Positions 1 to 64,000 of a stretch of 64,000 nucleotides of DNA are shown in pieces. This DNA is from Hoeflea sp. GTDB lineage: Bacteria > Pseudomonadota > Alphaproteobacteria > Rhizobiales > Rhizobiaceae. The number at the start of each line of letters is the position of its first letter. Positions within the stretch are counted from its first letter, which is position 1. The DNA is taken from assembly GCA_019084245.1 (NCBI GenBank), contig JAHRFE010000040.1, positions 1-64,000 on the forward strand. Direction: 5' to 3'. The notes beneath the pieces are model-generated. The model saw nothing but the letters and a program-made list of their open reading frames with translations. It did not search any database and had not been told where the DNA came from. The position numbers and the translations under genes are program-made.

Positions 1-580
1 CGGACATGCCGCGCTCGATGCGAACTCCCCGGGCGATCCCGCCTCAGGGGGCCGGCATCACCCAAGAGCGCGCGCAGGGTCCGTGCCGGAATTCGCGCCC
101 AAAGCAGCTCCCGCGGATCGAGTCCCGACCCGCGGCCGGGGCAACCCGGGCGAAAGGCCCTGAAGAGGGGCGGGTGGATAAGCCGACTTTCGCGTGTTTG
201 CGAGGCCGACGCCTGTCGGGTGGGGACGCCATCCGGCGAGTTCCGGGCCGCGCGCTGTCAGCGCCACCCCCTTGCCCATGCCGGCTGACACCCGGCATGG
301 GCAGAACACACACTTCCGAAGGCACTGCCCCGCGCGGCCCTCCGGACTGCCATTCCAGCAAACCCCGGCGGCATTTGTCGCGCGGCAATGCGCCCGGCTG
401 CGTAGCGCCCATGACGGCCCGCGCCACCGACCCATGGTTTGGTCATCCCCGGCCCCGGGCGCCACCCTTCGTCTTGCCCTGGGCACTACCCCCTCCGTCT
501 CGCCCCCGGGCGGCAACCTCTCGGTCAATGCTTTGCGCTGTGTTAAATGCGCCGAATACACGGAAAGCTCCGAGGTGGAA
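1..580. other. Gene-free left edge with one strong hairpin
   Basis: Open frames run through this stretch on both strands, but their translations are rich in Pro, Arg and Ala and show no recognisable domain, so I treat them as chance frames in GC-rich DNA. The only clear structure is the hairpin at 273-303. The stretch lies 3' of the chemoreceptor gene. Confidence 0.5.
273..303. terminator. 12-bp perfect hairpin, possible terminator
   Basis: TGCCCATGCCGG at 273-284 pairs perfectly with CCGGCATGGGCA at 292-303 around a 7-nt loop. There is no T-run on either side, so it is not a canonical intrinsic terminator. It lies about 280 bp beyond the stop of the chemoreceptor gene. Confidence 0.35.
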
Positions 581-2425
581 TCAGGCGGCCCTGCTGCGCG
601 CGCCTGATCCATTGCTGGAGAGCTTGAACCGGCCTACCATGTCGCGCAGCTTCGAGGCTTGAGCGGCCAGGCTGGCGGTTGACTGGGTTGCACCCTCGAT
701 CATCGAGACGTTCTTCGTGGTCACCTGTTCCAGGCCTTCAAGCGCGTGATTGACCGACTTCACGCCACCCGCCTGTTCATGGGAAGCCGACGTGATGGCA
801 TCCATGTGGCCATTGATGTCGACGATCAGTCCGCTGATCCGCTGCAAGGCCTCGCCGACTTCGCGAACATGCTCCACGCCGCCGTCCACTTCGCTGGAGG
901 ACCTGGCGATCAGTTCGCGGATCTCCTTGGCGGCATCGGATGACCGGCCAGCCAGCGCACGCACTTCCTGCGCAACCACCGCAAAGCCTCTGCCCGCCTC
1001 GCCGGCGCGCGCGGCTTCAACCCCGGCATTGAGGGCGAGCAGGTTGGTCTGGAAAGCGATTTCATCGATAACGCCGATAATGCTGGCGATTTTCTGAGAG
1101 GACTCGTGAATGCGACCCATGGCCTGTTCGGCATTGGTCACCACGGTTTCCGACCTGTGGGCACTCTCGTTGGCCGCTGCGGCGACCGCTCTCGCTTCGG
1201 TCACCCGGTCGGACGTCGTCTTGACATTGGTGGTGATCTGGCCGAGCGCCACGGAGGTTTCGACAAGTGAAGCGGATTGCTGTTCGGTCCGTCCCGCCAG
1301 TTCTTCGATGCTCCTGGATATGTGGCTTGAGCCTGTGTCGATGGTGCCTGCGGTATCGTGAATGGCGGCCAAGGTCTGTCCCAGTTGCTCCACCGAGACA
1401 TTGAAATCCGCCCTGAGCGCTTCGAACTCGGGCGCGAAAGCCTGATCAAGGCGCGTGGAGAGGTCTCCGCTTGCCAGCCGTTGCAATCCATCCGCGAGAC
1501 CGGAGGTGGCAATTCTCAGCCGCTCCGCGGCGGCGGCTTCGGCTTTTTCCTGGGCGGCAATGCGATGTGCTTCAACCGCCTCGCGCTGCTGCTCGGCGCC
1601 ATCTTCGAGCTTCTTCTTTTCGACAAACGCTGCGCGGAACACTTCAAGCGCGCGGGCCAGGGCGCCAATCTCGTCGCGCCGCTCATCCAGCCCGGTGGGC
1701 ACAGTGGTGTCGCCGCCGGCCAGGCGGCTGGTCGCGGTTTCGAGACGGCGGAGCGGCAAGAGCGTGGTCAGGCGCAGCATCGCCATGATCAGGCCGAGCG
1801 TGACCGCAATGGTTGCGGCGCCGGTCATGACGTGGTTCCATATCCCGGCATTGAAGGCTGCGAATTCGGGCGCGAGGTTGATCGAGGCGCTGTAGGCGCC
1901 AAGAATCTCACCCTCCCCGATGTCCATCATCCCTGTGTGGCACCCGGCGCACCGTTCATCGGCCGCACTTCCTTCTCCCAGAACCACAGGCCGCGAAAGC
2001 CGCAACCCTACTCCGTCGACAACCACCTGACGCTCTTTGCTGTCCAGGGCAGCCCTGTCGATCCGATCCAGCGCCGGAAGCTCCGGTTCGCCCATTTCCT
2101 GCTGGAATGACGTGATCTTGTCGGCCATCACGACCCAGATGTCGATGTCAGTGTTGGACTGGGAAAACATCTCCATGGTGCCGTTGAGTGTTTCAACCGC
2201 CGGATCGCCGTCTTCCATCTGGCCGCGATTGACCATCGCCTGCACATGAACCGCTTCAAGCATGTCCAGCGCCGCATTGCCGCGCAACTTGCCGTCATGA
2301 ACGATCCGTTGCCAATTGTTGTTAAGGTCGAAGGAAACCTTGATGGTCTCGGCGGCGATGAGCACGATGGCGACGCCGGCCAGGATCTGGACGGTCAGGG
2401 GGAGTCGTCTGACAAAAGAAAACAT
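581..2425 (-). CDS. Methyl-accepting chemotaxis protein with periplasmic CxxCH motif
   Basis: A 614-residue chemoreceptor. A first membrane helix at about residues 11-27 is followed by a periplasmic sensor of about 170 residues, a second helix near 200-220, a HAMP segment near 222-270 and the conserved cytoplasmic hairpin (FQTNLLALNAGVEAARAGEA). Receptors of this class pass ligand or redox signals to CheA/CheW. The periplasmic domain carries Cys159-Ala-Gly-Cys162-His163, a c-type haem attachment motif, just before the second helix. Covalent haem and redox or gas sensing are therefore likely, but that is inference. No che genes lie nearby, so it appears to be an orphan receptor. Confidence 0.9.
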   Translation of the reverse strand: MFSFVRRLPLTVQILAGVAIVLIAAETIKVSFDLNNNWQRIVHDGKLRGNAALDMLEAVHVQAMVNRGQMEDGDPAVETLNGTMEMFSQSNTDIDIWVVMADKITSFQQEMGEPELPALDRIDRAALDSKERQVVVDGVGLRLSRPVVLGEGSAADERCAGCHTGMMDIGEGEILGAYSASINLAPEFAAFNAGIWNHVMTGAATIAVTLGLIMAMLRLTTLLPLRRLETATSRLAGGDTTVPTGLDERRDEIGALARALEVFRAAFVEKKKLEDGAEQQREAVEAHRIAAQEKAEAAAAERLRIATSGLADGLQRLASGDLSTRLDQAFAPEFEALRADFNVSVEQLGQTLAAIHDTAGTIDTGSSHISRSIEELAGRTEQQSASLVETSVALGQITTNVKTTSDRVTEARAVAAAANESAHRSETVVTNAEQAMGRIHESSQKIASIIGVIDEIAFQTNLLALNAGVEAARAGEAGRGFAVVAQEVRALAGRSSDAAKEIRELIARSSSEVDGGVEHVREVGEALQRISGLIVDINGHMDAITSASHEQAGGVKSVNHALEGLEQVTTKNVSMIEGATQSTASLAAQASKLRDMVGRFKLSSNGSGARSRAA

Positions 2426-2613
2426 GTAGGTCTACCCGCACAAAACGATGTTGCTGGACCGGACGCGATGAGAACCGGAACTGTCTATTGGGGGCGCTTC
2501 TTCCTTACACGTTTCTGATTAATGACGGCTAAACGGGAATCCGTACAAATTGTCTTTTCGGGCATCACGAGGACGGGGGTCTCACCGAGAGGCGGCCCGG
2601 GCTGCCAGCAGGT

Positions 2614-3855
2614 TCAGGCGCCTTTGCCGAACCGCTTCTCGATATAGTCGGCGACCATCGCCTGGAAATCACCGGCGATGTTCGGGCCGCGGAGTGTCGC
2701 GGCCTTCTTGCCGTCGATGAAGATCGGCGCCGCCGGGCTTTCGCCGGTGCCTGGCAGCGAGATGCCAATGTCGGCATGCTTGGATTCGCCGGGTCCGTTG
2801 ACGATGCAACCCATGACGGCCACCTGCAGACCCTCGACGCCGGGATACTTGTCGCGCCAAAGCGGCATGTTGCGCCTCAAATCGTCCTCGATGGTGCGGG
2901 CCAGTTGCTGGAACACGGTCGAGGTGGTGCGGCCGCAGCCGGGGCAGGCGGCAACCACCGGCACGAATTGCCGGAAGCCCATAACCTGCAGCAGTTCCTG
3001 GGCAACGATGACCTCGCGAGTGCGGTCGCCACCGGGTTCCGGTGTGAGGGAGACCCTTATGGTGTCGCCGATTCCGGCTTGAAGAACGATGCCCATGGCG
3101 GCCGATGAGGCGACGATGCCCTTCGACCCCATCCCGGCTTCGGTCAGGCCCAGATGCAGCGCGTGGTCGGAGCGGCGGGCGAGTTCGGAATAGACCGCGA
3201 TCAGGTCCTGCACCTGGCTCACCTTGGCCGAGAGGATGATGCGGTTGCGCGCAAGCCCTGTTTCCTCGGCAAGGGCTGCCGAATGCAGCGCGGACTGGAT
3301 GATGGCTTCGCGGGTGACGTCGCGGGCCGAGAGCGGCGAGCCGTTGGCGGCGTTCTCGTCCATCAGCCGGGTCAAGAGCACCTGGTCGAGCGAGCCCCAG
3401 TTGACGCCGATGCGCACGGGCTTGCCGTAGCGGATGGCCATCTCGACGATTTCGATGAACTGGCGGTCCTTCTTGTCCTTGAAACCGACATTGCCGGGAT
3501 TGATGCGGTACTTGGCCAGCGCCTCGGCGCAGGCCGGGTGATCGGCAAGCAGCGTGTGGCCGATATAGTGGAAATCGCCCACCAGCGGCACATCAAGCCC
3601 CAGCCGTTCCAGCCGCTCTCGGATTTTCGGCACGGCTGCGGCGCTTTCGTTGCGGTCGACAGTGATCCGGACAATTTCCGAGCCGGCCCGATGGAGCGCC
3701 GCGACCTGGGCGACGGTGCCGTCGATATCGGCGGTGTCGGTGTTGGTCATCGACTGCACCACCACTGGCGCGCCGCCGCCGACCAAGACGCCGCCGACAT
3801 CGACGGCAACGCTTGCGCGGCGGGTTTCGGGCACAACAAAGGGAGAAAGGGTCAT
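2614..3855 (-). CDS. ispG: 4-hydroxy-3-methylbut-2-enyl diphosphate synthase IspG (GcpE)
   Basis: IspG is the 4Fe-4S enzyme of the non-mevalonate isoprenoid pathway that converts MEcPP to HMBPP. The N-terminal part is a TIM barrel ([15 protein letters not shown], then the RINPGNVG motif). The C-terminal iron-sulfur domain has CPGC and CIVNGPGE. The start at 3855 (MTLSPFVV) is preferred over an in-frame codon 35 residues upstream, because GAGG lies 5 nt before it and it gives the usual length of 413 residues. It stands alone between a chemoreceptor and tspO. Confidence 0.95.
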
Positions 3856-4026
3856 AAAAAACCTCGGATCAATTTCCGCCACGGGCCGCGATGGCTGATA
3901 CTGACACTTACCTAGAACGCGATTTTGGGAAAGGGAAGCCCGCTGTTGTTCGGCAGGCACGAGTTTGCGTCGGAAAGCCCAGCCAGTCCGGTCATGGGCC
4001 GGCCGGACACATCAGGCGCAGCGTTA

Positions 4027-4482
4027 TCAGCCGGGCACGGTTTCGGGATTGAGACGCCAGACCGCCCGGTTCAGCGTCGCCGCGGTGGCGACCCAGACGG
4101 CGTAGGGCACGAACAGCAGGGCTGCCAGTTGAGACACCTGGCTCGCGAAAGCGATATAGGCGACGATGGTGACAAACAGGGCGCACACATCGATAAAGGC
4201 CAGATCCATCCGCCGCTGGCCGAAGAACAGCCAGGACCAGGCCGCGTTGAACACCAGCTGCAGCAGCCAGAGCGCCATCGCCACGCCCATGCCGGCGGCC
4301 TCCCAGACCAACCAGCCTGAAACGCCAATGGAGATAAAAAGGATGCTCCAGACCACCGGGAAAGCCCAGTTGGGCGGCGTCCAGGGCGGGCGGCGCAAGG
4401 ACTGATACCAGTCGCCTGGTTTGAAAATGGCGCCGCTTGAGGCTGTCGCGAACACGAGAATGGCGATGATGATGGCGGACAT
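4027..4482 (-). CDS. tspO: TspO/MBR family tryptophan-rich sensory protein
   Basis: A 151-residue integral membrane protein of the translocator-protein family, with five predicted helices and the family signature around WYQSLRRPPWTPPNWAFPVVW. Bacterial TspO binds porphyrins and in Rhodobacter and Sinorhizobium influences stress or pigment responses. The start at 4482 has GGAG at good spacing. Longer in-frame extensions would add 28 residues unlike the family. No tetrapyrrole genes are adjacent. Confidence 0.93.
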   Translation of the reverse strand: MSAIIIAILVFATASSGAIFKPGDWYQSLRRPPWTPPNWAFPVVWSILFISIGVSGWLVWEAAGMGVAMALWLLQLVFNAAWSWLFFGQRRMDLAFIDVCALFVTIVAYIAFASQVSQLAALLFVPYAVWVATAATLNRAVWRLNPETVPG

Positions 4483-4765
4483 TTCGCGCTCCAGAACCGG
4501 TTCAGCGGTGGGACAAGATCCGACGCTGCGGCAAACCCAAAGCCGGGGTACACACCACAGCAGCATAATGCAATGTAGGGACTGCCGGTGGAATTGCCAG
4601 TGCCAGGCTCAGTCCGGCGGAAACCCGCGACCGTGACCACTTCTAAGGCGAGCATTGGCGGCATTGCGGATTTCAGTGAACCGGATCATGATGGTTTGAT
4701 GGCGATTTCCCTATGGGTCGGGGTGACCCATGGGGAAATGGAGGGAGCCAAAGAGGGAGGCTATC

Positions 4766-5587
4766 ATGACAAACAATGCGACCGGCAACACGACCGGCCA
4801 CCCCACCAGGTTGGCGGGAGACGGCCCGGTGGGCGCGCCGATGCTTCGCGCCATTTCGATGGAGGACGTGAAGGCGAGCCTCAGGGAAGGCTGGGGGGAT
4901 TTCCTGGCCCATCCCGGATTTGGATTGTTCTTCGGCGGCATCTACTTGCTCGGAGGTTGGGCTATCCTCGGATTTCTCAGCAGCATCGGGGCGCCATGGA
5001 TGATCATTCCGCTGGCGATTGGATTTCCGCTGCTCGGTCCCTTTGTCGCGGTAGGGCTCTATGAAATCAGCCGCAGACGTCATGCGGGCGAACCGGTTAC
5101 CCGCAAGGGGGTCCTGGCGCAGGTTTTCCATCAGCGCGAACGCCAACTCGGCTGGATGGCCTTTGTCGTCATGTTCATTTTCTGGATATGGGTTTACCAG
5201 GTACGGCTGCTGCTTGCGCTGTTCCTGGGGTTCAAGTCGTTCTCGAGCTGGGAGCGCTTTACCGATATCGTTCTGTATACGCCGGAAGGCTGGGGGTTCC
5301 TGGCGGTCGGCACGCTTGTCGGCGGGTTTCTGGCGCTGGTGCTGTTTTCGACCACGGTGATCTCCCTGCCGATGCTGGCCGCGCGTGAGGTCGATTTCGT
5401 CACCGCAATGATCACCAGCGTCTCGGCGGTGGTGAAAAACCCGGTGCCGCTGCTCACATTCGGATTCATCGTCGGGGTGTCCACGCTTGCGGCTTTGCTG
5501 CCGGCCTTTCTTGGGCTGCTGGTGGTGCTGCCGGTGCTTGGGCACGCCACCTGGCATCTCTACAGGCGGGCAACGTCGCCGGGGTAG
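4766..5587 (+). CDS. DUF2189 family integral membrane protein
   Basis: A 273-residue protein with about six hydrophobic segments after a soluble N-terminus. The pattern AISMEDVKASLREGWGDFLAHPGFGLFFGG followed by paired helices is that of DUF2189 proteins, which are common in alphaproteobacteria and often lie near cytochrome genes. The function is unknown. The start at 4766 is chosen because GAGGGAGG lies directly upstream (4753-4760). It converges with the ArsR gene, with only 7 bp between the stops. Confidence 0.8.
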   Translation: MTNNATGNTTGHPTRLAGDGPVGAPMLRAISMEDVKASLREGWGDFLAHPGFGLFFGGIYLLGGWAILGFLSSIGAPWMIIPLAIGFPLLGPFVAVGLYEISRRRHAGEPVTRKGVLAQVFHQRERQLGWMAFVVMFIFWIWVYQVRLLLALFLGFKSFSSWERFTDIVLYTPEGWGFLAVGTLVGGFLALVLFSTTVISLPMLAAREVDFVTAMITSVSAVVKNPVPLLTFGFIVGVSTLAALLPAFLGLLVVLPVLGHATWHLYRRATSPG

Positions 5588-5594
5588 AGCTGGA

Positions 5595-5924
5595 TCAGGA
5601 GCAGGAAATCTGCTGGATGACCGGCTGGCAGAGATCAGGCTTGCCGCCGCAGCAATCCTCCAGCAGAAAGCCGAGCAGGCCGCTGATGCCGGCATGATCG
5701 GCATGGTAGCGGACATTTCGACCGTCGCGGATGCGGCGGACCAGTCCTGCCTTGAGCAGGATTCCGAGATTGGTCGACATGGTGTTCTGGCGCACGCCGA
5801 GGCGCTCGCCGATTTCGCCCGACGCCAGGCCTTCGGGTCCAGCGGACACAAGAAGCCGGAACACGGCTAACCGTGTTTCCTGGCTCAGGGCCGAGAATGC
5901 GTCCAGTGCAGATTGCTGATCCAT
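5595..5924 (-). CDS. ArsR family winged-helix regulator
   Basis: A 109-residue repressor. The helix-turn-helix lies about residues 30-75 (LASGEIGERLGVRQNTMSTNL), and the C-terminus carries Cys-Cys and further cysteines (EDCCGGKPDLCQP), as in many arsenite-responsive ArsR proteins of rhizobia. Those cysteines suggest metalloid sensing. No arsenic resistance genes are next to it, so the target is open. It is not co-directional with either flanking gene. Confidence 0.85.
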   Translation of the reverse strand: MDQQSALDAFSALSQETRLAVFRLLVSAGPEGLASGEIGERLGVRQNTMSTNLGILLKAGLVRRIRDGRNVRYHADHAGISGLLGFLLEDCCGGKPDLCQPVIQQISCS

Positions 5925-5984
5925 GGGAAATGGGTATTGGATGACGCGGATTTGCGCAAGTCCGCGCCGATTGGCGTGACAGGC

Positions 5985-6830
5985 TTAGCGTCCCGGCAGA
6001 TTGTTCCAGTGAATGTTTTCCAGCGTCTGCATGCGCGCCCTTGCATTGTCGGACTGGGCGCGTGAGACGCGATCGATCAGCGCCTCGGCGAGCGCCAGCA
6101 TAGCCACGCTTGAATCCCATGTGCGATTGGCGTCGACGACACAAGGAAGCACCACACGGGCGGAGCGGGCAATCGGCGACAACCAGGGGTCGGTGATCAG
6201 CAGAATGCGGGCCTTGCGCTCGACCAGCAATTCTCCAAGCCTTACCAGATCAGACTGATAGCGGCGAATGTCGAACAGCACAGCCACGTCGCCAGGCCGC
6301 ACATCAAGCAACTGGTCGCGCCAGGTGGAGGTCTGTCCGTCGAAATGCCTGACATTGGGACGGATGATCCGCAGATGCGCGGCCATATAGGCGGCGATGG
6401 CGTCGGTGAACCGGCCTCCCAGGAAATAGCAGGCGGACTTGTGGTCCGAAAGCAGCTCGCAGGCGGCCTCGAATTCGCTTTCGGGAACGGCCTTTGCGGT
6501 GGCTTCAAGATTGGCGGCAATATCGGCGAAGCTTGTCCGGAGCGCCGGATTGTCGGTCAGCGGTCCGGTGCTGCGCGCGCGCTCGAGCGGCGACATTAGC
6601 TGCGCCTGCACGTCAGCGCGCAGCACGCGCTGGAAATCGGGATAGGACTCGAACCCCAGCCGCGCGACAAAGCGCAGCACCGTCGGCGCCGAGGTTCCCG
6701 CAAGTGCCGCGAGTTCGGCGATCGTCGACAGGCCGATGCTCGGGTAGTTCGCCAGAAACGCATGAGCGACCTTTTTCTCGGCGCCGGGCAACGTTCCGAG
6801 TGCTGCCTGAATCTGTTCTCGTATCGCCAT
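5985..6830 (-). CDS. MurR/RpiR family transcriptional regulator
   Basis: A 281-residue regulator with an N-terminal HTH_6 domain (about residues 1-80; STIAELAALAGTSAPTVLRFVARLGFESYPDF) and a C-terminal SIS domain (about 125-260), which usually binds a phosphosugar or a related small molecule. It is divergent from the N-formylglutamate amidohydrolase/TRAP operon, across a gap of about 130 bp. It is therefore the natural candidate to control that operon. The identity of its effector is not visible. Confidence 0.9.
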   Translation of the reverse strand: MAIREQIQAALGTLPGAEKKVAHAFLANYPSIGLSTIAELAALAGTSAPTVLRFVARLGFESYPDFQRVLRADVQAQLMSPLERARSTGPLTDNPALRTSFADIAANLEATAKAVPESEFEAACELLSDHKSACYFLGGRFTDAIAAYMAAHLRIIRPNVRHFDGQTSTWRDQLLDVRPGDVAVLFDIRRYQSDLVRLGELLVERKARILLITDPWLSPIARSARVVLPCVVDANRTWDSSVAMLALAEALIDRVSRAQSDNARARMQTLENIHWNNLPGR

Positions 6831-6959
6831 GGGTCTCTCCGGTCCGGTGGTTTCGCGCAGCGTTATAAAAATTACAGTATTGACATCGATCGGGCAATCC
6901 TAATCAATGTTACGAAAGTGGCGGATCCACGCCGCAGCTGCCGGGGAGCAGACGTAACA

Positions 6960-7754
6960 GTGCAAGGCGACAGGCTGATTGAAGCATCAGAAGGTCCGGC
7001 GTTTGCCGTTCGCCGTCCCGGCGGGGCGAGCGAGGTGGTGCTGGTATGCGAACATGCGTCCAGGACCATGCCCAAGGCGCTCGGCACGCTGGGGCTGGAT
7101 CAGGCGGCGCTTGAAAGCCATATCGCCTGGGATATCGGCGCCATGGGCGTGGCCGAGCGTCTGTCCGATCTTCTCGACGCGACGCTCATCTCTCAGCGGT
7201 TTTCGCGCCTCGCCTATGATTGCAACCGCCCGCCCGAATCAGCCGACGCCTATCCGGAGCGGAGCGAGGTGTTCGAGGTGCCCGGCAACAGGGCACTTGA
7301 CCTTGGCGATCGCTCGCGCCGCACGGCGGCGCTGTATGATCCGTTTCATCGGGCCATCGAAACGGTTCTTGACGAACGGACGACGCAAGGCCGCGCGGTG
7401 GTGCTGGTGACGGTTCATTCGTTCACCCCGGTCTATTTCGGCAAGTCGCGCGACGGGTTTCTCGGCATCCTGCATGATGAAGACAGCCGCCTGGCCGATG
7501 CGATGCTCGACGCTGCCGCTGCGGCGCAGCTGGAGCGGGTCAGCAGGAACTATCCCTACGGTCCCGAAGACGGGGTGACGCACACGCTCAAGCGGCATGG
7601 ATTGACCCGGCAAATCGGCAACGTCATGCTGGAAATCCGCAATGATCTCATATCCGCTGAAGCAGGCCAGCTCGTATGGGCCGAACGGATAGCGGGGCTG
7701 TTGCGGGTTGCGCTTGAACGCCTGACCGATGAAGGAGGACGCCGCCATGCGTGA
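6960..7754 (+). CDS. N-formylglutamate amidohydrolase family protein
   Basis: A 264-residue zinc amidohydrolase of the HutG2 type (LVCEHASRTMP, SRLAYDCNRP, VTVHSFTPVYFGK). Classical members release formate from N-formylglutamate in histidine breakdown, but no hut genes are here. The frame is open further upstream without an ATG. GTG at 6960 with GGGGAG at 6943-6948 starts the protein where family similarity begins, so I chose it. It is the first gene of a TRAP/ligase/dehydrogenase operon, so the natural substrate may be another glutamyl or formyl amide. Confidence 0.85.
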   Translation: MQGDRLIEASEGPAFAVRRPGGASEVVLVCEHASRTMPKALGTLGLDQAALESHIAWDIGAMGVAERLSDLLDATLISQRFSRLAYDCNRPPESADAYPERSEVFEVPGNRALDLGDRSRRTAALYDPFHRAIETVLDERTTQGRAVVLVTVHSFTPVYFGKSRDGFLGILHDEDSRLADAMLDAAAAAQLERVSRNYPYGPEDGVTHTLKRHGLTRQIGNVMLEIRNDLISAEAGQLVWAERIAGLLRVALERLTDEGGRRHA

Positions 7755-7844
7755 TCCCGCCGCTCAGCCGGCCCGGAGCCGCCCGGTTTGCCGGTGCAGC
7801 CTCATGTCGATCGATTGCATTTTTGGTGCGAAAGGCGCGGCGGC

Positions 7845-8372
7845 ATGAAGATCATCGAAACCTATGTCCGAACGGTGGATGCCTTCAACAGGCGGGTCGG
7901 CCGGTTTGCGATGTATCTGATCTTTGCCCTGATGGGCGTGCTGTTCTGGTCCTCGATCTCGAAATATGCCGGCTCGCCGGCGCTGTGGACGCTGGAATTA
8001 GCCCAGTTCATCATGGTCGCCTATTATCTGCTCGGTGGTCCCTATTCGATGCAGATGGGCGATCACGTGCGGATGGACCTGATCTATGGCAACTGGTCGC
8101 CGCGCCGCAAGGCGGCGATTGACGCGGTCACCGTGCTGTTCCTGATCTTCTATCTCTGTGTCCTTCTGTATGGCGGGATCTCGAGCACCACCTACGCCCT
8201 CGAATATGGCGAACGGGCCCATTCGGTCTGGCGGCCCTATATGTGGCCGGTCAAGATGATTGCCGCGTTCGGCATCTTCCTGATGCTGCTGCAGGCAACA
8301 GCCGAACTTCTCCGAGACATTCTTTTTCTGCGTGGCGTCAGCGTCAATCATCAAAGCGAGGCGGGCATTTGA
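7845..8372 (+). CDS. TRAP transporter small permease (DctQ type)
   Basis: A 175-residue four-helix membrane protein (MYLIFALMGVLFWSSISKYA; WTLELAQFIMVAYYLLGG; MGDHVRMDLIY). DctQ subunits pair with the large DctM subunit in sodium-coupled uptake of organic acids and related solutes. The start at 7845 (MKIIETY) is preferred over an upstream in-frame codon that would add 19 non-conserved residues. Its stop overlaps the TTG start of the large subunit. Confidence 0.9.
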   Translation: MKIIETYVRTVDAFNRRVGRFAMYLIFALMGVLFWSSISKYAGSPALWTLELAQFIMVAYYLLGGPYSMQMGDHVRMDLIYGNWSPRRKAAIDAVTVLFLIFYLCVLLYGGISSTTYALEYGERAHSVWRPYMWPVKMIAAFGIFLMLLQATAELLRDILFLRGVSVNHQSEAGI

Positions 8373-9703
8373 GTTACGAACTGATCGCACTCTTCATGTT
8401 CGCCTCGATGATGGCGCTGCTTCTCACCGGGCAGCGGGTGTTTGGCGTCATCGGCGCCGTTGCGGTGATCGCTGCGCTGCCGCTTTGGGGCACCGGTGGC
8501 GTCGAGATCGCGTTTGCGCAATCGATCAAGCTGATGAAGTGGTACCCGCTTCTGACGCTGCCGATGTTCATCTTCATGGGCTACATGCTGTCGGAAAGCC
8601 GGATTGCCGACGATCTCTACCGGATGTTTCACGTCTGGTTCGGCCCGGTTCCGGGCGGTCTCGCAATCGGCACGATCTTCCTGATGGTGGTGATCTCGGC
8701 GATGAACGGACTGTCGGTGGCCGGCATGGCCATCGGCGCGACGATCGCGCTGCCCGAACTGCTCCGGCGCGGCTACGACAAGCTGATGATCACCGGCGTG
8801 GTCCAGGGCGGGGCGTCGCTCGGGATCCTGATTCCGCCGTCGGTGGTGCTGGTGCTCTATGGCATGATCGCGCGCCAGCCGGTGAGCCAGCTCTGGCTGG
8901 CAGGGGTGTTTCCGGGCCTGTTGATGGCCACGCTGTTCATCGTCTATATCGCCGTGCGCTGCCAGCTGCAGCCGCATCTCGGGCCGCCGCTTCCGAAGGC
9001 GGAGCGCGACGCGATCACCTGGAAGCAGAAGATCGGCCTGCTAAGGGCGGGCATCCTGCCGTTCATGATCTTCTTCCTGATGAACGGGCTGTTCCTGATG
9101 GGCTACACCAGCCTGGTCGAGAGCTCCGCCGTGGGGGCCCTGGCCTCGATGGCAGCCGCCCTGATCAAGGGCCGGCTGACGCGCGAGGTGATGGAAAACG
9201 TGATGCGCAAGACGCTCGGCATCTCCTGCATGTTCATGTGGATCATCCTCGCCGCGCTCTGCTTCGGCGCGGTGTTCGATGGTCTGGGCGCAGTGCGGGC
9301 GATCGAGAATTTCTTCCTCGGGCAGCTCGGTCTGGAGCCCTGGCACGTGCTCATCCTGATGCAGCTGAGCTTCTTGCTGATGGGGACCTTCCTCGATGAC
9401 ACGGCCATGCTGGTGATCGTGGCGCCGCTTTACGTGCCGCTCGTCGCGGTACTCGGTTTTGATCTGGTCTGGTACGGCATCCTCTACACCATCACCTGCC
9501 AGATCGCCTATATGACGCCGCCCTTCGGCTATAATCTGTTCCTGATGCGCGCCATGGCGCCGCCGGAGATCAGGCTGCGTGATATTTACCTCTCCGTCAT
9601 TCCCTTCGTCGCGGTCATGCTGCTCACATTGGTGATCGTGATGATGTTCCCGGAACTGGCATTGTGGCTGCCTGAGCAGTTCCAGGGCAAACTTCGAGGC
9701 TGA
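8369..9703 (+). CDS. TRAP transporter large permease (DctM type)
   Basis: A 444-residue permease with about twelve hydrophobic segments and DctM signatures (MNGLSVAGMAIGATIALPELL; ASLGILIPPSVVLVLYG; ITCQIAYMTPPFGYNLFLM). I place the start at TTG 8369, which overlaps the stop of the small subunit. A purine-rich GCGAGGCGGG lies just upstream, and the known family begins at SYELIALF. It acts with the flanking DctQ and DctP proteins. Confidence 0.9.
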   Translation: MSYELIALFMFASMMALLLTGQRVFGVIGAVAVIAALPLWGTGGVEIAFAQSIKLMKWYPLLTLPMFIFMGYMLSESRIADDLYRMFHVWFGPVPGGLAIGTIFLMVVISAMNGLSVAGMAIGATIALPELLRRGYDKLMITGVVQGGASLGILIPPSVVLVLYGMIARQPVSQLWLAGVFPGLLMATLFIVYIAVRCQLQPHLGPPLPKAERDAITWKQKIGLLRAGILPFMIFFLMNGLFLMGYTSLVESSAVGALASMAAALIKGRLTREVMENVMRKTLGISCMFMWIILAALCFGAVFDGLGAVRAIENFFLGQLGLEPWHVLILMQLSFLLMGTFLDDTAMLVIVAPLYVPLVAVLGFDLVWYGILYTITCQIAYMTPPFGYNLFLMRAMAPPEIRLRDIYLSVIPFVAVMLLTLVIVMMFPELALWLPEQFQGKLRG

Positions 9704-9746
9704 AAATGAGCAGATCAACAGAAGACGAAACCAAAAGGAGAACAGC

Positions 9747-10799
9747 ATGACCAATATCAAGAGGCGTCAATTTCTCACCAAGGCCGGCGTAGCCGCCGGC
9801 GCCGCCGCCGGTACCGCGCTTGCCGCGCCGCCGGTCCTTGCCCAGGAACCGATCCGCTGGCGCATGCAGACCTATGCCGGTGCGACGCTGGGCCAGTTCG
9901 TCACCCAGCCCTTCGTCGACGCCTTCAACAAGGCTGCGAACGGCGAGATGGTGATCGAGCTGTTCTTCGCCGACCAGATCGTGCCGACCGGCGAATTGTT
10001 CCGCGCCATGCAGGCCGGCACCATCGATGCCGTGCATTCGGACGACGATTCGATGGCGTCGCCGGTGGAAGTCGGCGTGTTCGGCGGCTACTTCCCCTTC
10101 GCCACCCGCTCGATCCTCGATGTGCCGGTCCTGTTCCAGCAGTATGGACTGGCCGACATCTGGCGTGAGGCCTATTCCGGGACCGGCGTCGTTTGGCTTT
10201 CGGCCGCGGGCCAGGATCCGTGCAACTTCAATACCAAGAAGGAAATCACGAGCGTTGCCGATCTCAATGGTCTCAAGCTCTACACCTTCCCGACAGCCGG
10301 CCGCTTCCTCACGCAGTTTGGCGTGGTGCCGGTGTCCATCCCCTATGAAGACGCGGAAGTCGCGGTGCAGACCGGCGAACTCGACGGCATGTCCTGGTCG
10401 GGCATCACCGAGGACTACACCGTCGGCTGGGCCGATGTGACCGACTACTTCCTGACCAACAACATCTCCGGCGCCTGGATCGGATCCTGGTTCGCCAACG
10501 AGGAAAAGTGGAACGCACTGCCCGAACACCTCAAGGCGCTCTACATGTCCTGCATGGAAGCCAGCCACACCTACCGCAACCAGTGGTACTGGGGCGGCGA
10601 AGCCAAGCTGCGTGCCACCGGCGACAAGCTGGAACTCCGCACGGTGCCGGCTTCCGACTGGAAGCAGGTTGAAGATGCGGCGGTGAAGTTCTGGGATGAA
10701 ATTGCCGCGGAAAGCGAAACCAAGGCAAAAGTCATCGAGATCTTCAAGGAATACAACGGCGTCATCAACAAGGCCGGCTTCCCCTACGGCGAAAGCTGA
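9747..10799 (+). CDS. TRAP transporter substrate-binding protein (DctP type), Tat-exported
   Basis: A 350-residue periplasmic receptor. The N-terminus holds a twin-arginine signal (KRRQFLTKAG, hydrophobic Ala-rich core, PPVLAQ cleavage region), so the protein is probably exported folded. DctP features include WRMQTYAGATLGQ and the central WSAAGQDPCNF-like region. AAGGAG lies 8 nt before the ATG. The substrate is unknown. The operon points to an amine, amide or amino alcohol rather than a simple dicarboxylate, but this is inference. Confidence 0.9.
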   Translation: MTNIKRRQFLTKAGVAAGAAAGTALAAPPVLAQEPIRWRMQTYAGATLGQFVTQPFVDAFNKAANGEMVIELFFADQIVPTGELFRAMQAGTIDAVHSDDDSMASPVEVGVFGGYFPFATRSILDVPVLFQQYGLADIWREAYSGTGVVWLSAAGQDPCNFNTKKEITSVADLNGLKLYTFPTAGRFLTQFGVVPVSIPYEDAEVAVQTGELDGMSWSGITEDYTVGWADVTDYFLTNNISGAWIGSWFANEEKWNALPEHLKALYMSCMEASHTYRNQWYWGGEAKLRATGDKLELRTVPASDWKQVEDAAVKFWDEIAAESETKAKVIEIFKEYNGVINKAGFPYGES

Positions 10800-10821
10800 G
10801 CTGACACCCGTTTACGACCTT

Positions 10822-10847
10822 CGCCTCCCGGCTTGCGCCGGGGGGCG
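10822..10847 (+). terminator. Hairpin after dctP, possible attenuator
   Basis: CGCCTCCCGG at 10822-10831 pairs with CCGGGGGGCG at 10838-10847 with one G.T pair and a 6-nt loop. Only GTTTG follows. It may reduce read-through from the TRAP genes to the ligase gene or protect the upstream mRNA. Confidence 0.4.
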
Positions 10848-10909
10848 GTTTGCCGCTAAAGCGCCTCACAAATCCGTGCCCCCGGGGCCGATGACCAGGA
10901 TCAAGACAC

Positions 10910-12274
10910 ATGGCTGGAAACCTTTCCTTCGACGCATTGAAATCGGCCGCCAAGTCCGGTGACATCGACACGGTGCTGGTGTGCTGCGTCGACATGCAGG
11001 GACGGCTGATGGGCAAACGGTTCCATGTGCAGAATTTCATCGATTCGAGCCATGAGGAAACCCATTGCTGCAACTACATGCTGGCGACGGACCTCGAAAT
11101 GGCGACGCCGGACGGCTATGCCACCACCAGCTGGCGCGCCGGCTATGGCGACTATGTGATGAAGCCGGATCTTTCGACCATGCGCCGGGTGCCATGGCTC
11201 GAGGGCACGGCGATGGTGCTGTGCGATCTTCTCGATCATCACAGCCATGAACCCGTGCCGCAATCGCCACGTCAGATCCTGAAGGTGCAGATCGCCCGGC
11301 TGAAGGAACTGGGCTACGAGGCCATGATGGCGACCGAGCTGGAATTCTTCCTGTTCGAGCAGAGTTTCCGTGACCTGGCGCAGTCGGGCTATCGCGAGCT
11401 GACCCCGATCAGCGCCTACAACGAGGATTACCACATCCTCCAGACCACCAAGGAAGAGAGCATCATGCGCCCGGTGCGCAACCATCTCTTCGCCGCCGGC
11501 ATTCCGATCGAGAATTCCAAGGGCGAGGCCGAGACCGGGCAGGAAGAGCTCAACATCCGCTATGCGCCCGCGCTCGATTGCGCCGATCATCACACCATCG
11601 CCAAGCACGCGGTCAAGGAGATAGCCTGGGCGCATGGCCGCTCTGTGACCTTCCTGCCGAAATGGAACCCGAAGAAGGTCGGCTCGTCCTCGCATGTGCA
11701 CATGTCGCTGTGGGCCGGCAAGACGCCGGCCTTCCGCGACGAAAACGGCGAGTACGGCATGTCGGATCTGATGTGCCACTTCATGGCCGGCCTGATCGAA
11801 TATGCGTCCGATTACACCTGGTTCATGGCGCCTTATGTCAACAGCTACAAGCGCTTCATGAAGGGCAGCTTCGCGCCTACCCGCACCGTCTGGTCGGTTG
11901 ACAACCGCACCGCCGGGTTCCGCCTGTGCGGCGAAGGCTCGAAGGCGGTCCGGGTCGAATGCCGCATCGGCGGATCGGACATGAATCCCTATCTGGCGCA
12001 GGCGGCGTTGCTTGCGGCCGGCATCAAGGGAATTGAAGACAAGCTCACCCTGGCGCCGCCGACGGGCGGAGACATCTACGAGAACGCCGAAGCCAAGCAC
12101 ATTCCCTCGACGCTGAGGGCGGCGACGGAAACCCTGCGCGGGTCGAAAATGCTGCGCGAAGCCATGGGCGACGCGGTGATCGATCACTATGTACGTTGCG
12201 CCGAGTGGGAGCAGGAGGAATTCGACAAGGCGGTGACCGATTGGGAAATCGCGCGCGGGTTTGAGCGGGCGTGA
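10910..12274 (+). CDS. Glutamine synthetase family ligase, probably gamma-glutamylamide synthetase
   Basis: A 454-residue member of the glutamine synthetase superfamily. The N-terminal beta-grasp is short, and the catalytic part has the family motifs (ATELEFFLF; SSHVHMSLW; NSYKRF; VECRIGGSDMNPYLA). The sequence resembles the PuuA and glutamate-amine ligase branch more than housekeeping GlnA. Such enzymes join glutamate to an amine using ATP. Its place between a TRAP importer and aldehyde and alcohol dehydrogenases supports a catabolic role. The amine cannot be read from the sequence. Confidence 0.85.
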   Translation: MAGNLSFDALKSAAKSGDIDTVLVCCVDMQGRLMGKRFHVQNFIDSSHEETHCCNYMLATDLEMATPDGYATTSWRAGYGDYVMKPDLSTMRRVPWLEGTAMVLCDLLDHHSHEPVPQSPRQILKVQIARLKELGYEAMMATELEFFLFEQSFRDLAQSGYRELTPISAYNEDYHILQTTKEESIMRPVRNHLFAAGIPIENSKGEAETGQEELNIRYAPALDCADHHTIAKHAVKEIAWAHGRSVTFLPKWNPKKVGSSSHVHMSLWAGKTPAFRDENGEYGMSDLMCHFMAGLIEYASDYTWFMAPYVNSYKRFMKGSFAPTRTVWSVDNRTAGFRLCGEGSKAVRVECRIGGSDMNPYLAQAALLAAGIKGIEDKLTLAPPTGGDIYENAEAKHIPSTLRAATETLRGSKMLREAMGDAVIDHYVRCAEWEQEEFDKAVTDWEIARGFERA

Positions 12275-12279
12275 GTTAC

Positions 12280-12319
12280 AATAGGTACTATTGACAGAAC
12301 TGCATATAGTACCTATTTT
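12280..12319 (+). promoter_or_regulatory. Toxin-antitoxin promoter with perfect 12-bp inverted-repeat operator
   Basis: AATAGGTACTAT (12280-12291) and ATAGTACCTATT (12306-12317) form a perfect inverted repeat with a 14-nt spacer. A promoter lies inside it: TTGACA at 12291-12296, 17 bp, then TATTTT at 12314-12319. Each arm overlaps one promoter box, the usual layout for autorepression by an antitoxin. The stretch is AT-rich against GC-rich neighbours. Confidence 0.75.
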
Positions 12320-12359
12320 TAATCGGAGCAACGATGCTGCTGTTCGAAAGGAGATTCGG

Positions 12360-12776
12360 ATGACCAAGTATGAACCGCTGTCCGACTACTTGAAATCGAG
12401 CGACCATGATCGCGTGCCCATGACATTCAATGAGCTGGAAAAGCTGATTGATGACACCCTGCCTCCTTCGGCGCGCAAGCACCGCGCATGGTGGAGCAAC
12501 AATCCCAGCAATAGTGTCATTACCCGTGCATGGCTTGATGCCGGATATATCACCCGCGATGTTGATCTTGGGGGCGAAAAGCTGGTGTTCCGGCGCGCGC
12601 CGCAGCCAGAACTCGCAGAATCGAAAAACGGCTCCGAAGCCGGATCACGGGATCAGAAAATTGCGGGGGGACGTTCGATTTTTGGCTGCATGAAAGGAAC
12701 TCTAACGATTCCGCCGGGTGTTGACTTGACCGAGCCTGCCGATCCCGACTGGGGGAAGGTCTATGAAGATGGGTGA
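12360..12776 (+). CDS. Antitoxin: DUF7662-like domain fused to a PIN-antitoxin tail
   Basis: A 138-residue protein. Residues 1-80 (YEPLSDYLKSS; PPSARKHRAWWSNN; AWLDAGY) match the DUF7662 pattern, a small domain of unknown function thought to bind nucleic acid. Residues about 105-138 (IFGCMKGTLTIPPGVDLTEP) look like the toxin-neutralising tail of VapB/Phd-type antitoxins paired with PIN toxins. The start at 12360 has AAGGAG with good spacing. The gene overlaps the PIN toxin gene by 14 bp and lies behind its own promoter and operator. Confidence 0.75.
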   Translation: MTKYEPLSDYLKSSDHDRVPMTFNELEKLIDDTLPPSARKHRAWWSNNPSNSVITRAWLDAGYITRDVDLGGEKLVFRRAPQPELAESKNGSEAGSRDQKIAGGRSIFGCMKGTLTIPPGVDLTEPADPDWGKVYEDG

Positions 12777-13182
12777 GCGCCTTATTCTCGATACCTGTGC
12801 CATGATCTGGATCTCACAGGACGAGAAAATTGATGAAACCGCCGCCGAACTGGTCGATGCGGCTGCGTTGGACAACTCCCTGAGCATTTCGGCCATGTCG
12901 GCCTGGGAAATGGGAATGCTGGTCGCGAAGGGGCGGCTCCCCTCCCGGATACCGCCCCTTCGCTGGTTCAATGAATTCCTGGATGTCTCCGGTGTGAAAA
13001 TCGAGGATGCGTTGCCGGACATCCTCGTCGCCTCTTCGTTCCTGCCTGCACCGATCCATAACGACCCCATGGATCGCATATTGATCGCAACCGCCCGGGA
13101 ACGTGACCTGACCATTGTCACGCGGGACCGGGCAATCCTGACCTATGGCGCGCTTGGGCACGTCAAGACTCTCCCCTGCTGA
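12763..13182 (+). CDS. PIN domain ribonuclease toxin (VapC-like)
   Basis: A 139-residue PIN-domain protein. The acidic active-site residues are visible: LDTC near residue 10, SAWEMGML with Glu near 45, and the paired Asp positions in NDPMDRILIATARE and TRDRAIL. VapC-type toxins cut tRNA or rRNA when their antitoxin is lost. The gene overlaps its antitoxin by 14 bp, the usual coupling. The pair sits between the ligase and the aldehyde dehydrogenase of a catabolic operon and breaks it. Confidence 0.88.
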   Translation: MKMGERLILDTCAMIWISQDEKIDETAAELVDAAALDNSLSISAMSAWEMGMLVAKGRLPSRIPPLRWFNEFLDVSGVKIEDALPDILVASSFLPAPIHNDPMDRILIATARERDLTIVTRDRAILTYGALGHVKTLPC

Positions 13183-13193
13183 CTGGAAGAACA

Positions 13194-14585
13194 ATGACCA
13201 CCACCCTGAAATGCATATCCCCCATCGACGGCTCGGTTTACGCCGAACGCCCGGTGATGGCCCTTGACGAGGCAGCTGCGGCCGTCGCGCGGTCGCGCAA
13301 GGCCCAGAAGGACTGGGCCAGGCGTCCGCTCGAAGACCGCATCGCGCTGGTCCGGGCAGGCGTTGCCCGGCTCAACGAGATGAAGGACGAGGTGGTGCCG
13401 GAACTGGCCTGGATGATGGGCCGTCCGGTGCGCTATGGCGGCGAGTTCGGCGGCGTCAACGAGCGCACAAACTACATGGCGGACATTGCGGCGCGGGCTC
13501 TGGCGCCAATCGAAATCGAGACTTCGGCCCAGTTCGAGCGCCGGGTCGAGCGCGTTCCGCATGGTGTCGTCTTCGTGGTGGCGCCGTGGAACTACCCCTA
13601 CATGACGGCGATCAACACGGTCGTCCCGGCCCTGATTGCCGGCAACACGGTCGTGCTCAAGCACGCCACGCAGACGCTTCTGGTCGGCGAGCGTATGGTC
13701 CGGGCCTTCTCCGAGGCCGGCCTGCCGGAGGACGTCTTCATCAATCTGTTCCTGGATCACCAGGGCACCGAGAAGCTCATCTCCGCAGGCAGCTTCAATT
13801 TCATCAATTTCACCGGCTCGGTCGGCGGCGGCAAGGCGATCGAGCGCGCGGCTGCTGGCACCTTCACCGGTCTCGGGCTGGAACTGGGCGGCAAGGATCC
13901 GGGCTATGTCATGGAGGACGCCGATCTCGATTGGGCTGTCGATGTGCTGATGGACGGCGCCATGTACAATGCCGGTCAATGCTGCTGTGGCATCGAGCGG
14001 CTCTACATCGCCCGGCCGCTTTACGACGCCTTCGTCGAAAAGGCCGCGGCATGGGTTTCGTCTGGATTGAAGCTCGGCAATCCGCTCGATGCGGATACAA
14101 CGATCGGGCCGATGGCTAATGTGCGGTTCGCCGCTGAAGTTCGGGCCCAGACGGCCGAAGCGCTCGCCAGCGGCGCGCGCGGGCTGATCGATCCCAAGCT
14201 GTTCCCGGCTGATGATGGCGGCGCCTATCTGATGCCGCAGGTGCTGGTCGACGTGACCCACGACATGCGGGTGATGCGCGACGAGAGCTTCGGTCCGGTG
14301 GTGGGCATCATGCCAGTCGACAGCGACGAGGAAGCGATTGCGCTGATGAACGATTGCCAGTTCGGCCTGACCGCATCGTTGTGGACCAATGACGCAGACC
14401 GCGCCGCGCGCATCGGCGACGAGATTGAGACCGGCACCGTGTTCATGAACCGCGCCGATTATCTCGATCCGGCGCTGTGCTGGACCGGCTGCAAGGCCAC
14501 CGGCCGCGGCGGTTCGCTGTCCGAGATCGGCTTCCACAACCTGACCCGTCCCAAATCCTACCACCTGAGAAAGCAACCCGCATGA
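13194..14585 (+). CDS. Aldehyde dehydrogenase family protein
   Basis: A 463-residue NAD(P)-dependent aldehyde dehydrogenase. Visible motifs are the VVAPWNYPYM cofactor loop, the ELGGKDPGYV segment with the general-base Glu, and NAGQCCCGIERLY with the catalytic cysteine. It overlaps the alcohol dehydrogenase start by 4 bp, so the two are translated together. With the ligase and the ADH it would oxidise an alcohol to a carboxylate in two steps. The substrate is not known. Confidence 0.9.
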   Translation: MTTTLKCISPIDGSVYAERPVMALDEAAAAVARSRKAQKDWARRPLEDRIALVRAGVARLNEMKDEVVPELAWMMGRPVRYGGEFGGVNERTNYMADIAARALAPIEIETSAQFERRVERVPHGVVFVVAPWNYPYMTAINTVVPALIAGNTVVLKHATQTLLVGERMVRAFSEAGLPEDVFINLFLDHQGTEKLISAGSFNFINFTGSVGGGKAIERAAAGTFTGLGLELGGKDPGYVMEDADLDWAVDVLMDGAMYNAGQCCCGIERLYIARPLYDAFVEKAAAWVSSGLKLGNPLDADTTIGPMANVRFAAEVRAQTAEALASGARGLIDPKLFPADDGGAYLMPQVLVDVTHDMRVMRDESFGPVVGIMPVDSDEEAIALMNDCQFGLTASLWTNDADRAARIGDEIETGTVFMNRADYLDPALCWTGCKATGRGGSLSEIGFHNLTRPKSYHLRKQPA

Positions 14586-15727
14586 GCCCGCGCGCCAACT
14601 GGTCCTATCCCACCGCAATCCGTTTTGGCGCAGGGCGCATTTCGGAGCTTGCCGAAGCCTGCCTGACCGCAGGCATCAAGATGCCGCTTCTGGTCACTGA
14701 CAGGGGGCTGGCCTCGCTGCCGATCACGGCGCAGGCGCTCGACATTCTTGATGCTGCCGGCCTCGGCCGGGCCATGTTTTCCGACGTCGATCCGAACCCG
14801 AACGAGAAGAACCTCGAAGCGGGCGTCGCGGCCTTCAAGGCAGGCGATCATGACGGCGTCATTGCCTTCGGCGGCGGCTCGGGCCTTGATCTGGGCAAGC
14901 TGATCGCATTCCAGGCCGGACAGACCCGTCCGGTGTGGGATTTCGAGGATATTGGCGACTGGTGGACCCGCGCCGACGCCAAGGCGATTGCGCCGATCAT
15001 CGCCGTGCCGACGACGGCCGGCACCGGCTCGGAGGTTGGCCGCGCCGGCGTGCTGACCAATTCGGTCACGCACGTCAAGAAGATCATCTTCCACCCGAAA
15101 CTGCTTCCGGCGATCACGATCTGCGATCCGGAACTCACCGTCGGCATGCCGCGGATCATCACGGTGGGCACCGGCATGGATGCCTTCGCCCATTGCCTGG
15201 AGGCCTATTCGTCACCGTTCTACCATCCGATGAGCCAGGGCATCGCGCTTGAGGGCATGCGGCTGGTCAAGGGCAATCTGCCCCTGGTGGTGGCTGACGG
15301 CTCCAACCTGGCTGCGCGCGCGGAAATGATGAGCGCGGCCGCCATGGGGGCTGTGGCGTTCCAGAAGGGTCTCGGCGCCATTCATGCGCTGTCGCATCCG
15401 GTGGGCGCGGTCTACAACACCCATCACGGCATGACCAATGCGGTTGTCATGCCGCCAGTGCTGAAGCTGAACCGGCCCGAAATCGAGGACCGTATCGCGC
15501 GGGCTGCGAACTACATGGGGATCAGCGGCGGATTTGACGGGTTCTACGATTTCGTCCTCAAGCTTCGCGCTGATCTGGGCGTTCCCGACAAGCTCGCGGA
15601 ACTCGGCGTGGGACGCGACCGCATCGACGAGATGACGGCGATGGCGCTGGAAGACCCCAGCGCCGGGGGCAACCCGGTGAAAATGACCCCCGAAAACACC
15701 CGGGCCCTGTTCGAAGCCTGTATCTGA
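14582..15727 (+). CDS. Iron-containing alcohol dehydrogenase
   Basis: A 381-residue group III alcohol dehydrogenase. It shows the GGGSGLDLGK nucleotide site, PTTAGTGSEVGR, and metal-binding Asp/His residues in MDAFAHCLEAY and IHALSHPVGAVYNTHHG. The start overlaps the aldehyde dehydrogenase stop (ATGA). It is the last gene of the operon, and a two-hairpin terminator follows. Confidence 0.92.
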   Translation: MSPRANWSYPTAIRFGAGRISELAEACLTAGIKMPLLVTDRGLASLPITAQALDILDAAGLGRAMFSDVDPNPNEKNLEAGVAAFKAGDHDGVIAFGGGSGLDLGKLIAFQAGQTRPVWDFEDIGDWWTRADAKAIAPIIAVPTTAGTGSEVGRAGVLTNSVTHVKKIIFHPKLLPAITICDPELTVGMPRIITVGTGMDAFAHCLEAYSSPFYHPMSQGIALEGMRLVKGNLPLVVADGSNLAARAEMMSAAAMGAVAFQKGLGAIHALSHPVGAVYNTHHGMTNAVVMPPVLKLNRPEIEDRIARAANYMGISGGFDGFYDFVLKLRADLGVPDKLAELGVGRDRIDEMTAMALEDPSAGGNPVKMTPENTRALFEACI

Positions 15728-15735
15728 AGCAAATC

Positions 15736-15768
15736 CCGGGCATGAGTGCAGACCGCACTCATGCCCGG
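15736..15768 (+). terminator. Perfect 14-bp hairpin downstream of the ADH gene
   Basis: CCGGGCATGAGTGC (15736-15749) pairs perfectly with GCACTCATGCCCGG (15755-15768) around a 5-nt loop. It has no T-run, but a second hairpin with a T-run follows 16 bp later, so the two probably work as a double terminator. Confidence 0.6.
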
Positions 15769-15784
15769 CAACGCAATTGTGAAG

Positions 15785-15818
15785 CCGGTGCGCACGTCAA
15801 TGTGCACCGGTTTTTTTT
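15785..15818 (+). terminator. Rho-independent terminator of the ligase/dehydrogenase operon
   Basis: A hairpin with CCGGTGC pairing with GCACCGG at 15785-15810 is followed by eight T residues at 15811-15818. It ends the operon that closes with the iron-containing alcohol dehydrogenase. Confidence 0.85.
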
Positions 15819-15980
15819 ATCTTTCGCACGCACCGATCCCGTTTCGCCGCCCTGCCAAGGATTGCGGATAAAGTTTTTGCAACTGCAAGATTTAAGGTTA
15901 CAATGCCAAATCGAAGCCGATTTTGCCGGTGGATATTGTTGCTTATTAGAAATTACTTTTCGAGTGCAAAGGGGGAAACT

Positions 15981-16724
15981 ATGAACATGAACGCCGTTCT
16001 GCAGTTTCTGGATGTCAAGAGAGATGAAGGGATCAGCGCCGACGCTATTCGCGCCGAGCTTTCCGAGGTTATCTGCACTCTTGGATTTGACTATTTCACG
16101 CTGGTCCGGCAGCCCGGTCCGGAAAGTGATGCAAGCGACATCATGCTGGCCGGGCAATGGCCCAAGGGCTGGCCCGAACTCTATGTGAAGCGAAAATACG
16201 CCGCCATCGATCCGATCATCCGGTATCTCGGTCACAGCCAGCGTGGCTATCGCTGGGGCGAACCGATGCTCGCTTTTGAACAGGATCCGCATCGCAACAG
16301 GATGGAGCGGATGATGGTCGATGCGCGGCGTCATGGTTTGGAAGACGGGTATGTCTTCCCGGTTCATGGGCGCCGCGGGCTTGTTGGCGTTCTCTCAGTG
16401 GCGGGAAAGGCGGTCGACCTGACGCAATCCGAAATCTCGATGATGGATGCGCTGGCCAAGAAGGCATTCTGGGATATTCTGCAGATGCTTGACCCCGGCG
16501 CCTATGAGCGGATTGCCCGACCTGTCGAGCTTCAGATGACCCGCCGCGAAATGGAGACGCTCGAATATCTCGGCTACGGGATGACATCGAATGAGATGGG
16601 CGCCACTTTGGGGCTGTCGGCGCATACGGTTGACTGGTACATGAACGGAATTCAGGACAAGCTACAGGCCAAGAATCGTCACCATGTGGTGGCGATCGCT
16701 TTCAGGCTCGGCCTTATCTCCTGA
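15981..16724 (+). CDS. LuxR-type regulator with autoinducer-binding domain, no cognate LuxI
   Basis: A 247-residue protein. Residues about 20-165 fit the acyl-homoserine-lactone domain: WPELYVKRKYAAIDPII keeps the Trp/Tyr/Asp-Pro spacing of the ligand pocket, and a Trp follows in YRWGE. The C-terminal helix-turn-helix is at about 180-240 (LTRRE-like MTRREMETLEYLGYGMTSNEMGA). No synthase gene is in the window, so it is a solo. The start has GGGGGAAA upstream. It stands alone before pyc, and its targets are unknown. Confidence 0.88.
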   Translation: MNMNAVLQFLDVKRDEGISADAIRAELSEVICTLGFDYFTLVRQPGPESDASDIMLAGQWPKGWPELYVKRKYAAIDPIIRYLGHSQRGYRWGEPMLAFEQDPHRNRMERMMVDARRHGLEDGYVFPVHGRRGLVGVLSVAGKAVDLTQSEISMMDALAKKAFWDILQMLDPGAYERIARPVELQMTRREMETLEYLGYGMTSNEMGATLGLSAHTVDWYMNGIQDKLQAKNRHHVVAIAFRLGLIS

Positions 16725-16893
16725 TATTCGCGGGCGCGCCTGAGGGACTTGGCCCGGGAGCCCGATGATCGGGCTTGAGCGAATTCGTCCGAAGCGCTTC
16801 GCTCAATTTGCACTGCAGCAAAACAGGCGCTAATGATTGGGGACGGGGCTTGTCCAGCTCCTGATCCCTTTGCCCAAACCCGGGAGCCTGTCT

Positions 16894-19800
16894 GTGCCGA
16901 TTTCCAAGATTCTAGTCGCCAACCGGTCAGAAATTGCCATTCGCGTGTTTCGCGCGGCCAATGAACTGGGCATGAAAACCGTGGCCATCTGGGCCGAGGA
17001 AGACAAGCTCGCGCTGCACCGCTTCAAGGCGGATGAATCCTACCAGGTCGGCCGTGGGCCGCATCTGGCGCGCGATCTCGGGCCGATCGAAAGCTATCTG
17101 TCGATCGATGAAGTGATCCGGGTGGCTAAACTCTCGGGCGCCGATGCCATTCATCCCGGATACGGCCTGTTGTCGGAAAGCCCGGAATTTGCCGACGCCT
17201 GCGCCGAACACGGCATCATCTTTATCGGCCCCCGGCCCGACACGATGCGGCGCCTGGGCAACAAGGTGGCGGCGCGCAATCTGGCCATCGAAATCGGCGT
17301 CCCGGTGGTGCCGGCCACCGAACCGCTGCCCGACGACATGGATGAAGTTGCCCGCATGGCCGAGGAGATCGGCTATCCGATCATGCTGAAAGCCTCCTGG
17401 GGCGGCGGCGGTCGCGGCATGCGCGCCATCCGCGATCCCAAGGACCTGGCCCGCGAGGTCACCGAGGCCAAGCGCGAAGCCATGGCCGCCTTCGGCAAGG
17501 ATGAGGTCTATCTCGAAAAGCTGGTCGAGCGCGCACGGCATGTCGAAAGCCAGATTCTCGGTGACACCCACGGCAACGCCGTGCATCTGTTCGAGCGCGA
17601 TTGCTCGGTGCAGCGCCGCAACCAGAAGGTTGTCGAGCGCGCGCCCGCACCCTATCTGACCGAAGCCCAGCGCCAGGAACTGGCGGCCTATTCGCTCAAG
17701 ATCGCCAATGCCACAAGCTATGTCGGAGCCGGCACGGTCGAATATCTGATGGATATCGACACCGGCGCTTTCTACTTCATCGAGGTCAATCCGCGCATCC
17801 AGGTCGAGCACACGGTGACCGAGGAAGTGACCGGCATCGACATCGTCAAGGCGCAGATCCACATTCTCGAGGGCGCGGTGATCGGCACCCCGGAATCGGG
17901 GATCCCTGTGCAGGCCGATATCAAGCTCAACGGCCATGCGCTGCAGTGCCGGATCACCACCGAGGATCCGGAGCAGAATTTCATTCCCGATTATGGCCGG
18001 ATCACTGCCTATCGCGGCGCCACCGGCTTTGGCATCAGGCTCGATGGCGGCACCGCCTATTCGGGCGCGGTGATCACCCGATTCTACGATCCGCTGCTCG
18101 AGAAGGTCACGGCCTGGGCGCCCACGCCCGAAGAGACCATACGCCGGATGGACCGGGCCCTGCGCGAGTTCCGCATCCGCGGCGTGGCCACCAATCTGAC
18201 CTTTCTGGAAGCCATCATCGGTCATCCCGAGTTCCGCAACAACACCTACACCACGCGGTTCATCGACACCACGCCGGAGCTGTTCGAGCAGGTCAAGCGC
18301 CAGGACCGGGCCACCAAGCTTCTCACTTATCTGGCCGATGTGACGGTCAATGGCCATCCGGAAACCAAGGGGCGGCCGCTGCCAGCCGAGGATGCGGCTG
18401 CGCCCAGGGTTCCCTATGTCGAAGGCGATATCCGGCCGGGTACGCGGCAATTGCTCGAGGAACTTGGTCCTGAAGGCTTCGCCAAATGGATGCGGGCGCA
18501 GAAGCGGGTGTTGATCACCGACACGACGATGCGCGACGGCCATCAGTCGCTGCTCGCCACAAGGATGCGGACCCACGACATCGCGGCCATCGCGGGCACC
18601 TACGCAAAGGCGCTGCCGGATCTCTTGTCGCTGGAATGCTGGGGCGGGGCGACTTTCGATGTGTCGATGCGGTTTCTCACGGAAGACCCGTGGAAGCGGC
18701 TCGAGTTGGTGCGCCAGGGCGCGCCGAACCTGTTGCTGCAGATGCTGCTGCGCGGCGCCAATGGCGTGGGCTACAAGAATTATCCCGACAATGTGGTCAG
18801 GCATTTCGTCCGCCAGGCGGCGCAGGGCGGCATTGACCTGTTCCGGGTGTTCGATTGTCTCAACTGGGTCGAGAACATGCGGGTGTCGATGGATGCGGTG
18901 CGCGAGGAGAACAAGCTCTGCGAGGCCACCATCTGCTACACGGGCGACATTCTCAATTCCGCCCGGCCGAAATACGACCTCAAATATTACACGGCGCTCG
19001 CCGCCGATCTTGAAAAGGCCGGCGCGCACATCATCGCGGTCAAGGACATGGCCGGGCTCTTGAAGCCGGCGGCGGCGCGTCAGCTGTTTGCAGCACTCAG
19101 GCAGGCCACCGATCTGCCGATCCACTTCCACACCCACGACACCTCGGGGATCTCGGCCGCGACTGTGCTCGCCGCGGTCGACAGCGGCGTTGACGCCGTG
19201 GATGCGGCGATGGATTCGCTGTCGGGCAACACGTCGCAGCCCTGCCTGGGCTCGATCGTCGAGGCGCTGAAGGGCCATGAACGCGATCCGGGTCTCGATA
19301 CCGAGTGGATCCGCCGGATCTCGTTCTACTGGGAAGCCGTGCGCAACCAGTATGCGGCGTTTGAAAGCGATCTCAAGGGACCGGCGTCGGAAGTCTACCT
19401 GCATGAGATGCCGGGCGGGCAGTTTACCAATCTCAAGGAGCAGGCACGCTCGCTCGGGCTGGAAACCCGCTGGCATGAAGTGGCGCAGGCCTATGCCGAC
19501 GCCAACCGGATGTTCGGCGACATCGTCAAGGTGACGCCATCGTCAAAGGTTGTCGGCGACATGGCCTTGATGATGGTCAGCCAGGATCTGAGCGTGGCCG
19601 ACGTCGAAAACCCGGACAAGGACGTGTCGTTCCCCGAATCGGTGGTCTCGATGATGCGCGGCGATCTGGGCCAGCCGCCAGCCGGCTGGCCGGAGGCGCT
19701 GCAGCGCAAGGTGCTCAAGGGCGATCAAGCCTATACCGCCCGCCCCGGCTCGCTGCTGCCCGACGCGGATCTTGAGGCCGAGCGGGCCGAAATCGAAGAG

Positions 19801-20352
19801 AAGCTCGAACGCAAGATCAGCGAAAACGAGTTCGCGTCCTACCTGATGTACCCCAAGGTGTTCACCGATTTCGCGCTGGCGACGGAAACCTACGGACCGG
19901 TCAGCATGCTGCCGACACCGGCCTATTTTTACGGAATTCCGGTCGGCGGCGAGTTGTTCATCGAAATCGAGAAGGGCAAGACGCTGGTGGTCCAGAACCT
20001 CGCCCAGGGCGAGCCCGACGACAAGGGCATGGTCACGGTGTTCTTCGAACTCAACGGCCAGCCGCGTCGCGTCAAGGTGCCGGACCGGGCGCATGGCGCA
20101 TCGGGGTCGGCCGCGCGGCGCAAGGCCGAAGCTGGAAATGATGCGCATGTCGCGGCCCCCATGCCCGGCGTGATCTCGACCGTCGCAATCGCCCAGGGCC
20201 AGGAGGTCAAGGCCGGCGACGTGCTGGTCTCCATTGAAGCGATGAAGATGGAAACCGCGATCCATGCCGAGCGGGATGGAACGCTGGCCGAGGTTCTGGT
20301 CAAGACCGGAGACCAGATCGACGCCAAGGATCTTCTCGTGGTTTATGGCTGA
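16894..20352 (+). CDS. pyc: Pyruvate carboxylase
   Basis: A 1152-residue biotin enzyme making oxaloacetate from pyruvate and bicarbonate with ATP. The biotin carboxylase domain (about 1-460) begins ISKILVANRSEIAIRVFRAAN. The carboxyltransferase domain (about 530-830) includes DTTMRDGHQSLLATRMRT and FHTHDTSG. The biotin carrier domain at the end has EAMKME with the biotinyl Lys at about 1118, almost the number known in Rhizobium etli PYC. I use GTG 16894 with GGGAG upstream. A longer frame adds 19 unlikely residues. It fills the TCA cycle, notably during growth on sugars or lactate-like substrates. Confidence 0.97.
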   Translation: MPISKILVANRSEIAIRVFRAANELGMKTVAIWAEEDKLALHRFKADESYQVGRGPHLARDLGPIESYLSIDEVIRVAKLSGADAIHPGYGLLSESPEFADACAEHGIIFIGPRPDTMRRLGNKVAARNLAIEIGVPVVPATEPLPDDMDEVARMAEEIGYPIMLKASWGGGGRGMRAIRDPKDLAREVTEAKREAMAAFGKDEVYLEKLVERARHVESQILGDTHGNAVHLFERDCSVQRRNQKVVERAPAPYLTEAQRQELAAYSLKIANATSYVGAGTVEYLMDIDTGAFYFIEVNPRIQVEHTVTEEVTGIDIVKAQIHILEGAVIGTPESGIPVQADIKLNGHALQCRITTEDPEQNFIPDYGRITAYRGATGFGIRLDGGTAYSGAVITRFYDPLLEKVTAWAPTPEETIRRMDRALREFRIRGVATNLTFLEAIIGHPEFRNNTYTTRFIDTTPELFEQVKRQDRATKLLTYLADVTVNGHPETKGRPLPAEDAAAPRVPYVEGDIRPGTRQLLEELGPEGFAKWMRAQKRVLITDTTMRDGHQSLLATRMRTHDIAAIAGTYAKALPDLLSLECWGGATFDVSMRFLTEDPWKRLELVRQGAPNLLLQMLLRGANGVGYKNYPDNVVRHFVRQAAQGGIDLFRVFDCLNWVENMRVSMDAVREENKLCEATICYTGDILNSARPKYDLKYYTALAADLEKAGAHIIAVKDMAGLLKPAAARQLFAALRQATDLPIHFHTHDTSGISAATVLAAVDSGVDAVDAAMDSLSGNTSQPCLGSIVEALKGHERDPGLDTEWIRRISFYWEAVRNQYAAFESDLKGPASEVYLHEMPGGQFTNLKEQARSLGLETRWHEVAQAYADANRMFGDIVKVTPSSKVVGDMALMMVSQDLSVADVENPDKDVSFPESVVSMMRGDLGQPPAGWPEALQRKVLKGDQAYTARPGSLLPDADLEAERAEIEEKLERKISENEFASYLMYPKVFTDFALATETYGPVSMLPTPAYFYGIPVGGELFIEIEKGKTLVVQNLAQGEPDDKGMVTVFFELNGQPRRVKVPDRAHGASGSAARRKAEAGNDAHVAAPMPGVISTVAIAQGQEVKAGDVLVSIEAMKMETAIHAERDGTLAEVLVKTGDQIDAKDLLVVYG

Positions 20353-20497
20353 GGCGGCGTCACCGGGCGTCCTGCCTTGGCAAACGGATCAACGGGCTTG
20401 CGTTTGACGGATTGATTTCGCATTGTCGCCGCCACTCCGCACCGGGCGCTGAACGGCGTCAGCAGCGGGACTTTTTCTGGATCCGGGGATATCCGCC

Positions 20498-20902
20498 ATG
20501 CTTGCCGCCATACCATTGATGATCGTCCCGCTGATTGGCTACAACCTGATCATGGTGGGCCTGCTTGGCGAAGGCGTGGCCGGGCTGGGGTCGACCATCA
20601 TCTCGCTGTCGATGATGTCGGGCGCGGTGTGGACCATGAGCCTCGGCGATCTGCTGATCGTGGTGGCGCTGGTCCTGTTGTTCATCGAAGTGCTGAAGGC
20701 GACGCGGACGGGGCCCATGTCGGTGATCGATCACATGCTGTCGATGTTCGTGTTCATCGCCTTCCTGGTGGAATTCCTGCTGGTGCGGGATGCGGCGACC
20801 CAGGTGTTCTTCATCCTGATGGTGATTGCGTTCATCGACGTGATCGCCGGATTTACCGTCTCGATCCGATCGGCGAGCCGAGACGTGTCGATAGGTCTGT
20901 AA
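20498..20902 (+). CDS. Small conserved membrane protein of unknown function
   Basis: A 134-residue protein with four hydrophobic stretches (about 3-20, 45-65, 80-97 and 102-122) and short polar loops. I do not recognise a named family, although similar orphan membrane proteins occur next to pyc in rhizobia. Only about 145 bp separate it from pyc, so it may be co-transcribed. Confidence 0.65.
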   Translation: MLAAIPLMIVPLIGYNLIMVGLLGEGVAGLGSTIISLSMMSGAVWTMSLGDLLIVVALVLLFIEVLKATRTGPMSVIDHMLSMFVFIAFLVEFLLVRDAATQVFFILMVIAFIDVIAGFTVSIRSASRDVSIGL

Positions 20903-20927
20903 TCCGGCGAAAGACTCTTGAGGCCCA

Positions 20928-21359
20928 TCAGCCCGCGTCTGGGGTGAACCCGGCGGCTTCGATGCCGGCGATGGCCGCAATCTCGTCATTGTCCGAGGTG
21001 TCGCCGGTAATGCCGACCGCGCCGATGATCGCACCCTTGCGGTCGCGGATCAGCACACCGCCGGGGATCGCCACGATTTTTCCGCCCGATACGGCCGACA
21101 GGCCTTCGAGGAAATGCGGCCGGGTTTCGGCCTGGGCATTGAGCCAGCGCGATCCCACGCCCAGCGCGAGGGCGCCATAGGCCTTGCCGCTGGCGATTTC
21201 GAACCGCATCATCGACGCGCCGTCCTGGCGCTGGACGGCTTTGACATGGCCGCCGGCGTCGAGCACCACCACGGCCAGCGGCTTGAGGCCGAGATCCTTG
21301 CCCTTGGCGAGCGCTGCAGTGATGATCTTGAGCGACTTGGCAAGCGTGAGATCGGTCAT
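20928..21359 (-). CDS. GlcG/HbpS family protein
   Basis: A 143-residue protein of the GlcG/HbpS (DUF336) family, recognised by AVVVLDAGGHVKAVQRQDGASMMRFEIASGKAYGAL and the Gly-rich GGVLIRDRKGAIIGAVGITG. Members bind haem or cobalamin-related ligands, or are carried with glycolate and diol genes, and many have no assigned role. It is divergent from nothing obvious and convergent with the small membrane protein gene, so its role here is open. Confidence 0.85.
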   Translation of the reverse strand: MTDLTLAKSLKIITAALAKGKDLGLKPLAVVVLDAGGHVKAVQRQDGASMMRFEIASGKAYGALALGVGSRWLNAQAETRPHFLEGLSAVSGGKIVAIPGGVLIRDRKGAIIGAVGITGDTSDNDEIAAIAGIEAAGFTPDAG

Positions 21360-21645
21360 GGTGTATGCCTTTCAAATCAATGTTGGACTAAGTCCGGCTT
21401 TTATAGAGTGCCGGGGCGTGTTTGCGCCACCGTTTTGACCAGGTACGCGGGGTGAAAGCGTTTCGCCAGGAAGGAAAAACCATAATGGATCCGCAGGAAA
21501 CGCTCGATCATGGGAGGGGCTCCGTGCCGGCGCCGGCGTGCTCACTGTCGGGGCGGCGGTGCGGGAGGTCGCCGCGAGGGGATTGCCGTGGTGCCGCACC
21601 ATGCGCCCGGCGGAAGCGCCGATTGGCAGCGAATGTTTGCGGATC

Positions 21646-22239
21646 TCAGCTGTCGATGGAGTTGATCTTGTCCTGAAGCGACTTGAGCTGTTGCTTGAGC
21701 TCGTCGATGTCCCTGGAGGAATCGGATCTTTTCTTCTCGTCATCGGGGGTTCCCGAATGTGCGAGTGCGAAGGGCGAAAACATCTGCATCGCCTTCTGGA
21801 ACATTTCGGTGTTGCGGCGGACTTGTTCCTCGACCAGCTGGATCGGCAGCTGGATGTTGCGGGCCACGGGGTTGTCGCCAAAGGCCTTGTCGATCTGGGC
21901 GCGAACCTGTTCCTGCTGTTCGGTCAAGGCCGACATCGAGTGTTCGAGATAGCTCGGCACCACCATCTGCATCTGGTCGCCGTAGATCGAGATCAGCTGC
22001 CTGAGGAAGGAGACGGGCAACAGCGTGTTCCCCGTCTTGGACTCCTGTTCGAAAATGATCTGGGTCAGAACCGAGTGGGTGATGTCATCGCCACTTTTGG
22101 CGTCCAGCACCGTGAAGTCTTCGCCCTTCTTGACCATGACCGCCAGATCATCAAGCGTCACATAGGTGCTGGTTCCGGTGTTGTAGAGACGGCGATTGGC
22201 ATATTTCTTGATCGTGACCGGGCCGCTGTTCTTCGCCAT
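21646..22239 (-). CDS. phaR: Polyhydroxyalkanoate synthesis repressor PhaR
   Basis: A 197-residue regulator with the PHB/PHA accumulation DNA-binding domain at the N-terminus (IKKYANRRLYNTGTSTYVTLDDLA) followed by two PHB-binding repeats and a coiled-coil tail. PhaR binds PHB granules and DNA and represses phasin and related genes, linking carbon excess to storage. The ATG at 22239 is preferred over ATG 22245, because GAGGAG then lies at a normal distance. It is divergent from phbA-phbB, the genes of the same pathway. Confidence 0.93.
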   Translation of the reverse strand: MAKNSGPVTIKKYANRRLYNTGTSTYVTLDDLAVMVKKGEDFTVLDAKSGDDITHSVLTQIIFEQESKTGNTLLPVSFLRQLISIYGDQMQMVVPSYLEHSMSALTEQQEQVRAQIDKAFGDNPVARNIQLPIQLVEEQVRRNTEMFQKAMQMFSPFALAHSGTPDDEKKRSDSSRDIDELKQQLKSLQDKINSIDS

Positions 22240-22483
22240 GTTCATTCTCCTCAAAGGTCTCCCCGGACCTGAACTTCCACTTTGATGGCTCGACTGTAGG
22301 CGAAAACGCCTTACAATGACAAATCCTTTGTGCAATGCGGCGAAAGCGGCCGAAAACGATCAGACTATAGTCCGTACTAAACCGATTGCATGAGAAATTC
22401 GGCTTTCAGGCGTTTGACAGGGACTTCAACCTCCGGCACGGTCCAGTCAAAACAGCTTCATCACGTGACAGGGAAAATCCACC

Positions 22484-23656
22484 ATGAGTTCCATCATCAT
22501 CGCCAGCGCCGCCCGCACTCCGGTCGGGTCCTTCAACGGCGCTCTGTCCTCCGTCGCCGCCCATGATCTGGGAGCGGTCGCCATCAAGGCAGCGCTCGAG
22601 CGCGCCGGGGTTGCGCCTGCGGAAGTCGACGAAGTCATTCTTGGCCAGATCCTGTCCGCGGGCCAGGGTCAGAACCCGGCGCGGCAGGCGGCCATGGCTG
22701 CGGGCATTCCGCAGGAAGCCACCGCCTGGGGTCTCAACCAGCTCTGCGGCTCGGGTCTGCGCGCGGTCGCGCTCGGCATGCAGCAGATCTCAAGCGGCGA
22801 TGCCAATATCATTGTCGCTGGCGGCCAGGAATCGATGTCGATGGCGCCGCATGCCATGCATCTGCGCAATGGCGTCAAGATGGGCGGCGCCAGCATGGTC
22901 GACACCATGATGCATGACGCGCTGACCGACGCCTTCTACAATTACCTGATGGGCAACACCGCGGAGAACGTCGCCAAGCAGTGGCAGCTGTCGCGCGATG
23001 AACAGGACACTTTCGCGGTCAATTCGCAGAACAAGGCGGAAGCCGCACAGAAGGCCGGCAAGTTCAAGGACGAGATCGCTGCCGTGACGATCAAGGGCCG
23101 CAAGGGCGACACGGTGGTCGAGGAGGACGAGTACATCAAGCATGGCGTGACCATCGAGGGCATCTCCAAGCTGCGTCCGGCGTTTGACAAGGAAGGCACC
23201 GTCACCGCCGCCAATGCGTCGGGCATCAATGACGGCGCCGCCGTCACCGTGCTGATGAGCGAAGCGGAAGCTTCAAAGCGCGGCATCACGCCAATGGCCC
23301 GGATCGTCTCCTGGGCCACCGCAGGCGTCGATCCGCAGATCATGGGAACGGGACCGATCCCGGCCTCGCGCAAGGCCCTGCAGAAAGCCGGATGGAACGT
23401 TGCCGATCTCGATCTGGTTGAAGCCAACGAGGCGTTTGCGGCGCAGGCCTGCGCGGTCAACAAGGACATGGGCTGGGATCCGGCGATCGTCAACGTCAAT
23501 GGTGGCGCCATCGCCATCGGCCACCCGGTTGGCGCATCCGGCGCGCGTATTCTCAACACGTTGCTGTTCGAAATGGCCCGCCGCGACGCCAAGAAGGGTC
23601 TGGCGACACTGTGCATCGGCGGCGGCATGGGTGTGGCGCTCTGCGTCGAACGTTGA
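22484..23656 (+). CDS. phbA: Acetyl-CoA acetyltransferase (beta-ketothiolase)
   Basis: A 390-residue biosynthetic thiolase that joins two acetyl-CoA into acetoacetyl-CoA. The nucleophilic Cys88 is in [11 protein letters not shown], the His in [14 protein letters not shown], and the second Cys in [11 protein letters not shown] near the end. It is the first gene of phbA-phbB and faces phaR, so its main role is PHB synthesis. Confidence 0.96.
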
Positions 23657-23672
23657 ATCCAAAGTGGAAAAG

Positions 23673-23702
23673 GCGTTGTGCGTCCAGCCGGACGCGCAAC
23701 GC
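23673..23702 (+). other. Intercistronic hairpin between phbA and phbB
   Basis: GCGTTGTGCGTCC at 23673-23685 pairs with GGACGCGCAACGC at 23690-23702 with one G.T pair and a 4-nt loop. No T-run follows, so it is more likely an mRNA-stability or processing element than a terminator. Confidence 0.5.
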
Positions 23703-23737
23703 AAGTGCATTCAAAAAAGCAGTCTGGGAGGATTGGC

Positions 23738-24463
23738 ATGAGTAGAGTAGCAATCGTGACGGGAGGGTCACGTGGTATCGGGGCAGCGATTTCGGTCGCG
23801 TTGAAGGAGGCGGGCTATACCGTGGCCGCCAATTATGCCGGCAACGACGAGGCGGCGGCGAAGTTCACCGAAGAGACCGGCATCAAGACCTACAAATGGT
23901 CTGTCGCCGATTACGACGCCTGCGTTGCGGGCATTGCCCAGGTCGAGGCGGATCTCGGCCCGGTGGCGGTGCTGGTCAACAATGCCGGCATCACCCGCGA
24001 CGGGATGTTCCACAAGATGACGCCGCAGATGTGGAGCGAGGTGATCAACACCAACCTCACCGGCCTGTTCAACATGACCAATCCGGTCTGGGGCGGGATG
24101 CGTGACCGCAAGTTCGGCCGCGTCATCAACATCTCCTCGATCAACGGCCAGAAGGGGCAGGCGGGCCAGGTCAATTATTCGGCCGCCAAGGCCGGCGACA
24201 TCGGCTTCACAAGGGCGCTGGCGCAGGAGGGCGCGCGCGCCGGCATCACCGTCAACGCCATCTGCCCGGGCTATATCGGCACCGACATGGTGCGCGCCAT
24301 CGACGAGAAGGTGCTCAACGAGCGCATCATCCCGCAGATCCCGGTCGGCCGCCTTGGTGAGCCCGAGGAAATTGCACGGGCCGTGGTGTTTCTTGCCGCC
24401 GATGATGCCGGATTCATCACCGGGTCGACGATTTCGGCCAATGGCGGGCAGTATTTCAGCTGA
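23738..24463 (+). CDS. phbB: Acetoacetyl-CoA reductase
   Basis: A 241-residue short-chain dehydrogenase that reduces acetoacetyl-CoA to (R)-3-hydroxybutyryl-CoA with NADPH. It has the TGGSRGIG cofactor motif at the N-terminus, NNAGITRDGMFHKM, and the YSAAK catalytic Tyr/Lys pair. GGGAGGA precedes the ATG at 23738. It follows phbA by about 80 bp. No PHA synthase gene lies here. Confidence 0.95.
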   Translation: MSRVAIVTGGSRGIGAAISVALKEAGYTVAANYAGNDEAAAKFTEETGIKTYKWSVADYDACVAGIAQVEADLGPVAVLVNNAGITRDGMFHKMTPQMWSEVINTNLTGLFNMTNPVWGGMRDRKFGRVINISSINGQKGQAGQVNYSAAKAGDIGFTRALAQEGARAGITVNAICPGYIGTDMVRAIDEKVLNERIIPQIPVGRLGEPEEIARAVVFLAADDAGFITGSTISANGGQYFS

Positions 24464-24502
24464 GTGACGCCGGCACGCGAAAGCTGGTGAACATCATCCC
24501 AC

Positions 24503-24535
24503 CAGGCGCCCGGCGGGAACTTCCCCGGGCGCCTG
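24503..24535 (+). terminator. Hairpin terminator after phbB
   Basis: CAGGCGCCCGG (24503-24513) pairs perfectly with CCGGGCGCCTG (24525-24535). It is followed by CGTTTGCG, a short T-run. It lies between phbB and the GST-fold gene. Confidence 0.6.
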
Positions 24536-24576
24536 CGTTTGCGGAAACAGAAAGTTCCCGGTCAGGAAAGCGGCCC

Positions 24577-25284
24577 ATGGCTGACTACACCCTTTACTAC
24601 TGGCCCCTTCCGTTCCGCGGACAGTTCGTCCGGGCAGTACTGTCCCATATCGGCGCCTCCTGGCACGAAGCCGAGGTCGAAGCCGTCGCCGGCCAGAGAG
24701 CGGCCGATCCTCAGGCACAATTGGTCCCGCATATGGGGCCGCCGCTGCTGATAGACCACGTCACGAAGGCCCATCTGTCCCAGATGCCCGCGATTCTGGC
24801 CTATCTCGGCGCTAAGCACGGGCTGCTGCCCGGCGATCCCGTGCTTGACGCCATGAGCCACAAGATCGTCGCTGACGCCAATGACGTGCTTTATGAAATG
24901 ACGCGTTACAACGGCGCCCAGCTCTGGACCGAACCGGCCTGGAAGGAATTCAAGCCGAGGCTTTGCCGCTGGATGGAACTCTTCGAGGAGACCGGTCGAC
25001 GCCATGGCCTGACGACCCGATCAGGCTTCATGCTCGGCACGAGCGAGCCTGGCATCGCCGACATCGTCGCTGCTACATTGTGGGGAACTATGACGGCGAA
25101 GTTTGTGCAGCTGCGGCCAATGTTGGACCGGCATGCGCCATCGATAGCCGGTCTGTCAGACCGCATTGCGGCGCTGCCTGCGCAGACCGAGTTGCGGAAG
25201 CGGAGCGCTGATGCTTACGGCGATGAGTGGTGTGGCGGCCAGATCGAAGCGTCGCTTCGCGCGGTGTTGGGACCGGCCGACTGA
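24577..25284 (+). CDS. Glutathione S-transferase family protein
   Basis: A 235-residue protein with a thioredoxin-fold N-terminal domain (YTLYYWPLPFRGQFVRAVL, then VPHMGPPLLIDH, then SQMPAILAYLG, which fits the GSH-binding Ser/Gln position) and an alpha-helical C-terminal domain. A weak GGAAAG precedes the ATG at 24577. The substrate is unknown. It is followed by the repeat-bearing gene-free region. Confidence 0.85.
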   Translation: MADYTLYYWPLPFRGQFVRAVLSHIGASWHEAEVEAVAGQRAADPQAQLVPHMGPPLLIDHVTKAHLSQMPAILAYLGAKHGLLPGDPVLDAMSHKIVADANDVLYEMTRYNGAQLWTEPAWKEFKPRLCRWMELFEETGRRHGLTTRSGFMLGTSEPGIADIVAATLWGTMTAKFVQLRPMLDRHAPSIAGLSDRIAALPAQTELRKRSADAYGDEWCGGQIEASLRAVLGPAD

Positions 25285-25363
25285 ACCGGAGCGTTGTCAC
25301 GGCGGGCCGGCTCCATTTTCCCGGCCGTTTGCTCCCGCAAGTTCGTTTCTCGCGCGAGGGCGC

Positions 25364-25664
25364 AAAGGTTAACAAACCAGCCTGTCAACCCGGAAAATTA
25401 AGTGTTTTCATTGGTTTGAATAGGGCAAGCCGTTCTCCGGAGCACAAGATCTGGTAGGGAACAAACCGGGAAAGACGTCCTAAGGCTGATTCGTCGCCGA
25501 TTCGTTCCGCGGCTGTTCCGGAAGTTAACGGAAGCGCAAAAAATGCGCTCAATTCGATTAACCAAGTGTTTGGAATTCCTAACAATTCATGAATGCCTGA
25601 GATCGCGCTGCGGGGCGGAACGCGAGCCGCTAGTGAGCCGGACGCACGGCCAGGTCGGCGCAGC
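25364..25664 (+). repeat. Spaced-motif repeat, unit 1
   Basis: Conserved blocks relative to the unit start: AAAGGTTAAC at 0 (25364), GAACAAA at +96 (25460), GATTCGTCGCCGATTC at +124, GTTC-N7-GTTC at +140 (25504-25518), GTTAAC at +160 (25524) and GTGTTTGGAATTCCTAA near +202. The DNA between blocks is not conserved, although the distances are. Confidence 0.75.
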
Positions 25665-25946
25665 AAAGGTTAACAGCGGCAGCTTTTAGGGACCGTTGTG
25701 CTGCAGTGAGCTTTCATGATTAGTGGCAGCAGTGCGATCCTGAAACCAGATGTTGTGGCGAACAAACGGCCAACACGATCAGGTCGGTGATTCGTCGCCG
25801 GTTCGTTCCGCCCGTGTTCCAAAGGTTAATCCGGGTCGTTAAAATGCGATGTTTTTCGTTGACGAAGTGTTTGGAATTCCTAATAAATCCTGAATATCGG
25901 CAGATCCTGGCCGGGTCATCAGCCTGGGCCGAAAACGACTCTTGCC
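25665..25946 (+). repeat. Spaced-motif repeat, unit 2
   Basis: The same blocks occur at the same offsets as in unit 1: AAAGGTTAAC at 25665, GAACAAA at 25760, GATTCGTCGCCGGTTC at 25789, GTTC-N7-GTTC at 25805-25819, GTTAAT at 25825 and GTGTTTGGAATTCCTAA near 25867. The 7-nt centre of the GTTC pair differs from unit 1. Confidence 0.75.
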
Positions 25947-26112
25947 AAAGGTTAACGGCATCGGCCGGATCGGGCCAAAACAGCGCGGGGCCGATTCAGC
26001 ATCTGGTGGCCCGGAGGCGGCATTTTCCCAGATGTTGCGGTGAACAAAAGCGGAATCGGATCGAGTCATTGATTCGTCGCTGATTCGTTCCGTCACTGTT
26101 CCAAGGGTTAAT
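25947..26112 (+). repeat. Spaced-motif repeat, unit 3 (shortened)
   Basis: AAAGGTTAAC at 25947, GAACAAA at 26042, GATTCGTCGCTGATTC at 26071, GTTC-N7-GTTC at 26087-26101 and GTTAAT at 26107 keep the unit offsets. The GGAATTCC block is missing, because the helicase gene starts soon after. Four GANTC sites lie within 34 bp (26053, 26064, 26071, 26082). Confidence 0.72.
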
Positions 26113-26187
26113 CCGCGGCTTTTGCGCCTGGTCGATATTTGCCCTGTGCCGACCGCGCCGATGTGTTAGGTAACAGCCGTCTTGAGC

Positions 26188-29100
26188 ATGTTACGGACAC
26201 TGATGCCCGCTTCCCCCCGCCATCCGCCGAAACCCTTGATCCTGTCCGGACGCGGCGTCACAGCCGTGCTCGGCCCGACCAACACCGGCAAGACCCACTA
26301 TGCCATCGAACGGATGGCGGCGCATTCGTCCGGCGTGATCGGCCTGCCGCTGAGGCTGCTCGCCCGCGAGGTCTATGGCCGCATGGTCGACAAGGTCGGC
26401 GTGAAGAACGTGTCGCTGGTCACCGGCGAGGAGAAGATCACCCCGCCCGGCGCGCGCTATTCGGTCTGCACCGTGGAAGCCATGCCGCAGGAGGCAAATG
26501 TTGCCTTCGTCGCCATCGATGAGGTGCAGATCGCGGGCGACTTCGAACGCGGCCACGTGTTCACCGACCGGATCCTGTCGCTGCGCGGCCGCGAGGAGAC
26601 GCTGCTTCTGGGATCTGCCACGGTGCGCGGCATTCTCGAGCAGTTGCTGCCAGGGATCACCGTTGTCGAGCGGCCGCGGCTGTCGGAGCTGCACTATGCG
26701 GGCTCGAAGAAGATCACCCGGCTGCCGCGGCGCACCGCCATCGTGGCGTTCTCGGCCGAGGAAGTCTATGCGATTGCCGAACTGGTGCGGCGTCAGCGCG
26801 GCGGTGCGGCGGTGGTGCTGGGCGCCTTGAGCCCGCGCACGCGCAACGCCCAGGTCGAGCTCTACCAGAACGGCGATGTTGATTATCTGGTCGCGACGGA
26901 CGCCATCGGCATGGGGCTCAATCTCGATGTCGATCATGTCGCCTTCGCCCAGGACCGCAAGTTCGATGGCTATTCCTACCGGCAGCTGACGGCGTCGGAG
27001 TTCGGCCAGATCGCCGGCCGCGCCGGACGGCATCTGCGCGACGGCACCTTCGGCGTCACCGGCCAGGTCGAGCCCTTGCCGGACGACCTGGTGCAGCGGC
27101 TGGAAAGCCATGTGTTCGAGCCGGTCAAGATCCTGCAATGGCGGTCCAAGCAGCTGGATTTCTCCAGTCTCAAGGCCCTGCAGGCAAGCCTCGAGCAGAT
27201 CCCGGCGATCCAGGGCCTGACCCGGGCGTTGCCGGCGGTCGACCAGCGGGCGCTCGAGCATCTGGTCAATGATTTCGAAGTCCGGGATCTGGCAAGCTCG
27301 CCCAGGAATGTCGCCACGCTGTGGGATGTCTGTTCGCTGCCAGATTACCGGCGGATTGCACCGGCGCAGCATGCCGACCTGATCGCGACGATCTACCGGG
27401 ACCTGATCCGGACCGGCACCGTGAACGAGGATTTTCTGGCCGAACAGGTGCGCCGGACCGACTCTACCGATGGCGAAATCGACACGCTGTCCGCCCGGAT
27501 CTCGCAAATTAGAACCTGGACATATATTTCGAATCGGGCCGAATGGCTTGCCGATCCGACACACTGGCAGGAAAAGACGCGCGAAATTGAGGACCGATTG
27601 TCCGATGCGCTGCATGAACGGTTGACGAAACGCTTTGTTGACCGCAGGACATCTGTGCTCATGAGGCGCCTGAGAGAGAACGCGATGCTCGAAGCTGAAA
27701 TCAGTGTGAACGGTGATGTCTTTGTTGAAGGTCACCATATTGGACAATTGGCCGGGTTCCGGTTTGTCGCCGACTCGTCAGCCGACGGGCCCGACGCCAA
27801 GGCGGTGATCGCCGCTGCGCAAAAGGCGCTGGCGCTGGAGTTCGAAGCGCGGGCGGCGCGGCTGCACGCGTCGGGCAATTCCGACTTCGCGATTGGCGCC
27901 GACGGCACCGTGCGCTGGCTCGGCGATCCGGTGGCGCGACTGGCCGCGGGGGACCATGTGCTCAAGCCGCGGTCGATCCTGCTGGCCGATGAGCAACTGA
28001 CCGGCACGGCGCGCGATTTCGTCGTGGCCCGCATCGACCGTTTCGTCAATCATCACATCGCCACCGTTCTCAAGCCGCTTGACGACCTGACCCGCGCCGA
28101 GGATCTGGACGGCCTGGCGCGCGGACTTGCGTTCCGCCTGGCCGAGAACCTGGGCATTCTGTTCCGCCGCGACGTCGCCGAGATGATCAAGGATCTCGAC
28201 CAGGCCGCGCGCGCCAGCCTGCGCAAGTACGGCATCCGCTTCGGCGCCTATCACATCTTCATGCCGGCGCTGCTCAAGCCCGCTCCGGCCGAGTTGGTGA
28301 CGCTGCTGTGGGCGCTCGCCAATGACGGCTTCGGCAAGCCCGGCTATGGCGACGTCACGCCGCTGCTGGCGGCCGGGCGCACTTCGGTGGCCACCGATCC
28401 CGAGATCGATCGCGAATTCTATCGCCTCGCCGGCTTCCGGTTCCTGGGAAAGCGCGCCGTGCGCGTTGATATCCTGGAACGGCTGGCGGACCTGATCCGC
28501 CCGGCGCTGCAGTGGAAGCCGGGCGTTCCGGGCGCGCGCCCGGAAGCGGCCTATGACGGCCGCCGGTTCATCACCACCACCGGAATGCTGTCGATCCTCG
28601 GGGCCACCCAGGACGATATCGAGGAGATCCTCAAGGGGCTCGGCTACCGTGCGGATTCCGTGCCCGCCGAAGAAGCCCAGACCCATATTGCAACCCTTGA
28701 CGCCGCGCAGCTGGAAACGGCAACGCCGGCAGGCTCCGGTCCGGTGGTTGAGGTTGTGGTGTCACGCACCGCGGCTGATCGTCCGCACAAGCCCGCGGCG
28801 CCGGCCAGTGCCATCGCCGTTACCGAAACCGCACCTGCTGACGCCGCGCAATCTGAAGGCACCAATCCTGTCGAAGCCCAGGCTCCAGCGGAAGAGATCA
28901 AGCCCTTAGAGACCGCAGCAGACGCCCCCAAGGACACCGTGCCTGCATCCGAGCCTGTTGCAGATGCCGCACCTGCATCGGAGCCTGTGGCCCCAGCGGA
29001 TGAAGAAAAGGCTGATGCAACGCCTGAAGCCGGTGCGACCAGCGAACCGGCGCCTGAGGAAGTCGTCGAAGAGCCGCGTCCGGTGCTGTTGTGGCGGCCT

Positions 29101-29466
29101 GGTGGCCGGCAGGACGGGCAGCAGCGCGGACCACGCCATGCCGCAGGCGCCCCCGGCGCTCCGGGAGAAGGCCGAGGCCGGCGCGACCGCGGCAATCGTT
29201 CCGGCGACAAGCCGGCGGGCGAAGCCGGTTCTGAGGCCGAGGCCCGGCCGGGCAAGGGTCATCGCGGCAAGCCGCATCATGGCAAGGGCGGCCCCGGAAA
29301 GGGCGGATTCGGCAAGGGCGGACCCGGCGGCAGGGGTGGTCCCGACAAGGGTGCAGCCAGCCATGATGGCGGGCGCAATGACCGGCCGGTGCGCAAGGAA
29401 AAGCCGATCGATCCGGATTCGCCTTTTGCGGCCTTGGCGGCCCTGCGTGACAAACTGAAGAAATAG
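26188..29466 (+). CDS. SUV3-like superfamily 2 RNA helicase
   Basis: About 1092 residues. The helicase core is near the N-terminus: Walker A GPTNTGKTH, DEVQ (Walker B), SATVRG, and motif VI QIAGRAGR. The order and the mitochondrial-SUV3-like C-terminal segment fit the alphaproteobacterial relatives of SUV3, which unwind RNA in RNA decay. Beyond about residue 860 the protein becomes low complexity: first Ala/Pro/Glu-rich, then Gly/Lys/His-rich with GKGG and GRGG repeats, probably a flexible RNA-binding tail. Starts at TTG 26182 and ATG 26203 are possible. No strong ribosome site decides. Confidence 0.9.
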   Translation: MLRTLMPASPRHPPKPLILSGRGVTAVLGPTNTGKTHYAIERMAAHSSGVIGLPLRLLAREVYGRMVDKVGVKNVSLVTGEEKITPPGARYSVCTVEAMPQEANVAFVAIDEVQIAGDFERGHVFTDRILSLRGREETLLLGSATVRGILEQLLPGITVVERPRLSELHYAGSKKITRLPRRTAIVAFSAEEVYAIAELVRRQRGGAAVVLGALSPRTRNAQVELYQNGDVDYLVATDAIGMGLNLDVDHVAFAQDRKFDGYSYRQLTASEFGQIAGRAGRHLRDGTFGVTGQVEPLPDDLVQRLESHVFEPVKILQWRSKQLDFSSLKALQASLEQIPAIQGLTRALPAVDQRALEHLVNDFEVRDLASSPRNVATLWDVCSLPDYRRIAPAQHADLIATIYRDLIRTGTVNEDFLAEQVRRTDSTDGEIDTLSARISQIRTWTYISNRAEWLADPTHWQEKTREIEDRLSDALHERLTKRFVDRRTSVLMRRLRENAMLEAEISVNGDVFVEGHHIGQLAGFRFVADSSADGPDAKAVIAAAQKALALEFEARAARLHASGNSDFAIGADGTVRWLGDPVARLAAGDHVLKPRSILLADEQLTGTARDFVVARIDRFVNHHIATVLKPLDDLTRAEDLDGLARGLAFRLAENLGILFRRDVAEMIKDLDQAARASLRKYGIRFGAYHIFMPALLKPAPAELVTLLWALANDGFGKPGYGDVTPLLAAGRTSVATDPEIDREFYRLAGFRFLGKRAVRVDILERLADLIRPALQWKPGVPGARPEAAYDGRRFITTTGMLSILGATQDDIEEILKGLGYRADSVPAEEAQTHIATLDAAQLETATPAGSGPVVEVVVSRTAADRPHKPAAPASAIAVTETAPADAAQSEGTNPVEAQAPAEEIKPLETAADAPKDTVPASEPVADAAPASEPVAPADEEKADATPEAGATSEPAPEEVVEEPRPVLLWRPGGRQDGQQRGPRHAAGAPGAPGEGRGRRDRGNRSGDKPAGEAGSEAEARPGKGHRGKPHHGKGGPGKGGFGKGGPGGRGGPDKGAASHDGGRNDRPVRKEKPIDPDSPFAALAALRDKLKK

Positions 29467-29477
29467 GCACGGTTTTG

Positions 29478-29867
29478 GTGGATCAGCCCGAACGACAGCG
29501 CATCGACAAGTGGCTGTTTTTCGCGCGGATCGCCAAATCCCGGACGCTCGCGGGCAAGTTTGCCGCGGCCGGCAATGTCCGGGTCAACCGGGAAAAGATC
29601 GATCAGGCAAGTTTCCTGGTCAAGCCGGGCGACGTGCTGACCATCACGCTGGAGCGGCGAATCCTGGTTCTCAAGATTCTGGGCTGCGGCCAGCGCCGCG
29701 GCCCCGCACCGGAAGCGCAGCTGCTTTACGAAGACATCACTCCCAAACCTGCCGCCGTCGACGAGCCAAAGGTGTTCACACCACAGCGTGAACCCGGAGC
29801 GGGCCGTCCCACCAAGCGGGACAGGCGAAAAATTGATCAGTTTCGCAATCCGGATGAGGACGCATGA
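29478..29867 (+). CDS. S4 domain RNA-binding protein (HSP15-like)
   Basis: A 129-residue basic protein. The S4 domain is at residues about 8-70 (RIDKWLFFARIAKSRTLAGKFAAAGNVRVN), as in the heat-shock protein Hsp15 that rescues stalled 50S subunits. A charged tail (GRPTKRDRRKIDQF) follows. I use GTG 29478, and a TTG directly upstream is an alternative. It follows the helicase by 11 bp and is very likely co-transcribed, which suggests a shared role in RNA handling. Confidence 0.85.
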   Translation: MDQPERQRIDKWLFFARIAKSRTLAGKFAAAGNVRVNREKIDQASFLVKPGDVLTITLERRILVLKILGCGQRRGPAPEAQLLYEDITPKPAAVDEPKVFTPQREPGAGRPTKRDRRKIDQFRNPDEDA

Positions 29868-30074
29868 TTTACCCTTGACGGGGGCCTGTCCGGGGAAAGC
29901 TATCCGCAATAGCGCATGGCTGCCGCATGCTTTGTCCATCGACGATCGGCTGCGGCGCTTTGTCGAAATCCGATGTCTTGCAAAGCACGCGCAAAGCCGG
30001 TACCTCACGCCGTTGTTCGCTGCCGTGCAAGCGACATTGACTTGGATGCGCGGCATTGCAGCGCATCTGAAATG

Positions 30075-30118
30075 ATGCAGGCCCGGCTCAAGGCATCAGC
30101 TTTGAGCCGGGCCTGCAT
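30075..30118 (+). promoter_or_regulatory. Perfect 17-bp hairpin just before fdxA
   Basis: Positions 30075-30091 pair perfectly with 30102-30118 around a 10-nt loop. The stem ends 19 nt before the fdxA ATG and directly ahead of its AGGAGAG site. There is no T-run. It may terminate transcription from the S4 gene in a factor-dependent way or shape the fdxA leader. Confidence 0.55.
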
Positions 30119-30137
30119 GGAGCCTCAGGAGAGACGT

Positions 30138-30476
30138 ATGACCTATGTGGTGACTGACAATTGCATCCGCTGCAAATATATGGATTGCGTCGAGGTCTGC
30201 CCGGTGGATTGTTTCTACGAGGGCGAGAACATGCTGGTCATCCATCCTGACGAGTGCATTGACTGCGGCGTTTGCGAGCCGGAATGCCCTGCCGACGCGA
30301 TCAGCCCCGACACCGAGCCGGGGATGGAAAAATGGCTTGAGATCAACACCGAATTTGCCGACAAATGGCCCAATATCACCATCAAGCGCGAGTCGCCCGG
30401 CGACGCGAAGGAGTTTGATGGACAGGAAGGCAAATTCGAAAAGTACTTCTCCCCGGAGCCGGGCGAAGGCGACTGA
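30138..30476 (+). CDS. fdxA: Seven-iron ferredoxin FdxA
   Basis: A 112-residue ferredoxin with one 3Fe-4S and one 4Fe-4S cluster. The cysteines are in [17 protein letters not shown] and [15 protein letters not shown], followed by the acidic C-terminal extension of the alphaproteobacterial type. It carries electrons in the cytoplasm; partners are not known. It sits in the usual rhizobial order S4 - fdxA - carD. GGAGAG precedes the ATG. Confidence 0.96.
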
Positions 30477-30893
30477 GCGCCCGTTCCCGGGCAATAATCG
30501 TTGCATCGCAACAATTTGACCGGTGCGGCGGCGCATGATTCGCAAGCCTTGGCGGATTTTTCCCGCAAGGTCCACAGCCATTGGCGCAAATCATTGATTT
30601 ACACCAATTTTTGTGATACACATTATATTACTGACATCTTTAAGGCGCCGTCAGGGCGAAACAAGAAGCAAAAACGGAAGCAAACGTCCCTTACAGCGGT
30701 GGTCCCCTCCTTGCAGCGCGATGCTGCCGGAATGCCATAATCCGCGCGGTGAACGCCTGCGTTGTTTTGCCTCTTATCGCTTGAGTAAGGCCTTGTCAGT
30801 GCGATGCGCCACATGGCCTTCGCGAGGACCTGTCCGGGCAACCCATGTCCGGCTCCCAGTGTCCGTTTCCGTAACAGGGAGTTTTGAAAACGC
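30477..30893 (+). other. Intergenic leader of carD, 417 bp
   Basis: I find no gene. An AT-rich patch at about 30595-30640 stands out from the surroundings and may hold the carD promoter, but no pair of boxes has convincing spacing. The last 20 bp contain the carD ribosome site (CAGGGAG). Confidence 0.5.
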
Positions 30894-31466
30894 ATGACAA
30901 CCCAGCAGAAAAAAATGGCTTCACAGAGACAGGGTTTCAAGACCGGTGAGTCGATTGTCTATCCCGCCCATGGCGTTGGACAGATTGTCGCTATCGAAGA
31001 ACAGGAAGTTGCGGGCCACAAACTTGAACTGTTTGTGATTGATTTTGAGAAAGACAAGATGCGCCTCAAGGTGCCGGTCGCCAAGGCATCCACCATCGGC
31101 ATGCGCAAATTGTCGGAAACGGATTTCGTCGAGCGCGCTCTGAAGGTCGTTCAGGGCCGCGCCCGGGTCAAACGGACCATGTGGTCGCGCCGCGCACAGG
31201 AATATGATGCAAAGATCAACTCCGGTGATCTGATTTCGATCGCTGAGGTGGTTCGCGACCTGTATCGCGCCGAAAATCAGCCTGAGCAGTCCTATTCGGA
31301 ACGTCAGCTTTATGAAGCCGCGCTCGACCGGATGGCGCGCGAACTCGGCGCAGTCAACAAGATGTCCGACACCGAGGCTGTGCGCCTGATTGAGGTCAAC
31401 CTCAACAAGGGTCCAAAGCGCGGCAAGGCCAATGATGAAGAAGGCGCCCAGGAAGAAGCCGCCTGA
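30894..31466 (+). CDS. carD: CarD/CdnL family RNA polymerase-binding regulator
   Basis: A 190-residue protein. The N-terminal RNA-polymerase interaction domain (about 18-70: VYPAHGVGQIVAIEEQEVAGHKLELFVI) is followed by a helical DNA-binding domain ending near 165, then a charged tail. CdnL/CarD stabilises open complexes at housekeeping promoters and is needed for normal growth in Caulobacter. A strong terminator follows the gene. Confidence 0.94.
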   Translation: MTTQQKKMASQRQGFKTGESIVYPAHGVGQIVAIEEQEVAGHKLELFVIDFEKDKMRLKVPVAKASTIGMRKLSETDFVERALKVVQGRARVKRTMWSRRAQEYDAKINSGDLISIAEVVRDLYRAENQPEQSYSERQLYEAALDRMARELGAVNKMSDTEAVRLIEVNLNKGPKRGKANDEEGAQEEAA

Positions 31467-31497
31467 TCGGCTGACTGCCTGAGCACCAACGATCTAG

Positions 31498-31529
31498 ACC
31501 CGGGCCGGATCTCGCGCCCGGGTTTTTTT
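31498..31529 (+). terminator. Rho-independent terminator of carD
   Basis: ACCCGGGC (31498-31505) pairs with GCCCGGGT (31516-31523) around a 10-nt loop and is followed by seven T residues. The gene-free stretch before rpoH2 begins here. Confidence 0.88.
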
Positions 31530-32158
31530 ATGCCCCTTGCGGTCTACTTCAAGATGCCTTGAACCGATTCAGAACATGCATTCATTCAAGATGTTACCGC
31601 GACCTTTGCGCATCCAGTTGGATGCCCGGCGCTTGTAAGACACAAACCATGCGGCAGTTCTAAGTTTTGCAGCGCCGTGCGTTAATCAAGCACCCCGCCC
31701 TTTGAAAGCACAGGTATCCTCAAAACCAGATTGCTGCGAGAAAAAAGCAGCATTGCAGGATCTCTGCGGAGTTCATTTCATGGTTGAGCAAATGCTCGCT
31801 GTGTCATGTATTTTCCTTCCAGACAGAAACATGGGAACGAAATCAGACATGAACAGTTTTAACTTTGAGACTGTGACCTGATCATTTGCCTGAATAAGCA
31901 AAGGACAGTGGTTGATCCGGATCATCAGGGCTGATTTGCATGGAACGTTGAAGGCGATCAGTTGCAGAAGACAACCGCCGTTGTGGTGGGTCGGTGAATG
32001 CAGGACAGCGCTGAATGTGCCCGGCTTGAGAAGGGCTTCCTTTCGCGACCCGATCACGCCGATGTCATCGAGTGTGATGATCCATTTGCAGCGGAAGCGC
32101 GTAACTTTTTTGCAGGACAGGAAACTGAACAGTAAGACGTCAATGACAGGAGAATGTC
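31530..32158 (+). other. Long gene-free leader of rpoH2
   Basis: About 630 bp without a convincing gene. A possible general-stress promoter lies at 31834-31858 and a 12-bp palindrome TGATCCGGATCA at 31913-31924. The rest shows nothing I can name. Confidence 0.5.
31834..31858 (+). promoter_or_regulatory. rpoH: Possible RpoE2/EcfG-type promoter for rpoH2
   Basis: GGAAC at 31834-31838, then 18 bp, then TT at 31857-31858 (inside AGTTTT) matches the form GGAAC-N18/19-TT known for the general stress sigma factor of Sinorhizobium. In that genus rpoH2 is a target of this sigma factor. The distance to the start codon is about 300 nt, which would give a long leader. Confidence 0.4.
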
Positions 32159-33022
32159 ATGAAAGCGATCTCGGCAGACAGGCAAATGGTACGCGCGGCG
32201 ATGGCGGCGCCCTATCTCGAACGCGAACAGGAACATGACCTAGCTGTGCGCTGGAAGGACAACAAGGATCAGGACGCGCTTCACCAGATCACCATGGCGC
32301 ATATGCGGCTTGTGATTTCCATGGCTGCGAAGTTCCGCAATTTCGGTCTGCCGATGAACGATCTGATCCAGGAAGGCCATGTCGGGCTTCTCGAAGCTGC
32401 GGCCCGGTTCGAGCCCGAGCGCGATGTCCGCTTCTCCACCTATGCGACCTGGTGGATCCGCGCCTCGATTCAGGATTACATCCTGCGCAACTGGTCGATC
32501 GTGCGGGGTGGCACGAGTTCCGCTCAGAAAGCGCTGTTTTTCAATCTGCGGCGGCTCAGGGCGCGTCTCGCTCAGGACGATCCGACGCTCACAGACAGCG
32601 CAATCCATTCCCAGATCGCCAACACACTCGGTGTTCATGCCAAGGATGTGGCGGTGATGGATGCGCGCCTGTCCGGCTCGGATTCATCGCTCAACGCACC
32701 GATGTCGGACGGTGAATCCGGCGCCTCGTCCGACCGGATGGATTTCCTGAAAAGCGATGAGCCTCTGCCCGATGAGCAGGTGTCCACCATCATCGACGAA
32801 GAGCGCCGGAGCCTCTGGCTCGGCGACGCGCTCAACACGCTCAATCCGCGCGAACTGCGGATCATACGGGAACGCAGGCTCGCGGAAGACGGCGCGACGC
32901 TCGAATCGCTTGGCACGGCGCTCGGAATTTCCAAGGAGCGGGTGCGGCAGATTGAAAACCGGGCGCTTGAAAAGCTGCGTGCGGTGCTGACCTCGCAAAC
33001 CCCCGAGATCGCCAGCCTCTGA
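32159..33022 (+). CDS. rpoH: RNA polymerase sigma-32 factor RpoH (RpoH2 type)
   Basis: A 287-residue sigma-70 family factor. Region 2 is at about 40-120 (DLIQEGHVGLLEAAARFEPERDVRFSTYATWWIRASIQDYILRNWSIV), the RpoH box is visible as QKALFFNLRRLRARL near 122-136, and region 4 ends the protein (LGISKERVRQIENRALEKLR). Its position after carD and its sequence fit RpoH2, the oxidative and general-stress branch in rhizobia rather than the main heat-shock factor. Confidence 0.93.
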   Translation: MKAISADRQMVRAAMAAPYLEREQEHDLAVRWKDNKDQDALHQITMAHMRLVISMAAKFRNFGLPMNDLIQEGHVGLLEAAARFEPERDVRFSTYATWWIRASIQDYILRNWSIVRGGTSSAQKALFFNLRRLRARLAQDDPTLTDSAIHSQIANTLGVHAKDVAVMDARLSGSDSSLNAPMSDGESGASSDRMDFLKSDEPLPDEQVSTIIDEERRSLWLGDALNTLNPRELRIIRERRLAEDGATLESLGTALGISKERVRQIENRALEKLRAVLTSQTPEIASL

Positions 33023-33072
33023 TCACGCCGGATCCCAGGCCTTCCTGGCCATTGGAACCGGGTTGCCGCTGA

Positions 33073-34584
33073 TCAGCGGTCCGTGACGATCTTGACGCGC
33101 TGACCGGGCACGAGCACTTCGCCCGGCGCGATCGCATTGAGAAGCCTGAACAGTTCGACCTTGCGCTCAACTCCGCGCATGCGGCTCGCCATCGTGCCCA
33201 GCGTATCTCCCTGGGCTACGGTAACAATGCGGATTCGCAAGGGTTCGAGCGCCTTGATTTCACTCGCGGACATTTTCTGGAAACCGGCCCGGACAGCCGA
33301 TGCGGTCACGCCGAGGGCTGCGCTGCCTCGGGGTGCTGCCGTCAGGAACCGGTAAATGCGGTCCTTGAGCCGTATGACGGTGATGTCGAAATCCCAGCGG
33401 TCGGCGCTGGCTCGAGCCGTTGCCGCGGGCAGGCCGTTGATCCGCGTTTCCGCAATCGAACTCTCATCGAGCCCGGTGACCCAGCCGCTCGCGATGTATC
33501 TGGTCAGCGACTGGCGGCCATTGTCGGTGACCCCGTCAAAGCGGATCGCCAGGTCGCCAGGACCTGTCGCCAGCACCGCGTCGGCATTGTTGTCGATCCG
33601 GAACCCGTCCGGAACGGAAAACCGTACGCCGAGCACCGGGTGAAGGAACTCGGTGCCGCGGACATAGCCTTCATTGGGGCTGTCGCCGAACAAGAGCCCG
33701 TCGATGCCGTCTAGATAGAAATCGCGGCCTCGATCACCGACGCCCTCCGGTCCGAAAGCTCTTGCATGGTTCTTGGCAAGTTCAACCCGTTGCGGTGCAT
33801 TCGGGTGGCTCGCCAGAAAGTCGAGGCTCGCATCAGCGCCGGGTTCAACGGCTGAAAAGCGCTGGTTGGCGTTCATGGAGTCAAGGAACCGCGCTGCCGC
33901 GTAGGGATCGTACCCCGCCTCGCCCAGCATCCTGATGCCGATGACATCGGCCTGGAGTTCCTGATTGCGGGAGAAGGCGGCGAGCGACAGCTTGCCGCGG
34001 GCAACGACCTGTCGTCCGGCGATGGAATTGGAGAACAACTCCTCCGCCACCTGGCCGGCGATCTCGACTTCCTTTTCACGGCGCTGGCGCTCAAGGCCGT
34101 GATTGGCGGTGACGTGGGCCATTTCATGCGAGAGCACCGCAGCGACTTCCGAAGCATCATTGGCGAGCGCCAGCAGGCCGCGGGTGACGTAGAGAAAGCC
34201 ACCCGGCAGCGCAAAGGCGTTGACGGCAGGCGAGTTGAGCACGGTGATGCGATAGGCCTGTTCCGGGTTTTCCGAAACCAGCGTCAGGGCGCCGACAATG
34301 CGCGCCACCAGACGTTCCGTCTTGGTGTCGGAGAATTCGCCGCCATACGTCGCGATAATGCGCGGATGCTCATTGGCGCCAATGCGGGTGCGCGGATCCG
34401 ATGCGCCCGCCTTCTCGGCAGTCTGCGGCGTGCTGGACGGCTTGACGCTGGACTCATAGACATCCTCGCCCAGCGTCTGGCACCCTGACAGCACAAGTGC
34501 GCCGGACAGCAGTGCGACGGCGAACCGGGTTCGCGCTCTGGCTGGGGCTATCATGATCGGCTGGGGCGGTTCGATGTGGGCCAT
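33073..34584 (-). CDS. M48 family metalloprotease lipoprotein with LysM-like C-terminus
   Basis: A 503-residue protein. The N-terminal signal ends in a lipobox LSGC (Cys35), so it is membrane-anchored in the envelope. The M48 domain has H153EMAH157 with the third zinc ligand near Glu209 in NQELQADV, as in BepA/YcaL-type quality-control proteases. A middle domain of unknown kind and a C-terminal LysM-like part (VAQGDTLGTMASRMRG; VLVPGQRVKIV) suggest peptidoglycan contact. The start at 34584 is uncertain, and ATG 34554 would shorten the signal. It converges with rpoH2. Confidence 0.9.
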   Translation of the reverse strand: MAHIEPPQPIMIAPARARTRFAVALLSGALVLSGCQTLGEDVYESSVKPSSTPQTAEKAGASDPRTRIGANEHPRIIATYGGEFSDTKTERLVARIVGALTLVSENPEQAYRITVLNSPAVNAFALPGGFLYVTRGLLALANDASEVAAVLSHEMAHVTANHGLERQRREKEVEIAGQVAEELFSNSIAGRQVVARGKLSLAAFSRNQELQADVIGIRMLGEAGYDPYAAARFLDSMNANQRFSAVEPGADASLDFLASHPNAPQRVELAKNHARAFGPEGVGDRGRDFYLDGIDGLLFGDSPNEGYVRGTEFLHPVLGVRFSVPDGFRIDNNADAVLATGPGDLAIRFDGVTDNGRQSLTRYIASGWVTGLDESSIAETRINGLPAATARASADRWDFDITVIRLKDRIYRFLTAAPRGSAALGVTASAVRAGFQKMSASEIKALEPLRIRIVTVAQGDTLGTMASRMRGVERKVELFRLLNAIAPGEVLVPGQRVKIVTDR

Positions 34585-34770
34585 GGTCCGGGTGCAGGGT
34601 CTGAATTTTCATGCCGGGACGGAGGCTTGAGAGCTTCGTAGGCCGGGGCGACGGCTTTCGGTCTATCTCACTTCGCGCCGGTTCTCCAGTGGCAAACGCT
34701 CGCGTCGAAATTGTGGCGCTGTCCGATATTGACATCAAGCCGGTCGCTGCGGCGATTTGAAGGCGGAATC

Positions 34771-35496
34771 TTAGGTCCCGGATTTGCGGCCAAGATAGCT
34801 CTCGAGCTCCGGCAAGTCGTGCCGTTCGAAAAACCCCTCGGCCGGGGCGTCGGCGGCAATCCGCCCCTTGCTCACCAGCAGGATCTGATCGGCTGCGGCA
34901 CTGGCCTCGTCGGGATCGTGAGTCACCATCAGCACGGTTGCGCCAACTTCTGCGCGGATCTCCAGCATCAGGCCCAGCATGTCGGCGGCGAGGCCGGGAC
35001 CGAGGCCGTCAAACGGCTCGTCGAGCAGCAGCAATGGCCGCCGGCGGACAAAGGCGCGGGCGAGCGCCACGCGCTGCCGCTCGCCGCCCGACAGCGAGGC
35101 GGGTTGCCGCCGGCCAAAGCCTGCGAGGCCGACCCGGTCAAGCGCCGTTTCGACTTTTCGCCAAGCGCGATCATCGAGTCTGAGGGCAGGGTCGAGGCCG
35201 AGGCCGATATTGGTGCGGATATCGAGGTGAGCGAAGAGATTGTTGTCCTGAAACACCATCGAGACACCGCGCGCCGAAGGCGGCAGGTCATCGACCGGCT
35301 TGCCGTCCTGCAGGATCCGTCCGGTGCGGGGGCTGAGAAATCCCGCGGCGAGATTGAGCAGGGTCGACTTGCCGGCTCCGGAGGGTCCCAGGATCGCGGT
35401 TACGGTGCCCGCCGCCCGCTGAAACGAGAATTCGGCGCTGAGGTCGCCGATGCCGTAGGCGACATTATCGAATTCGATGGCGGGGGCATGTGTCAT
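34771..35496 (-). CDS. thiQ: Thiamine ABC transporter ATP-binding protein
   Basis: A 241-residue ATPase with Walker A GPSGAGKST, signature LSGGERQRVALARA and Walker B LLLLDEPF. Its short length and gene context fit ThiQ, the motor of thiamine/TPP uptake. The ATG at 35496 overlaps the thiP stop and has AGGGAA upstream; the longer frame has no family similarity. It is last in thiB-thiP-thiQ. Confidence 0.93.
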   Translation of the reverse strand: MTHAPAIEFDNVAYGIGDLSAEFSFQRAAGTVTAILGPSGAGKSTLLNLAAGFLSPRTGRILQDGKPVDDLPPSARGVSMVFQDNNLFAHLDIRTNIGLGLDPALRLDDRAWRKVETALDRVGLAGFGRRQPASLSGGERQRVALARAFVRRRPLLLLDEPFDGLGPGLAADMLGLMLEIRAEVGATVLMVTHDPDEASAAADQILLVSKGRIAADAPAEGFFERHDLPELESYLGRKSGT

Positions 35497-37133
35497 TGCA
35501 GTTGTTTCCCTGGCCAAAGCGCGGATCCAGACCGGTTGCCAAGTCGGTCGGCGATGATCATCAACGCCATGGTGGTTACTCCCAGAAGCAGCGCCAGTCC
35601 GGCGGCGTCGGCGGTGCGGTAGCTTCCCAGCTTCTGGTAGAGAAGCCACGGCAGGGTCACGATCCGGTCGCTGCCAAACAGCGCGATGGCCCCCAGATCC
35701 CCCAGCGACAGCGCGACGGCGAAGACAAACCCGGTTGCCAGCGGCACAAGCATGGCCGGAATGTCGATCTGCCGGATGCGGTTGATCCCGGTGATCCCGA
35801 GCGACAGCGCCAGCCTGCCGTTGCGCTCCATGGCGCTTTGATGCGCCGGCTCGATCACCCGCATGACGAAGGGCAGGGCCATCAGCGCGTTGATCAGCAC
35901 GATCACCGCCAGCGGAGCCAGCAACTGCCCGGCGCCACCGCCAAGCATCAGGAACCAGCCGGCTCCCAGCACCACCGGGGGAACCAGAAGCGTCAGTGAC
36001 CCTGCCGCCCCCGACATCCCCGACAAAAGCCCAAGGCGGCGTGATTGTGGCTGATCGCCGGCCGAATAGCGCGCCCGCACCATCAGGCTTGCGAGGCTTA
36101 CCGATACAATCGCTGCGGCAATGCCAATCAGCAGGCTGGTTGCGGCGGCGCGCCAGAACAGTGCGTCGGTGAGCAATCGCATGAGATCCGCTGCGAGCCC
36201 CGATATGACCACCGCGACAAGCGGTGCGCCGACAAAGACGCCGGCGGCACCGATCAACGCCGCATCGGGCAGAGCGTGCCAGCCACGGGCGACATCCGGG
36301 CGGTCGGTGCCGCCGCCCTTGGTGTCGCCGGCCTCGGTTGGCACCGAGATCAGCTTGAGCCCCAGCATGACGGCAAGCGTCAGGCCGATCTGGATGGCCG
36401 AAAGCAGCACGGCGCGGCCGGGATCGAAATCAAAGCGCAGCGCCTGATAGATGGCGACCTCAAGCGTGGTCGCCGCCGGCCCGCCGCCAAGCACCAGCAC
36501 GAGCGTGAACGAGGTGGCGCACAGCATGAACACGAGCCCCGCGGCGGCTCCCACGGACCGGCGCATCGCCGGCCATTCGACGAAGCGGAACAGGTTGAAA
36601 CCGCTCATGCCGAGATTGGCGGCGGTCTTCCAGTATTCCGGCGGCAAGCGCTCGAGTCCCGGCAAGATCAGCCGTGCGGCAAGCGGCATGTTGAAAAACA
36701 CGTGGGCAATGAGAATTCCGCTCAGGCCATAGATGGAAAACGGGGTCTCTACGCCAAACAGCGCTAGTCCCTGGTTGGCCACGCCATTGCGGCCCCAGAC
36801 CTCGAGCAGACCGAGGGCCGCCACCAATGGCGGCAGGCCAAGCGGCACAGCGAACAGATTGATGAGCCAGCGCCGCCCCCAGAACGAGGGGCGGCGCGCC
36901 AGCGACCGGGCAAGGGGCACCGCAAAGCCCACGCTGAGCAGGGTCGAGAGGCCCGCCTGCAGCAGCGTGAACCATGTGATGCGGGCGAGGTAGGCGCCCT
37001 GACTTGCCGACACGTCAGACCCTGTCCCCTGTGCCACCAGTACGGCCACTGGTGCCGCCAGCGCCAGGCCGATAAACATCAGCGCGGCAACACCGCCGGC
37101 CCTTGATGCGTGGTGCTCGGTCCGGGTCAGCAT
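35493..37133 (-). CDS. thiP: Thiamine ABC transporter permease
   Basis: A 546-residue membrane protein made of two fused permease halves with about twelve helices. Each half has an inner-membrane-transport loop (ARLILPGLERLPPEYWKTAANLGMSGF in the first and a related loop in the second). This duplicated layout is that of ThiP and ferric permeases. The flanking thiB and thiQ and the upstream TPP riboswitch decide for thiamine. Confidence 0.93.
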   Translation of the reverse strand: MLTRTEHHASRAGGVAALMFIGLALAAPVAVLVAQGTGSDVSASQGAYLARITWFTLLQAGLSTLLSVGFAVPLARSLARRPSFWGRRWLINLFAVPLGLPPLVAALGLLEVWGRNGVANQGLALFGVETPFSIYGLSGILIAHVFFNMPLAARLILPGLERLPPEYWKTAANLGMSGFNLFRFVEWPAMRRSVGAAAGLVFMLCATSFTLVLVLGGGPAATTLEVAIYQALRFDFDPGRAVLLSAIQIGLTLAVMLGLKLISVPTEAGDTKGGGTDRPDVARGWHALPDAALIGAAGVFVGAPLVAVVISGLAADLMRLLTDALFWRAAATSLLIGIAAAIVSVSLASLMVRARYSAGDQPQSRRLGLLSGMSGAAGSLTLLVPPVVLGAGWFLMLGGGAGQLLAPLAVIVLINALMALPFVMRVIEPAHQSAMERNGRLALSLGITGINRIRQIDIPAMLVPLATGFVFAVALSLGDLGAIALFGSDRIVTLPWLLYQKLGSYRTADAAGLALLLGVTTMALMIIADRLGNRSGSALWPGKQLQ

Positions 37134-37149
37134 GGGGGCAAGGCCGCGC

Positions 37150-38160
37150 TCAACGGCTCATGGCGCCGAGCCATTCCTCGATCCATGCCGCGCGGTTTTC
37201 AGCCACCTCGTCGGAGGAGTAGAGGAATGTCTTGTCGGGCGAGACAAGCGTCGAGAAGGCTGTCGGCAGGTCAATGCTGGTTTGCGCCGCCGGCAGCATC
37301 CAGTTGTTGGTGGGGATCTCGTCCTGGAAGCCCGGCGTCATCATGAAGGCGAGGAACTGCCGCGCCAGATCCTTGTCGGGCGCATTGGCAAGCAGGCCTG
37401 CCACCTCGATCTGCAGATAATGGCCTTCGGAGAATTCCGCCGCCTGGTAGCGGTCCGTGTCCTCGGCCACCATGTGGTAGGCGGGCGAGGTGGTGTAGGA
37501 CAGCACCATCGGCGCTTCGCCCGAGGTGAACAGCCCGTAGGCTTCCGACCAGCCGGGAGTGACGGTCAGCACGCGCTTGCTCAGGTTCTCCCAGGCGGAA
37601 GCCGCGTCATCGCCGTAGACCGACTTCACCCACATCAGCAAACCCAGTCCCGGCGTCGACGTGCGCGGATCCTGAATGACGATCTTCTGGTTGGGATCGC
37701 CCTCGACCAGATCCTTGAGGCTTGTCGGCGGATTGGCGATGGTCTCGGTGTCATAGATCACGGCGAAATGACCGTAGTCATAGGGAATGAACACATCATC
37801 GCTGTAGCCGCCGGGCACGGAGACCGCGCTCGTATCGAGACCATGTGCCTCGAACAGCCCGGTGGCCTTGGCTTCGCTCACCAGGTTGGTGTCCAGTCCG
37901 AGCACGATACCCGCTTGGGAGCGGCCGCTTTCGAGCTTGAGCCGGTTGAGCAGCGCCACGCCGTCGGAGACGCCGACCCATTTCAGATCGCAGCCGCACT
38001 GGGCTTCGAAGGTGGCCTCGATCTTCGGGCCGGGGCCCCATTCGGCGACGAAGCTCTCATAGGTATAAACTGTGAGCGTCTTGTCCGCACTCGCGGCAGG
38101 ACTTGCGGTAAGGGGAAGAGAGGCCAGAAGGGCCATCGGGATAAAACGAAATCTGCGCAT
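37150..38160 (-). CDS. thiB: Thiamine-binding periplasmic protein
   Basis: A 336-residue secreted binding protein (signal peptide ending near PAASADK) of the TbpA/ThiB type: [34 protein letters not shown] and [11 protein letters not shown]. It captures thiamine, TMP or TPP for ThiP/ThiQ. It is the first gene after a TPP riboswitch on the same strand. Confidence 0.94.
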
Positions 38161-38207
38161 TGCTCGCGCCTCCTTTGGTTCAAAAAACAGGAATAGGCGC
38201 GGGAAGC

Positions 38208-38303
38208 ACGTCTAATCCCTCCGCCGGTACAAACCGGATCAGGTTCTTCGGGTTGGCCATCTGGCCTCTCAGCCCGGTGAAGACACCAGGCACCCCGTTA
38301 GAG
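38208..38303 (-). promoter_or_regulatory. TPP riboswitch (THI element) controlling thiBPQ
   Basis: Read on the minus strand, the region contains the conserved THI-box pieces in order: GGGGTGCC, GGGCTGAGA, ACCCG, GAACCTGATCCGG and GTACCGGCGGAGGGA. These form the aptamer that binds thiamine pyrophosphate. It lies about 50 nt before the thiB start, so high TPP should switch off uptake. Confidence 0.93.
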
Positions 38304-38371
38304 CGAGACAAGACATAGAATTTCTCCGAGACGCTGGCAAGTGCGCGCAAAGCTGCTATTGGCTGTGCGCC

Positions 38372-39025
38372 ATGACACCTGTTTCAACATTTGCCATCCT
38401 GCTCGGCGGGGCGCTCACGATTGACGACCGCGTCCGCGCGCTGCTCAAGGGCGCGCGCGTGATTGCGGCCGATGGCGGCATTGCCCATGCGGCGGCTCTC
38501 GGACTCACACCGGAACTGTGGGTTGGCGATTTCGACTCGACCTCGCCGGATCTGACGGAACGGTTTTCCGCGACCGAACGGCTGCCTTTTCCCGCCGAGA
38601 AGAACTTCACCGATGGTGAACTCGCCATCGAACAGGCAATCGAGCGCGGGGCCACGCGACTGGTGCTGGTCGGCGCCTTCGGCGGCGAGCGGACCGATCA
38701 CGCGCTGAGCCATCTTCTTCAGGCGATCACGCTGGCCGAGCGCGGCCTTGACGTGATCCTCACCTCCGGGATCGAGGAGGGGGCGCCCTTGCTGCCGGGA
38801 GATCTGGTTCTCGATCTGCCTGCCGGATCGCTGTTCTCTGTCATCGGGTTTACGGCGCTGACGGGGCTGAGCCTCAGAAATGTCAGATACCCGCTTGATC
38901 GAGCCGATGTCGGCTTTGGCGCTTCACGCACGATTTCGAATGTGGCTGAGGGCCTCGTGTCGGCCAGCCTCACCTCAGGGCGCGCGCTTGTCGTTGCCCG
39001 TCCCCATGATTTTTCAGGAGCCTGA
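38372..39025 (+). CDS. thiN: Thiamine pyrophosphokinase
   Basis: A 217-residue enzyme that makes TPP from thiamine and ATP. The N-terminal domain has LLGGALTIDDRVRALLKGA, the AADGGIAHA motif and GDFDS, followed by EKNFTDGELAIEQAI and GGERTDHAL, all typical of bacterial TPK. It is divergent from the thiamine importer, so import and activation sit side by side. It ends 2 bp before uup. Confidence 0.93.
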   Translation: MTPVSTFAILLGGALTIDDRVRALLKGARVIAADGGIAHAAALGLTPELWVGDFDSTSPDLTERFSATERLPFPAEKNFTDGELAIEQAIERGATRLVLVGAFGGERTDHALSHLLQAITLAERGLDVILTSGIEEGAPLLPGDLVLDLPAGSLFSVIGFTALTGLSLRNVRYPLDRADVGFGASRTISNVAEGLVSASLTSGRALVVARPHDFSGA

Positions 39026-39027
39026 GC

Positions 39028-40860
39028 ATGGCGCCACCCATTCTCAAACTTGACGGCATCAGCCTTTCTTTCGGGGGAGCGCCGCTGCTGGACGGCGCCG
39101 AACTCCAGGTCGAACCGGGCGACCGGATCTGCCTGGTCGGCCGCAACGGCTCGGGCAAGTCGACATTGCTCAAGATCGCCTCCGGTGAGGTGGAGCCGCA
39201 ATCGGGCGAGATTTTCCGGCATCCGTCCGCGACCATCCGCTATCTCCCGCAGGCTCCGGATTTTGGCGAACATGCCACCGTCCAGGCCTATGCCGAGGCC
39301 GGCCTTGGCCCCAATGACGATCTGCACCGGGTCAACTACCTGCTCGAGCATCTCGGTCTCGACGGGGCAGCCGATCCGCAGACCCTGTCAGGCGGCGAGG
39401 CGCGGCGGGCGGCGTTGGCCAAGGTGCTGGCGCCGGAACCCGACATCCTGCTGCTTGATGAGCCGACCAACCATCTTGATCTGCCAACCATCGAATGGCT
39501 GGAGGAAGAGCTGTTGCGCACGCGCGGCGCGCTGCTGGTGATTTCCCATGACCGGCGTTTTCTGGAGCGCGTCAGCCGGGCGACGATCTGGCTCGACCGA
39601 GGCCGTTCGCTCAGGCTTGACCGTGGGTTCGAGCATTTCGAGGCCTGGCGCGATACGGTGCTGGAAGCCGAGGAACTGGAACAGCACAAGCTCGGGCGGC
39701 AGATCGAACGCGAGGAGCACTGGCTGCGCTACGGCGTCACGGCGCGGCGCAAGCGCAATATGCGGCGGCTGTCGGACCTCAAGACCATGCGCGCCGATTT
39801 CCGCGGCCACAAGGGTCCGCAGGGGCGGATCAATGTCGAGGTCGCCGAAGGCCGCGATTCGGGCAAGCTGGTGATCGAGGCCGAGGACATCTCCAAGAGC
39901 TATGGCGGCGCGCCGGTGGTGCGCGAGTTCTCGATGCGGATCAATCGCGGTGACTGCATCGGCATTGTCGGCCCCAACGGCGCGGGCAAGACGACACTGC
40001 TCAAGATGCTGATCGGCGAGCTTGAGCCTGACACGGGGTTTGTGCGGCATGGATCCAAGCTCGATATCGCCGTGCTCGACCAGCGCCGCGAAGTGCTCAA
40101 TCCGGAGGAAACGCTCGCGCATTACCTGACCGACGGTCGCGGCGACAATCTCCTCGTCAATGGCGAGGCCAAGCACGTCACCGGCTACATGAAGGACTTC
40201 CTGTTCGCGCCCGAACAGGCGCGCACGCCGATCCGCAACCTGTCCGGCGGCGAGAAGGCCCGGCTGGTGCTGGCGCGGATCCTGGCGCGGCCCTCGAACC
40301 TGCTGATCCTTGATGAGCCGACGAACGATCTCGACATGGAGACGCTGGATCTGCTGCAGGAAGTCGTGGCGTCTTATCCCGGCACCGTCATCCTGGTCAG
40401 CCATGACCGCGATTTTCTCGACCGCACGGTGACGTCTACCCTGGCGCCTGCCAATCCGGCCGCGCCGGATGGGCGCTGGATCGCCTATGCGGGCGGATAC
40501 ACGGACATGCTGGCCCAGCGCGGTGCCGAGATGCGGGAGAAGAAGGCCTTGGCCCGACAAGAGGCAGGCCGGACAACCGCGCCAGCCGCCAAACCTCAGT
40601 CCGCCACTCGGGACGCCGCGCGCAAACTCTCCTACAAGCAGAAGTTCGCGCTCGAGTCCCTGCCCGGAAAAATCAAGGACGCACAGGCCAGGCTCGAGAA
40701 GATCGAGGCGGAAATGGCTGATCCGGCATTGTTTGCCAAGAATCCGGACGGCTTTGCCGCCCGCGCCAAGACCCATGACGCGCTCAAGAGCGAGATCGAG
40801 GCGATGGAAACGGAATGGATGGAGCTCGAGATGCTGCGCGAGGACATCGAAGGCAAGTAG
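39028..40860 (+). CDS. uup: ABC-F family ATPase (Uup type)
   Basis: A 610-residue soluble ABC protein with two nucleotide-binding domains: Walker A GRNGSGKST and GPNGAGKTT, signatures LSGGEARRAALAK and LSGGEKARLVLAR, and an interdomain linker with conserved Arg/Lys. A C-terminal coiled coil (about 540-608) is typical of Uup. These proteins act on the ribosome or on DNA branch structures. It follows thiN closely and is probably co-transcribed. Confidence 0.93.
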   Translation: MAPPILKLDGISLSFGGAPLLDGAELQVEPGDRICLVGRNGSGKSTLLKIASGEVEPQSGEIFRHPSATIRYLPQAPDFGEHATVQAYAEAGLGPNDDLHRVNYLLEHLGLDGAADPQTLSGGEARRAALAKVLAPEPDILLLDEPTNHLDLPTIEWLEEELLRTRGALLVISHDRRFLERVSRATIWLDRGRSLRLDRGFEHFEAWRDTVLEAEELEQHKLGRQIEREEHWLRYGVTARRKRNMRRLSDLKTMRADFRGHKGPQGRINVEVAEGRDSGKLVIEAEDISKSYGGAPVVREFSMRINRGDCIGIVGPNGAGKTTLLKMLIGELEPDTGFVRHGSKLDIAVLDQRREVLNPEETLAHYLTDGRGDNLLVNGEAKHVTGYMKDFLFAPEQARTPIRNLSGGEKARLVLARILARPSNLLILDEPTNDLDMETLDLLQEVVASYPGTVILVSHDRDFLDRTVTSTLAPANPAAPDGRWIAYAGGYTDMLAQRGAEMREKKALARQEAGRTTAPAAKPQSATRDAARKLSYKQKFALESLPGKIKDAQARLEKIEAEMADPALFAKNPDGFAARAKTHDALKSEIEAMETEWMELEMLREDIEGK

Positions 40861-40881
40861 GCATCCCGGTATCGGGATGCC
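40860..40881. terminator. Bidirectional hairpin between uup and the convergent small gene
   Basis: A 9-bp stem (GGCATCCCG with CGGGATGCC) spans 40860-40881 with a 4-nt loop, using the last base of the uup stop. It lies between two convergent genes and could stop both. T-rich flanks are weak. Confidence 0.6.
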
Positions 40882-40891
40882 TCGATTGCGG

Positions 40892-41266
40892 TCACTCGGC
40901 CTTTGTCACCGATGAGATGACGAAGGTGTGCAACTCGTCCTCTCCATGGTCGCGGACCGAGATGTATTCGCCGGTCTTGAAGATGTGGTTGGAAAGCCGG
41001 TAACCGGATTCATCATCGGCTTCGTCGGCGGGATCATAATCGAAGAACCAGCCGCCTTTCGGGTCATGAACCAGATAGCCCAGCTCCGAGCGCTCACCGT
41101 CCCAGAACCGCACCACGGTGCAGGATGACGGCGACTTCTCCCATGCTGCCTTGTCGAGATGACCCTCGGCATCCAGCGGCGCATGGATGTCGTAGCCGCG
41201 ACGGACATTGCCTTCGGGGAATTCCTTGTTGCGGGCCATGACAAGGTGGATGTGGTAGAGCGTCAT
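40892..41266 (-). CDS. Small conserved protein of unknown function
   Basis: A 124-residue soluble acidic protein (LYHIHLVMARNKEFPEGNVRRGYDIHAPLDAEGHLD; WFFDYDPADEADDESGYRLSNHIFKTGEYISVRDH). It looks like a family widespread in alphaproteobacteria without a known role. GGAG at good spacing supports the ATG at 41266 rather than the upstream TTG. There are no membrane segments. Confidence 0.75.
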   Translation of the reverse strand: MTLYHIHLVMARNKEFPEGNVRRGYDIHAPLDAEGHLDKAAWEKSPSSCTVVRFWDGERSELGYLVHDPKGGWFFDYDPADEADDESGYRLSNHIFKTGEYISVRDHGEDELHTFVISSVTKAE

Positions 41267-41458
41267 GTCATTCTCCAATTCATGCGGTCTGTTGATTGAG
41301 TGTCATACTGGCCTGCTGATTGTGTCAATGCTTTGATCTGGCGCAAACCAGGCCAGGCGGCTGGCCATCATGCGACCGCCGGGTTGCGTCCCGGACCCGA
41401 TTATGGTGTTGAGGTGACACGAAACCGGGCCGCAGGATTGACGGCGCTTGGAGGGCAT

Positions 41459-42301
41459 ATGCAGTTTGAAGGCACAGCGGCCTATGTGGCGGACAAGGAT
41501 CTCACCGTCGCGGTCAATGCGGCAATCCGGCTTGAGCGGCCGTTATTGGTCAAGGGCGAGCCCGGCACCGGCAAGACCGAGCTGGCCCGGCAGATTTCTC
41601 AGGCCCTCGGGCTTGAGTTGATCGAATGGTCGGTCAAGTCGACCACCAAGGCACAGCAGGGACTTTACGAGTATGACGCGGTTAGCCGGCTGCGCGACAG
41701 CCAGCTTGGCGATGAGCGGGTCAATGACGTGCGCAACTACATCCGCCGCGGCAAGCTGTGGGACGCCTTCGCAGCCGACACCAAGACCGTGCTGCTGATC
41801 GACGAGATCGACAAGGCGGATATCGAGTTTCCGAACGATCTGCTGCAGGAACTCGACCGCATGGAGTTCTATGTCTACGAGACCGGCGAAACCATTCAGG
41901 CACGGCAACGGCCGATCGTCATCATCACGTCCAACAATGAAAAGGAATTGCCGGACGCCTTCCTGCGCCGCTGTTTCTTCCATTACATCCGCTTTCCCGA
42001 CATGGAAACGCTGCAACGGATTGTCGATGTGCATTATCCAGGGATCAAGCAGACGCTGGTGCGCGAGGCGTTGACCCAGTTCTACGCCATTCGTGAGACC
42101 GCAGGTCTGAAGAAAAAACCCTCGACCTCGGAAGCCCTCGACTGGATCAGGCTGCTTGTCTCCGATGATGTCGAACCAGAAACCCTGCGCGGGGATGCGA
42201 AGAACGCGCTGCCAAAGCTTCATGGTGCGCTTCTGAAGAACGAGCAGGACGTGCATCTGTTCGAGCGGTTGGCGTTTTTGGCGCGGCAGCGCGGCAATTG
42301 A
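41459..42301 (+). CDS. MoxR family AAA+ ATPase
   Basis: A 280-residue ATPase with Walker A GEPGTGKTE, Walker B LLIDEIDKADIEF and sensor residues near ITSNNEKELPDAFLRRC. MoxR ATPases act as chaperones for metal-centre or complex assembly and normally pair with a von Willebrand A protein of the CoxE type. Such a protein is encoded about 4.2 kb downstream (46549-47733). GGAGGG precedes the ATG at 41459; an upstream frame adds 53 unlikely residues. Confidence 0.92.
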   Translation: MQFEGTAAYVADKDLTVAVNAAIRLERPLLVKGEPGTGKTELARQISQALGLELIEWSVKSTTKAQQGLYEYDAVSRLRDSQLGDERVNDVRNYIRRGKLWDAFAADTKTVLLIDEIDKADIEFPNDLLQELDRMEFYVYETGETIQARQRPIVIITSNNEKELPDAFLRRCFFHYIRFPDMETLQRIVDVHYPGIKQTLVREALTQFYAIRETAGLKKKPSTSEALDWIRLLVSDDVEPETLRGDAKNALPKLHGALLKNEQDVHLFERLAFLARQRGN

Positions 42302-42376
42302 ATAAATTTGGAGTAATCAATTAGCCACCTTTTGCTGCCACAGTGACTGGCATCTGCAATGCAAAAGGCATGAAAT

Positions 42377-43588
42377 TTGTTGTCTGCCAACCTGACATAT
42401 CAATGGCTTGGGCCTGTTATTTTTGTTTCGGCCGGCGTTGCGTTCCTGTTGTTGTACTCCCATGACCGCAAGCAGCTATCGGCACTCAGGCTGGCGGGCG
42501 CCTACTTCCTGTCGCTGATCGGATTCATGGCAGTAATGCTGGTCGATGAAGGAACTCATCCGGGCTTCCAGTCAATCACCCTGATATCGCTTTTCTCCGG
42601 GCATTTCCTGCTGGTCTGGGGTGTTGCCTCATTGCTCGGGCAGCGGTTCCCGCGCCTGCTTTTTGGATCGGCGATGATGATCGTCTCGATCGTCATCATC
42701 TACGCCAATCTGGCTTCGTCGCCGTTTTCGCTCAAATACATGGCTGTCTGCGGATTCATCATCACGATCGCGCTGATCTGCAGTCAACTGGTCTGGCGGG
42801 CCAGAAGCCACCGCGTTGACATCGTCGTTGCCGCGGTCTTCCTGGCCCAGGCGGTGATAACCCTGAACAGGATTGTTCAGATGCACCTGTCAGAGCTGGA
42901 TCTGTCGACACGCAGTGCTTTCAAGAGTTCCCATTTTGCATCGTCCATGCAGACCGAGAACGCCATCTTCGCCATTGTGGTTGGGCTTGCGCTGTTCGCA
43001 CGCTATTCGGTCACACTGGTGATGCGGCTCAACCGGCTTGCCGAAACCGATCCGCTCACCGGACTCTACAACCGTCGGGCGTTCGAGGCCAAGGTCCCGG
43101 CGATGCGGACCGGGTCCGCGCCGCTGCCAACCGGGCTGATCATTTGCGATATCGACCATTTCAAACGGGTCAACGATACCTATGGCCATGACGTGGGGGA
43201 CACGGTCCTGAAGACCGTGGCGCAATTGTTGCGGAACGTGGCAGGCGAAAGCGCCATCTGCGCCCGGCTCGGAGGTGAGGAGTTCTGCATCCTGCTTCCC
43301 GAGTCCAACGGCGAAATGACACGGCTGACCGCGGCCCGGCTAAGACTCGCCATCGAAATGCAGCAACTGGTCAGTTCCGGGCGGAAGTTCGGCTTGACGG
43401 CAAGTTTCGGCTATTGCGAACTCGCGCCGGCGGATGAACTGCGGGCCGCCATGGCGCGGGTGGATGCGGCGGTCTACCAGGCCAAGGATGATGGCCGCAA
43501 CCTTGTGCGGATCGCCCCCATGGCGGCTGCCCATTCTGAACCGGATGGGATTTCGGAGCTGATAACCGGCGAGCTTCAGTATAAATAA
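42377..43588 (+). CDS. Membrane-bound GGDEF protein, probable diguanylate cyclase
   Basis: A 403-residue protein with about six N-terminal membrane helices (residues 5-210) and a GGDEF domain (about 225-385). The active site reads GGEEF, which is active in many cyclases (DPLTGLYNRRAF; ARLGGEEFCILLP). The RxxD inhibitory site is missing five residues before GGEEF, so product feedback may be weak. It would make cyclic di-GMP. No EAL domain is present. It starts at TTG 42377, and the true start may lie a few codons away. Confidence 0.88.
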   Translation: MLSANLTYQWLGPVIFVSAGVAFLLLYSHDRKQLSALRLAGAYFLSLIGFMAVMLVDEGTHPGFQSITLISLFSGHFLLVWGVASLLGQRFPRLLFGSAMMIVSIVIIYANLASSPFSLKYMAVCGFIITIALICSQLVWRARSHRVDIVVAAVFLAQAVITLNRIVQMHLSELDLSTRSAFKSSHFASSMQTENAIFAIVVGLALFARYSVTLVMRLNRLAETDPLTGLYNRRAFEAKVPAMRTGSAPLPTGLIICDIDHFKRVNDTYGHDVGDTVLKTVAQLLRNVAGESAICARLGGEEFCILLPESNGEMTRLTAARLRLAIEMQQLVSSGRKFGLTASFGYCELAPADELRAAMARVDAAVYQAKDDGRNLVRIAPMAAAHSEPDGISELITGELQYK

Positions 43589-43637
43589 GGCCAAAGGCGT
43601 GGCTGACTTGGACATTTGGCCCCAAGTTTGCTTGACA

Positions 43638-43666
43638 TTGACCTTAGCGTTGACCGGATCTAGATT
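43638..43666 (+). promoter_or_regulatory. metAA: Promoter of the metAA leader
   Basis: TTGACC at 43638-43643, 17 bp, then TAGATT at 43661-43666. Transcription would start near 43673, at the first base of the riboswitch aptamer. TTGACA at 43632-43637 is an alternative -35 with too long a spacer. Confidence 0.55.
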
Positions 43667-43670
43667 GATG

Positions 43671-43721
43671 TCGTGGTGATTTGGCCGGCCGGCTTGCAGC
43701 CACGTTAAACAACTTGCTAAA
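43671..43721 (+). promoter_or_regulatory. SAM-II riboswitch upstream of metAA
   Basis: The SAM-II consensus is present: TCGTGGTGATTTGG, a GC-rich hairpin, GCAGCCACGTTAAAC and TTGCTAAA. CGTGG at 43672-43676 pairs with CCACG at 43700-43704 as helix P1. SAM-II aptamers are typical of alphaproteobacterial metA genes and bind S-adenosylmethionine. Confidence 0.9.
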
Positions 43722-43747
43722 GGGCCGACGGGACAGTTTCCCTCCGG

Positions 43748-43779
43748 ACCGGCAGCGTTTGTTTCGCGGCCGGTTTTTT
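43748..43779 (+). terminator. Intrinsic terminator between SAM-II aptamer and metAA
   Basis: ACCGGCAGCG (43748-43757) pairs with CGCGGCCGGT (43765-43774) with one mismatch around TTTGTTT, and a run of six T follows. The metAA ribosome site GGAG and its start follow at once, so this hairpin is the likely expression platform. Confidence 0.7.
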
Positions 43780-43793
43780 GTTGGAGCTCAGTC

Positions 43794-44732
43794 ATGCCGA
43801 TCCGTATTCCCGACGGTCTTCCCGCCCGTGATGTCCTGATCCGCGAAGGTGTGCAGATCATGGATGAATCCATTGCCGTGCGGCAGGATATCCGTCCGCT
43901 GCACATCGGTCTCCTGAACCTGATGCCCAACAAGATTGCCACGGAAACGCAGATTGCGCGGCTGGTTGGCGCATCGCCGCTGCAGGTCGAACTGACGCTG
44001 GTGCGCATCGGATCGCACGTGGCCAAGAACACGGCTGAAGACCATCTGATCAATTTTTACCACACCTGGGACGAGGTGAAGCACCGCAAGTTCGACGGCT
44101 TCATCATCACCGGCGCGCCGATCGAGACAATGCCGTTCGAGGAGGTCACCTACTGGCCCGAGATGGAGGAGATTCTCGACTGGACCACGACCCATGTACA
44201 TTCGAGCTTCTTCGTCTGCTGGGGGGCAATGGCTGCGGCCTGGCATTTCCACAAGGTTCCCAAGCGGGCGCTCACGGAGAAAGCGTTCGGCATTTACCGG
44301 CACCGCAATCTCAATCCCGCCTCACCCTACCTGATGGGATTCTCCGACGACTTCCAGGTCTCGGTGTCACGCTGGACCGAGGTCCGGCGCGAGGATCTGA
44401 CGCCGGATTTCGACGTGCTGATGGAAAGCGATCAGACCGGGTTGTGCCTGCTGCATGAGACATTCGCCAACCGGCTCTATATTTTCAATCACATCGAGTA
44501 TGATTCAGGCACGCTTGCGGAAGAATATTTCCGCGATGTGAAGGCGGGGATGCCGATCAAGCCGCCGCACAATTATTTCCCGGGCGACAATCCGGAAAAC
44601 AAGCCCTCCAACCGGTGGCGCAGCCACGCCTTCCTGCTGTTCGGCAACTGGATCAATCAGGTCTACCAGACCACGCCGTTTGACATGAACGACATTGGCG
44701 CCGATCGTGGTGGGTCAAAGGCGGCGGAGTGA
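43794..44732 (+). CDS. metAA: Homoserine O-acyltransferase, probably acetyl-CoA specific
   Basis: A 312-residue MetA-fold enzyme that activates homoserine for methionine synthesis. The catalytic Cys142 is in FFVCWGAMA and the His/Glu pair in FNHIEY. Residue 111 is Glu ([13 protein letters not shown]). Bacillus enzymes of this fold with Glu there use acetyl-CoA, whereas Gly at this position goes with succinyl-CoA in E. coli, so I call it MetAA. A SAM-II riboswitch and a terminator control it. Confidence 0.92.
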
Positions 44733-44736
44733 ACAG

Positions 44737-45201
44737 GTGACGGGACAGCTGACGATACGGCCGATCGAGGCCGGCGACGAGGCGGAGTGGCGCAGGCTCT
44801 GGACCCTCTATCTGGAGTTCTATGAGTCCACGGTGCCGGAGGAAGTTTACGCGACCACCTTCGGACGCATCATCTCCGATCACACGGCAAGCGACGGGGC
44901 GTTCTACGAGCCGCGCGGGTTGCTGGCGCTCAGCGACGGCAAGCCGGTGGGCCTGGTGCATTATTTCTATCACCGGCATTGCTGGCAGGTGGAGCATGTG
45001 TGCTACCTGCAGGACCTGTTCGCCGTTTCCGAAGTCCGCGGCGCAGGCGTCGGGCGGGCGCTGATCGAGGCGGTCTACCGCGAGGCCGACGCGGATGGAT
45101 GCCCGCGGGTCTACTGGATGACGCAGGAGTTCAACGCGACTGCGCGCAAGCTCTATGACCGGATCGCCACGTTGACGCCGTTCATCAAATACAGCCGCTA
45201 G
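44737..45201 (+). CDS. GNAT family N-acetyltransferase
   Basis: A 154-residue acetyltransferase. The acetyl-CoA loop is VSEVRGAGVGRALIEAVY near residues 94-112, preceded by LQDLFAV. A GTG at 44737 with GGAG upstream starts it 4 bp after metAA, so the two are co-transcribed. The substrate is unknown, with a small amine or an antibiotic possible. Confidence 0.85.
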   Translation: MTGQLTIRPIEAGDEAEWRRLWTLYLEFYESTVPEEVYATTFGRIISDHTASDGAFYEPRGLLALSDGKPVGLVHYFYHRHCWQVEHVCYLQDLFAVSEVRGAGVGRALIEAVYREADADGCPRVYWMTQEFNATARKLYDRIATLTPFIKYSR

Positions 45202-45227
45202 CGTCTCCCGCTCACCGCACAGCTCGC

Positions 45228-45278
45228 TTGAACTTTTTAGCCAAATTGGCTATTTTAGCTCAAATAGCCAATTTGGCT
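45228..45278 (+). promoter_or_regulatory. phd-doc promoter with perfect 17-bp inverted repeat
   Basis: AGCCAAATTGGCTATTT (45239-45255) and AAATAGCCAATTTGGCT (45262-45278) are perfect complements. Each arm is itself almost palindromic (AGCCAA-N-TTGGCT). The promoter TTGAAC (45228-45233), 17 bp, TATTTT (45251-45256) is overlapped by the first arm. Two operators for a Phd dimer are the natural reading. Confidence 0.75.
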
Positions 45279-45300
45279 GAGCGTGGACAGGAGAGCGGTC

Positions 45301-45531
45301 ATGAAAGTCATGCAGGCAAGCGAAGCCAAGAACCGGTTTGGCGAACTGCTGGAGGCGTCAGGCAACGAGCCCGTCGCTATTCGCAAGAATGGCCGTGATA
45401 TTCGTGTCGTTCTGTCGACAGAGGAATATGAGCGGCTCACGGGCGCAACTTCGATCGATCCGAAAGTTCACACCTCGCTGGAGCGCAGCATGAAGCGGTG
45501 GAACCGGGTCTATGAAGCCTTGGCAAAATAA
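45301..45531 (+). CDS. phd: Phd/YefM family antitoxin
   Basis: A 76-residue protein with the Phd N-terminal DNA-binding fold (MKVMQASEAKNRFGELLEASGNEPVAIRKNGRDI) and a C-terminal tail for binding Doc. AGGAG precedes the ATG at 45301. The stop TAA shares its last base with the toxin start (TAATG), so translation is coupled. Confidence 0.9.
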   Translation: MKVMQASEAKNRFGELLEASGNEPVAIRKNGRDIRVVLSTEEYERLTGATSIDPKVHTSLERSMKRWNRVYEALAK

Positions 45532-45905
45532 TGCGGTACATTACGCTTCAGGAAGCCATTCACATTCACGATTCGCTTTTGAAGGCGCATGGAGGCGCTG
45601 CCGGGATCAGGGATCGTGGTCTGGTTGAGGCAGCATTATTGCGCCCGCAGACAGGCTACTATGCCGATCTGCTCGAAGAGGCTGCGGCCCTGTGGGAAAG
45701 CCTCGCGATGAACCATGGGTTCGTCGATGGCAACAAACGCGTAGCCTTTGCGTGCATGGAGATCTTTCTCGATCTGAACGGGTTTGAACTGACTGCCGGA
45801 GAAGATGAAACGATCAAGTTCATCTATCACCATCTGGAGCACGGCACCTTCACCAAGGACAATCTCGATGCGTGGCTGCGGACCAATACCGCCCCGGTTG
45901 CATAG
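45531..45905 (+). CDS. doc: Doc family toxin (Fic fold)
   Basis: A 124-residue toxin with the Doc motif HGFVDGNKRVA and RDRGLVEAAL near the N-terminus. Doc phosphorylates elongation factor EF-Tu and stops translation until Phd binds it. The pair is self-contained, with its own promoter and operators. Confidence 0.9.
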   Translation: MRYITLQEAIHIHDSLLKAHGGAAGIRDRGLVEAALLRPQTGYYADLLEEAAALWESLAMNHGFVDGNKRVAFACMEIFLDLNGFELTAGEDETIKFIYHHLEHGTFTKDNLDAWLRTNTAPVA

Positions 45906-46002
45906 GCTCGCCGCAGGTCCGGCTGGCCTGGTGCCGGATGATGTGAGATAATGCCCGCACTTGTAAGCGTATCCATGACCACCCGGTTCGGGAGCGGCAA
46001 TC

Positions 46003-46506
46003 ATGATCGTGCGTGAAGACAGATCCTTTGAAAAAATCGTGGCCGCCATGATCGGGCTTGTCCTGGTGCTGATGGCGATCGGCTGGGTGACCCGCGAGGA
46101 TCCGGCGGAGAAGCCCTACATTGGCATAGCCGGCGGCGGCTTCATCTTCAATTACCGCGAAGCCCAGGTGTTTTACGGCTTCACCGCCCATGTGCTCAAG
46201 CCGCTCCCCGTCGGAACCCTGATGATCGCCGATTTCGAGGACCCGGGCGGCGGGCCGCGGCTCACGGTTGAAACCAGGCTGCATGCCCGCAGCACCCGCT
46301 ACGGCGTGCATTCGCCGAATGTGCGCGGGGTCAAGGCCGGGCAGTCCTACCAGGTGTCGATCCGGCTTTACGATCACACGCGCACCAAGCTGATCTGGTC
46401 GGCGGAGAAGAGTTTCACCAGTCAGGTCGACGACAGCGTCGTGCCGGACAAGCCGTTGACCATCGGCCCAGGCTATTTCCCGAATCCGGAGCTCACCAAC
46501 GGCTAA
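46003..46506 (+). CDS. Membrane-anchored protein of unknown function
   Basis: A 167-residue protein with one N-terminal hydrophobic segment (about 13-28) and a soluble beta-rich part (YIGIAGGGFIFNYREAQVFYGFTAHV; PNVRGVKAGQSYQVSIRLYD). I cannot name a family. It lies 42 bp before the VWA gene, so it may belong to the MoxR-VWA system, perhaps as an envelope client. The start at 46003 is fixed by the ORF; a weak GGAG-like site precedes it. Confidence 0.65.
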   Translation: MIVREDRSFEKIVAAMIGLVLVLMAIGWVTREDPAEKPYIGIAGGGFIFNYREAQVFYGFTAHVLKPLPVGTLMIADFEDPGGGPRLTVETRLHARSTRYGVHSPNVRGVKAGQSYQVSIRLYDHTRTKLIWSAEKSFTSQVDDSVVPDKPLTIGPGYFPNPELTNG

Positions 46507-46548
46507 ACCGGTTGGCAATCGATCGTCATTGCGGATAAGGTCGCGCCC

Positions 46549-47733
46549 ATGTTTCTGCCGTTTTTCCTGGAACTCAAGGCCGCCAAGATACCGGTCTCGC
46601 TGCGCGAATACCTCACCCTGATCGAAGGGCTTGAGGCCGGCCTGGCGCGCTACGATGTCGAGGGCTTCTACTATCTGGCCCGCGCCGCCCTGGTGAAGGA
46701 CGAGCGCCATATCGACCGCTTCGATCAGGTCTTCTCCCATTATTTCCGGGGTGTGGAGGCAATCGCGGGAGAAAGCCCGGTGGATGCCCGCAACCTGCCC
46801 GAGGAATGGCTCAGGCGAATGGCGGAGAAACATCTCAGTGCCGAGGAGAAGAAACTGGTCGAGAGCCTGGGCGGCTTCGACAAGCTGATGGAAACCCTCA
46901 AGCAGCGGCTTGAGGAGCAAAAGGCCCGCCACCAGGGCGGGTCGAAATGGATCGGGACGGCCGGCACGTCGCCCTTCGGCGCCTATGGCTACAATCCCGA
47001 AGGCGTGCGCATCGGACAGAATGAAAGCCGCCATCGCCGCGCGGTCAAGGTCTGGGACAAGCGCGAGTTCCGCAACCTCGACGACACGGTGGAGCTTGGC
47101 ACGCGCAACATCAAGGTTGCGCTGCGGCGGCTTCGGCGCTGGGTGCGCGAGGGCGCGGCCGAGGAATTCGACCTGGCCGGCACGATCCAGTCCACGGCCG
47201 AGCATGGCTGGCTCGACGTCAAGACGAGGCCGGAGCGGCGCAACGCGGTCAAGCTCCTGATGTTTTTTGATATCGGCGGATCGATGGATGACCACGTCAA
47301 GGTGGTCGAGGAGCTGTTTTCGGCGGCCCGCAGCGAGTTCCGGCACATGGAGTATTTCTACTTCCACAATTGCCTTTATGAGGGGGTCTGGCGCGACAAC
47401 CGCCGGCGACGCCAGGAAGTGCTGCCGACGATCGATGTGTTGCGGACCTACGGTTCGGACTACCGGGTGATCTTTGTCGGCGACGCCGCCATGAGCCCCT
47501 ACGAGATTGTTGCGCCTGGCGGTTCGGTCGAGCACTGGAACGAGGAGCCGGGCCAGGTCTGGCTCAGGCGGGCGCTGGATCATTTCCACAAGGCCGCCTG
47601 GCTCAATCCCACGCCGGAGGCCTACTGGCCCCACACCCATTCAACAGCGCTCATCCGGCAATTGTTCAGTGACCGGATGTTTCCCATGACGCTGTCCGGG
47701 CTCGAGGCGGCAACCCGCCAGCTCACAAGATAA
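46549..47733 (+). CDS. CoxE/VWA domain protein (MoxR partner)
   Basis: A 394-residue protein. An all-helical N-terminal half (KIPVSLREYLTLIEGLEAG; FDKLMETLKQRLEEQKARHQGG) leads to a von Willebrand A domain near 235-370 with a MIDAS-like DIGGSMDDHVKVV and SDYRVIFVGDAAMSPYE. VWA proteins of the CoxE group form chaperone pairs with MoxR ATPases. The likely partner is at 41459-42301. Confidence 0.88.
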   Translation: MFLPFFLELKAAKIPVSLREYLTLIEGLEAGLARYDVEGFYYLARAALVKDERHIDRFDQVFSHYFRGVEAIAGESPVDARNLPEEWLRRMAEKHLSAEEKKLVESLGGFDKLMETLKQRLEEQKARHQGGSKWIGTAGTSPFGAYGYNPEGVRIGQNESRHRRAVKVWDKREFRNLDDTVELGTRNIKVALRRLRRWVREGAAEEFDLAGTIQSTAEHGWLDVKTRPERRNAVKLLMFFDIGGSMDDHVKVVEELFSAARSEFRHMEYFYFHNCLYEGVWRDNRRRRQEVLPTIDVLRTYGSDYRVIFVGDAAMSPYEIVAPGGSVEHWNEEPGQVWLRRALDHFHKAAWLNPTPEAYWPHTHSTALIRQLFSDRMFPMTLSGLEAATRQLTR

Positions 47734-47808
47734 ACCGCCTTGCGCTGGCCCGATATTCAGGTCATCCCCTGAACCAGCAAGACACTTTTCATATAATGGA
47801 GACATGCC

Positions 47809-48816
47809 ATGGCGATCGAGGAATTCGGCCAGACAGCGGCTGGCGAGACGGTGCATCGGATAACACTCGAAGGCGGCGGTCTGACGGCACGGATCATGAC
47901 CTGGGGCGCGACGCTGCAGGAGTTGCGGCTGGAAGGGCATGCGGCGCCGTTGACGCTCGGGTTTCCGGATTTTGCCAGCTATCCGGCTTCCCCCTATTTC
48001 GGGCAGACCGCCGGCCGGCACGCGAACCGGATCGCCGGCGGCAAGTTCATGCTGGACAATGTCGCCTATCAGCTGGAATGCAACGAGCGCGGCGTCACCC
48101 ATCTGCATGGCGGCAGCGCCGGGATCGCCAAGCGCATCTGGACGATCGACAACCATGGGTCCGATCATGCGGTGTTCTCGATCATCGACCCGGACGGTCA
48201 GTCGGGCTATCCCGGAACTTTGAAAATCGAGACCCGCTATGAACTGCGCCCGGGCGGCTGCATGGCCATTACCTATACCAGTGTCACCGACCGGCCGACA
48301 CTCGCCAACATTGCCCATCACAGCTATTTCAATCTGGATGGTTCCGACAGCATTCTCGATCACGAGTTGATGATGGCCGCCGATCATTATCTGCCGGTTG
48401 ATGCGGACCAGATTCCCACCGGCGAGATCAGGCCGGTCGAAGGCACCGATTTCGATTTTCGCGAGTTGCGGCCGATCCGTCGGGACGGGCCCGACGGACA
48501 GGTCCCGTATGATCACAATTTCTGCATCTCGGCCGGGCGGGAGCCGGTGCGCACCATTGCGCTGGCGCGATCCATCCGCTCGGGCATTGCGATGGAGCTG
48601 CGCTCCACTGAGCCGGGCCTGCAATTCTATTCCGGCTTCAAGATCAAGCCGTCCGATCCGGGCTTGAACGGCAAGCCCTATGGCCCCTATGCCGGGTTCT
48701 GCCTCGAAACCCAGAGCTGGCCGGACAGTCCCAATCATGCGGGCTTTGCCGGCGCGGTGCTCCGTCCGGGCGAAAAGCGGGTCCAGCACACCGAGCATGT
48801 CTTCATCAGCAGCTGA
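47809..48816 (+). CDS. Aldose 1-epimerase family protein, possible sulfoquinovose mutarotase
   Basis: A 335-residue mutarotase. GalM motifs: GRHANRIAGGKF, HHSYFNLDG with the catalytic His, VPYDHNFCI and the catalytic Glu in FCLETQSWPDSPNH. Such enzymes interconvert sugar anomers. It stands directly before the sulfoquinovose gene set, where E. coli has the GalM relative YihR, so a role on sulfoquinovose is plausible but not shown. It lacks the operator copy, which lies in the gap behind it. Confidence 0.88.
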   Translation: MAIEEFGQTAAGETVHRITLEGGGLTARIMTWGATLQELRLEGHAAPLTLGFPDFASYPASPYFGQTAGRHANRIAGGKFMLDNVAYQLECNERGVTHLHGGSAGIAKRIWTIDNHGSDHAVFSIIDPDGQSGYPGTLKIETRYELRPGGCMAITYTSVTDRPTLANIAHHSYFNLDGSDSILDHELMMAADHYLPVDADQIPTGEIRPVEGTDFDFRELRPIRRDGPDGQVPYDHNFCISAGREPVRTIALARSIRSGIAMELRSTEPGLQFYSGFKIKPSDPGLNGKPYGPYAGFCLETQSWPDSPNHAGFAGAVLRPGEKRVQHTEHVFISS

Positions 48817-48889
48817 CCGATCCGGGATGCGCCGATCCGCATCGGCATGACTGGTCTTGACAGACGCCACGAAATAGAAGCCCATAGCA

Positions 48890-48909
48890 CAAGTCTTATA
48901 TAAGACTTG
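48890..48909. promoter_or_regulatory. GntR operator, copy 1 (before the TRAP operon)
   Basis: CAAGTCTTATATAAGACTTG is a perfect 20-bp palindrome, 41 bp before the small TRAP subunit start. The core GTCTTATATAAGAC recurs three times in the next 10 kb. Confidence 0.85.
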
Positions 48910-48950
48910 ATGAGGCGCTTTGGCTGTTGGCTCTGGGGAGGACCAAGACC

Positions 48951-49538
48951 GTGACCGCGATTCTGACGGTGCTGAGGCCGCTTGCGCTGTTCAACACCTT
49001 TCTCTTGCGTATCGGGCGAAATGCCGCCTGGATGGCCATGGGGCTGATGGTGGTGATCATCATGCTGCAGGTGATCTTCCGCTATGTCTTCAACAATGCG
49101 CTGGCGTGGCCGGACGAAGCGGCCCGCTTCCTGATGCTTTGGATGACCGGGCTGATCGCTCCGTCGGCCTATCGCTGGGGCGGTTTCGTGGCGATCGACA
49201 TGCTCAAGGATCTGCTGCCGCTGAGACTTGGGTCGCTGCTGGGCCTGTTGCTGCTGCTGGTATCGCTCGTCGTGCTGGTCTACGGTTTCCAGCTCGGGCT
49301 CAACCACGTCAAGTCCGGGTGGCTTTTCAATTCAAGCTCGCTGAAGATCCCGCTGGACTTCCTTGGCCTCGGGCTTGTCCGCGTCAAGCTGGCCTGGATG
49401 TACATGTCGCTGCCCGTCGGGCTGTTGCTGATGTCGCTCGTCAATGTCGAGCTCTGCCTCAAGGCTGTTGCCCATCTGATCGATCCGGACGCGGACCTAC
49501 CCGAGGATCACGACAGAATCCTGCTGGCGGTGGAGTAG
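48951..49538 (+). CDS. TRAP transporter small permease (DctQ type)
   Basis: A 195-residue four-helix protein (WMAMGLMVVIIMLQVIFRYVFNNALAWPDEAARFLM; MLKDLLPLRL). GGGGAGG at 48935-48941 supports GTG 48951; an upstream TTG is less likely. It pairs with the large subunit that starts 4 bp later. Operator copy 1 lies upstream. I infer sulfoquinovose or its glycoside as substrate from the cluster. Confidence 0.9.
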   Translation: MTAILTVLRPLALFNTFLLRIGRNAAWMAMGLMVVIIMLQVIFRYVFNNALAWPDEAARFLMLWMTGLIAPSAYRWGGFVAIDMLKDLLPLRLGSLLGLLLLLVSLVVLVYGFQLGLNHVKSGWLFNSSSLKIPLDFLGLGLVRVKLAWMYMSLPVGLLLMSLVNVELCLKAVAHLIDPDADLPEDHDRILLAVE

Positions 49539-49542
49539 GGCG

Positions 49543-50832
49543 ATGCTGTTCTTCTTCCTGCCGCTGTTTCTCATTTTCCTGATGATCGGCCTGCCGGTGT
49601 TCTTCGGCATGCTCGCCGCCCCCGGCCTGCTGCTGTGGCTCAACGGCCAGGAGCGTGACATCGCGCTGCTCTATCGCAATGTCTACACGGGCATGGATTC
49701 GTTTCCGCTGATGGCAATCCCGTTCTTCATGCTGGCCGGCGAATTGATGAACCGCGGCGGCATCACCATGCGGATCGTCGAATTCAGCCAGGCACTGATA
49801 GGCCATCTCAAGGGCGGGCTGGCGCATGTCAACATCCTGTCCTCGATGCTGTTTGCCGGCCTGTCGGGGTCTGCGGTCGCCGATGTGTCGGCACTGGGGT
49901 CGATGCTGATTCCCGCGATGGAGAAGAACGGCTACACACGCAAATTCGCGGCCGCTGTCACCGCTGCCTCCTCGGTCATTGGTCCGATCATTCCGCCATC
50001 CGGAATCATGATCATCTATGCCTATGTGATGGGGGAGTCCGTCGCCGCCCTGTTCCTGGCCGGCATCGTGCCCGGCGTGATGGTTGGCGTGGGCCTGATG
50101 CTCGTGGTGGCGTTCCTTGCCAGGCGCAATGATTTTCCGGCCGCGTCCCGCCGGTCCACCTGGCCCGAAAAGGGCCAGGCAAGCCTCAAGGCGTTCTTCC
50201 CGCTGATGACCCCGGTGATCATTCTCGGCGGCATCCTGGGCGGCATCTTCACCCCGACGGAAGCTTCCGCCGTGGCGGCGGTCTATGCCTTCATCGTGGC
50301 GCTGTTCATTCTCAAGACCATGGGATGGGCGGATCTCCCGAAGGTCCTGACCAAGGCGGCGATGACAACCTCGGTGGTGTTGCTGCTGGTCGGCGCGGCG
50401 ATGGCGTTCAAGACTGTCGTCAGTCTCAGCCATACGCCTGAAATCATGGCCGCGTTCATTCTTGGTCTGACGGACGAGCCGCTGCTTCTGCTGTTCCTGA
50501 TCAATCTCCTGCTGTTCGTGGTCGGCATGTTTCTCGATGCCGGGCCGGCCATCATTATCCTGGCTCCCATCCTGGCGCCGATCTTCACCGAACTCGGCGT
50601 CCACCCGGTGCATTTCGCCATCATCATGAGCGTCAACCTGACCGTCGGACTGGCAACCCCGCCGATGGGGCTGGTGCTGTTTGTCACGTCCAGCGTCTCG
50701 GGCGAGAAGGTTGAGACCATCGCCAAGGCGATCCTGCCGTTCCTGGCGGTCGAGATCCTGGTGATCTTCCTGATCACCTACGTGCCGCAGATTTCGCTGT
50801 TCATGCCGCAGTTGTTCGGGTTCGCGAAATGA
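49543..50832 (+). CDS. TRAP transporter large permease (DctM type)
   Basis: A 429-residue permease with the DctM motifs LSGSAVADVSALGSMLIPAM, SSVIGPIIPPSGIMIIYAYVMGESVAALFLAGIVPG and TVGLATPPMGLVLFV. It is the second gene of the GntR-controlled TRAP operon. The receptor gene follows after a gap of about 110 bp that holds operator copy 2. Confidence 0.92.
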   Translation: MLFFFLPLFLIFLMIGLPVFFGMLAAPGLLLWLNGQERDIALLYRNVYTGMDSFPLMAIPFFMLAGELMNRGGITMRIVEFSQALIGHLKGGLAHVNILSSMLFAGLSGSAVADVSALGSMLIPAMEKNGYTRKFAAAVTAASSVIGPIIPPSGIMIIYAYVMGESVAALFLAGIVPGVMVGVGLMLVVAFLARRNDFPAASRRSTWPEKGQASLKAFFPLMTPVIILGGILGGIFTPTEASAVAAVYAFIVALFILKTMGWADLPKVLTKAAMTTSVVLLLVGAAMAFKTVVSLSHTPEIMAAFILGLTDEPLLLLFLINLLLFVVGMFLDAGPAIIILAPILAPIFTELGVHPVHFAIIMSVNLTVGLATPPMGLVLFVTSSVSGEKVETIAKAILPFLAVEILVIFLITYVPQISLFMPQLFGFAK

Positions 50833-50900
50833 GTGATGCCCGTGTCATGCAGTTTTGACACGGATCGTGTGAATGCTTGACAAGCCAAGGGTGCTCGTCA

Positions 50901-50921
50901 ATCTTATGTCTTATATAAGAC
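50901..50921. promoter_or_regulatory. GntR operator, copy 2 (before dctP)
   Basis: GTCTTATATAAGAC at 50908-50921 is a perfect 14-bp palindrome. An extra half-site ATCTTAT sits directly before it at 50901-50907. It lies 20 bp before the receptor start, so the receptor can be repressed apart from the permeases. Confidence 0.82.
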
Positions 50922-50941
50922 TTACTGGGAAGGAGACATCA

Positions 50942-52036
50942 ATGGGAGGTTCACCGATGATCTTGAAACAAGCTATGAAAACGCTGAGTGCGGCTGCGCT
51001 CGGTCTTGCGGTTCTCACCGGCAGCGTGATCACGGCGGCGCAGGCGGCCGACATTACGCTGCGCGCCACCGCCAATTCGAATGAGAACGATGAGGACTAT
51101 GACGGTCTTGTCGTGTTCAAGGACTATGTCGAAAAAGCATCAAACGGAGCCATTGCCGTGGAGCTGTTCATTGGCACCCAGCTGTGCTCGACCGGCGCGG
51201 AATGCCTGCAGGGCATCGCCGACGGGTCGATCGACATCTACATCTCCACATCCGGCGGCGCCGCGGGGATCTTCCCCTACGTACAGGTTCTGGATCTGCC
51301 CTATCTGCTGCGCGACGACCGCATCGCCGAAGCTGTCCTGACCGAGGGCACCTTCGTGCGCGCCATGCGCGAGCAGATGCTGGCCGATTCGGGCGGCATG
51401 ATCCGCCTGATGACCATCGGCAACACCGGCGGCTGGCGCAATTTCGCCAACACCGAACGGGAAGTCCGTTCGCCGGCCGATCTCAAGGGTTTGAAGATCC
51501 GCACCGTGGTGGCCGACCTGCCGCAGGAACTGGTGCGCGCAATGGGCGCCTCGCCGACGCCGATCCCGTGGCCTGAGCTTTTCACCTCGTTCCAGACCGG
51601 TGTGGTCGAAGGCACGCAGAACGGCATCACCGACATCATGGGCATGAAGTTCCCCGATGCCGGGCTGAAATATCTCACGCTTGACGGCCATTCCTACATG
51701 GGCGCGCTCTGGTACATGAACAATGAGCGCTTCATGGGTCTGGATGAAGGCCTGCGCCGCGTCGTCATGGACGGGTTTGCCGCGCTTCAGCAGGCAACCT
51801 TTGCCTCGCCCAAGCGCAAGTCGATTGACGCCTACAAGGAATTCACGGCCATTGGCGGCGCGGTCTATGTGCCGAGCATGGAAGAAAAAGCTCAGTTCAA
51901 GGAAGCCGCGGCCCCGGTTTTCGACTGGTTCAAGGCCAATGTCGACGGCGGGTCTACCTTCTATGATCTGCTGGTTGCAGAAGCTGCCAAGGCGTCGGAG
52001 TTGATCGATGGCGGCGCGATGAAAGATACGCAGTAA
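50942..52036 (+). CDS. TRAP transporter substrate-binding protein (DctP type)
   Basis: A 364-residue receptor with a hydrophobic signal sequence (LSAAALGLAVLTGSVITAAQA) cut after AQA, then ADITLRATANSNENDEDYDG and the DctP core GLKIRTVVADLPQELVRAMGASPTPIPWPELFTSFQTGVVEG. The Arg in KIRT usually salt-bridges an acidic ligand, so a sulfonate or carboxylate fits. AAGGAG precedes ATG 50942. ATG 50957 is an alternative. It may bind sulfoquinovose or sulfolactate. Confidence 0.9.
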   Translation: MGGSPMILKQAMKTLSAAALGLAVLTGSVITAAQAADITLRATANSNENDEDYDGLVVFKDYVEKASNGAIAVELFIGTQLCSTGAECLQGIADGSIDIYISTSGGAAGIFPYVQVLDLPYLLRDDRIAEAVLTEGTFVRAMREQMLADSGGMIRLMTIGNTGGWRNFANTEREVRSPADLKGLKIRTVVADLPQELVRAMGASPTPIPWPELFTSFQTGVVEGTQNGITDIMGMKFPDAGLKYLTLDGHSYMGALWYMNNERFMGLDEGLRRVVMDGFAALQQATFASPKRKSIDAYKEFTAIGGAVYVPSMEEKAQFKEAAAPVFDWFKANVDGGSTFYDLLVAEAAKASELIDGGAMKDTQ

Positions 52037-52061
52037 GCTCCCGTCGGGATTTCCCAAACAG

Positions 52062-52091
52062 ACCGTCCGGACCCGTTCCGGGCGGTTTCTT
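52062..52091 (+). terminator. Terminator after the TRAP receptor gene
   Basis: ACCGTCCGG (52062-52070) pairs with CCGGGCGGT (52078-52086) with one G.T pair around a 7-nt loop. TTTCTTCATT follows. It closes the TRAP operon. Confidence 0.75.
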
Positions 52092-52143
52092 CATTCAGGT
52101 CGGCCTTGGAGGACCCTCGCCCAAGTCGATCGCGGACCGATGA

Positions 52144-52923
52144 TCAGGCTGTGCGTTCCAGCATGGCCATCTCATCGCGGCGCAAGGTCAGGACATCGAC
52201 ACCCTTTTTCGTCACCGCCACCGTGTGTTCGAACTGGGCGGAGAGCTTGCGGTCGTTGGTGACGACCGTCCAGCCGTCCTCCCGTGTCGAGACCCGGCGC
52301 GTGCCCTGGTTGAGCATCGGCTCGATGGTGAAGACCATGCCCTCGCGCAGCTTCGGGCCTGTTCCCGGCCGGCCGAAATTGGGCACTTGCGGCTCCTCGT
52401 GCATGTCGCGGCCGATGCCGTGCCCGCAATATTCCCGCACGATCGTATAGCCGTTGCGTTTGGCGTGGCGTTCGATGGCGTAGCCGATGTCCCCCAGATA
52501 GGCCCCGGGACGCACCTGCCTGATGCCCTTCCACATCGCCTCCCGGGCGACCCGCACGAGCCGCTCGGCGGCGGGCGAGGCCTTGCCGACCAGATAGGTC
52601 TTGCTCGAATCTGCAATGAAGCCATTCTTCTCGAGCGTGATGTCGAGATTGATGAGGTCGCCGTCGCGGATGATCTCCTGCGGGTCGGGCTGCCCGTGGC
52701 AGACGACATCATTGATCGAGCAGTTCAGAACATATTCAAAGCCATACTGGCCCTTGCTTGCCGGGCGGGCGGCAAGGTCGATTGTGATGAAGCACTCGAC
52801 CAGATCATTGACCTGCAATGTCGACATGCCGGCAAGATCCAGTGTGTCCAGCATCTCGAACACGGATGCGAGCAACGAGCCCGAGACCCGCATGAGCGCC
52901 AGTTCGTCGGCGGTCTTGACCAT
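52144..52923 (-). CDS. map: Type I methionine aminopeptidase
   Basis: A 259-residue enzyme with the metal-binding residues of MetAP: NLDITLEKNGFIADSS, HGIGRDMHEEP and FTIEPMLNQG with VSTREDGWTVVTNDR. It removes the initiator Met from nascent proteins. It forms a tight pair with the ParD-like gene (one base between) and runs against the sulfosugar operon. Housekeeping map genes usually stand elsewhere, so this is probably a second copy. Confidence 0.9.
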   Translation of the reverse strand: MVKTADELALMRVSGSLLASVFEMLDTLDLAGMSTLQVNDLVECFITIDLAARPASKGQYGFEYVLNCSINDVVCHGQPDPQEIIRDGDLINLDITLEKNGFIADSSKTYLVGKASPAAERLVRVAREAMWKGIRQVRPGAYLGDIGYAIERHAKRNGYTIVREYCGHGIGRDMHEEPQVPNFGRPGTGPKLREGMVFTIEPMLNQGTRRVSTREDGWTVVTNDRKLSAQFEHTVAVTKKGVDVLTLRRDEMAMLERTA

Positions 52924-52924
52924 G

Positions 52925-53131
52925 TCAGGCGGCAGCCAGATCGGCGGGCCGGACTCGCGCGGCGGCGAACTGCATCTTGACGATGTCGTTGAAGCTGAGC
53001 GTCGGATTGGCCTCGGCGAGCATTCCGACCTTCATCCAGAACTCTGCCTGCGCATTGATGGAGCGGCACATCACAGTGCTGGCCCGCCTTGCTTCCTCAT
53101 GCAGGTCGTCGTCGATTTTCACAATGCCCAT
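52925..53131 (-). CDS. ParD-like antitoxin family protein
   Basis: A 68-residue ribbon-helix-helix-like protein (IVKIDDDLHEEARRASTVMCRSINAQAEFWMKVGMLAEANPTLSF), similar to the ParD-like family often found before a methionine aminopeptidase gene. Its stop is followed after one base by map. The partner is thus a peptidase and not a ParE toxin, which is odd for an antitoxin. A 20-bp imperfect palindrome lies in front of it. Confidence 0.8.
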   Translation of the reverse strand: MGIVKIDDDLHEEARRASTVMCRSINAQAEFWMKVGMLAEANPTLSFNDIVKMQFAAARVRPADLAAA

Positions 53132-53157
53132 GGGCGTCTCCAGTGGCTGATTTGTAT

Positions 53158-53177
53158 ATGAACCATATATGATTCAT
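53158..53177. promoter_or_regulatory. Palindrome before the ParD-like gene, candidate operator
   Basis: ATGAACCATATATGATTCAT is a 20-bp palindrome with one mismatched pair, 27 bp before the ParD-like start. Ribbon-helix-helix proteins usually repress their own genes at such sites. Confidence 0.5.
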
Positions 53178-53244
53178 GTGGCATCCAGTCAATTGTCTTA
53201 GATACGAGCAACAAGGCACCATGCCCGCGTGATTTCAGTCTTGT

Positions 53245-53258
53245 GTCTTATATAAGAC
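53245..53258. promoter_or_regulatory. GntR operator, copy 3 (before the kinase gene)
   Basis: A perfect GTCTTATATAAGAC palindrome 66 bp before the kinase start. Its centre TATATAAG resembles a -10 box, so a bound repressor could block the promoter. Confidence 0.82.
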
Positions 53259-53324
53259 TTGGTACAGTTCGGGTGGCGGGAGCAGTTCCGCCGGACGGAA
53301 ACCTGCCTGGGATGAAGGTTTGCA

Positions 53325-54230
53325 ATGGTGAGGATCGTGACCGCCGGGGTCGCCGTGGTGGATTTCGTCTTTTTCCTCGACGAGATGCCCCGGCTGGCGG
53401 AGAAGTACCGGGCGCGTGACGCCCAGATCACTGGCGGCGGCGGCGCGGCGAATGCGGCGGCTGCCATTGCCCGGCTTGGAGGTCAGGCGATGCTTGCGAG
53501 CCGGCTTGGCGACGATCAGGTTGCCGACATGATTGCCGCCGGGCTCGAGGCCGAGGGCGTCGATTGCCGCATGATGCGCCGGTTCGAAGGACGGCGATCC
53601 TCCTTCTCCTCGGTGTTCATCGATCAGACCGGCGAACGCCAGATCGTCAATTACCGCGATCACGCCTTGCCGATGGAGGCGGGCTGGCTCGAGGCCGCCC
53701 TGCCCAAAGACTTTGACGCGGCGCTTGCCGACACGCGCTGGCCCGACGGCGCGGAAGTGCTGATGCGCGTTGCGCGCGACCGCGGCCTGCCTGGCGTGCT
53801 CGACGCCGAGGCGCCGATCCGGGAGGCGGAAGCCGCGCTCGATCTGGCGAGCCATGTGGCGTTTTCGGCGCAAGGGTTGCGCGACTGGGCCGGCCATGGC
53901 GATCTCGAACGGGCGCTCGCCGATGTCGCGGCCGAGACCGGCAGCTTCGTCTGCGTGACCGATGGCGCACACGGCGTGCGCTGGCGCCATGGCGCCGCCT
54001 CCGGTTTCGAGCCGGCCTATGCGATCACGCCGCTCGACACACTGGGCGCGGGCGACGTCTGGCACGGCGCCTTCGCGCTCCGGCTGGGCGAAGGCGCGCC
54101 GCCGGGCGACGCGATCCGCTTCGCCAATGCGGTGGCGGCGATCAAGTGCACCAGAACCAATGGCCGCGCCGGCTATCCGACGCGCAGCCAAACCGAAGAT
54201 TTCATGAAAGAGGCACGGATATGCAGCTGA
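53325..54230 (+). CDS. yihV: PfkB kinase, probable 6-deoxy-6-sulfofructose kinase
   Basis: A 301-residue ribokinase-family enzyme with GGGGAANAAAAIARLGG and the anion-hole motif DTLGAGDVWHGAFAL. It matches E. coli YihV along its length (AEKYRARDAQITGGGG; ALADTRWPDGAEV; AIKCTRTNGRAGYPTRSQTEDF). Lys27, Asn109 and Arg138 fall at the numbers I recall for the sulfonate-binding residues of YihV, so sulfofructose is the likely substrate. It would make 6-deoxy-6-sulfofructose-1-phosphate. Operator copy 3 lies upstream, and the aldolase gene overlaps its end. Confidence 0.85.
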   Translation: MVRIVTAGVAVVDFVFFLDEMPRLAEKYRARDAQITGGGGAANAAAAIARLGGQAMLASRLGDDQVADMIAAGLEAEGVDCRMMRRFEGRRSSFSSVFIDQTGERQIVNYRDHALPMEAGWLEAALPKDFDAALADTRWPDGAEVLMRVARDRGLPGVLDAEAPIREAEAALDLASHVAFSAQGLRDWAGHGDLERALADVAAETGSFVCVTDGAHGVRWRHGAASGFEPAYAITPLDTLGAGDVWHGAFALRLGEGAPPGDAIRFANAVAAIKCTRTNGRAGYPTRSQTEDFMKEARICS

Positions 54231-55255
54231 GCGCAGGCAAATTGTGGGGCATGCGGCGCATGGCCGACGGCAACGGATTGTTCAAGATGACGGCGGTCGA
54301 CCAGCGGCCGCCGATCAAGGGTCCGATCGCCAGGCACCACGGGACCGCGGAAGCGCCCTGGCAGGCGGTGGCCGATTTCAAGACCCTGCTGATCGAGACG
54401 CTGCAGGGCCAGTCCTCGGCGATGCTGCTCGATCCGCATTTCGCCATTCCGCGCGGCATCGGCACGCTGTCGCCGGCCAGGGGCCTGATCGTGACGCTGG
54501 AGGATTCGCTGTTTGAGGAGACGGTCGACGGCCGCCTGTCGCGCGAGATCGACGACTGGTCGGTGGCCAAGATCAAGCGCATGGGTGGCGATGCGGTCAA
54601 GGTGCTGGCCTGGTACCGGCCCGATGCGCCCGACCACATTCGTGAGAAGCAGAAGGATTTCACCAAGCGCATCGGCGAGGCCTGCGCGCGCTTCGACATT
54701 CCGTTCCTGTTCGAACTGCTGGTCTATCCGCTCAAGAGCGACGCGCACCAGACCAGCGACTATGTCGAGATGACCGGCAAGCGCACCGATCACGTGCTGC
54801 AGTCGGTGGCGGATTTTGCCAGTCCTGAGTTCGGCATCGATGTCTTCAAGCTCGAAAGCCCGGTTGCCGCCAGGGACGTGCCCGAGGACGGCGACGCCGA
54901 GGTTCAGGCGGCCTTCGACGAAATGGGGCGGCTTGCGGGAAGGCCGTGGGTGATGCTGTCGGCCGGCGCCGGCAAGGCCGAGTTCCGCACCATTCTTGCC
55001 CATGCCTACCGCGCCGGCGCGTCGGGCTATCTTGCCGGGCGGGCGATCTGGCTTGAGCCTTTCGGTCTTTATCCGGACTGGGATGCAATGCGGATAGGGC
55101 TTGAGGCGGGCTCTGTCGAGTATATGCGGGAGCTCAATGCGCTCACCGATCAGGCGGCTATGCCGTGGAATCGTCACCCGGTGTATGGGACTGGCGGCGC
55201 GCAGCTCTCGCCGGCGGACCAGAGTTTTCGGCACAGCTACGGGGATTTTGGTTGA
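54221..55255 (+). CDS. yihT: Class I aldolase, probable sulfofructose-1-phosphate aldolase (YihT/LacD type)
   Basis: A 344-residue class I aldolase. It keeps the AVDQR motif, GDAVKVLAWYR, the Schiff-base Lys in DVFKLESPV, and WVMLSAGAGKAEF followed by GASGYLAGRAIW. LacD (tagatose-bisphosphate aldolase) and YihT share these. It is longer than YihT (292) by about 50 residues at the C-terminus. Next to a YihV-like kinase it should cleave sulfofructose phosphate to DHAP and sulfolactaldehyde. It overlaps the kinase by 10 bp. Confidence 0.83.
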   Translation: MQLSAGKLWGMRRMADGNGLFKMTAVDQRPPIKGPIARHHGTAEAPWQAVADFKTLLIETLQGQSSAMLLDPHFAIPRGIGTLSPARGLIVTLEDSLFEETVDGRLSREIDDWSVAKIKRMGGDAVKVLAWYRPDAPDHIREKQKDFTKRIGEACARFDIPFLFELLVYPLKSDAHQTSDYVEMTGKRTDHVLQSVADFASPEFGIDVFKLESPVAARDVPEDGDAEVQAAFDEMGRLAGRPWVMLSAGAGKAEFRTILAHAYRAGASGYLAGRAIWLEPFGLYPDWDAMRIGLEAGSVEYMRELNALTDQAAMPWNRHPVYGTGGAQLSPADQSFRHSYGDFG

Positions 55256-55263
55256 TGCAGGGG

Positions 55264-55854
55264 TCAGTCGAGCAACAGCCGGTTGATGACACGCGGCGGG
55301 TCGCCCGGATTGACGCCGCGGGCGATGATGATGGCTTCGCCGACGCGCGGTGTGGTCCCGGAGATGGCGTTGATCAGGACCGGATGGGTGATCATCAGCT
55401 GATTGCCGGCTCCGTCGAATTCCTCAACCGCCGCGATGAGTTCTGCTGGGATCTCGTTCGGGTCGGCACCACCGACGATCGAATTGAGATAGGCCTTGGT
55501 CTCGACCGCGCTGCTGCCAAAGGCCAGTTCGGCAGTCTGGAGCGCGCGGCAGAACTCGCCGGAATAGACTGCGTTGATCGAGACCGCGCGGGCGGCAAAT
55601 CGCATGCCGAGGCGCCGCGCCGCCTGAATGCCCCGGTCGGTCAGGCTCTGGCGGCTGTCACAATCGCCAAGATCAGGCCTCAGCGGTTCGCCATCGCCCG
55701 GTGTACGCGAATATCCGAGCAGGATGGTGTAGCCGCCCTGCGAAAGCCGCGCCCAGGCGGCTTCGGTTGCGAAGCTTTTTGCAGGCATGGCGACAACGAC
55801 AATGGCCATGGCGAGGATAACGGCCAGAGGCCAGCGTCTCAGGATCAGTTTCAT
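55264..55854 (-). CDS. Histidine phosphatase family protein lacking the catalytic RH motif
   Basis: A 196-residue exported protein (hydrophobic N-terminal segment, AKSFATEAA) of the phosphoglycerate-mutase-like fold. Members start with LLRHA, whose His takes the phosphate. Here the strand reads TILLGYSRTPGDG, so the nucleophile is lost. Later elements remain: DCDSRQSLTDRGIQAARRLG, VYSGEFCRALQTAELAF and MITHPVLI. It is probably inactive as a phosphatase, perhaps a binding protein. It faces the aldolase gene. Confidence 0.75.
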   Translation of the reverse strand: MKLILRRWPLAVILAMAIVVVAMPAKSFATEAAWARLSQGGYTILLGYSRTPGDGEPLRPDLGDCDSRQSLTDRGIQAARRLGMRFAARAVSINAVYSGEFCRALQTAELAFGSSAVETKAYLNSIVGGADPNEIPAELIAAVEEFDGAGNQLMITHPVLINAISGTTPRVGEAIIIARGVNPGDPPRVINRLLLD

Positions 55855-55894
55855 GGTTCCAATCTAGTGTTTTTACCCGGTGATGTAAGGGGGC

Positions 55895-57289
55895 ATGTGC
55901 ATGTCCGGTGAAGTTCTGACAATAGGAGTCCTGCCGCTGGGGCGACCGACATTTGACGTCCCCTTTGCCGAGGAGATGCTCAGCGGCATGATCGATGATC
56001 TCAAAGCCTCCGGTTACCGTCTTATCGGTCCGGAAACATTGCTGATGGATGCGGCGTCGACGCAAGCGGCAATGGCAGGAATTGCCGCCCAAAAGCCCGA
56101 CCGGATCCTGATCCTGCAGGTCACTTTCACCGATGCGGCGATGGCCTGCCGGATTGCCGAGGCCTTCGACCAGCCGCTGGCAATCTGGGCCGTTCCCGAA
56201 CCGAGATTGGGCGGAAGGCTGAGGCTCAACGCGTTCTGCGGCCTGAACCTGGCTTCGCATGCGCTGGGATTGCGCGGACGGCTGTTTTCCTGGCGCTACG
56301 CCGCGCCAGGCGCGCCGGGTCTGGAGGCGCTGTTTGATGACGCGCCGATGACTGTTCCCTTGTTGGCTGAATCAGGCGACGCCGATCCCGAACAGGGACG
56401 GGTGTTGCTTTCCAGCCTGCGTGGCAAGTCGATCGCCCGCATCGGGCAGCATCCCGACGGGTTTGATACCTGCGCTTACGACAGCGCGAAACTGGCCGCG
56501 CTGACCGGCATCTCGGTGGCGGGTTTCGAACTTTCCGAGCTGTTTTCCCGGGCGCGTGCGGCGCCGGATGCGGCCGCTGAAGCGCTGCGCGCCGAAACGG
56601 CTGAAAGCCTCACGGATCTTGATCAGGTGAACCAGATTGAGCTTGACCGGTCGCTCCGGCTAAAGCTGGCGCTGGACGTCATGAAGGCCGAGGGCGGCTT
56701 TGACGCCTTCGCCATCCGCTGCTGGCCGGAAACCTTCACAGACTATGGCGGCGCAGTCTGCGGTCCGGCGTCGATGATGGGCGAGGGACGGGTGCCCTGC
56801 GCCTGCGAGGCCGATGTCTATGGCGCAGCGACGCAGCTTCTGCTGCAGGCTGCGAGTGGTCAGCCAGTGTTTCTGGTCGATCTGGTCGATCTCGACGCAG
56901 ACGATGACACGGGCGTGGTCTGGCATTGCGGTCAGGCGCCGGTCTCGATGGCTGATCCCGATTCGGTCGCCCGCGCGACGATCCACACCAACCGGAAAAT
57001 GCCGCTGCTGTTCGAATTCCCGCTCAGGCCCGGGCTCGTCACCTTCGTGCGGCTGAGCCAGGCGCGGGGCAATCCGTGCCTCATCCTGGCGCGGGGCGAC
57101 ATGCTCAAACGCGATATGGCGTTCACCGGCACGTCCGGTGTGGTGCGGTTCGAGCGACCTGCGGGCGAGATGCTCGCGCGCGTCATAGACAGCGGACTCG
57201 AGCATCATATGGCACTGGCCTATGGCGATCATGTCACCACGCTCGAAAACTTTGCCGTTGCTGCCGGCCTGCCAGTCATCCACCTCTAG
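55895..57289 (+). CDS. L-fucose/L-arabinose isomerase-fold protein, possible sulfoquinovose isomerase
   Basis: A 464-residue sugar isomerase relative. The N-terminal part (GVLPLGRPTFDVPFAEEMLSGMIDDLKASGYRLIGPETLLMD) is a Rossmann-like domain, and FAIRCWPETFTDYGGAVCGPASMMGEGRVPCACEADVYGAATQLLL is the typical metal-centre region of this fold. In the cluster it fills the step sulfoquinovose to sulfofructose, since no YihS relative is present. Fucose-isomerase-like enzymes have been linked to this step in other sulfosugar clusters, as I recall. A fucose or arabinose isomerase is the alternative. Confidence 0.78.
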   Translation: MCMSGEVLTIGVLPLGRPTFDVPFAEEMLSGMIDDLKASGYRLIGPETLLMDAASTQAAMAGIAAQKPDRILILQVTFTDAAMACRIAEAFDQPLAIWAVPEPRLGGRLRLNAFCGLNLASHALGLRGRLFSWRYAAPGAPGLEALFDDAPMTVPLLAESGDADPEQGRVLLSSLRGKSIARIGQHPDGFDTCAYDSAKLAALTGISVAGFELSELFSRARAAPDAAAEALRAETAESLTDLDQVNQIELDRSLRLKLALDVMKAEGGFDAFAIRCWPETFTDYGGAVCGPASMMGEGRVPCACEADVYGAATQLLLQAASGQPVFLVDLVDLDADDDTGVVWHCGQAPVSMADPDSVARATIHTNRKMPLLFEFPLRPGLVTFVRLSQARGNPCLILARGDMLKRDMAFTGTSGVVRFERPAGEMLARVIDSGLEHHMALAYGDHVTTLENFAVAAGLPVIHL

Positions 57290-57299
57290 GGCCCCAACC

Positions 57300-58439
57300 A
57301 TGACAGAGATCAGATACGGCATCATCGGTTCGGGCATGATGGGTCACGAGCATATCCGCAACATCGGCCTGATCGAAGGCGCGCGGGTGACCGCGGTTTC
57401 CGATCCCGACGAGGGGATGCGGTCAAGTGCTGCCGCGCTTGCGGGCAATGGGTGTGCAGCGTTTACGGATCACGCAGCGCTGCTTCACTCAGGGCTGTGC
57501 GATGCGCTTGTGATCGCGGCTCCCAATCATGTGCACCACGCGATCCTCAAGGATGTGCTGCCCGCCGATCTTCCGGTGCTGGTGGAAAAACCGCTGTGCA
57601 CGACGCTTGCCGATTGCGAGGAAGTGCTGGCGCTTGCCGACGGACGGTCTTCCCAGGTCTGGGTTGCGATGGAATACCGTTTCATGCCGCCGGTCGAGCG
57701 GCTGCTCGGAACGGTCCGTTCCGGGGATGCCGGGCAGGTGCGGATGATTTCGATCCGCGAGCATCGGTTTCCGTTCCTGAAGAAGGTCGGTGACTGGAAC
57801 AGGTTCGAAGCCAATACAGGCGGCACGCTGGTCGAGAAATGCTGCCACTTCTTCGATCTTATGCGGCTGATCGCCAAGGCCGAGCCGGTCCGGGTCTATG
57901 CGTCGGGGGGGATGGACGTCAATTTTCGCGATGAGGATTATGCCGGCCGCAAGCCCGACATTCTCGACAATGCCTATGTGGTGATCGACTTCGCCAATGG
58001 CGTGCGTGGCATGCTCGATCTGTGCATGTTCGCCGAAGGCTCCACCTGGCAGGAGGCGATTGCCGTCACCGGCGATCTCGCCAAGGTGGAGGCGCTGGTA
58101 CCCGGACCGTCGCGGTTCTCGCACGACGGCAAGGAGCGGCATTCGGAATTCGTGTTCTCGCCGCGTGCGAGCAAACAGGAACGGCGGGAGATCGTCGATG
58201 TTGACGCCGCGTTCCTGGCTGCCGGCGATCACCACGGCTCGACCTATTTCCAGCACCTGAAATTCTTCGCGATGATCCGTGATGGCGGCGTCGCGGAAGT
58301 GAGCCTGGAGGACGGGTTGCAGTCTGTGCGGATCGGTCTTGCCGCGGAGCAATCGGTCAAGACCGGACAGGCGATCTCGCTTTCACAGTCAGCCCATGAG
58401 CTATCAATCCGTCTGGATCAAACCATCAGCGCAGATTGA
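57300..58439 (+). CDS. Gfo/Idh/MocA family oxidoreductase, candidate NAD-dependent sulfoquinovosidase
   Basis: A 379-residue protein with an NAD-binding Rossmann domain (YGIIGSGMMGHEHIRN), VEKPLC and a C-terminal alpha/beta domain (EYRFMPPVERLL; GGTLVEKCCHFFDLMR). Most members oxidise a sugar. A branch works as NAD-dependent glycosidase (family GH188 on sulfoquinovosides, from memory), and its place among sulfosugar genes fits this. A myo-inositol-type dehydrogenase is the alternative. It converges with the regulator gene and overlaps it by 14 bp. Confidence 0.8.
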   Translation: MTEIRYGIIGSGMMGHEHIRNIGLIEGARVTAVSDPDEGMRSSAAALAGNGCAAFTDHAALLHSGLCDALVIAAPNHVHHAILKDVLPADLPVLVEKPLCTTLADCEEVLALADGRSSQVWVAMEYRFMPPVERLLGTVRSGDAGQVRMISIREHRFPFLKKVGDWNRFEANTGGTLVEKCCHFFDLMRLIAKAEPVRVYASGGMDVNFRDEDYAGRKPDILDNAYVVIDFANGVRGMLDLCMFAEGSTWQEAIAVTGDLAKVEALVPGPSRFSHDGKERHSEFVFSPRASKQERREIVDVDAAFLAAGDHHGSTYFQHLKFFAMIRDGGVAEVSLEDGLQSVRIGLAAEQSVKTGQAISLSQSAHELSIRLDQTISAD

Positions 58440-59187
58440 CCGCGTAATGGATCTCGCGGGTAATGCAGCGTGACCATCTCAGTTCCACCGGGCGCTCCTC
58501 CAGGTCCCGCGCCACCCGGCTGATCAGCAGCAGCGGCTCGTGAACGTGGCAGCCGAGCTTGGCGGCGTCCCTGGAACTCGCGGAAATCGCCTTGAGCCGC
58601 TCCTCGGCGCTGCCGATGGTGATGCCCCAGCGCTCGGAATAGAGCCGGTAGAGATTGTTGGGGATGATGGTCAGATGATCGAAATCCGGAAACCGCCTGG
58701 CGGGCAGGGTGATCGTTTCGATCAGGATCGGCTGACCGGCGAGCGAGCGGATGCGCTCGATGCGGAAGACCTGATCCCCCTCATCGAGATTGAGGGATTC
58801 CATCTCGGTCTTGGTGGGTTTGGCGTGTCCCGTGCTCAGAACCTTGGAGTCGGGAAAACTGGGGGTGCCGATGTCTGGCGACAGCCGGAAGAACTGGAAC
58901 AGGATGCGGCTTTCCTCCGGCTCGGCGACATAGGTGCCGCGGCCCTGGCGGCGCAGCAGCAGATTGTCGGCGGTCATCGAATCGAGCGCCTTGCGCACCG
59001 TTCCCTGGCTGACGCTGAGTTGCCGCGCCAGTTCGATCTCGCTGGGCAGCAGCATGCCGGGCGACCATTCGCCGTCGACCAGGCGGCGCATCAGCCGCTC
59101 GCGGACCTGGGCATAGAGAGGCTTGAAACCGATCGCCTCGGGCCCTGGTTTTTCGGTTTCCTCCGGCAGTGCCATCTTCTTTTCCAT
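58426..59187 (-). CDS. GntR family transcriptional regulator (HutC/FarR subfamily)
   Basis: A 253-residue repressor with a winged helix (about 20-90: YAQVRERLMRRLVDGEWSPGMLLPSEIELARQLSVSQGTVRKALDSM) and a UbiC-like ligand domain of the HutC group (DQVFRIERIRSLAGQPILIETITLPARRFP). It is divergent from suyAB, and operator copy 4 lies in the shared region. ATG 59175 is an alternative start with a better purine stretch. It most likely controls all four operator-bearing promoters. The effector is probably a sulfosugar intermediate. Confidence 0.9.
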   Translation of the reverse strand: MEKKMALPEETEKPGPEAIGFKPLYAQVRERLMRRLVDGEWSPGMLLPSEIELARQLSVSQGTVRKALDSMTADNLLLRRQGRGTYVAEPEESRILFQFFRLSPDIGTPSFPDSKVLSTGHAKPTKTEMESLNLDEGDQVFRIERIRSLAGQPILIETITLPARRFPDFDHLTIIPNNLYRLYSERWGITIGSAEERLKAISASSRDAAKLGCHVHEPLLLISRVARDLEERPVELRWSRCITREIHYAVNLR

Positions 59188-59199
59188 GCTTCGCCCCGG

Positions 59200-59241
59200 T
59201 TGACATTCCCGCCTCGACCCATCTTATATCTTATATAAGAC
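59200..59241. promoter_or_regulatory. suyAB promoter with GntR operator, copy 4
   Basis: TTGACA at 59200-59205 is followed 18-19 bp later by TTATAT/TATATC. The operator overlaps: TCTTATATAAGA at 59229-59240, with an extra ATCTTAT at 59221-59227, as in copy 2. The region is shared by the regulator and the suy genes, so it can give repression and autoregulation. Confidence 0.72.
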
Positions 59242-59291
59242 CTGTCCACCGGACAACGAGACATTGCAGTATATCCTGATTGGAGGACAAA

Positions 59292-59579
59292 TTGAGCACC
59301 CCCCATTTGCTGGTTCATGATCACGCGGACAATGTCGGCGTTGTTGTTGTCGAGGGCCTGAGCGCGGGCACCACCATGCTGTGCGTGGTCACGCATGACA
59401 ATTCGAGCTTCGAGCTGGTGTCGAAGGCGGATGTGCCGATTGGCCACAAGATCGCGCTTCAGGACATCGCCTCGGGCGACACGGCGATCAAATATGGCGA
59501 GGACATCGGCAAGTTCGTGGCCGACGTCGAAAAGGGCGCCCATGTCCACACCCACAATCTCAAGACCAAGCGCTGGTAG
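59292..59579 (+). CDS. suyA: Sulfolactate sulfo-lyase, small subunit SuyA
   Basis: A 95-residue SAF-domain protein ([30 protein letters not shown]-like [33 protein letters not shown]). The fold is that of the altronate hydrolase N-terminus. Its stand-alone size, its C-terminal KTKRW and the following slcC and comC fit SuyA. I use TTG 59292, with GGAGG 5 nt upstream. Together with SuyB it cleaves (R)-sulfolactate to pyruvate and sulfite. Confidence 0.87.
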
Positions 59580-59590
59580 GAGCCCTCATC

Positions 59591-60772
59591 ATGGCATCGA
59601 ACTATTCCAACATGACATTTTCCGGCTACCGCCGCGAGAACGGCCGGGTCGGCGTGCGCAATCTCGTCGTCATCCTGCCGGTCGACGATATCTCCAATGC
59701 CGCCTGCGAGGCGGTCGCCAACAACATCAAGGGCACGCTGGCCCTGCCGCATGCCTACGGGCGGCTGCAGTTCGGCGAGGATCTCGACCTGCATTTCCGC
59801 ACCATGATCGGCACCGGCTCGAACCCGAATGTCGCGGCCGTCGTCGTCATCGGCATCGAGCCGGGCTGGACCAGGAAGATCGTCGACGGCATCGCCGCCA
59901 CCGGCAAGCCGGTGACCGGCTTCTCGATCGAGCAGAACGGCGATTTGAAGACCATCATGGAAGCTTCCAAGGTGGCCAAGGAATATGTCCATTTCGCCTC
60001 CGAGCTGCAGCGCGAGGAGTGCTCGATCTCGGAACTGTGGATCTCGACCAAATGCGGCGAGAGCGACACCACGACGGGTCTCGGCTCCTGCCCGACGGTC
60101 GGCAACATGTATGACAAGCTCCTCCCCGAGGGCATCTATGGCTGCTTCGGCGAGACTTCCGAGATCACCGGCGCCGAGCACATCTGCAAGACCCGGGCCA
60201 TCAACGAGGAAGTGGGGAACCGCTGGTACGCCATGTGGAAGGCCTATCAGGACGACGTGATCTTCGCCCACCAGACCGACGACCTCAGTGACAGCCAGCC
60301 GACCAAGGGCAATATCGAGGGCGGGCTGACGACGATCGAGGAGAAGGCCTTGGGCAATCTCGAGAAGATCGGCCGGACCTCGCAATACATCGACATTCTC
60401 GGGCCGGCGGAAGAACCCAAGTCGGGCAAGGGCCTGTACTTCATGGACTCGTCGTCTGCGGCCGCAGAATGCGTCACGCTGATGGCAGCGGGCGGTTACG
60501 TGGTCCACACCTTTCCGACGGGCCAGGGCAACGTGATCGGCAACCCGATCGTGCCGGTGATCAAGATCACCGCCAACCCGCGCACGGTCCGCACCATGGG
60601 CGAGCATGTCGATGTCGACGTCTCGGGGATCCTGAGGCGCGAGATGACCATCGACGAGGCCGGCGACGCGCTGATCGAGATGATCATCCGCACCTCCAAC
60701 GGCCGCGCCACCGCCGCAGAAGCCCTCGGACACCGCGAGTTCTCCATGACAAAGCTCTATCGCTCGGCGTAA
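59591..60772 (+). CDS. suyB: Sulfolactate sulfo-lyase, large subunit SuyB
   Basis: A 393-residue protein of the UxaA/SuyB family ([72 protein letters not shown]). The iron-binding cysteines are seen in TKCGESD and in later Cys. Altronate dehydratase is homologous and often a single longer chain; the split form with slcC and comC favours SuyAB. It starts 11 bp after suyA. The product sulfite must be handled elsewhere. Confidence 0.87.
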
Positions 60773-60790
60773 TCAGGCAGGGGGTTTCTC

Positions 60791-61723
60791 ATGGCGGATA
60801 TTGTCATCACCGAATTCATGGACGAGGCGGCGGTTGCCCGCCTCGCTCAGGCTCATGATACGCTCTACGATCCCAAATTGGTCGATGATCCGGTTCAGTT
60901 GCACGGGCATTTGAGCTCGGCGCGGGCGCTGATCGTGCGCAACCGCACCCAGGTGCGCGAAACACTGCTCGGGATGGGACCGAAGCTGCGCGTGGTCGGG
61001 AGGCTTGGCGTCGGGCTCGACAACATCGATGTCGCGGCCTGCAAGGCACGCTCGATCAAGGTGATCCCGGCGACCGGCGCCAATGATCTGTCGGTCGCCG
61101 AATATGTGATCACGACCGCGCTGATGCTGTTGCGCGGATCCTACCTGCGCTCGGCGGACGTGGCGGAGGGTGCCTGGCCACGGCAATCGATGATGGGGCG
61201 AGAGCTTGCGGACAAGACCATCGGGCTTGTCGGTTATGGCTCGATTGCCCGCGAGGTGGCCTGGCGGGCGCATATGATGGGCATGCAGATCCTTGCCTAT
61301 GACCCCTATCTCATGGCCGATCATCCCGGCTGGCAGATCGCCCGCAATGTCTCGCTCGATGCGGTGCTGGAACTCTCCGACGTGGTGTCGCTGCATACGC
61401 CGCTGACCGACGCCACACGACACATGATCGATGCAAGGGCGCTTTCGGCAATGAAACCCGATGCGATCCTGATCAATGCCGCGCGCGGCGGCATTGTCGA
61501 TGAAGCCGCTCTTGCGGAAGCCTTGAAGGGCGGGAAGCTTGGCGGGGCTGCGCTCGATGTGTTCGAGACAGAGCCTTTAACCGCGGAAGCCGGAGAGAAG
61601 TTCAAGGATCTCGGCAATCTGGTGCTGACGCCGCACATTGCCGGCGTCACGGACGAATCGAATGAGCGCGTCAGCCATCTGATCGCCGAGAAGGTCTTGG
61701 AAGTGCTGGGAAACAAGGCATGA
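60791..61723 (+). CDS. slcC: D-isomer-specific 2-hydroxyacid dehydrogenase, probable (S)-sulfolactate dehydrogenase
   Basis: A 310-residue SerA-like enzyme with an NAD site GLVGYGSIAREVAWRAHMMGM, the catalytic Arg in NAARGGIVDEAAL, Glu in FETEPL and His in LTPHIAGVTDE. SlcC oxidises (S)-sulfolactate to sulfopyruvate. Position between suyB and a ComC-like gene supports this; phosphoglycerate or glyoxylate reductase activity is the alternative. It overlaps comC by 4 bp. Confidence 0.83.
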   Translation: MADIVITEFMDEAAVARLAQAHDTLYDPKLVDDPVQLHGHLSSARALIVRNRTQVRETLLGMGPKLRVVGRLGVGLDNIDVAACKARSIKVIPATGANDLSVAEYVITTALMLLRGSYLRSADVAEGAWPRQSMMGRELADKTIGLVGYGSIAREVAWRAHMMGMQILAYDPYLMADHPGWQIARNVSLDAVLELSDVVSLHTPLTDATRHMIDARALSAMKPDAILINAARGGIVDEAALAEALKGGKLGGAALDVFETEPLTAEAGEKFKDLGNLVLTPHIAGVTDESNERVSHLIAEKVLEVLGNKA

Positions 61724-62724
61724 GCGATATGCTGACGATGACGCCGGAGGAAGTTACCGACCTCATCACCGGTGCGCTGATGCGCAGCCGGACATCGCCC
61801 GAAAACGCGGCTTCGGTGGCGCGTGCATTGCTGGCGGCCGAACTCGCCGGTCAAAGCGGCCACGGTCTGCGGCGGGTGGAGGCCTACTCGGCCCAGGCGC
61901 GCGCCGGCAAGGTCGATGGTTTCGCCGTGCCCTCCAGCGAGAGCCTGAGACCGGGCGCGCTGGCGATCGATGCGGCCAACGGATTTGCCTATCCGGCGAT
62001 GGATCTGGCGCTCGACTGGCTGCCTGGTGCGGCGAAGACGCAGGGCATCGCCATTGCCGGCATTCGCCGCTCGCATCATTGCGGGGTCGCGGGCGTGATC
62101 GTCGAGGCGCTGGCCGAGCGTGGCGTGGCGGCGCTGATGGTTGCCAACGCGCCGGCGGCGATGGCGCCTTGGGGCGGGCGCCGGCCCCTGTTCGGTACCG
62201 ACCCGATTGCCTTTGCCGCACCGCTTCCGGGCAGCGATCCGGTGGTGGTCGACATCTCCCTGTCCAAGGTGGCGCGCGGCAAGATCATGGCGGCGGCGCA
62301 GAAGGGCGAGCCGATCCCGGAAGGCTGGGCGCTCGACCCCGACGGCGAACCCACCACCGACGCCAAGGCGGCGATGGCAGGAACCATGATCCCGCTCGGC
62401 GACGCCAAGGGCACGGCGCTGGCGCTGATGGTGGAACTGCTCTGTGCGGGGCTGACCGGGGCCAATTATGCCTGGCAGCAGACGTCGTTCTTCGACGACA
62501 AGGGCGATCCGCCCGGGACGGGTCAGGCGATCATCGCGATTGATCCCGACGCCTTCGGACCCGGTGGCGCCGAGCGCATGGCGATGATGGCCGACATGGT
62601 GGCGGGAACCGAGGGCGCGCGTCTGCCCGGACGCCGACGTCAGCAGATCCGCGCTGATTTCCTCACGAATGGAATTCCCGTCAATGCGGACTTGATGGAA
62701 TCAATCCGCGCCATCGGGACTTGA
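61720..62724 (+). CDS. comC: Ldh family dehydrogenase, probable (R)-sulfolactate dehydrogenase ComC
   Basis: A 334-residue malate/L-lactate-dehydrogenase-fold enzyme (Ldh_2: SGHGLRRVEAYSAQARAG; RRSHHCGVAGVIVEALAERG; NAPAAMAPWGGRRPLFGTDPIAFAAPL; LGDAKGTALALMVELLCAGLTGA). ComC reduces sulfopyruvate to (R)-sulfolactate. With SlcC it would convert the (S) form into the (R) form used by SuyAB. The ATG overlaps the slcC stop. Confidence 0.83.
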   Translation: MSDMLTMTPEEVTDLITGALMRSRTSPENAASVARALLAAELAGQSGHGLRRVEAYSAQARAGKVDGFAVPSSESLRPGALAIDAANGFAYPAMDLALDWLPGAAKTQGIAIAGIRRSHHCGVAGVIVEALAERGVAALMVANAPAAMAPWGGRRPLFGTDPIAFAAPLPGSDPVVVDISLSKVARGKIMAAAQKGEPIPEGWALDPDGEPTTDAKAAMAGTMIPLGDAKGTALALMVELLCAGLTGANYAWQQTSFFDDKGDPPGTGQAIIAIDPDAFGPGGAERMAMMADMVAGTEGARLPGRRRQQIRADFLTNGIPVNADLMESIRAIGT

Positions 62725-62761
62725 GCCAGCCGCTGCAGACTCATCCGAGTTCCGGCACGGA

Positions 62762-64000
62762 TCAATAGAGCAGCCTGACGGCGACCAGGGTTATGGCCGG
62801 GAACATGGTCAGGATCGCGACGCGGATGATGTCGGTCATGACGAAGGGGAACACGCCCCGGTAGGTGGCTGACAGCGGCGTGTCCTTGGCCATCGAATTG
62901 ATGACGAACAGATTCATGCCCACGGGGGGCGTTATCAGTCCAACCTCCACGACGATCAGCACGATGATGCCGAACCAGAGCGCGAATTCCTCGGGCGTCA
63001 GGCCAAAATCCAGCGCCGACATGATCGGGAAGAAGATCGGCACGGTGAGAAGGATCATCGACAGCGAATCCATGACGCAACCGAAGATGAGATAGAGCAC
63101 CAGCACCACGACCATCACGATCCAGGGATTGAAGCCCTGGTCGCCGACGTAAGCCGCGGCGGTCTGCGGCAACTGGCTGAGCGCCAGGAACGCATTGTAG
63201 ACGCCGGCCCCGAAGACGATGAGAAAGATCATCCCGGTGGCGCTGGCCGTCGTCAGGATGGAGGATTTCAGCGTCGAGCGGTTCAGTCCGCCATTGAAGA
63301 GGGCAATCAGCCCCGTGCCGAAGGCGCCGATGGCGGCTGCCTCGGTGGGGGTGAAGATGCCGCCATAGATGCCGCCGACGACAGCGATGAACACGATCAG
63401 CACCGGCCAGACCGCAATCAGGCTGCGGAAGCGCTCGGAATAGGGCGCGCGCTCCCTCTGGCCGGCGGAACCGGGCTTGAGCCGGACATAGATGGCGATG
63501 GCGATCATGTAGCCGAGTGCTGCGAGGATGCCCGGAATGAAGGCCGCGACAAACAGCTTGGCGATGTTCTGCTCGGTCAGGATGGCGTAGATCACCAGGA
63601 TCACCGAGGGCGGGATGAGAATGCCAAGTGTGCCGCCTGCTGCAAGCGCGCCGGTCGCCAGTTCGCCGGAATAGCCGTAGCGTCGCAGTTCAGGCAGCGC
63701 GACCTGGCCCATGGTGGCTGCTGTCGCCAGGGACGAGCCGCAGATCGCGCCGAAGCCGGCGCAGGCGCCGACGGCCGCCATGGCGACGCCGCCCTTCTTG
63801 TGGCCCATCCAAGTTTCCGCCGCCTTGAACAGGGCCTGCGACATGCCGCCCAGGGTGGCGAACTGGCCCATCAGCAGAAACAGCGGAATGATCGACAGCG
63901 AGTAGCTCGAAAACGTGCCCCAGGTCAGGTTCTTGAGCTGGGCGAAGATCATCAGGAACGAGCCGTTGATGAAATAGCTGCCGCCAATGCCGGTGACGAG
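62762..64000 (-). CDS. TRAP transporter large permease (DctM type), cut by the window edge
   Basis: At least 413 residues of a large TRAP subunit are present; the N-terminus lies beyond 64000, and the frame is open to the edge. Motifs include ICGSSLATAATMGQVALPELRRYGYSGELATGALAAGGTLGILIPPSVI and VEVGLITPPVGMNLFVINSMA. It is convergent with comC. Because SuyAB/SlcC clusters often include a sulfolactate importer, it may take up sulfolactate, but this is inference. Confidence 0.88.
   Translation of the reverse strand, partial: LVTGIGGSYFINGSFLMIFAQLKNLTWGTFSSYSLSIIPLFLLMGQFATLGGMSQALFKAAETWMGHKKGGVAMAAVGACAGFGAICGSSLATAATMGQVALPELRRYGYSGELATGALAAGGTLGILIPPSVILVIYAILTEQNIAKLFVAAFIPGILAALGYMIAIAIYVRLKPGSAGQRERAPYSERFRSLIAVWPVLIVFIAVVGGIYGGIFTPTEAAAIGAFGTGLIALFNGGLNRSTLKSSILTTASATGMIFLIVFGAGVYNAFLALSQLPQTAAAYVGDQGFNPWIVMVVVLVLYLIFGCVMDSLSMILLTVPIFFPIMSALDFGLTPEEFALWFGIIVLIVVEVGLITPPVGMNLFVINSMAKDTPLSATYRGVFPFVMTDIIRVAILTMFPAITLVAVRLLY

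Follow-up and report, generated by a model that had tools for sequence, protein, structure and literature searches.

The 4.8-Mb Hoeflea genome carries a 15-kb cluster of sulfonate-sugar genes at positions 47809-62724 of the window (the whole stretch of 64,000 nucleotides that was analysed), and this locus quite probably lets the bacterium use sulfoquinovose (SQ) and SQ glycosides completely. The cluster contains genes coding for a mutarotase, a TRAP importer, a YihV-like kinase, a sulfohexulose-1-phosphate-type aldolase, an SftI/SqvD-like isomerase, the sulfoquinovosidase SqgA and SuyAB-SlcC-ComC. All the genes named read as uninterrupted open reading frames at the positions given below, which bears out the initial annotation in placing those it listed in one locus; its wording, a "nearly complete" set, is also apt, as a sulfolactaldehyde dehydrogenase gene is missing from the locus.

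The genome-context search suggested at that stage gave a positive result, with kinase, aldolase, isomerase and SqgA co-occurring in all 11 additional Hoeflea loci retrieved. All four were likewise present in 63 of 80 related loci from genome contigs, and this recurrence indicates that the cluster is not a chance assembly.

Import and sugar-processing genes

Gene identities were established by homology and key residues. The genes preceding the regulator are:

47809..48816 (+): GalM-like aldose 1-epimerase, putative SQ mutarotase; PF01263 261 bits, TIGR02636 247 bits (cut-off 398)
48927..49538 (+): TRAP small subunit; weak YiaM-type match, 21 bits, adjoining the large subunit
49543..50832 (+): TRAP large subunit; TIGR00786 438 bits, above cut-off
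50942..52036 (+): TRAP substrate-binding protein (DctP family); NF037995 131 bits, above cut-off; TIGR00787 142 bits (cut-off 175)
53325..54230 (+): PfkB-family sulfofructose kinase (YihV-like); E. coli YihV 7ag6 211 bits, next solved relative 159
54221..55255 (+): class I sulfohexulose-1-phosphate aldolase (DeoC/LacD family); 8tnf 304 bits, LacD 121-134, YihT 64-66
55895..57289 (+): SqvD/SftI-like SQ isomerase, fucose/arabinose isomerase fold; NF048012 "sulfoquinovose isomerase SftI" 251 bits (cut-off 700)
57300..58439 (+): SqgA, NAD-dependent sulfoquinovosidase (GH188), Gfo/Idh/MocA protein; 417 bits to 8qc3, 404 to 8qc2

The GalM gene occurs in 44 of the 80 related loci. The profile search for the TRAP substrate-binding protein was run from position 50954, and the start at 50942 was picked by eye behind an operator copy and a GGAAGGAG motif. 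A second TRAP system lies directly downstream of the cluster. Two genes within the span, a Map gene (52144-52923, minus strand) and a His-phosphatase-like gene (55264-55854, minus strand), have no evident role in the pathway.

The kinase gene overlaps the aldolase gene. The kinase is placed among the YihV sulfofructose kinases by Lys27, Asn109 and Arg138, which we take to be the sulfonate-contact residues of YihV; Lys27 and Arg138 are present in 18 of 18 aligned relatives and Asn109 in 14, varying in the remaining four. The best match of the aldolase, ahead of tagatose aldolases, is 8TNF from Paracoccus strain Merri, titled "sulfohexulose-1-phosphate aldolase", which also accounts for the top Foldseek matches of the aldolase model (pLDDT 89.6). 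The AlphaFold model of the isomerase (pLDDT 89.9) matches L-arabinose and L-fucose isomerases in Foldseek, and its score against the curated SftI model assigns it to the same family at a level short of equivalog status. Genes for an SQ isomerase, a sulfofructose kinase and a sulfofructose-1-phosphate aldolase are therefore encoded together, as in sulfo-EMP, and since the isomerase is not of the YihS type and the aldolase is only distantly YihT-like (66 bits), the pathway would be a hybrid sulfo-EMP. Among the labels proposed initially, that of a YihV-like kinase stands, that of a YihT-like aldolase holds only in this distant sense, and the isomerase is to be named SqvD/SftI-like.

The role of the oxidoreductase at 57300-58439 as SqgA had been overlooked before. 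The protein keeps Lys107, Tyr136, Arg166, Leu170, Lys172, Glu189, His193 and His321 in ArSqgA numbering, in which the SQ-contacting residues are listed in PMC10755693, and both homology and these catalytic and sulfonate-binding residues point to GH188. Its presence ties the locus to sulfoquinovose.

Desulfonation genes

The second half of the cluster consists of:

59280..59579 (+): SuyA, (R)-sulfolactate sulfo-lyase small subunit; 68-70% to SuyA of loci L131/L132
59591..60772 (+): SuyB, (R)-sulfolactate sulfo-lyase large subunit; PF20629, PF04295
60791..61723 (+): SlcC, (S)-sulfolactate dehydrogenase; 2-hydroxyacid dehydrogenase, 61-68% to a gene near SuyAB in L131/L132
61720..62724 (+): ComC, (R)-sulfolactate dehydrogenase; Ldh_2 family, 64-69% to L131/L132

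SuyB looks authentic, because a second copy, 99% identical, is found in the same genome in a DHPS locus beside hpsN. HpsN in that locus scores 706 bits with 8wwe, "(R)-DHPS dehydrogenase", compared with 261 for the best histidinol dehydrogenase, and an HpsO-like protein scores 369 bits with HpsO (8wwf) and 347 with gluconate 5-dehydrogenase (6le3). When SuyB was searched against plasmids, 13 of 314 records matched at 61-90% (Cupriavidus pinatubonensis at 68%) and the 14th at 39%, so the protein appears to belong with the SuyAB proteins from sulfonate loci and not with altronate and galactarate dehydratases. The hpsN locus has SuyAB without SlcC and ComC. This is expected if the product of HpsN is (R)-sulfolactate; it is described that HpsN yields this form and sulfoglycolysis the (S) form, for which SlcC and ComC are needed (PMC9594981, PMC12421959). 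Both of the latter genes lie behind SuyAB in our cluster, and their identity to the L131/L132 proteins suggests that they form the SlcC/ComC pair. The best NCBIfam model for ComC is L-sulfolactate dehydrogenase (176 bits, cut-off 500), and every solved relative of SlcC at E 1e-50 is named phosphoglycerate dehydrogenase.

An operator shared by both halves

A 14-base palindrome, GTCTTATATAAGAC, precedes four transcription units in the cluster; the regulator gene and the palindrome copies are:

58426..59187 (-): GntR-UTRA regulator, divergent from suyA; PF00392 and PF07702, above cut-off
48893..48906 (no strand): operator copy 1, GTCTTATATAAGAC; 20 bases before the TRAP small-subunit start
50908..50921 (no strand): operator copy 2; before the TRAP binding protein
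53245..53258 (no strand): operator copy 3; 66 bases before the kinase start
59228..59241 (no strand): operator copy 4, one mismatch; between GntR and SuyA

The pattern gave four sites in the window and none in 100 shuffles. With up to two mismatches allowed, these four are the sole sites in the 4.8-Mb genome (two for the reversed control pattern). Across 11 Hoeflea genomes, 35 sites were found with at most one mismatch, and none for the reversed control; every one of them falls within the cluster, a fragment of it or, in genome G009, a SuyAB remnant. The operator accompanies the same GntR gene in 20 of 20 related loci and occurs in 4 of the 60 other loci. The initial annotation had spoken of one regulon without offering evidence, and the operator in front of units of both halves, and nowhere else, now supports it. 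No copy stands directly before the isomerase gene or the SqgA gene. The GntR-UTRA protein presumably binds the operator, acting by repression and not by activation.

Proposed pathway and the unlinked dehydrogenase step

The substrate and the direction of flux, as we infer them, would be as follows. The TRAP system would import the substrate and SqgA, acting intracellularly, would release SQ from its glycoside. SQ would then be converted to sulfofructose by the mutarotase and the SftI/SqvD-like isomerase, phosphorylated to sulfofructose-1-phosphate by the YihV-like kinase and cleaved by the class I aldolase to DHAP and (S)-sulfolactaldehyde. The latter may be oxidized to (S)-sulfolactate by a GabD-type dehydrogenase encoded away from the cluster; SlcC and ComC would turn this via sulfopyruvate into (R)-sulfolactate, the predicted substrate from which SuyAB would release sulfite and pyruvate. 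The GntR-UTRA protein on the four GTCTTATATAAGAC copies would switch the gene set as one private regulon. The route initially proposed, from SQ to DHAP and sulfolactaldehyde and on to pyruvate and sulfite, thus gains support from SqgA, the aldolase match to 8TNF and the SuyB comparisons. Counted against the pathway is that the isomerase, the mutarotase and ComC each score below the cut-off of the nearest NCBIfam model. A further point against it is that sulfofucose did not induce the homologues of kinase and aldolase in Paracoccus Merri (PMC12421959).

No sulfolactaldehyde dehydrogenase was found among the cluster genes or under the operator in the genome, nor is there any aldehyde dehydrogenase, or sulfolactaldehyde reductase, among the cluster genes, so an enzyme encoded elsewhere has to supply one step. 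The best match in the genome to cluster-borne aldehyde dehydrogenases (50-57%) is a GabD-like protein, encoded at C21:53225-54610, which clears the succinate-semialdehyde dehydrogenase cut-off and has no operator before its gene; it scores 668 and 657 bits with solved succinate-semialdehyde dehydrogenases and 639 with the sulfolactaldehyde dehydrogenase RlGabD (8c54). The operator is of no use as a guide to the missing enzyme, being confined to the cluster. A downstream CoxL-like molybdenum hydroxylase was considered as the missing sulfolactaldehyde oxidase and ruled out, as 18 of 18 genomes of the genus carry it, even where the isomerase is lacking. A dedicated sulfite dehydrogenase is not supported by the one Mo-co dimer match, which adjoins a c-type cytochrome and resembles SoxCD.

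Alternative explanations

The two halves might be neighbours with separate jobs, the first converting SQ to exported sulfolactate or DHPS and SuyAB-SlcC-ComC serving external sulfolactate, which we consider improbable. The lack of a linked sulfolactaldehyde dehydrogenase, with one near just 4 of 16 SuyAB loci, would fit such a division, as would the second TRAP system downstream. The halves also part in two genomes over the 20 kb read in each: G009 has GntR-SuyAB-SlcC-ComC and GalM but lacks the genes for kinase, aldolase, isomerase and SqgA; of the front half, G016 has just the kinase and GalM. However, the same operator stands before both halves and is kept in all the GntR loci, no gene of the cluster could be recognised as coding for a sulfonate exporter, and SlcC and ComC suit the (S)-sulfolactate of sulfoglycolysis.

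Slightly less probable still is that the front half handles another sulfohexose, for instance sulfofucose or an unknown algal sulfosugar, with the back half giving the same end products. Among solved aldolases the nearest, titled sulfohexulose and not sulfofructose, belongs to a bacterium that degrades sulfofucose; GntR, SuyAB, SlcC, ComC and the operator occur also in Sinorhizobium mexicanum ITTG R7, for which PMC12421959 lists a sulfofucolytic cluster. Against this, SqgA keeps its SQ-contacting residues and the GH188 enzymes assayed so far, as reported in PMC10755693, cleave SQ glycosides. The isomerase groups with SftI, an SQ isomerase, and the kinase is nearest to YihV. The sulfofucose route, as PMC12421959 describes it, follows an Entner-Doudoroff scheme and relies on different gene families, and no member of these was seen in the present cluster.

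A role in the use of sugars or sugar acids that carry no sulfonate group (tagatose phosphates, altronate or galactarate) can be rejected as very improbable: the best NCBIfam model for the aldolase is of the tagatose-1,6-diphosphate subfamily (331 bits, cut-off 184) and galactarate dehydratase is both the best model (138 bits, far under cut-off) and the sole solved relative of SuyB, but SqgA is present, the aldolase scores 304 bits with 8tnf against 134 with LacD, and SuyB has its near-identical copy by hpsN, while its matches on plasmids fall from 61% to 39% on passing to other UxaA-family proteins. By the same sequence comparisons, a kinase for tagatose-6-phosphate or another sugar, or SuyAB acting on altronate only, which the initial annotation had named as refuting cases, look unlikely.

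Comparison with known systems

Clusters for SQ mineralisation in a single cell are already published as predictions for actinobacteria and for Thermotogae and Chloroflexi, and a sulfofucose version has been shown in Paracoccus. Both halves in one locus are less of a rarity than the initial annotation supposed, given these parallels (PMC11465081, PMC12421959, PMC9594981) and SuyAB in 16 of the 80 related loci.

The GH188 "Y160" cluster of Actinobacteria bacterium IMCC26103, put forward on genomic grounds as a potentially new route of sulfoglycolysis, shares GH188, fucose isomerase, sulfofructose kinase, sulfofructose-1-phosphate aldolase, an SlcC-like dehydrogenase and SuyAB (PMC11465081). It is described with an ABC transporter, its own sulfolactaldehyde dehydrogenase and Leu170 of GH188 replaced by Tyr (PMC11465081), whereas in Hoeflea Leu170 is kept, the importer is of the TRAP type, ComC is present, the dehydrogenase is missing and a GntR operator was found. 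Cluster 2 of Paracoccus wurundjeri strain Merri shares SuyAB, SlcC, ComC, a PF00294 kinase and a PF01791 aldolase, and likewise has no classical sulfolactaldehyde dehydrogenase; its tandem sulfofucose-sulfolactate sulfolyase pathway demonstrates complete desulfonation in one organism (PMC12421959). It differs in degrading sulfofucose by an ED-type route with kinase and aldolase not induced, in having no aldose-ketose isomerase in the cluster, and in that GH188 is absent from the main text of the report (PMC12421959).

According to the descriptions of sulfo-EMP (E. coli, Arthrobacter sp. AK01) and sulfo-EMP2, the chemistry, the YihV-like kinase and the class I aldolase are shared, the SqvD-like isomerase resembles that of sulfo-EMP hybrids and SqgA that of Arthrobacter; those bacteria excrete DHPS or sulfolactate (PMC9594981, PMC8873060, PMC10755693), in contrast to Hoeflea with its desulfonation genes under the shared operator. 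The genome-predicted Sulfo-TAL and SuyAB clusters of Thermotogae and Chloroflexi also represent extended sulfoglycolysis ending in SuyAB, but a transaldolase replaces kinase and aldolase (PMC9594981). Full mineralisation of SQ to sulfite in one organism was also proposed for Ensifer sp. HO-A22, although through sulfo-ED and DHPS-degrading clusters with an Entner-Doudoroff front end (PMC10599462).

Two proposed desulfonating ends in related bacteria

Among the 80 related loci, SuyAB is found in 16, the sulfopyruvate decarboxylase ComDE in 15, and both in none. It seems rather more plausible than otherwise that marine Alphaproteobacteria share one SQ core (GH188 sulfoquinovosidase, SftI-like isomerase, YihV-like kinase, sulfohexulose-1-phosphate aldolase and usually TRAP) joined to two alternative desulfonating ends with their own regulators and with repeated exchange or loss. 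One end would be SuyAB-SlcC(-ComC), accompanied by GntR and the GTCTTATATAAGAC operator; the other would be SlcC-ComDE, passing its product to Xsc and accompanied by DeoR. No description of an SQ core paired with ComDE was found in the open-licence PMC papers searched. SuyAB-type loci are mostly without a linked sulfolactaldehyde dehydrogenase (12 of 16), as in Paracoccus Merri, which poses a directly testable question.

Membranes of plants and algae contain SQ as their sulfur-bearing sugar, and the cluster apparently supplies almost every gene for turning it into usable carbon and sulfite. Its turnover is usually pictured as two-tier, with one species producing sulfolactate or DHPS and another desulfonating it. 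If the two-ended arrangement is true, many such bacteria would mineralise SQ alone instead of feeding C3-sulfonates to others. If the locus works as read here, single marine cells would close the SQ loop, and the 14-base operator together with a few genes would provide a simple genomic marker.

Gene content of the cluster

The window is the opening 64 kb stretch of contig C43, in a genome of 4.82 Mb, and its gene map was built from Pfam, NCBIfam and PDB-sequence searches, which bore out the genes named in the initial annotation. The pathway suggested there, leading from sulfoquinovose (SQ) to pyruvate and sulfite, appears to be right as far as sequence goes. New in the present analysis are the sulfoquinovosidase, the private operator, the hybrid nature of the pathway, its missing step and the back ends that can be exchanged.

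The kinase has E. coli YihV as its top solved match (211 bits, the next being 159) and conserves Lys27, Asn109 and Arg138, which we take to be the sulfonate contacts of YihV. Alignment of 18 relatives shows Lys27 and Arg138 to be invariant (18/18 each), with Asn109 present in 14. The aldolase is only distantly YihT-like, with 8tnf as the top match in the PDB-sequence search (304 bits), followed by LacD (121-134 bits) and YihT (64-66 bits); 8tnf is also the first structural match of its AlphaFold model (pLDDT 89.6). This entry is titled 'sulfohexulose-1-phosphate aldolase from Paracoccus onubensis strain Merri', which is the depositors' own assignment. A PDB-sequence search at E 0.01 gave no match for the isomerase, which scores 251 bits against the NCBIfam SftI model, far below the cut-off of 700. 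The structural matches of its AlphaFold model (pLDDT 89.9) are arabinose and fucose isomerases (lowest E 2.5e-21), the global superposition being poor (TM about 0.55, rmsd about 24). The protein belongs to the arabinose/fucose isomerase superfamily, and we infer an SQ isomerase activity for it.

The strongest new point of the map is SqgA, encoded at 57300-58439, which in phmmer searches of solved structures reaches 417 bits to 8qc3, 404 to 8qc2 and 390 to 8zn9, the first two being crystallised SqgA enzymes, while the next solved oxidoreductase reaches only 68 bits. The substrate contacts Lys107, Tyr136, Glu189, His193 and His321 and the sulfonate-site residues Arg166, Leu170 and Lys172, as listed in the cited part of PMC10755693, are all conserved (8/8) in the alignment to solved SqgA; Glu163 of the same text, for which the same numbering offset gives no Glu, was excluded from the comparison. 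The best single argument for SQ as the likely substrate of the cluster is that this putative glycosidase for SQ glycosides adjoins the isomerase gene.

Relatives and two back ends

The isomerase is present in 12 of 18 genus genomes, and two further, incomplete ones (L144, L145) contain other cluster fragments. Eleven further Hoeflea loci all possess the kinase, aldolase, isomerase, SqgA and GntR (11/11); eight of them include SuyB and the remaining three stop at contig ends. The genome collection yielded 237 isomerase relatives; the analysis used the best 80, a sample biased to near relatives.

The full core of four sugar-half genes is found in 63 of these best 80 of 237 loci. SuyAB is present in 16, ComD with ComE in 15, and both ends together in none (0/80). 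GntR accompanies 16/16 SuyAB and 0/15 ComDE loci, DeoR 15/15 ComDE and 2/16 SuyAB loci, SlcC 15/16 SuyAB and 15/15 ComDE loci, and ComC 13/16 SuyAB loci. Among the loci without either end, 15 carry an aldehyde dehydrogenase (12 of them with SlcC), 11 SlcC only and 23 neither, with less than 8 kb downstream in 11 of the latter. The two proteins tested, ComD of locus L075 and ComE of locus L125, exceed the NCBIfam cut-offs. No Xsc-type family is among the recurrent genes of the 80 loci. Xsc scores above the cut-off in 16/17 genomes, namely in all 11 that were searched out of the 15 with ComDE, in the genome of the window and in 4/5 of the SuyAB type; it is thus available to the ComDE type but not special to it.

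On the isomerase tree (70 rows, 11 of 81 having been dropped for short contigs), SuyAB requires four gains or losses and ComDE eight, of which well supported branches force four and seven. It follows that the ends were exchanged or lost repeatedly; exchange, loss and whole-cluster transfer are all compatible with the tree.

Several other genes were observed at the loci. Within the 20 kb read, L140 (genome G009) and L141 (G016) carry GntR-SuyAB-SlcC-ComC with the operator and GalM at the same flanking genes; L140 is without all SQ enzymes and in L141 the kinase alone remains. In L053 (5845-7281, PF03150) and 48 more of the best 80 loci there is a gene for a di-haem cytochrome c peroxidase/MauG-type protein, usually between the binding-protein and kinase genes; it has no match in the window, where Map (52144-52923) occupies the spot. 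The histidine-phosphatase-like protein at 55264-55854 has a hydrophobic N-terminus and relatives in 15 of the 80 loci, mostly GntR-type; in close Hoeflea copies, GYS, GYA, SFA or GHA stands in place of the usual RHG motif. A CoxL-type molybdenum hydroxylase gene with its neighbours lies downstream of the cluster (L015:8160-11327); a link to the SQ genes was ruled out because CoxL is present in 18/18 genus genomes. The Zymomonas mobilis plasmid pZZM402 (L133, 128-4636) encodes a class II aldolase, an aldose epimerase, and isomerase and SqgA-like proteins with 38% and 48% identity to those of the window, possibly another SQ gene set.

Operator and regulation

The palindrome search over ten intergenic stretches yielded a 14-base operator at four sites.

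Operator sites in the cluster
48893, GTCTTATATAAGAC, before the TRAP small subunit
50908, GTCTTATATAAGAC, before the TRAP binding protein
53245, GTCTTATATAAGAC, before the kinase
59228, GTCTTATATAAGAC with one mismatch, between GntR and SuyA

No operator stands directly before the isomerase and SqgA stretch (55895-58439). With up to two mismatches, the window contains four sites (0 in 100 shuffles), and so does the whole genome, all being those of the cluster (two for the reversed control pattern). At up to one mismatch, the own genome, 11 same-genus and six same-order genomes were surveyed, and sites were found in 11/18, all 11 Hoeflea, with none in G003 and the six same-order genomes; for the reversed control a single site turned up, in one of the same-order genomes. 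The 35 sites of the 11 Hoeflea genomes all lie inside the cluster or its fragments (35/35, including L143-L145), and that of G009 is between GntR and SuyA in a locus without the sugar half. Among the best 80 of 237 isomerase relatives, the operator (up to two mismatches) occurs in 20/20 GntR-bearing loci (63 sites) and in 4/60 without GntR (four sites, three about 70 bases before the kinase gene). The S. mexicanum locus has it twice, each with one mismatch, one copy being between GntR and SuyA.

The missing sulfolactaldehyde dehydrogenase

No aldehyde dehydrogenase was found among the cluster genes; the own genome has 20 matches to the family. The top own-genome match to the cluster-borne enzymes of relatives (50-57%), on contig C21 (L018), passes the NCBIfam SSADH cut-off and is slightly nearer solved SSADHs (668 and 657 bits) than RlGabD (639 bits). 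Since RlGabD and R. pomeroyi GabD-2 are demonstrated sulfolactaldehyde dehydrogenases in the cited parts of PMC10599462 and PMC11131964, a GabD-type enzyme is plausible for this step.

Aldehyde dehydrogenase genes are nearby in 13/15 ComDE loci versus 4/16 SuyAB loci (best 80 of 237), one of the four lying at the stretch's edge. In Hoeflea G009 such a gene, 72% to the Nitratireductor one, adjoins GalM and the same flanking genes. The S. mexicanum plasmid (L132, 382-1809, minus strand) encodes in its SuyAB stretch a protein 82% to that of the Nitratireductor SQ cluster; this organism is listed as sulfofucolytic, and the protein is a candidate for the sulfolactaldehyde dehydrogenase that was not found in Paracoccus Merri, likewise left unassigned in the cited part of PMC12421959.

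SuyAB on plasmids and a second copy

SuyB matched 314 plasmid records, 13 of them at 61-90% and the 14th falling to 39%. Among the 13, most of which PLSDB labels just 'UxaA family hydrolase', are records from Sinorhizobium mexicanum at 90%, from Paracoccus or Rhodobacteraceae at 80-87% (five records) and from Cupriavidus pinatubonensis at 68%; SuyAB is described in strain JMP134 of the last species (PMC12890257, in part). In P. aestuarii, GntR is followed in turn by SuyA, SuyB, a tripartite tricarboxylate transporter, a hydroxyacid dehydrogenase, Ldh and a sulfate exporter; SlcC and ComC of this locus share 61% and 64% identity with those of the window.

The own genome has a second SuyB (G000:C40:218750-219928; L139:9751-10929) with 99% identity to the window's, the two SuyAB stretches being 94% identical across 1472 bases. 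The C40 locus also encodes HpsN (706 bits to 8wwe versus 261 to the top histidinol dehydrogenase), a short-chain dehydrogenase resembling HpsO (369 bits to 8wwf, yet 347 to a gluconate 5-dehydrogenase), TRAP proteins, a YeiH-type exporter and a zinc alcohol dehydrogenase, which seems to occupy the spot expected for HpsP. SlcC and ComC are absent from this locus, which fits the stereochemistry in the cited parts of PMC9594981 and PMC12421959, where HpsN yields (R)-sulfolactate and sulfoglycolysis the (S) form. Two SuyB copies with near-equal identity to the window's are likewise present in each of G001, G011 and G015, hinting at gene conversion.

Comparison with published systems

An actinobacterial cluster known from genomes comprises GH188, fucose isomerase, sulfofructose kinase, sulfofructose-phosphate aldolase, sulfolactaldehyde dehydrogenase, D-3-phosphoglycerate dehydrogenase (by our reading SlcC-like) and SuyAB, according to the cited part of PMC11465081; it has its own sulfolactaldehyde dehydrogenase, whereas the window's cluster has none. 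In the parts cited, SuyAB is reported in sulfo-TAL clusters, together with hybrid sulfo-EMP sets (PMC9594981), complete SQ mineralisation is proposed for Ensifer HO-A22 (PMC10599462), Jannaschia faecimaris is among the GH188 cluster examples (PMC10755693), and both halves in one bacterium are called unusual (PMC12421959). A study of 21845 aquatic genomes predicted SQ pathways in 2050 of them and regarded two labelled taxa, which carry DHPS and sulfolactate genes, as cross-feeders (PMC13372026, in part). The cited part of PMC12330013 names ComDE and Xsc solely in a legend on DHPS degradation. No description of ComDE-Xsc joined to sulfo-EMP was found in the open-licence PMC papers searched. Because comparable gene sets predicted to mineralise SQ are already in print, the window's cluster is a variant and not a new kind.
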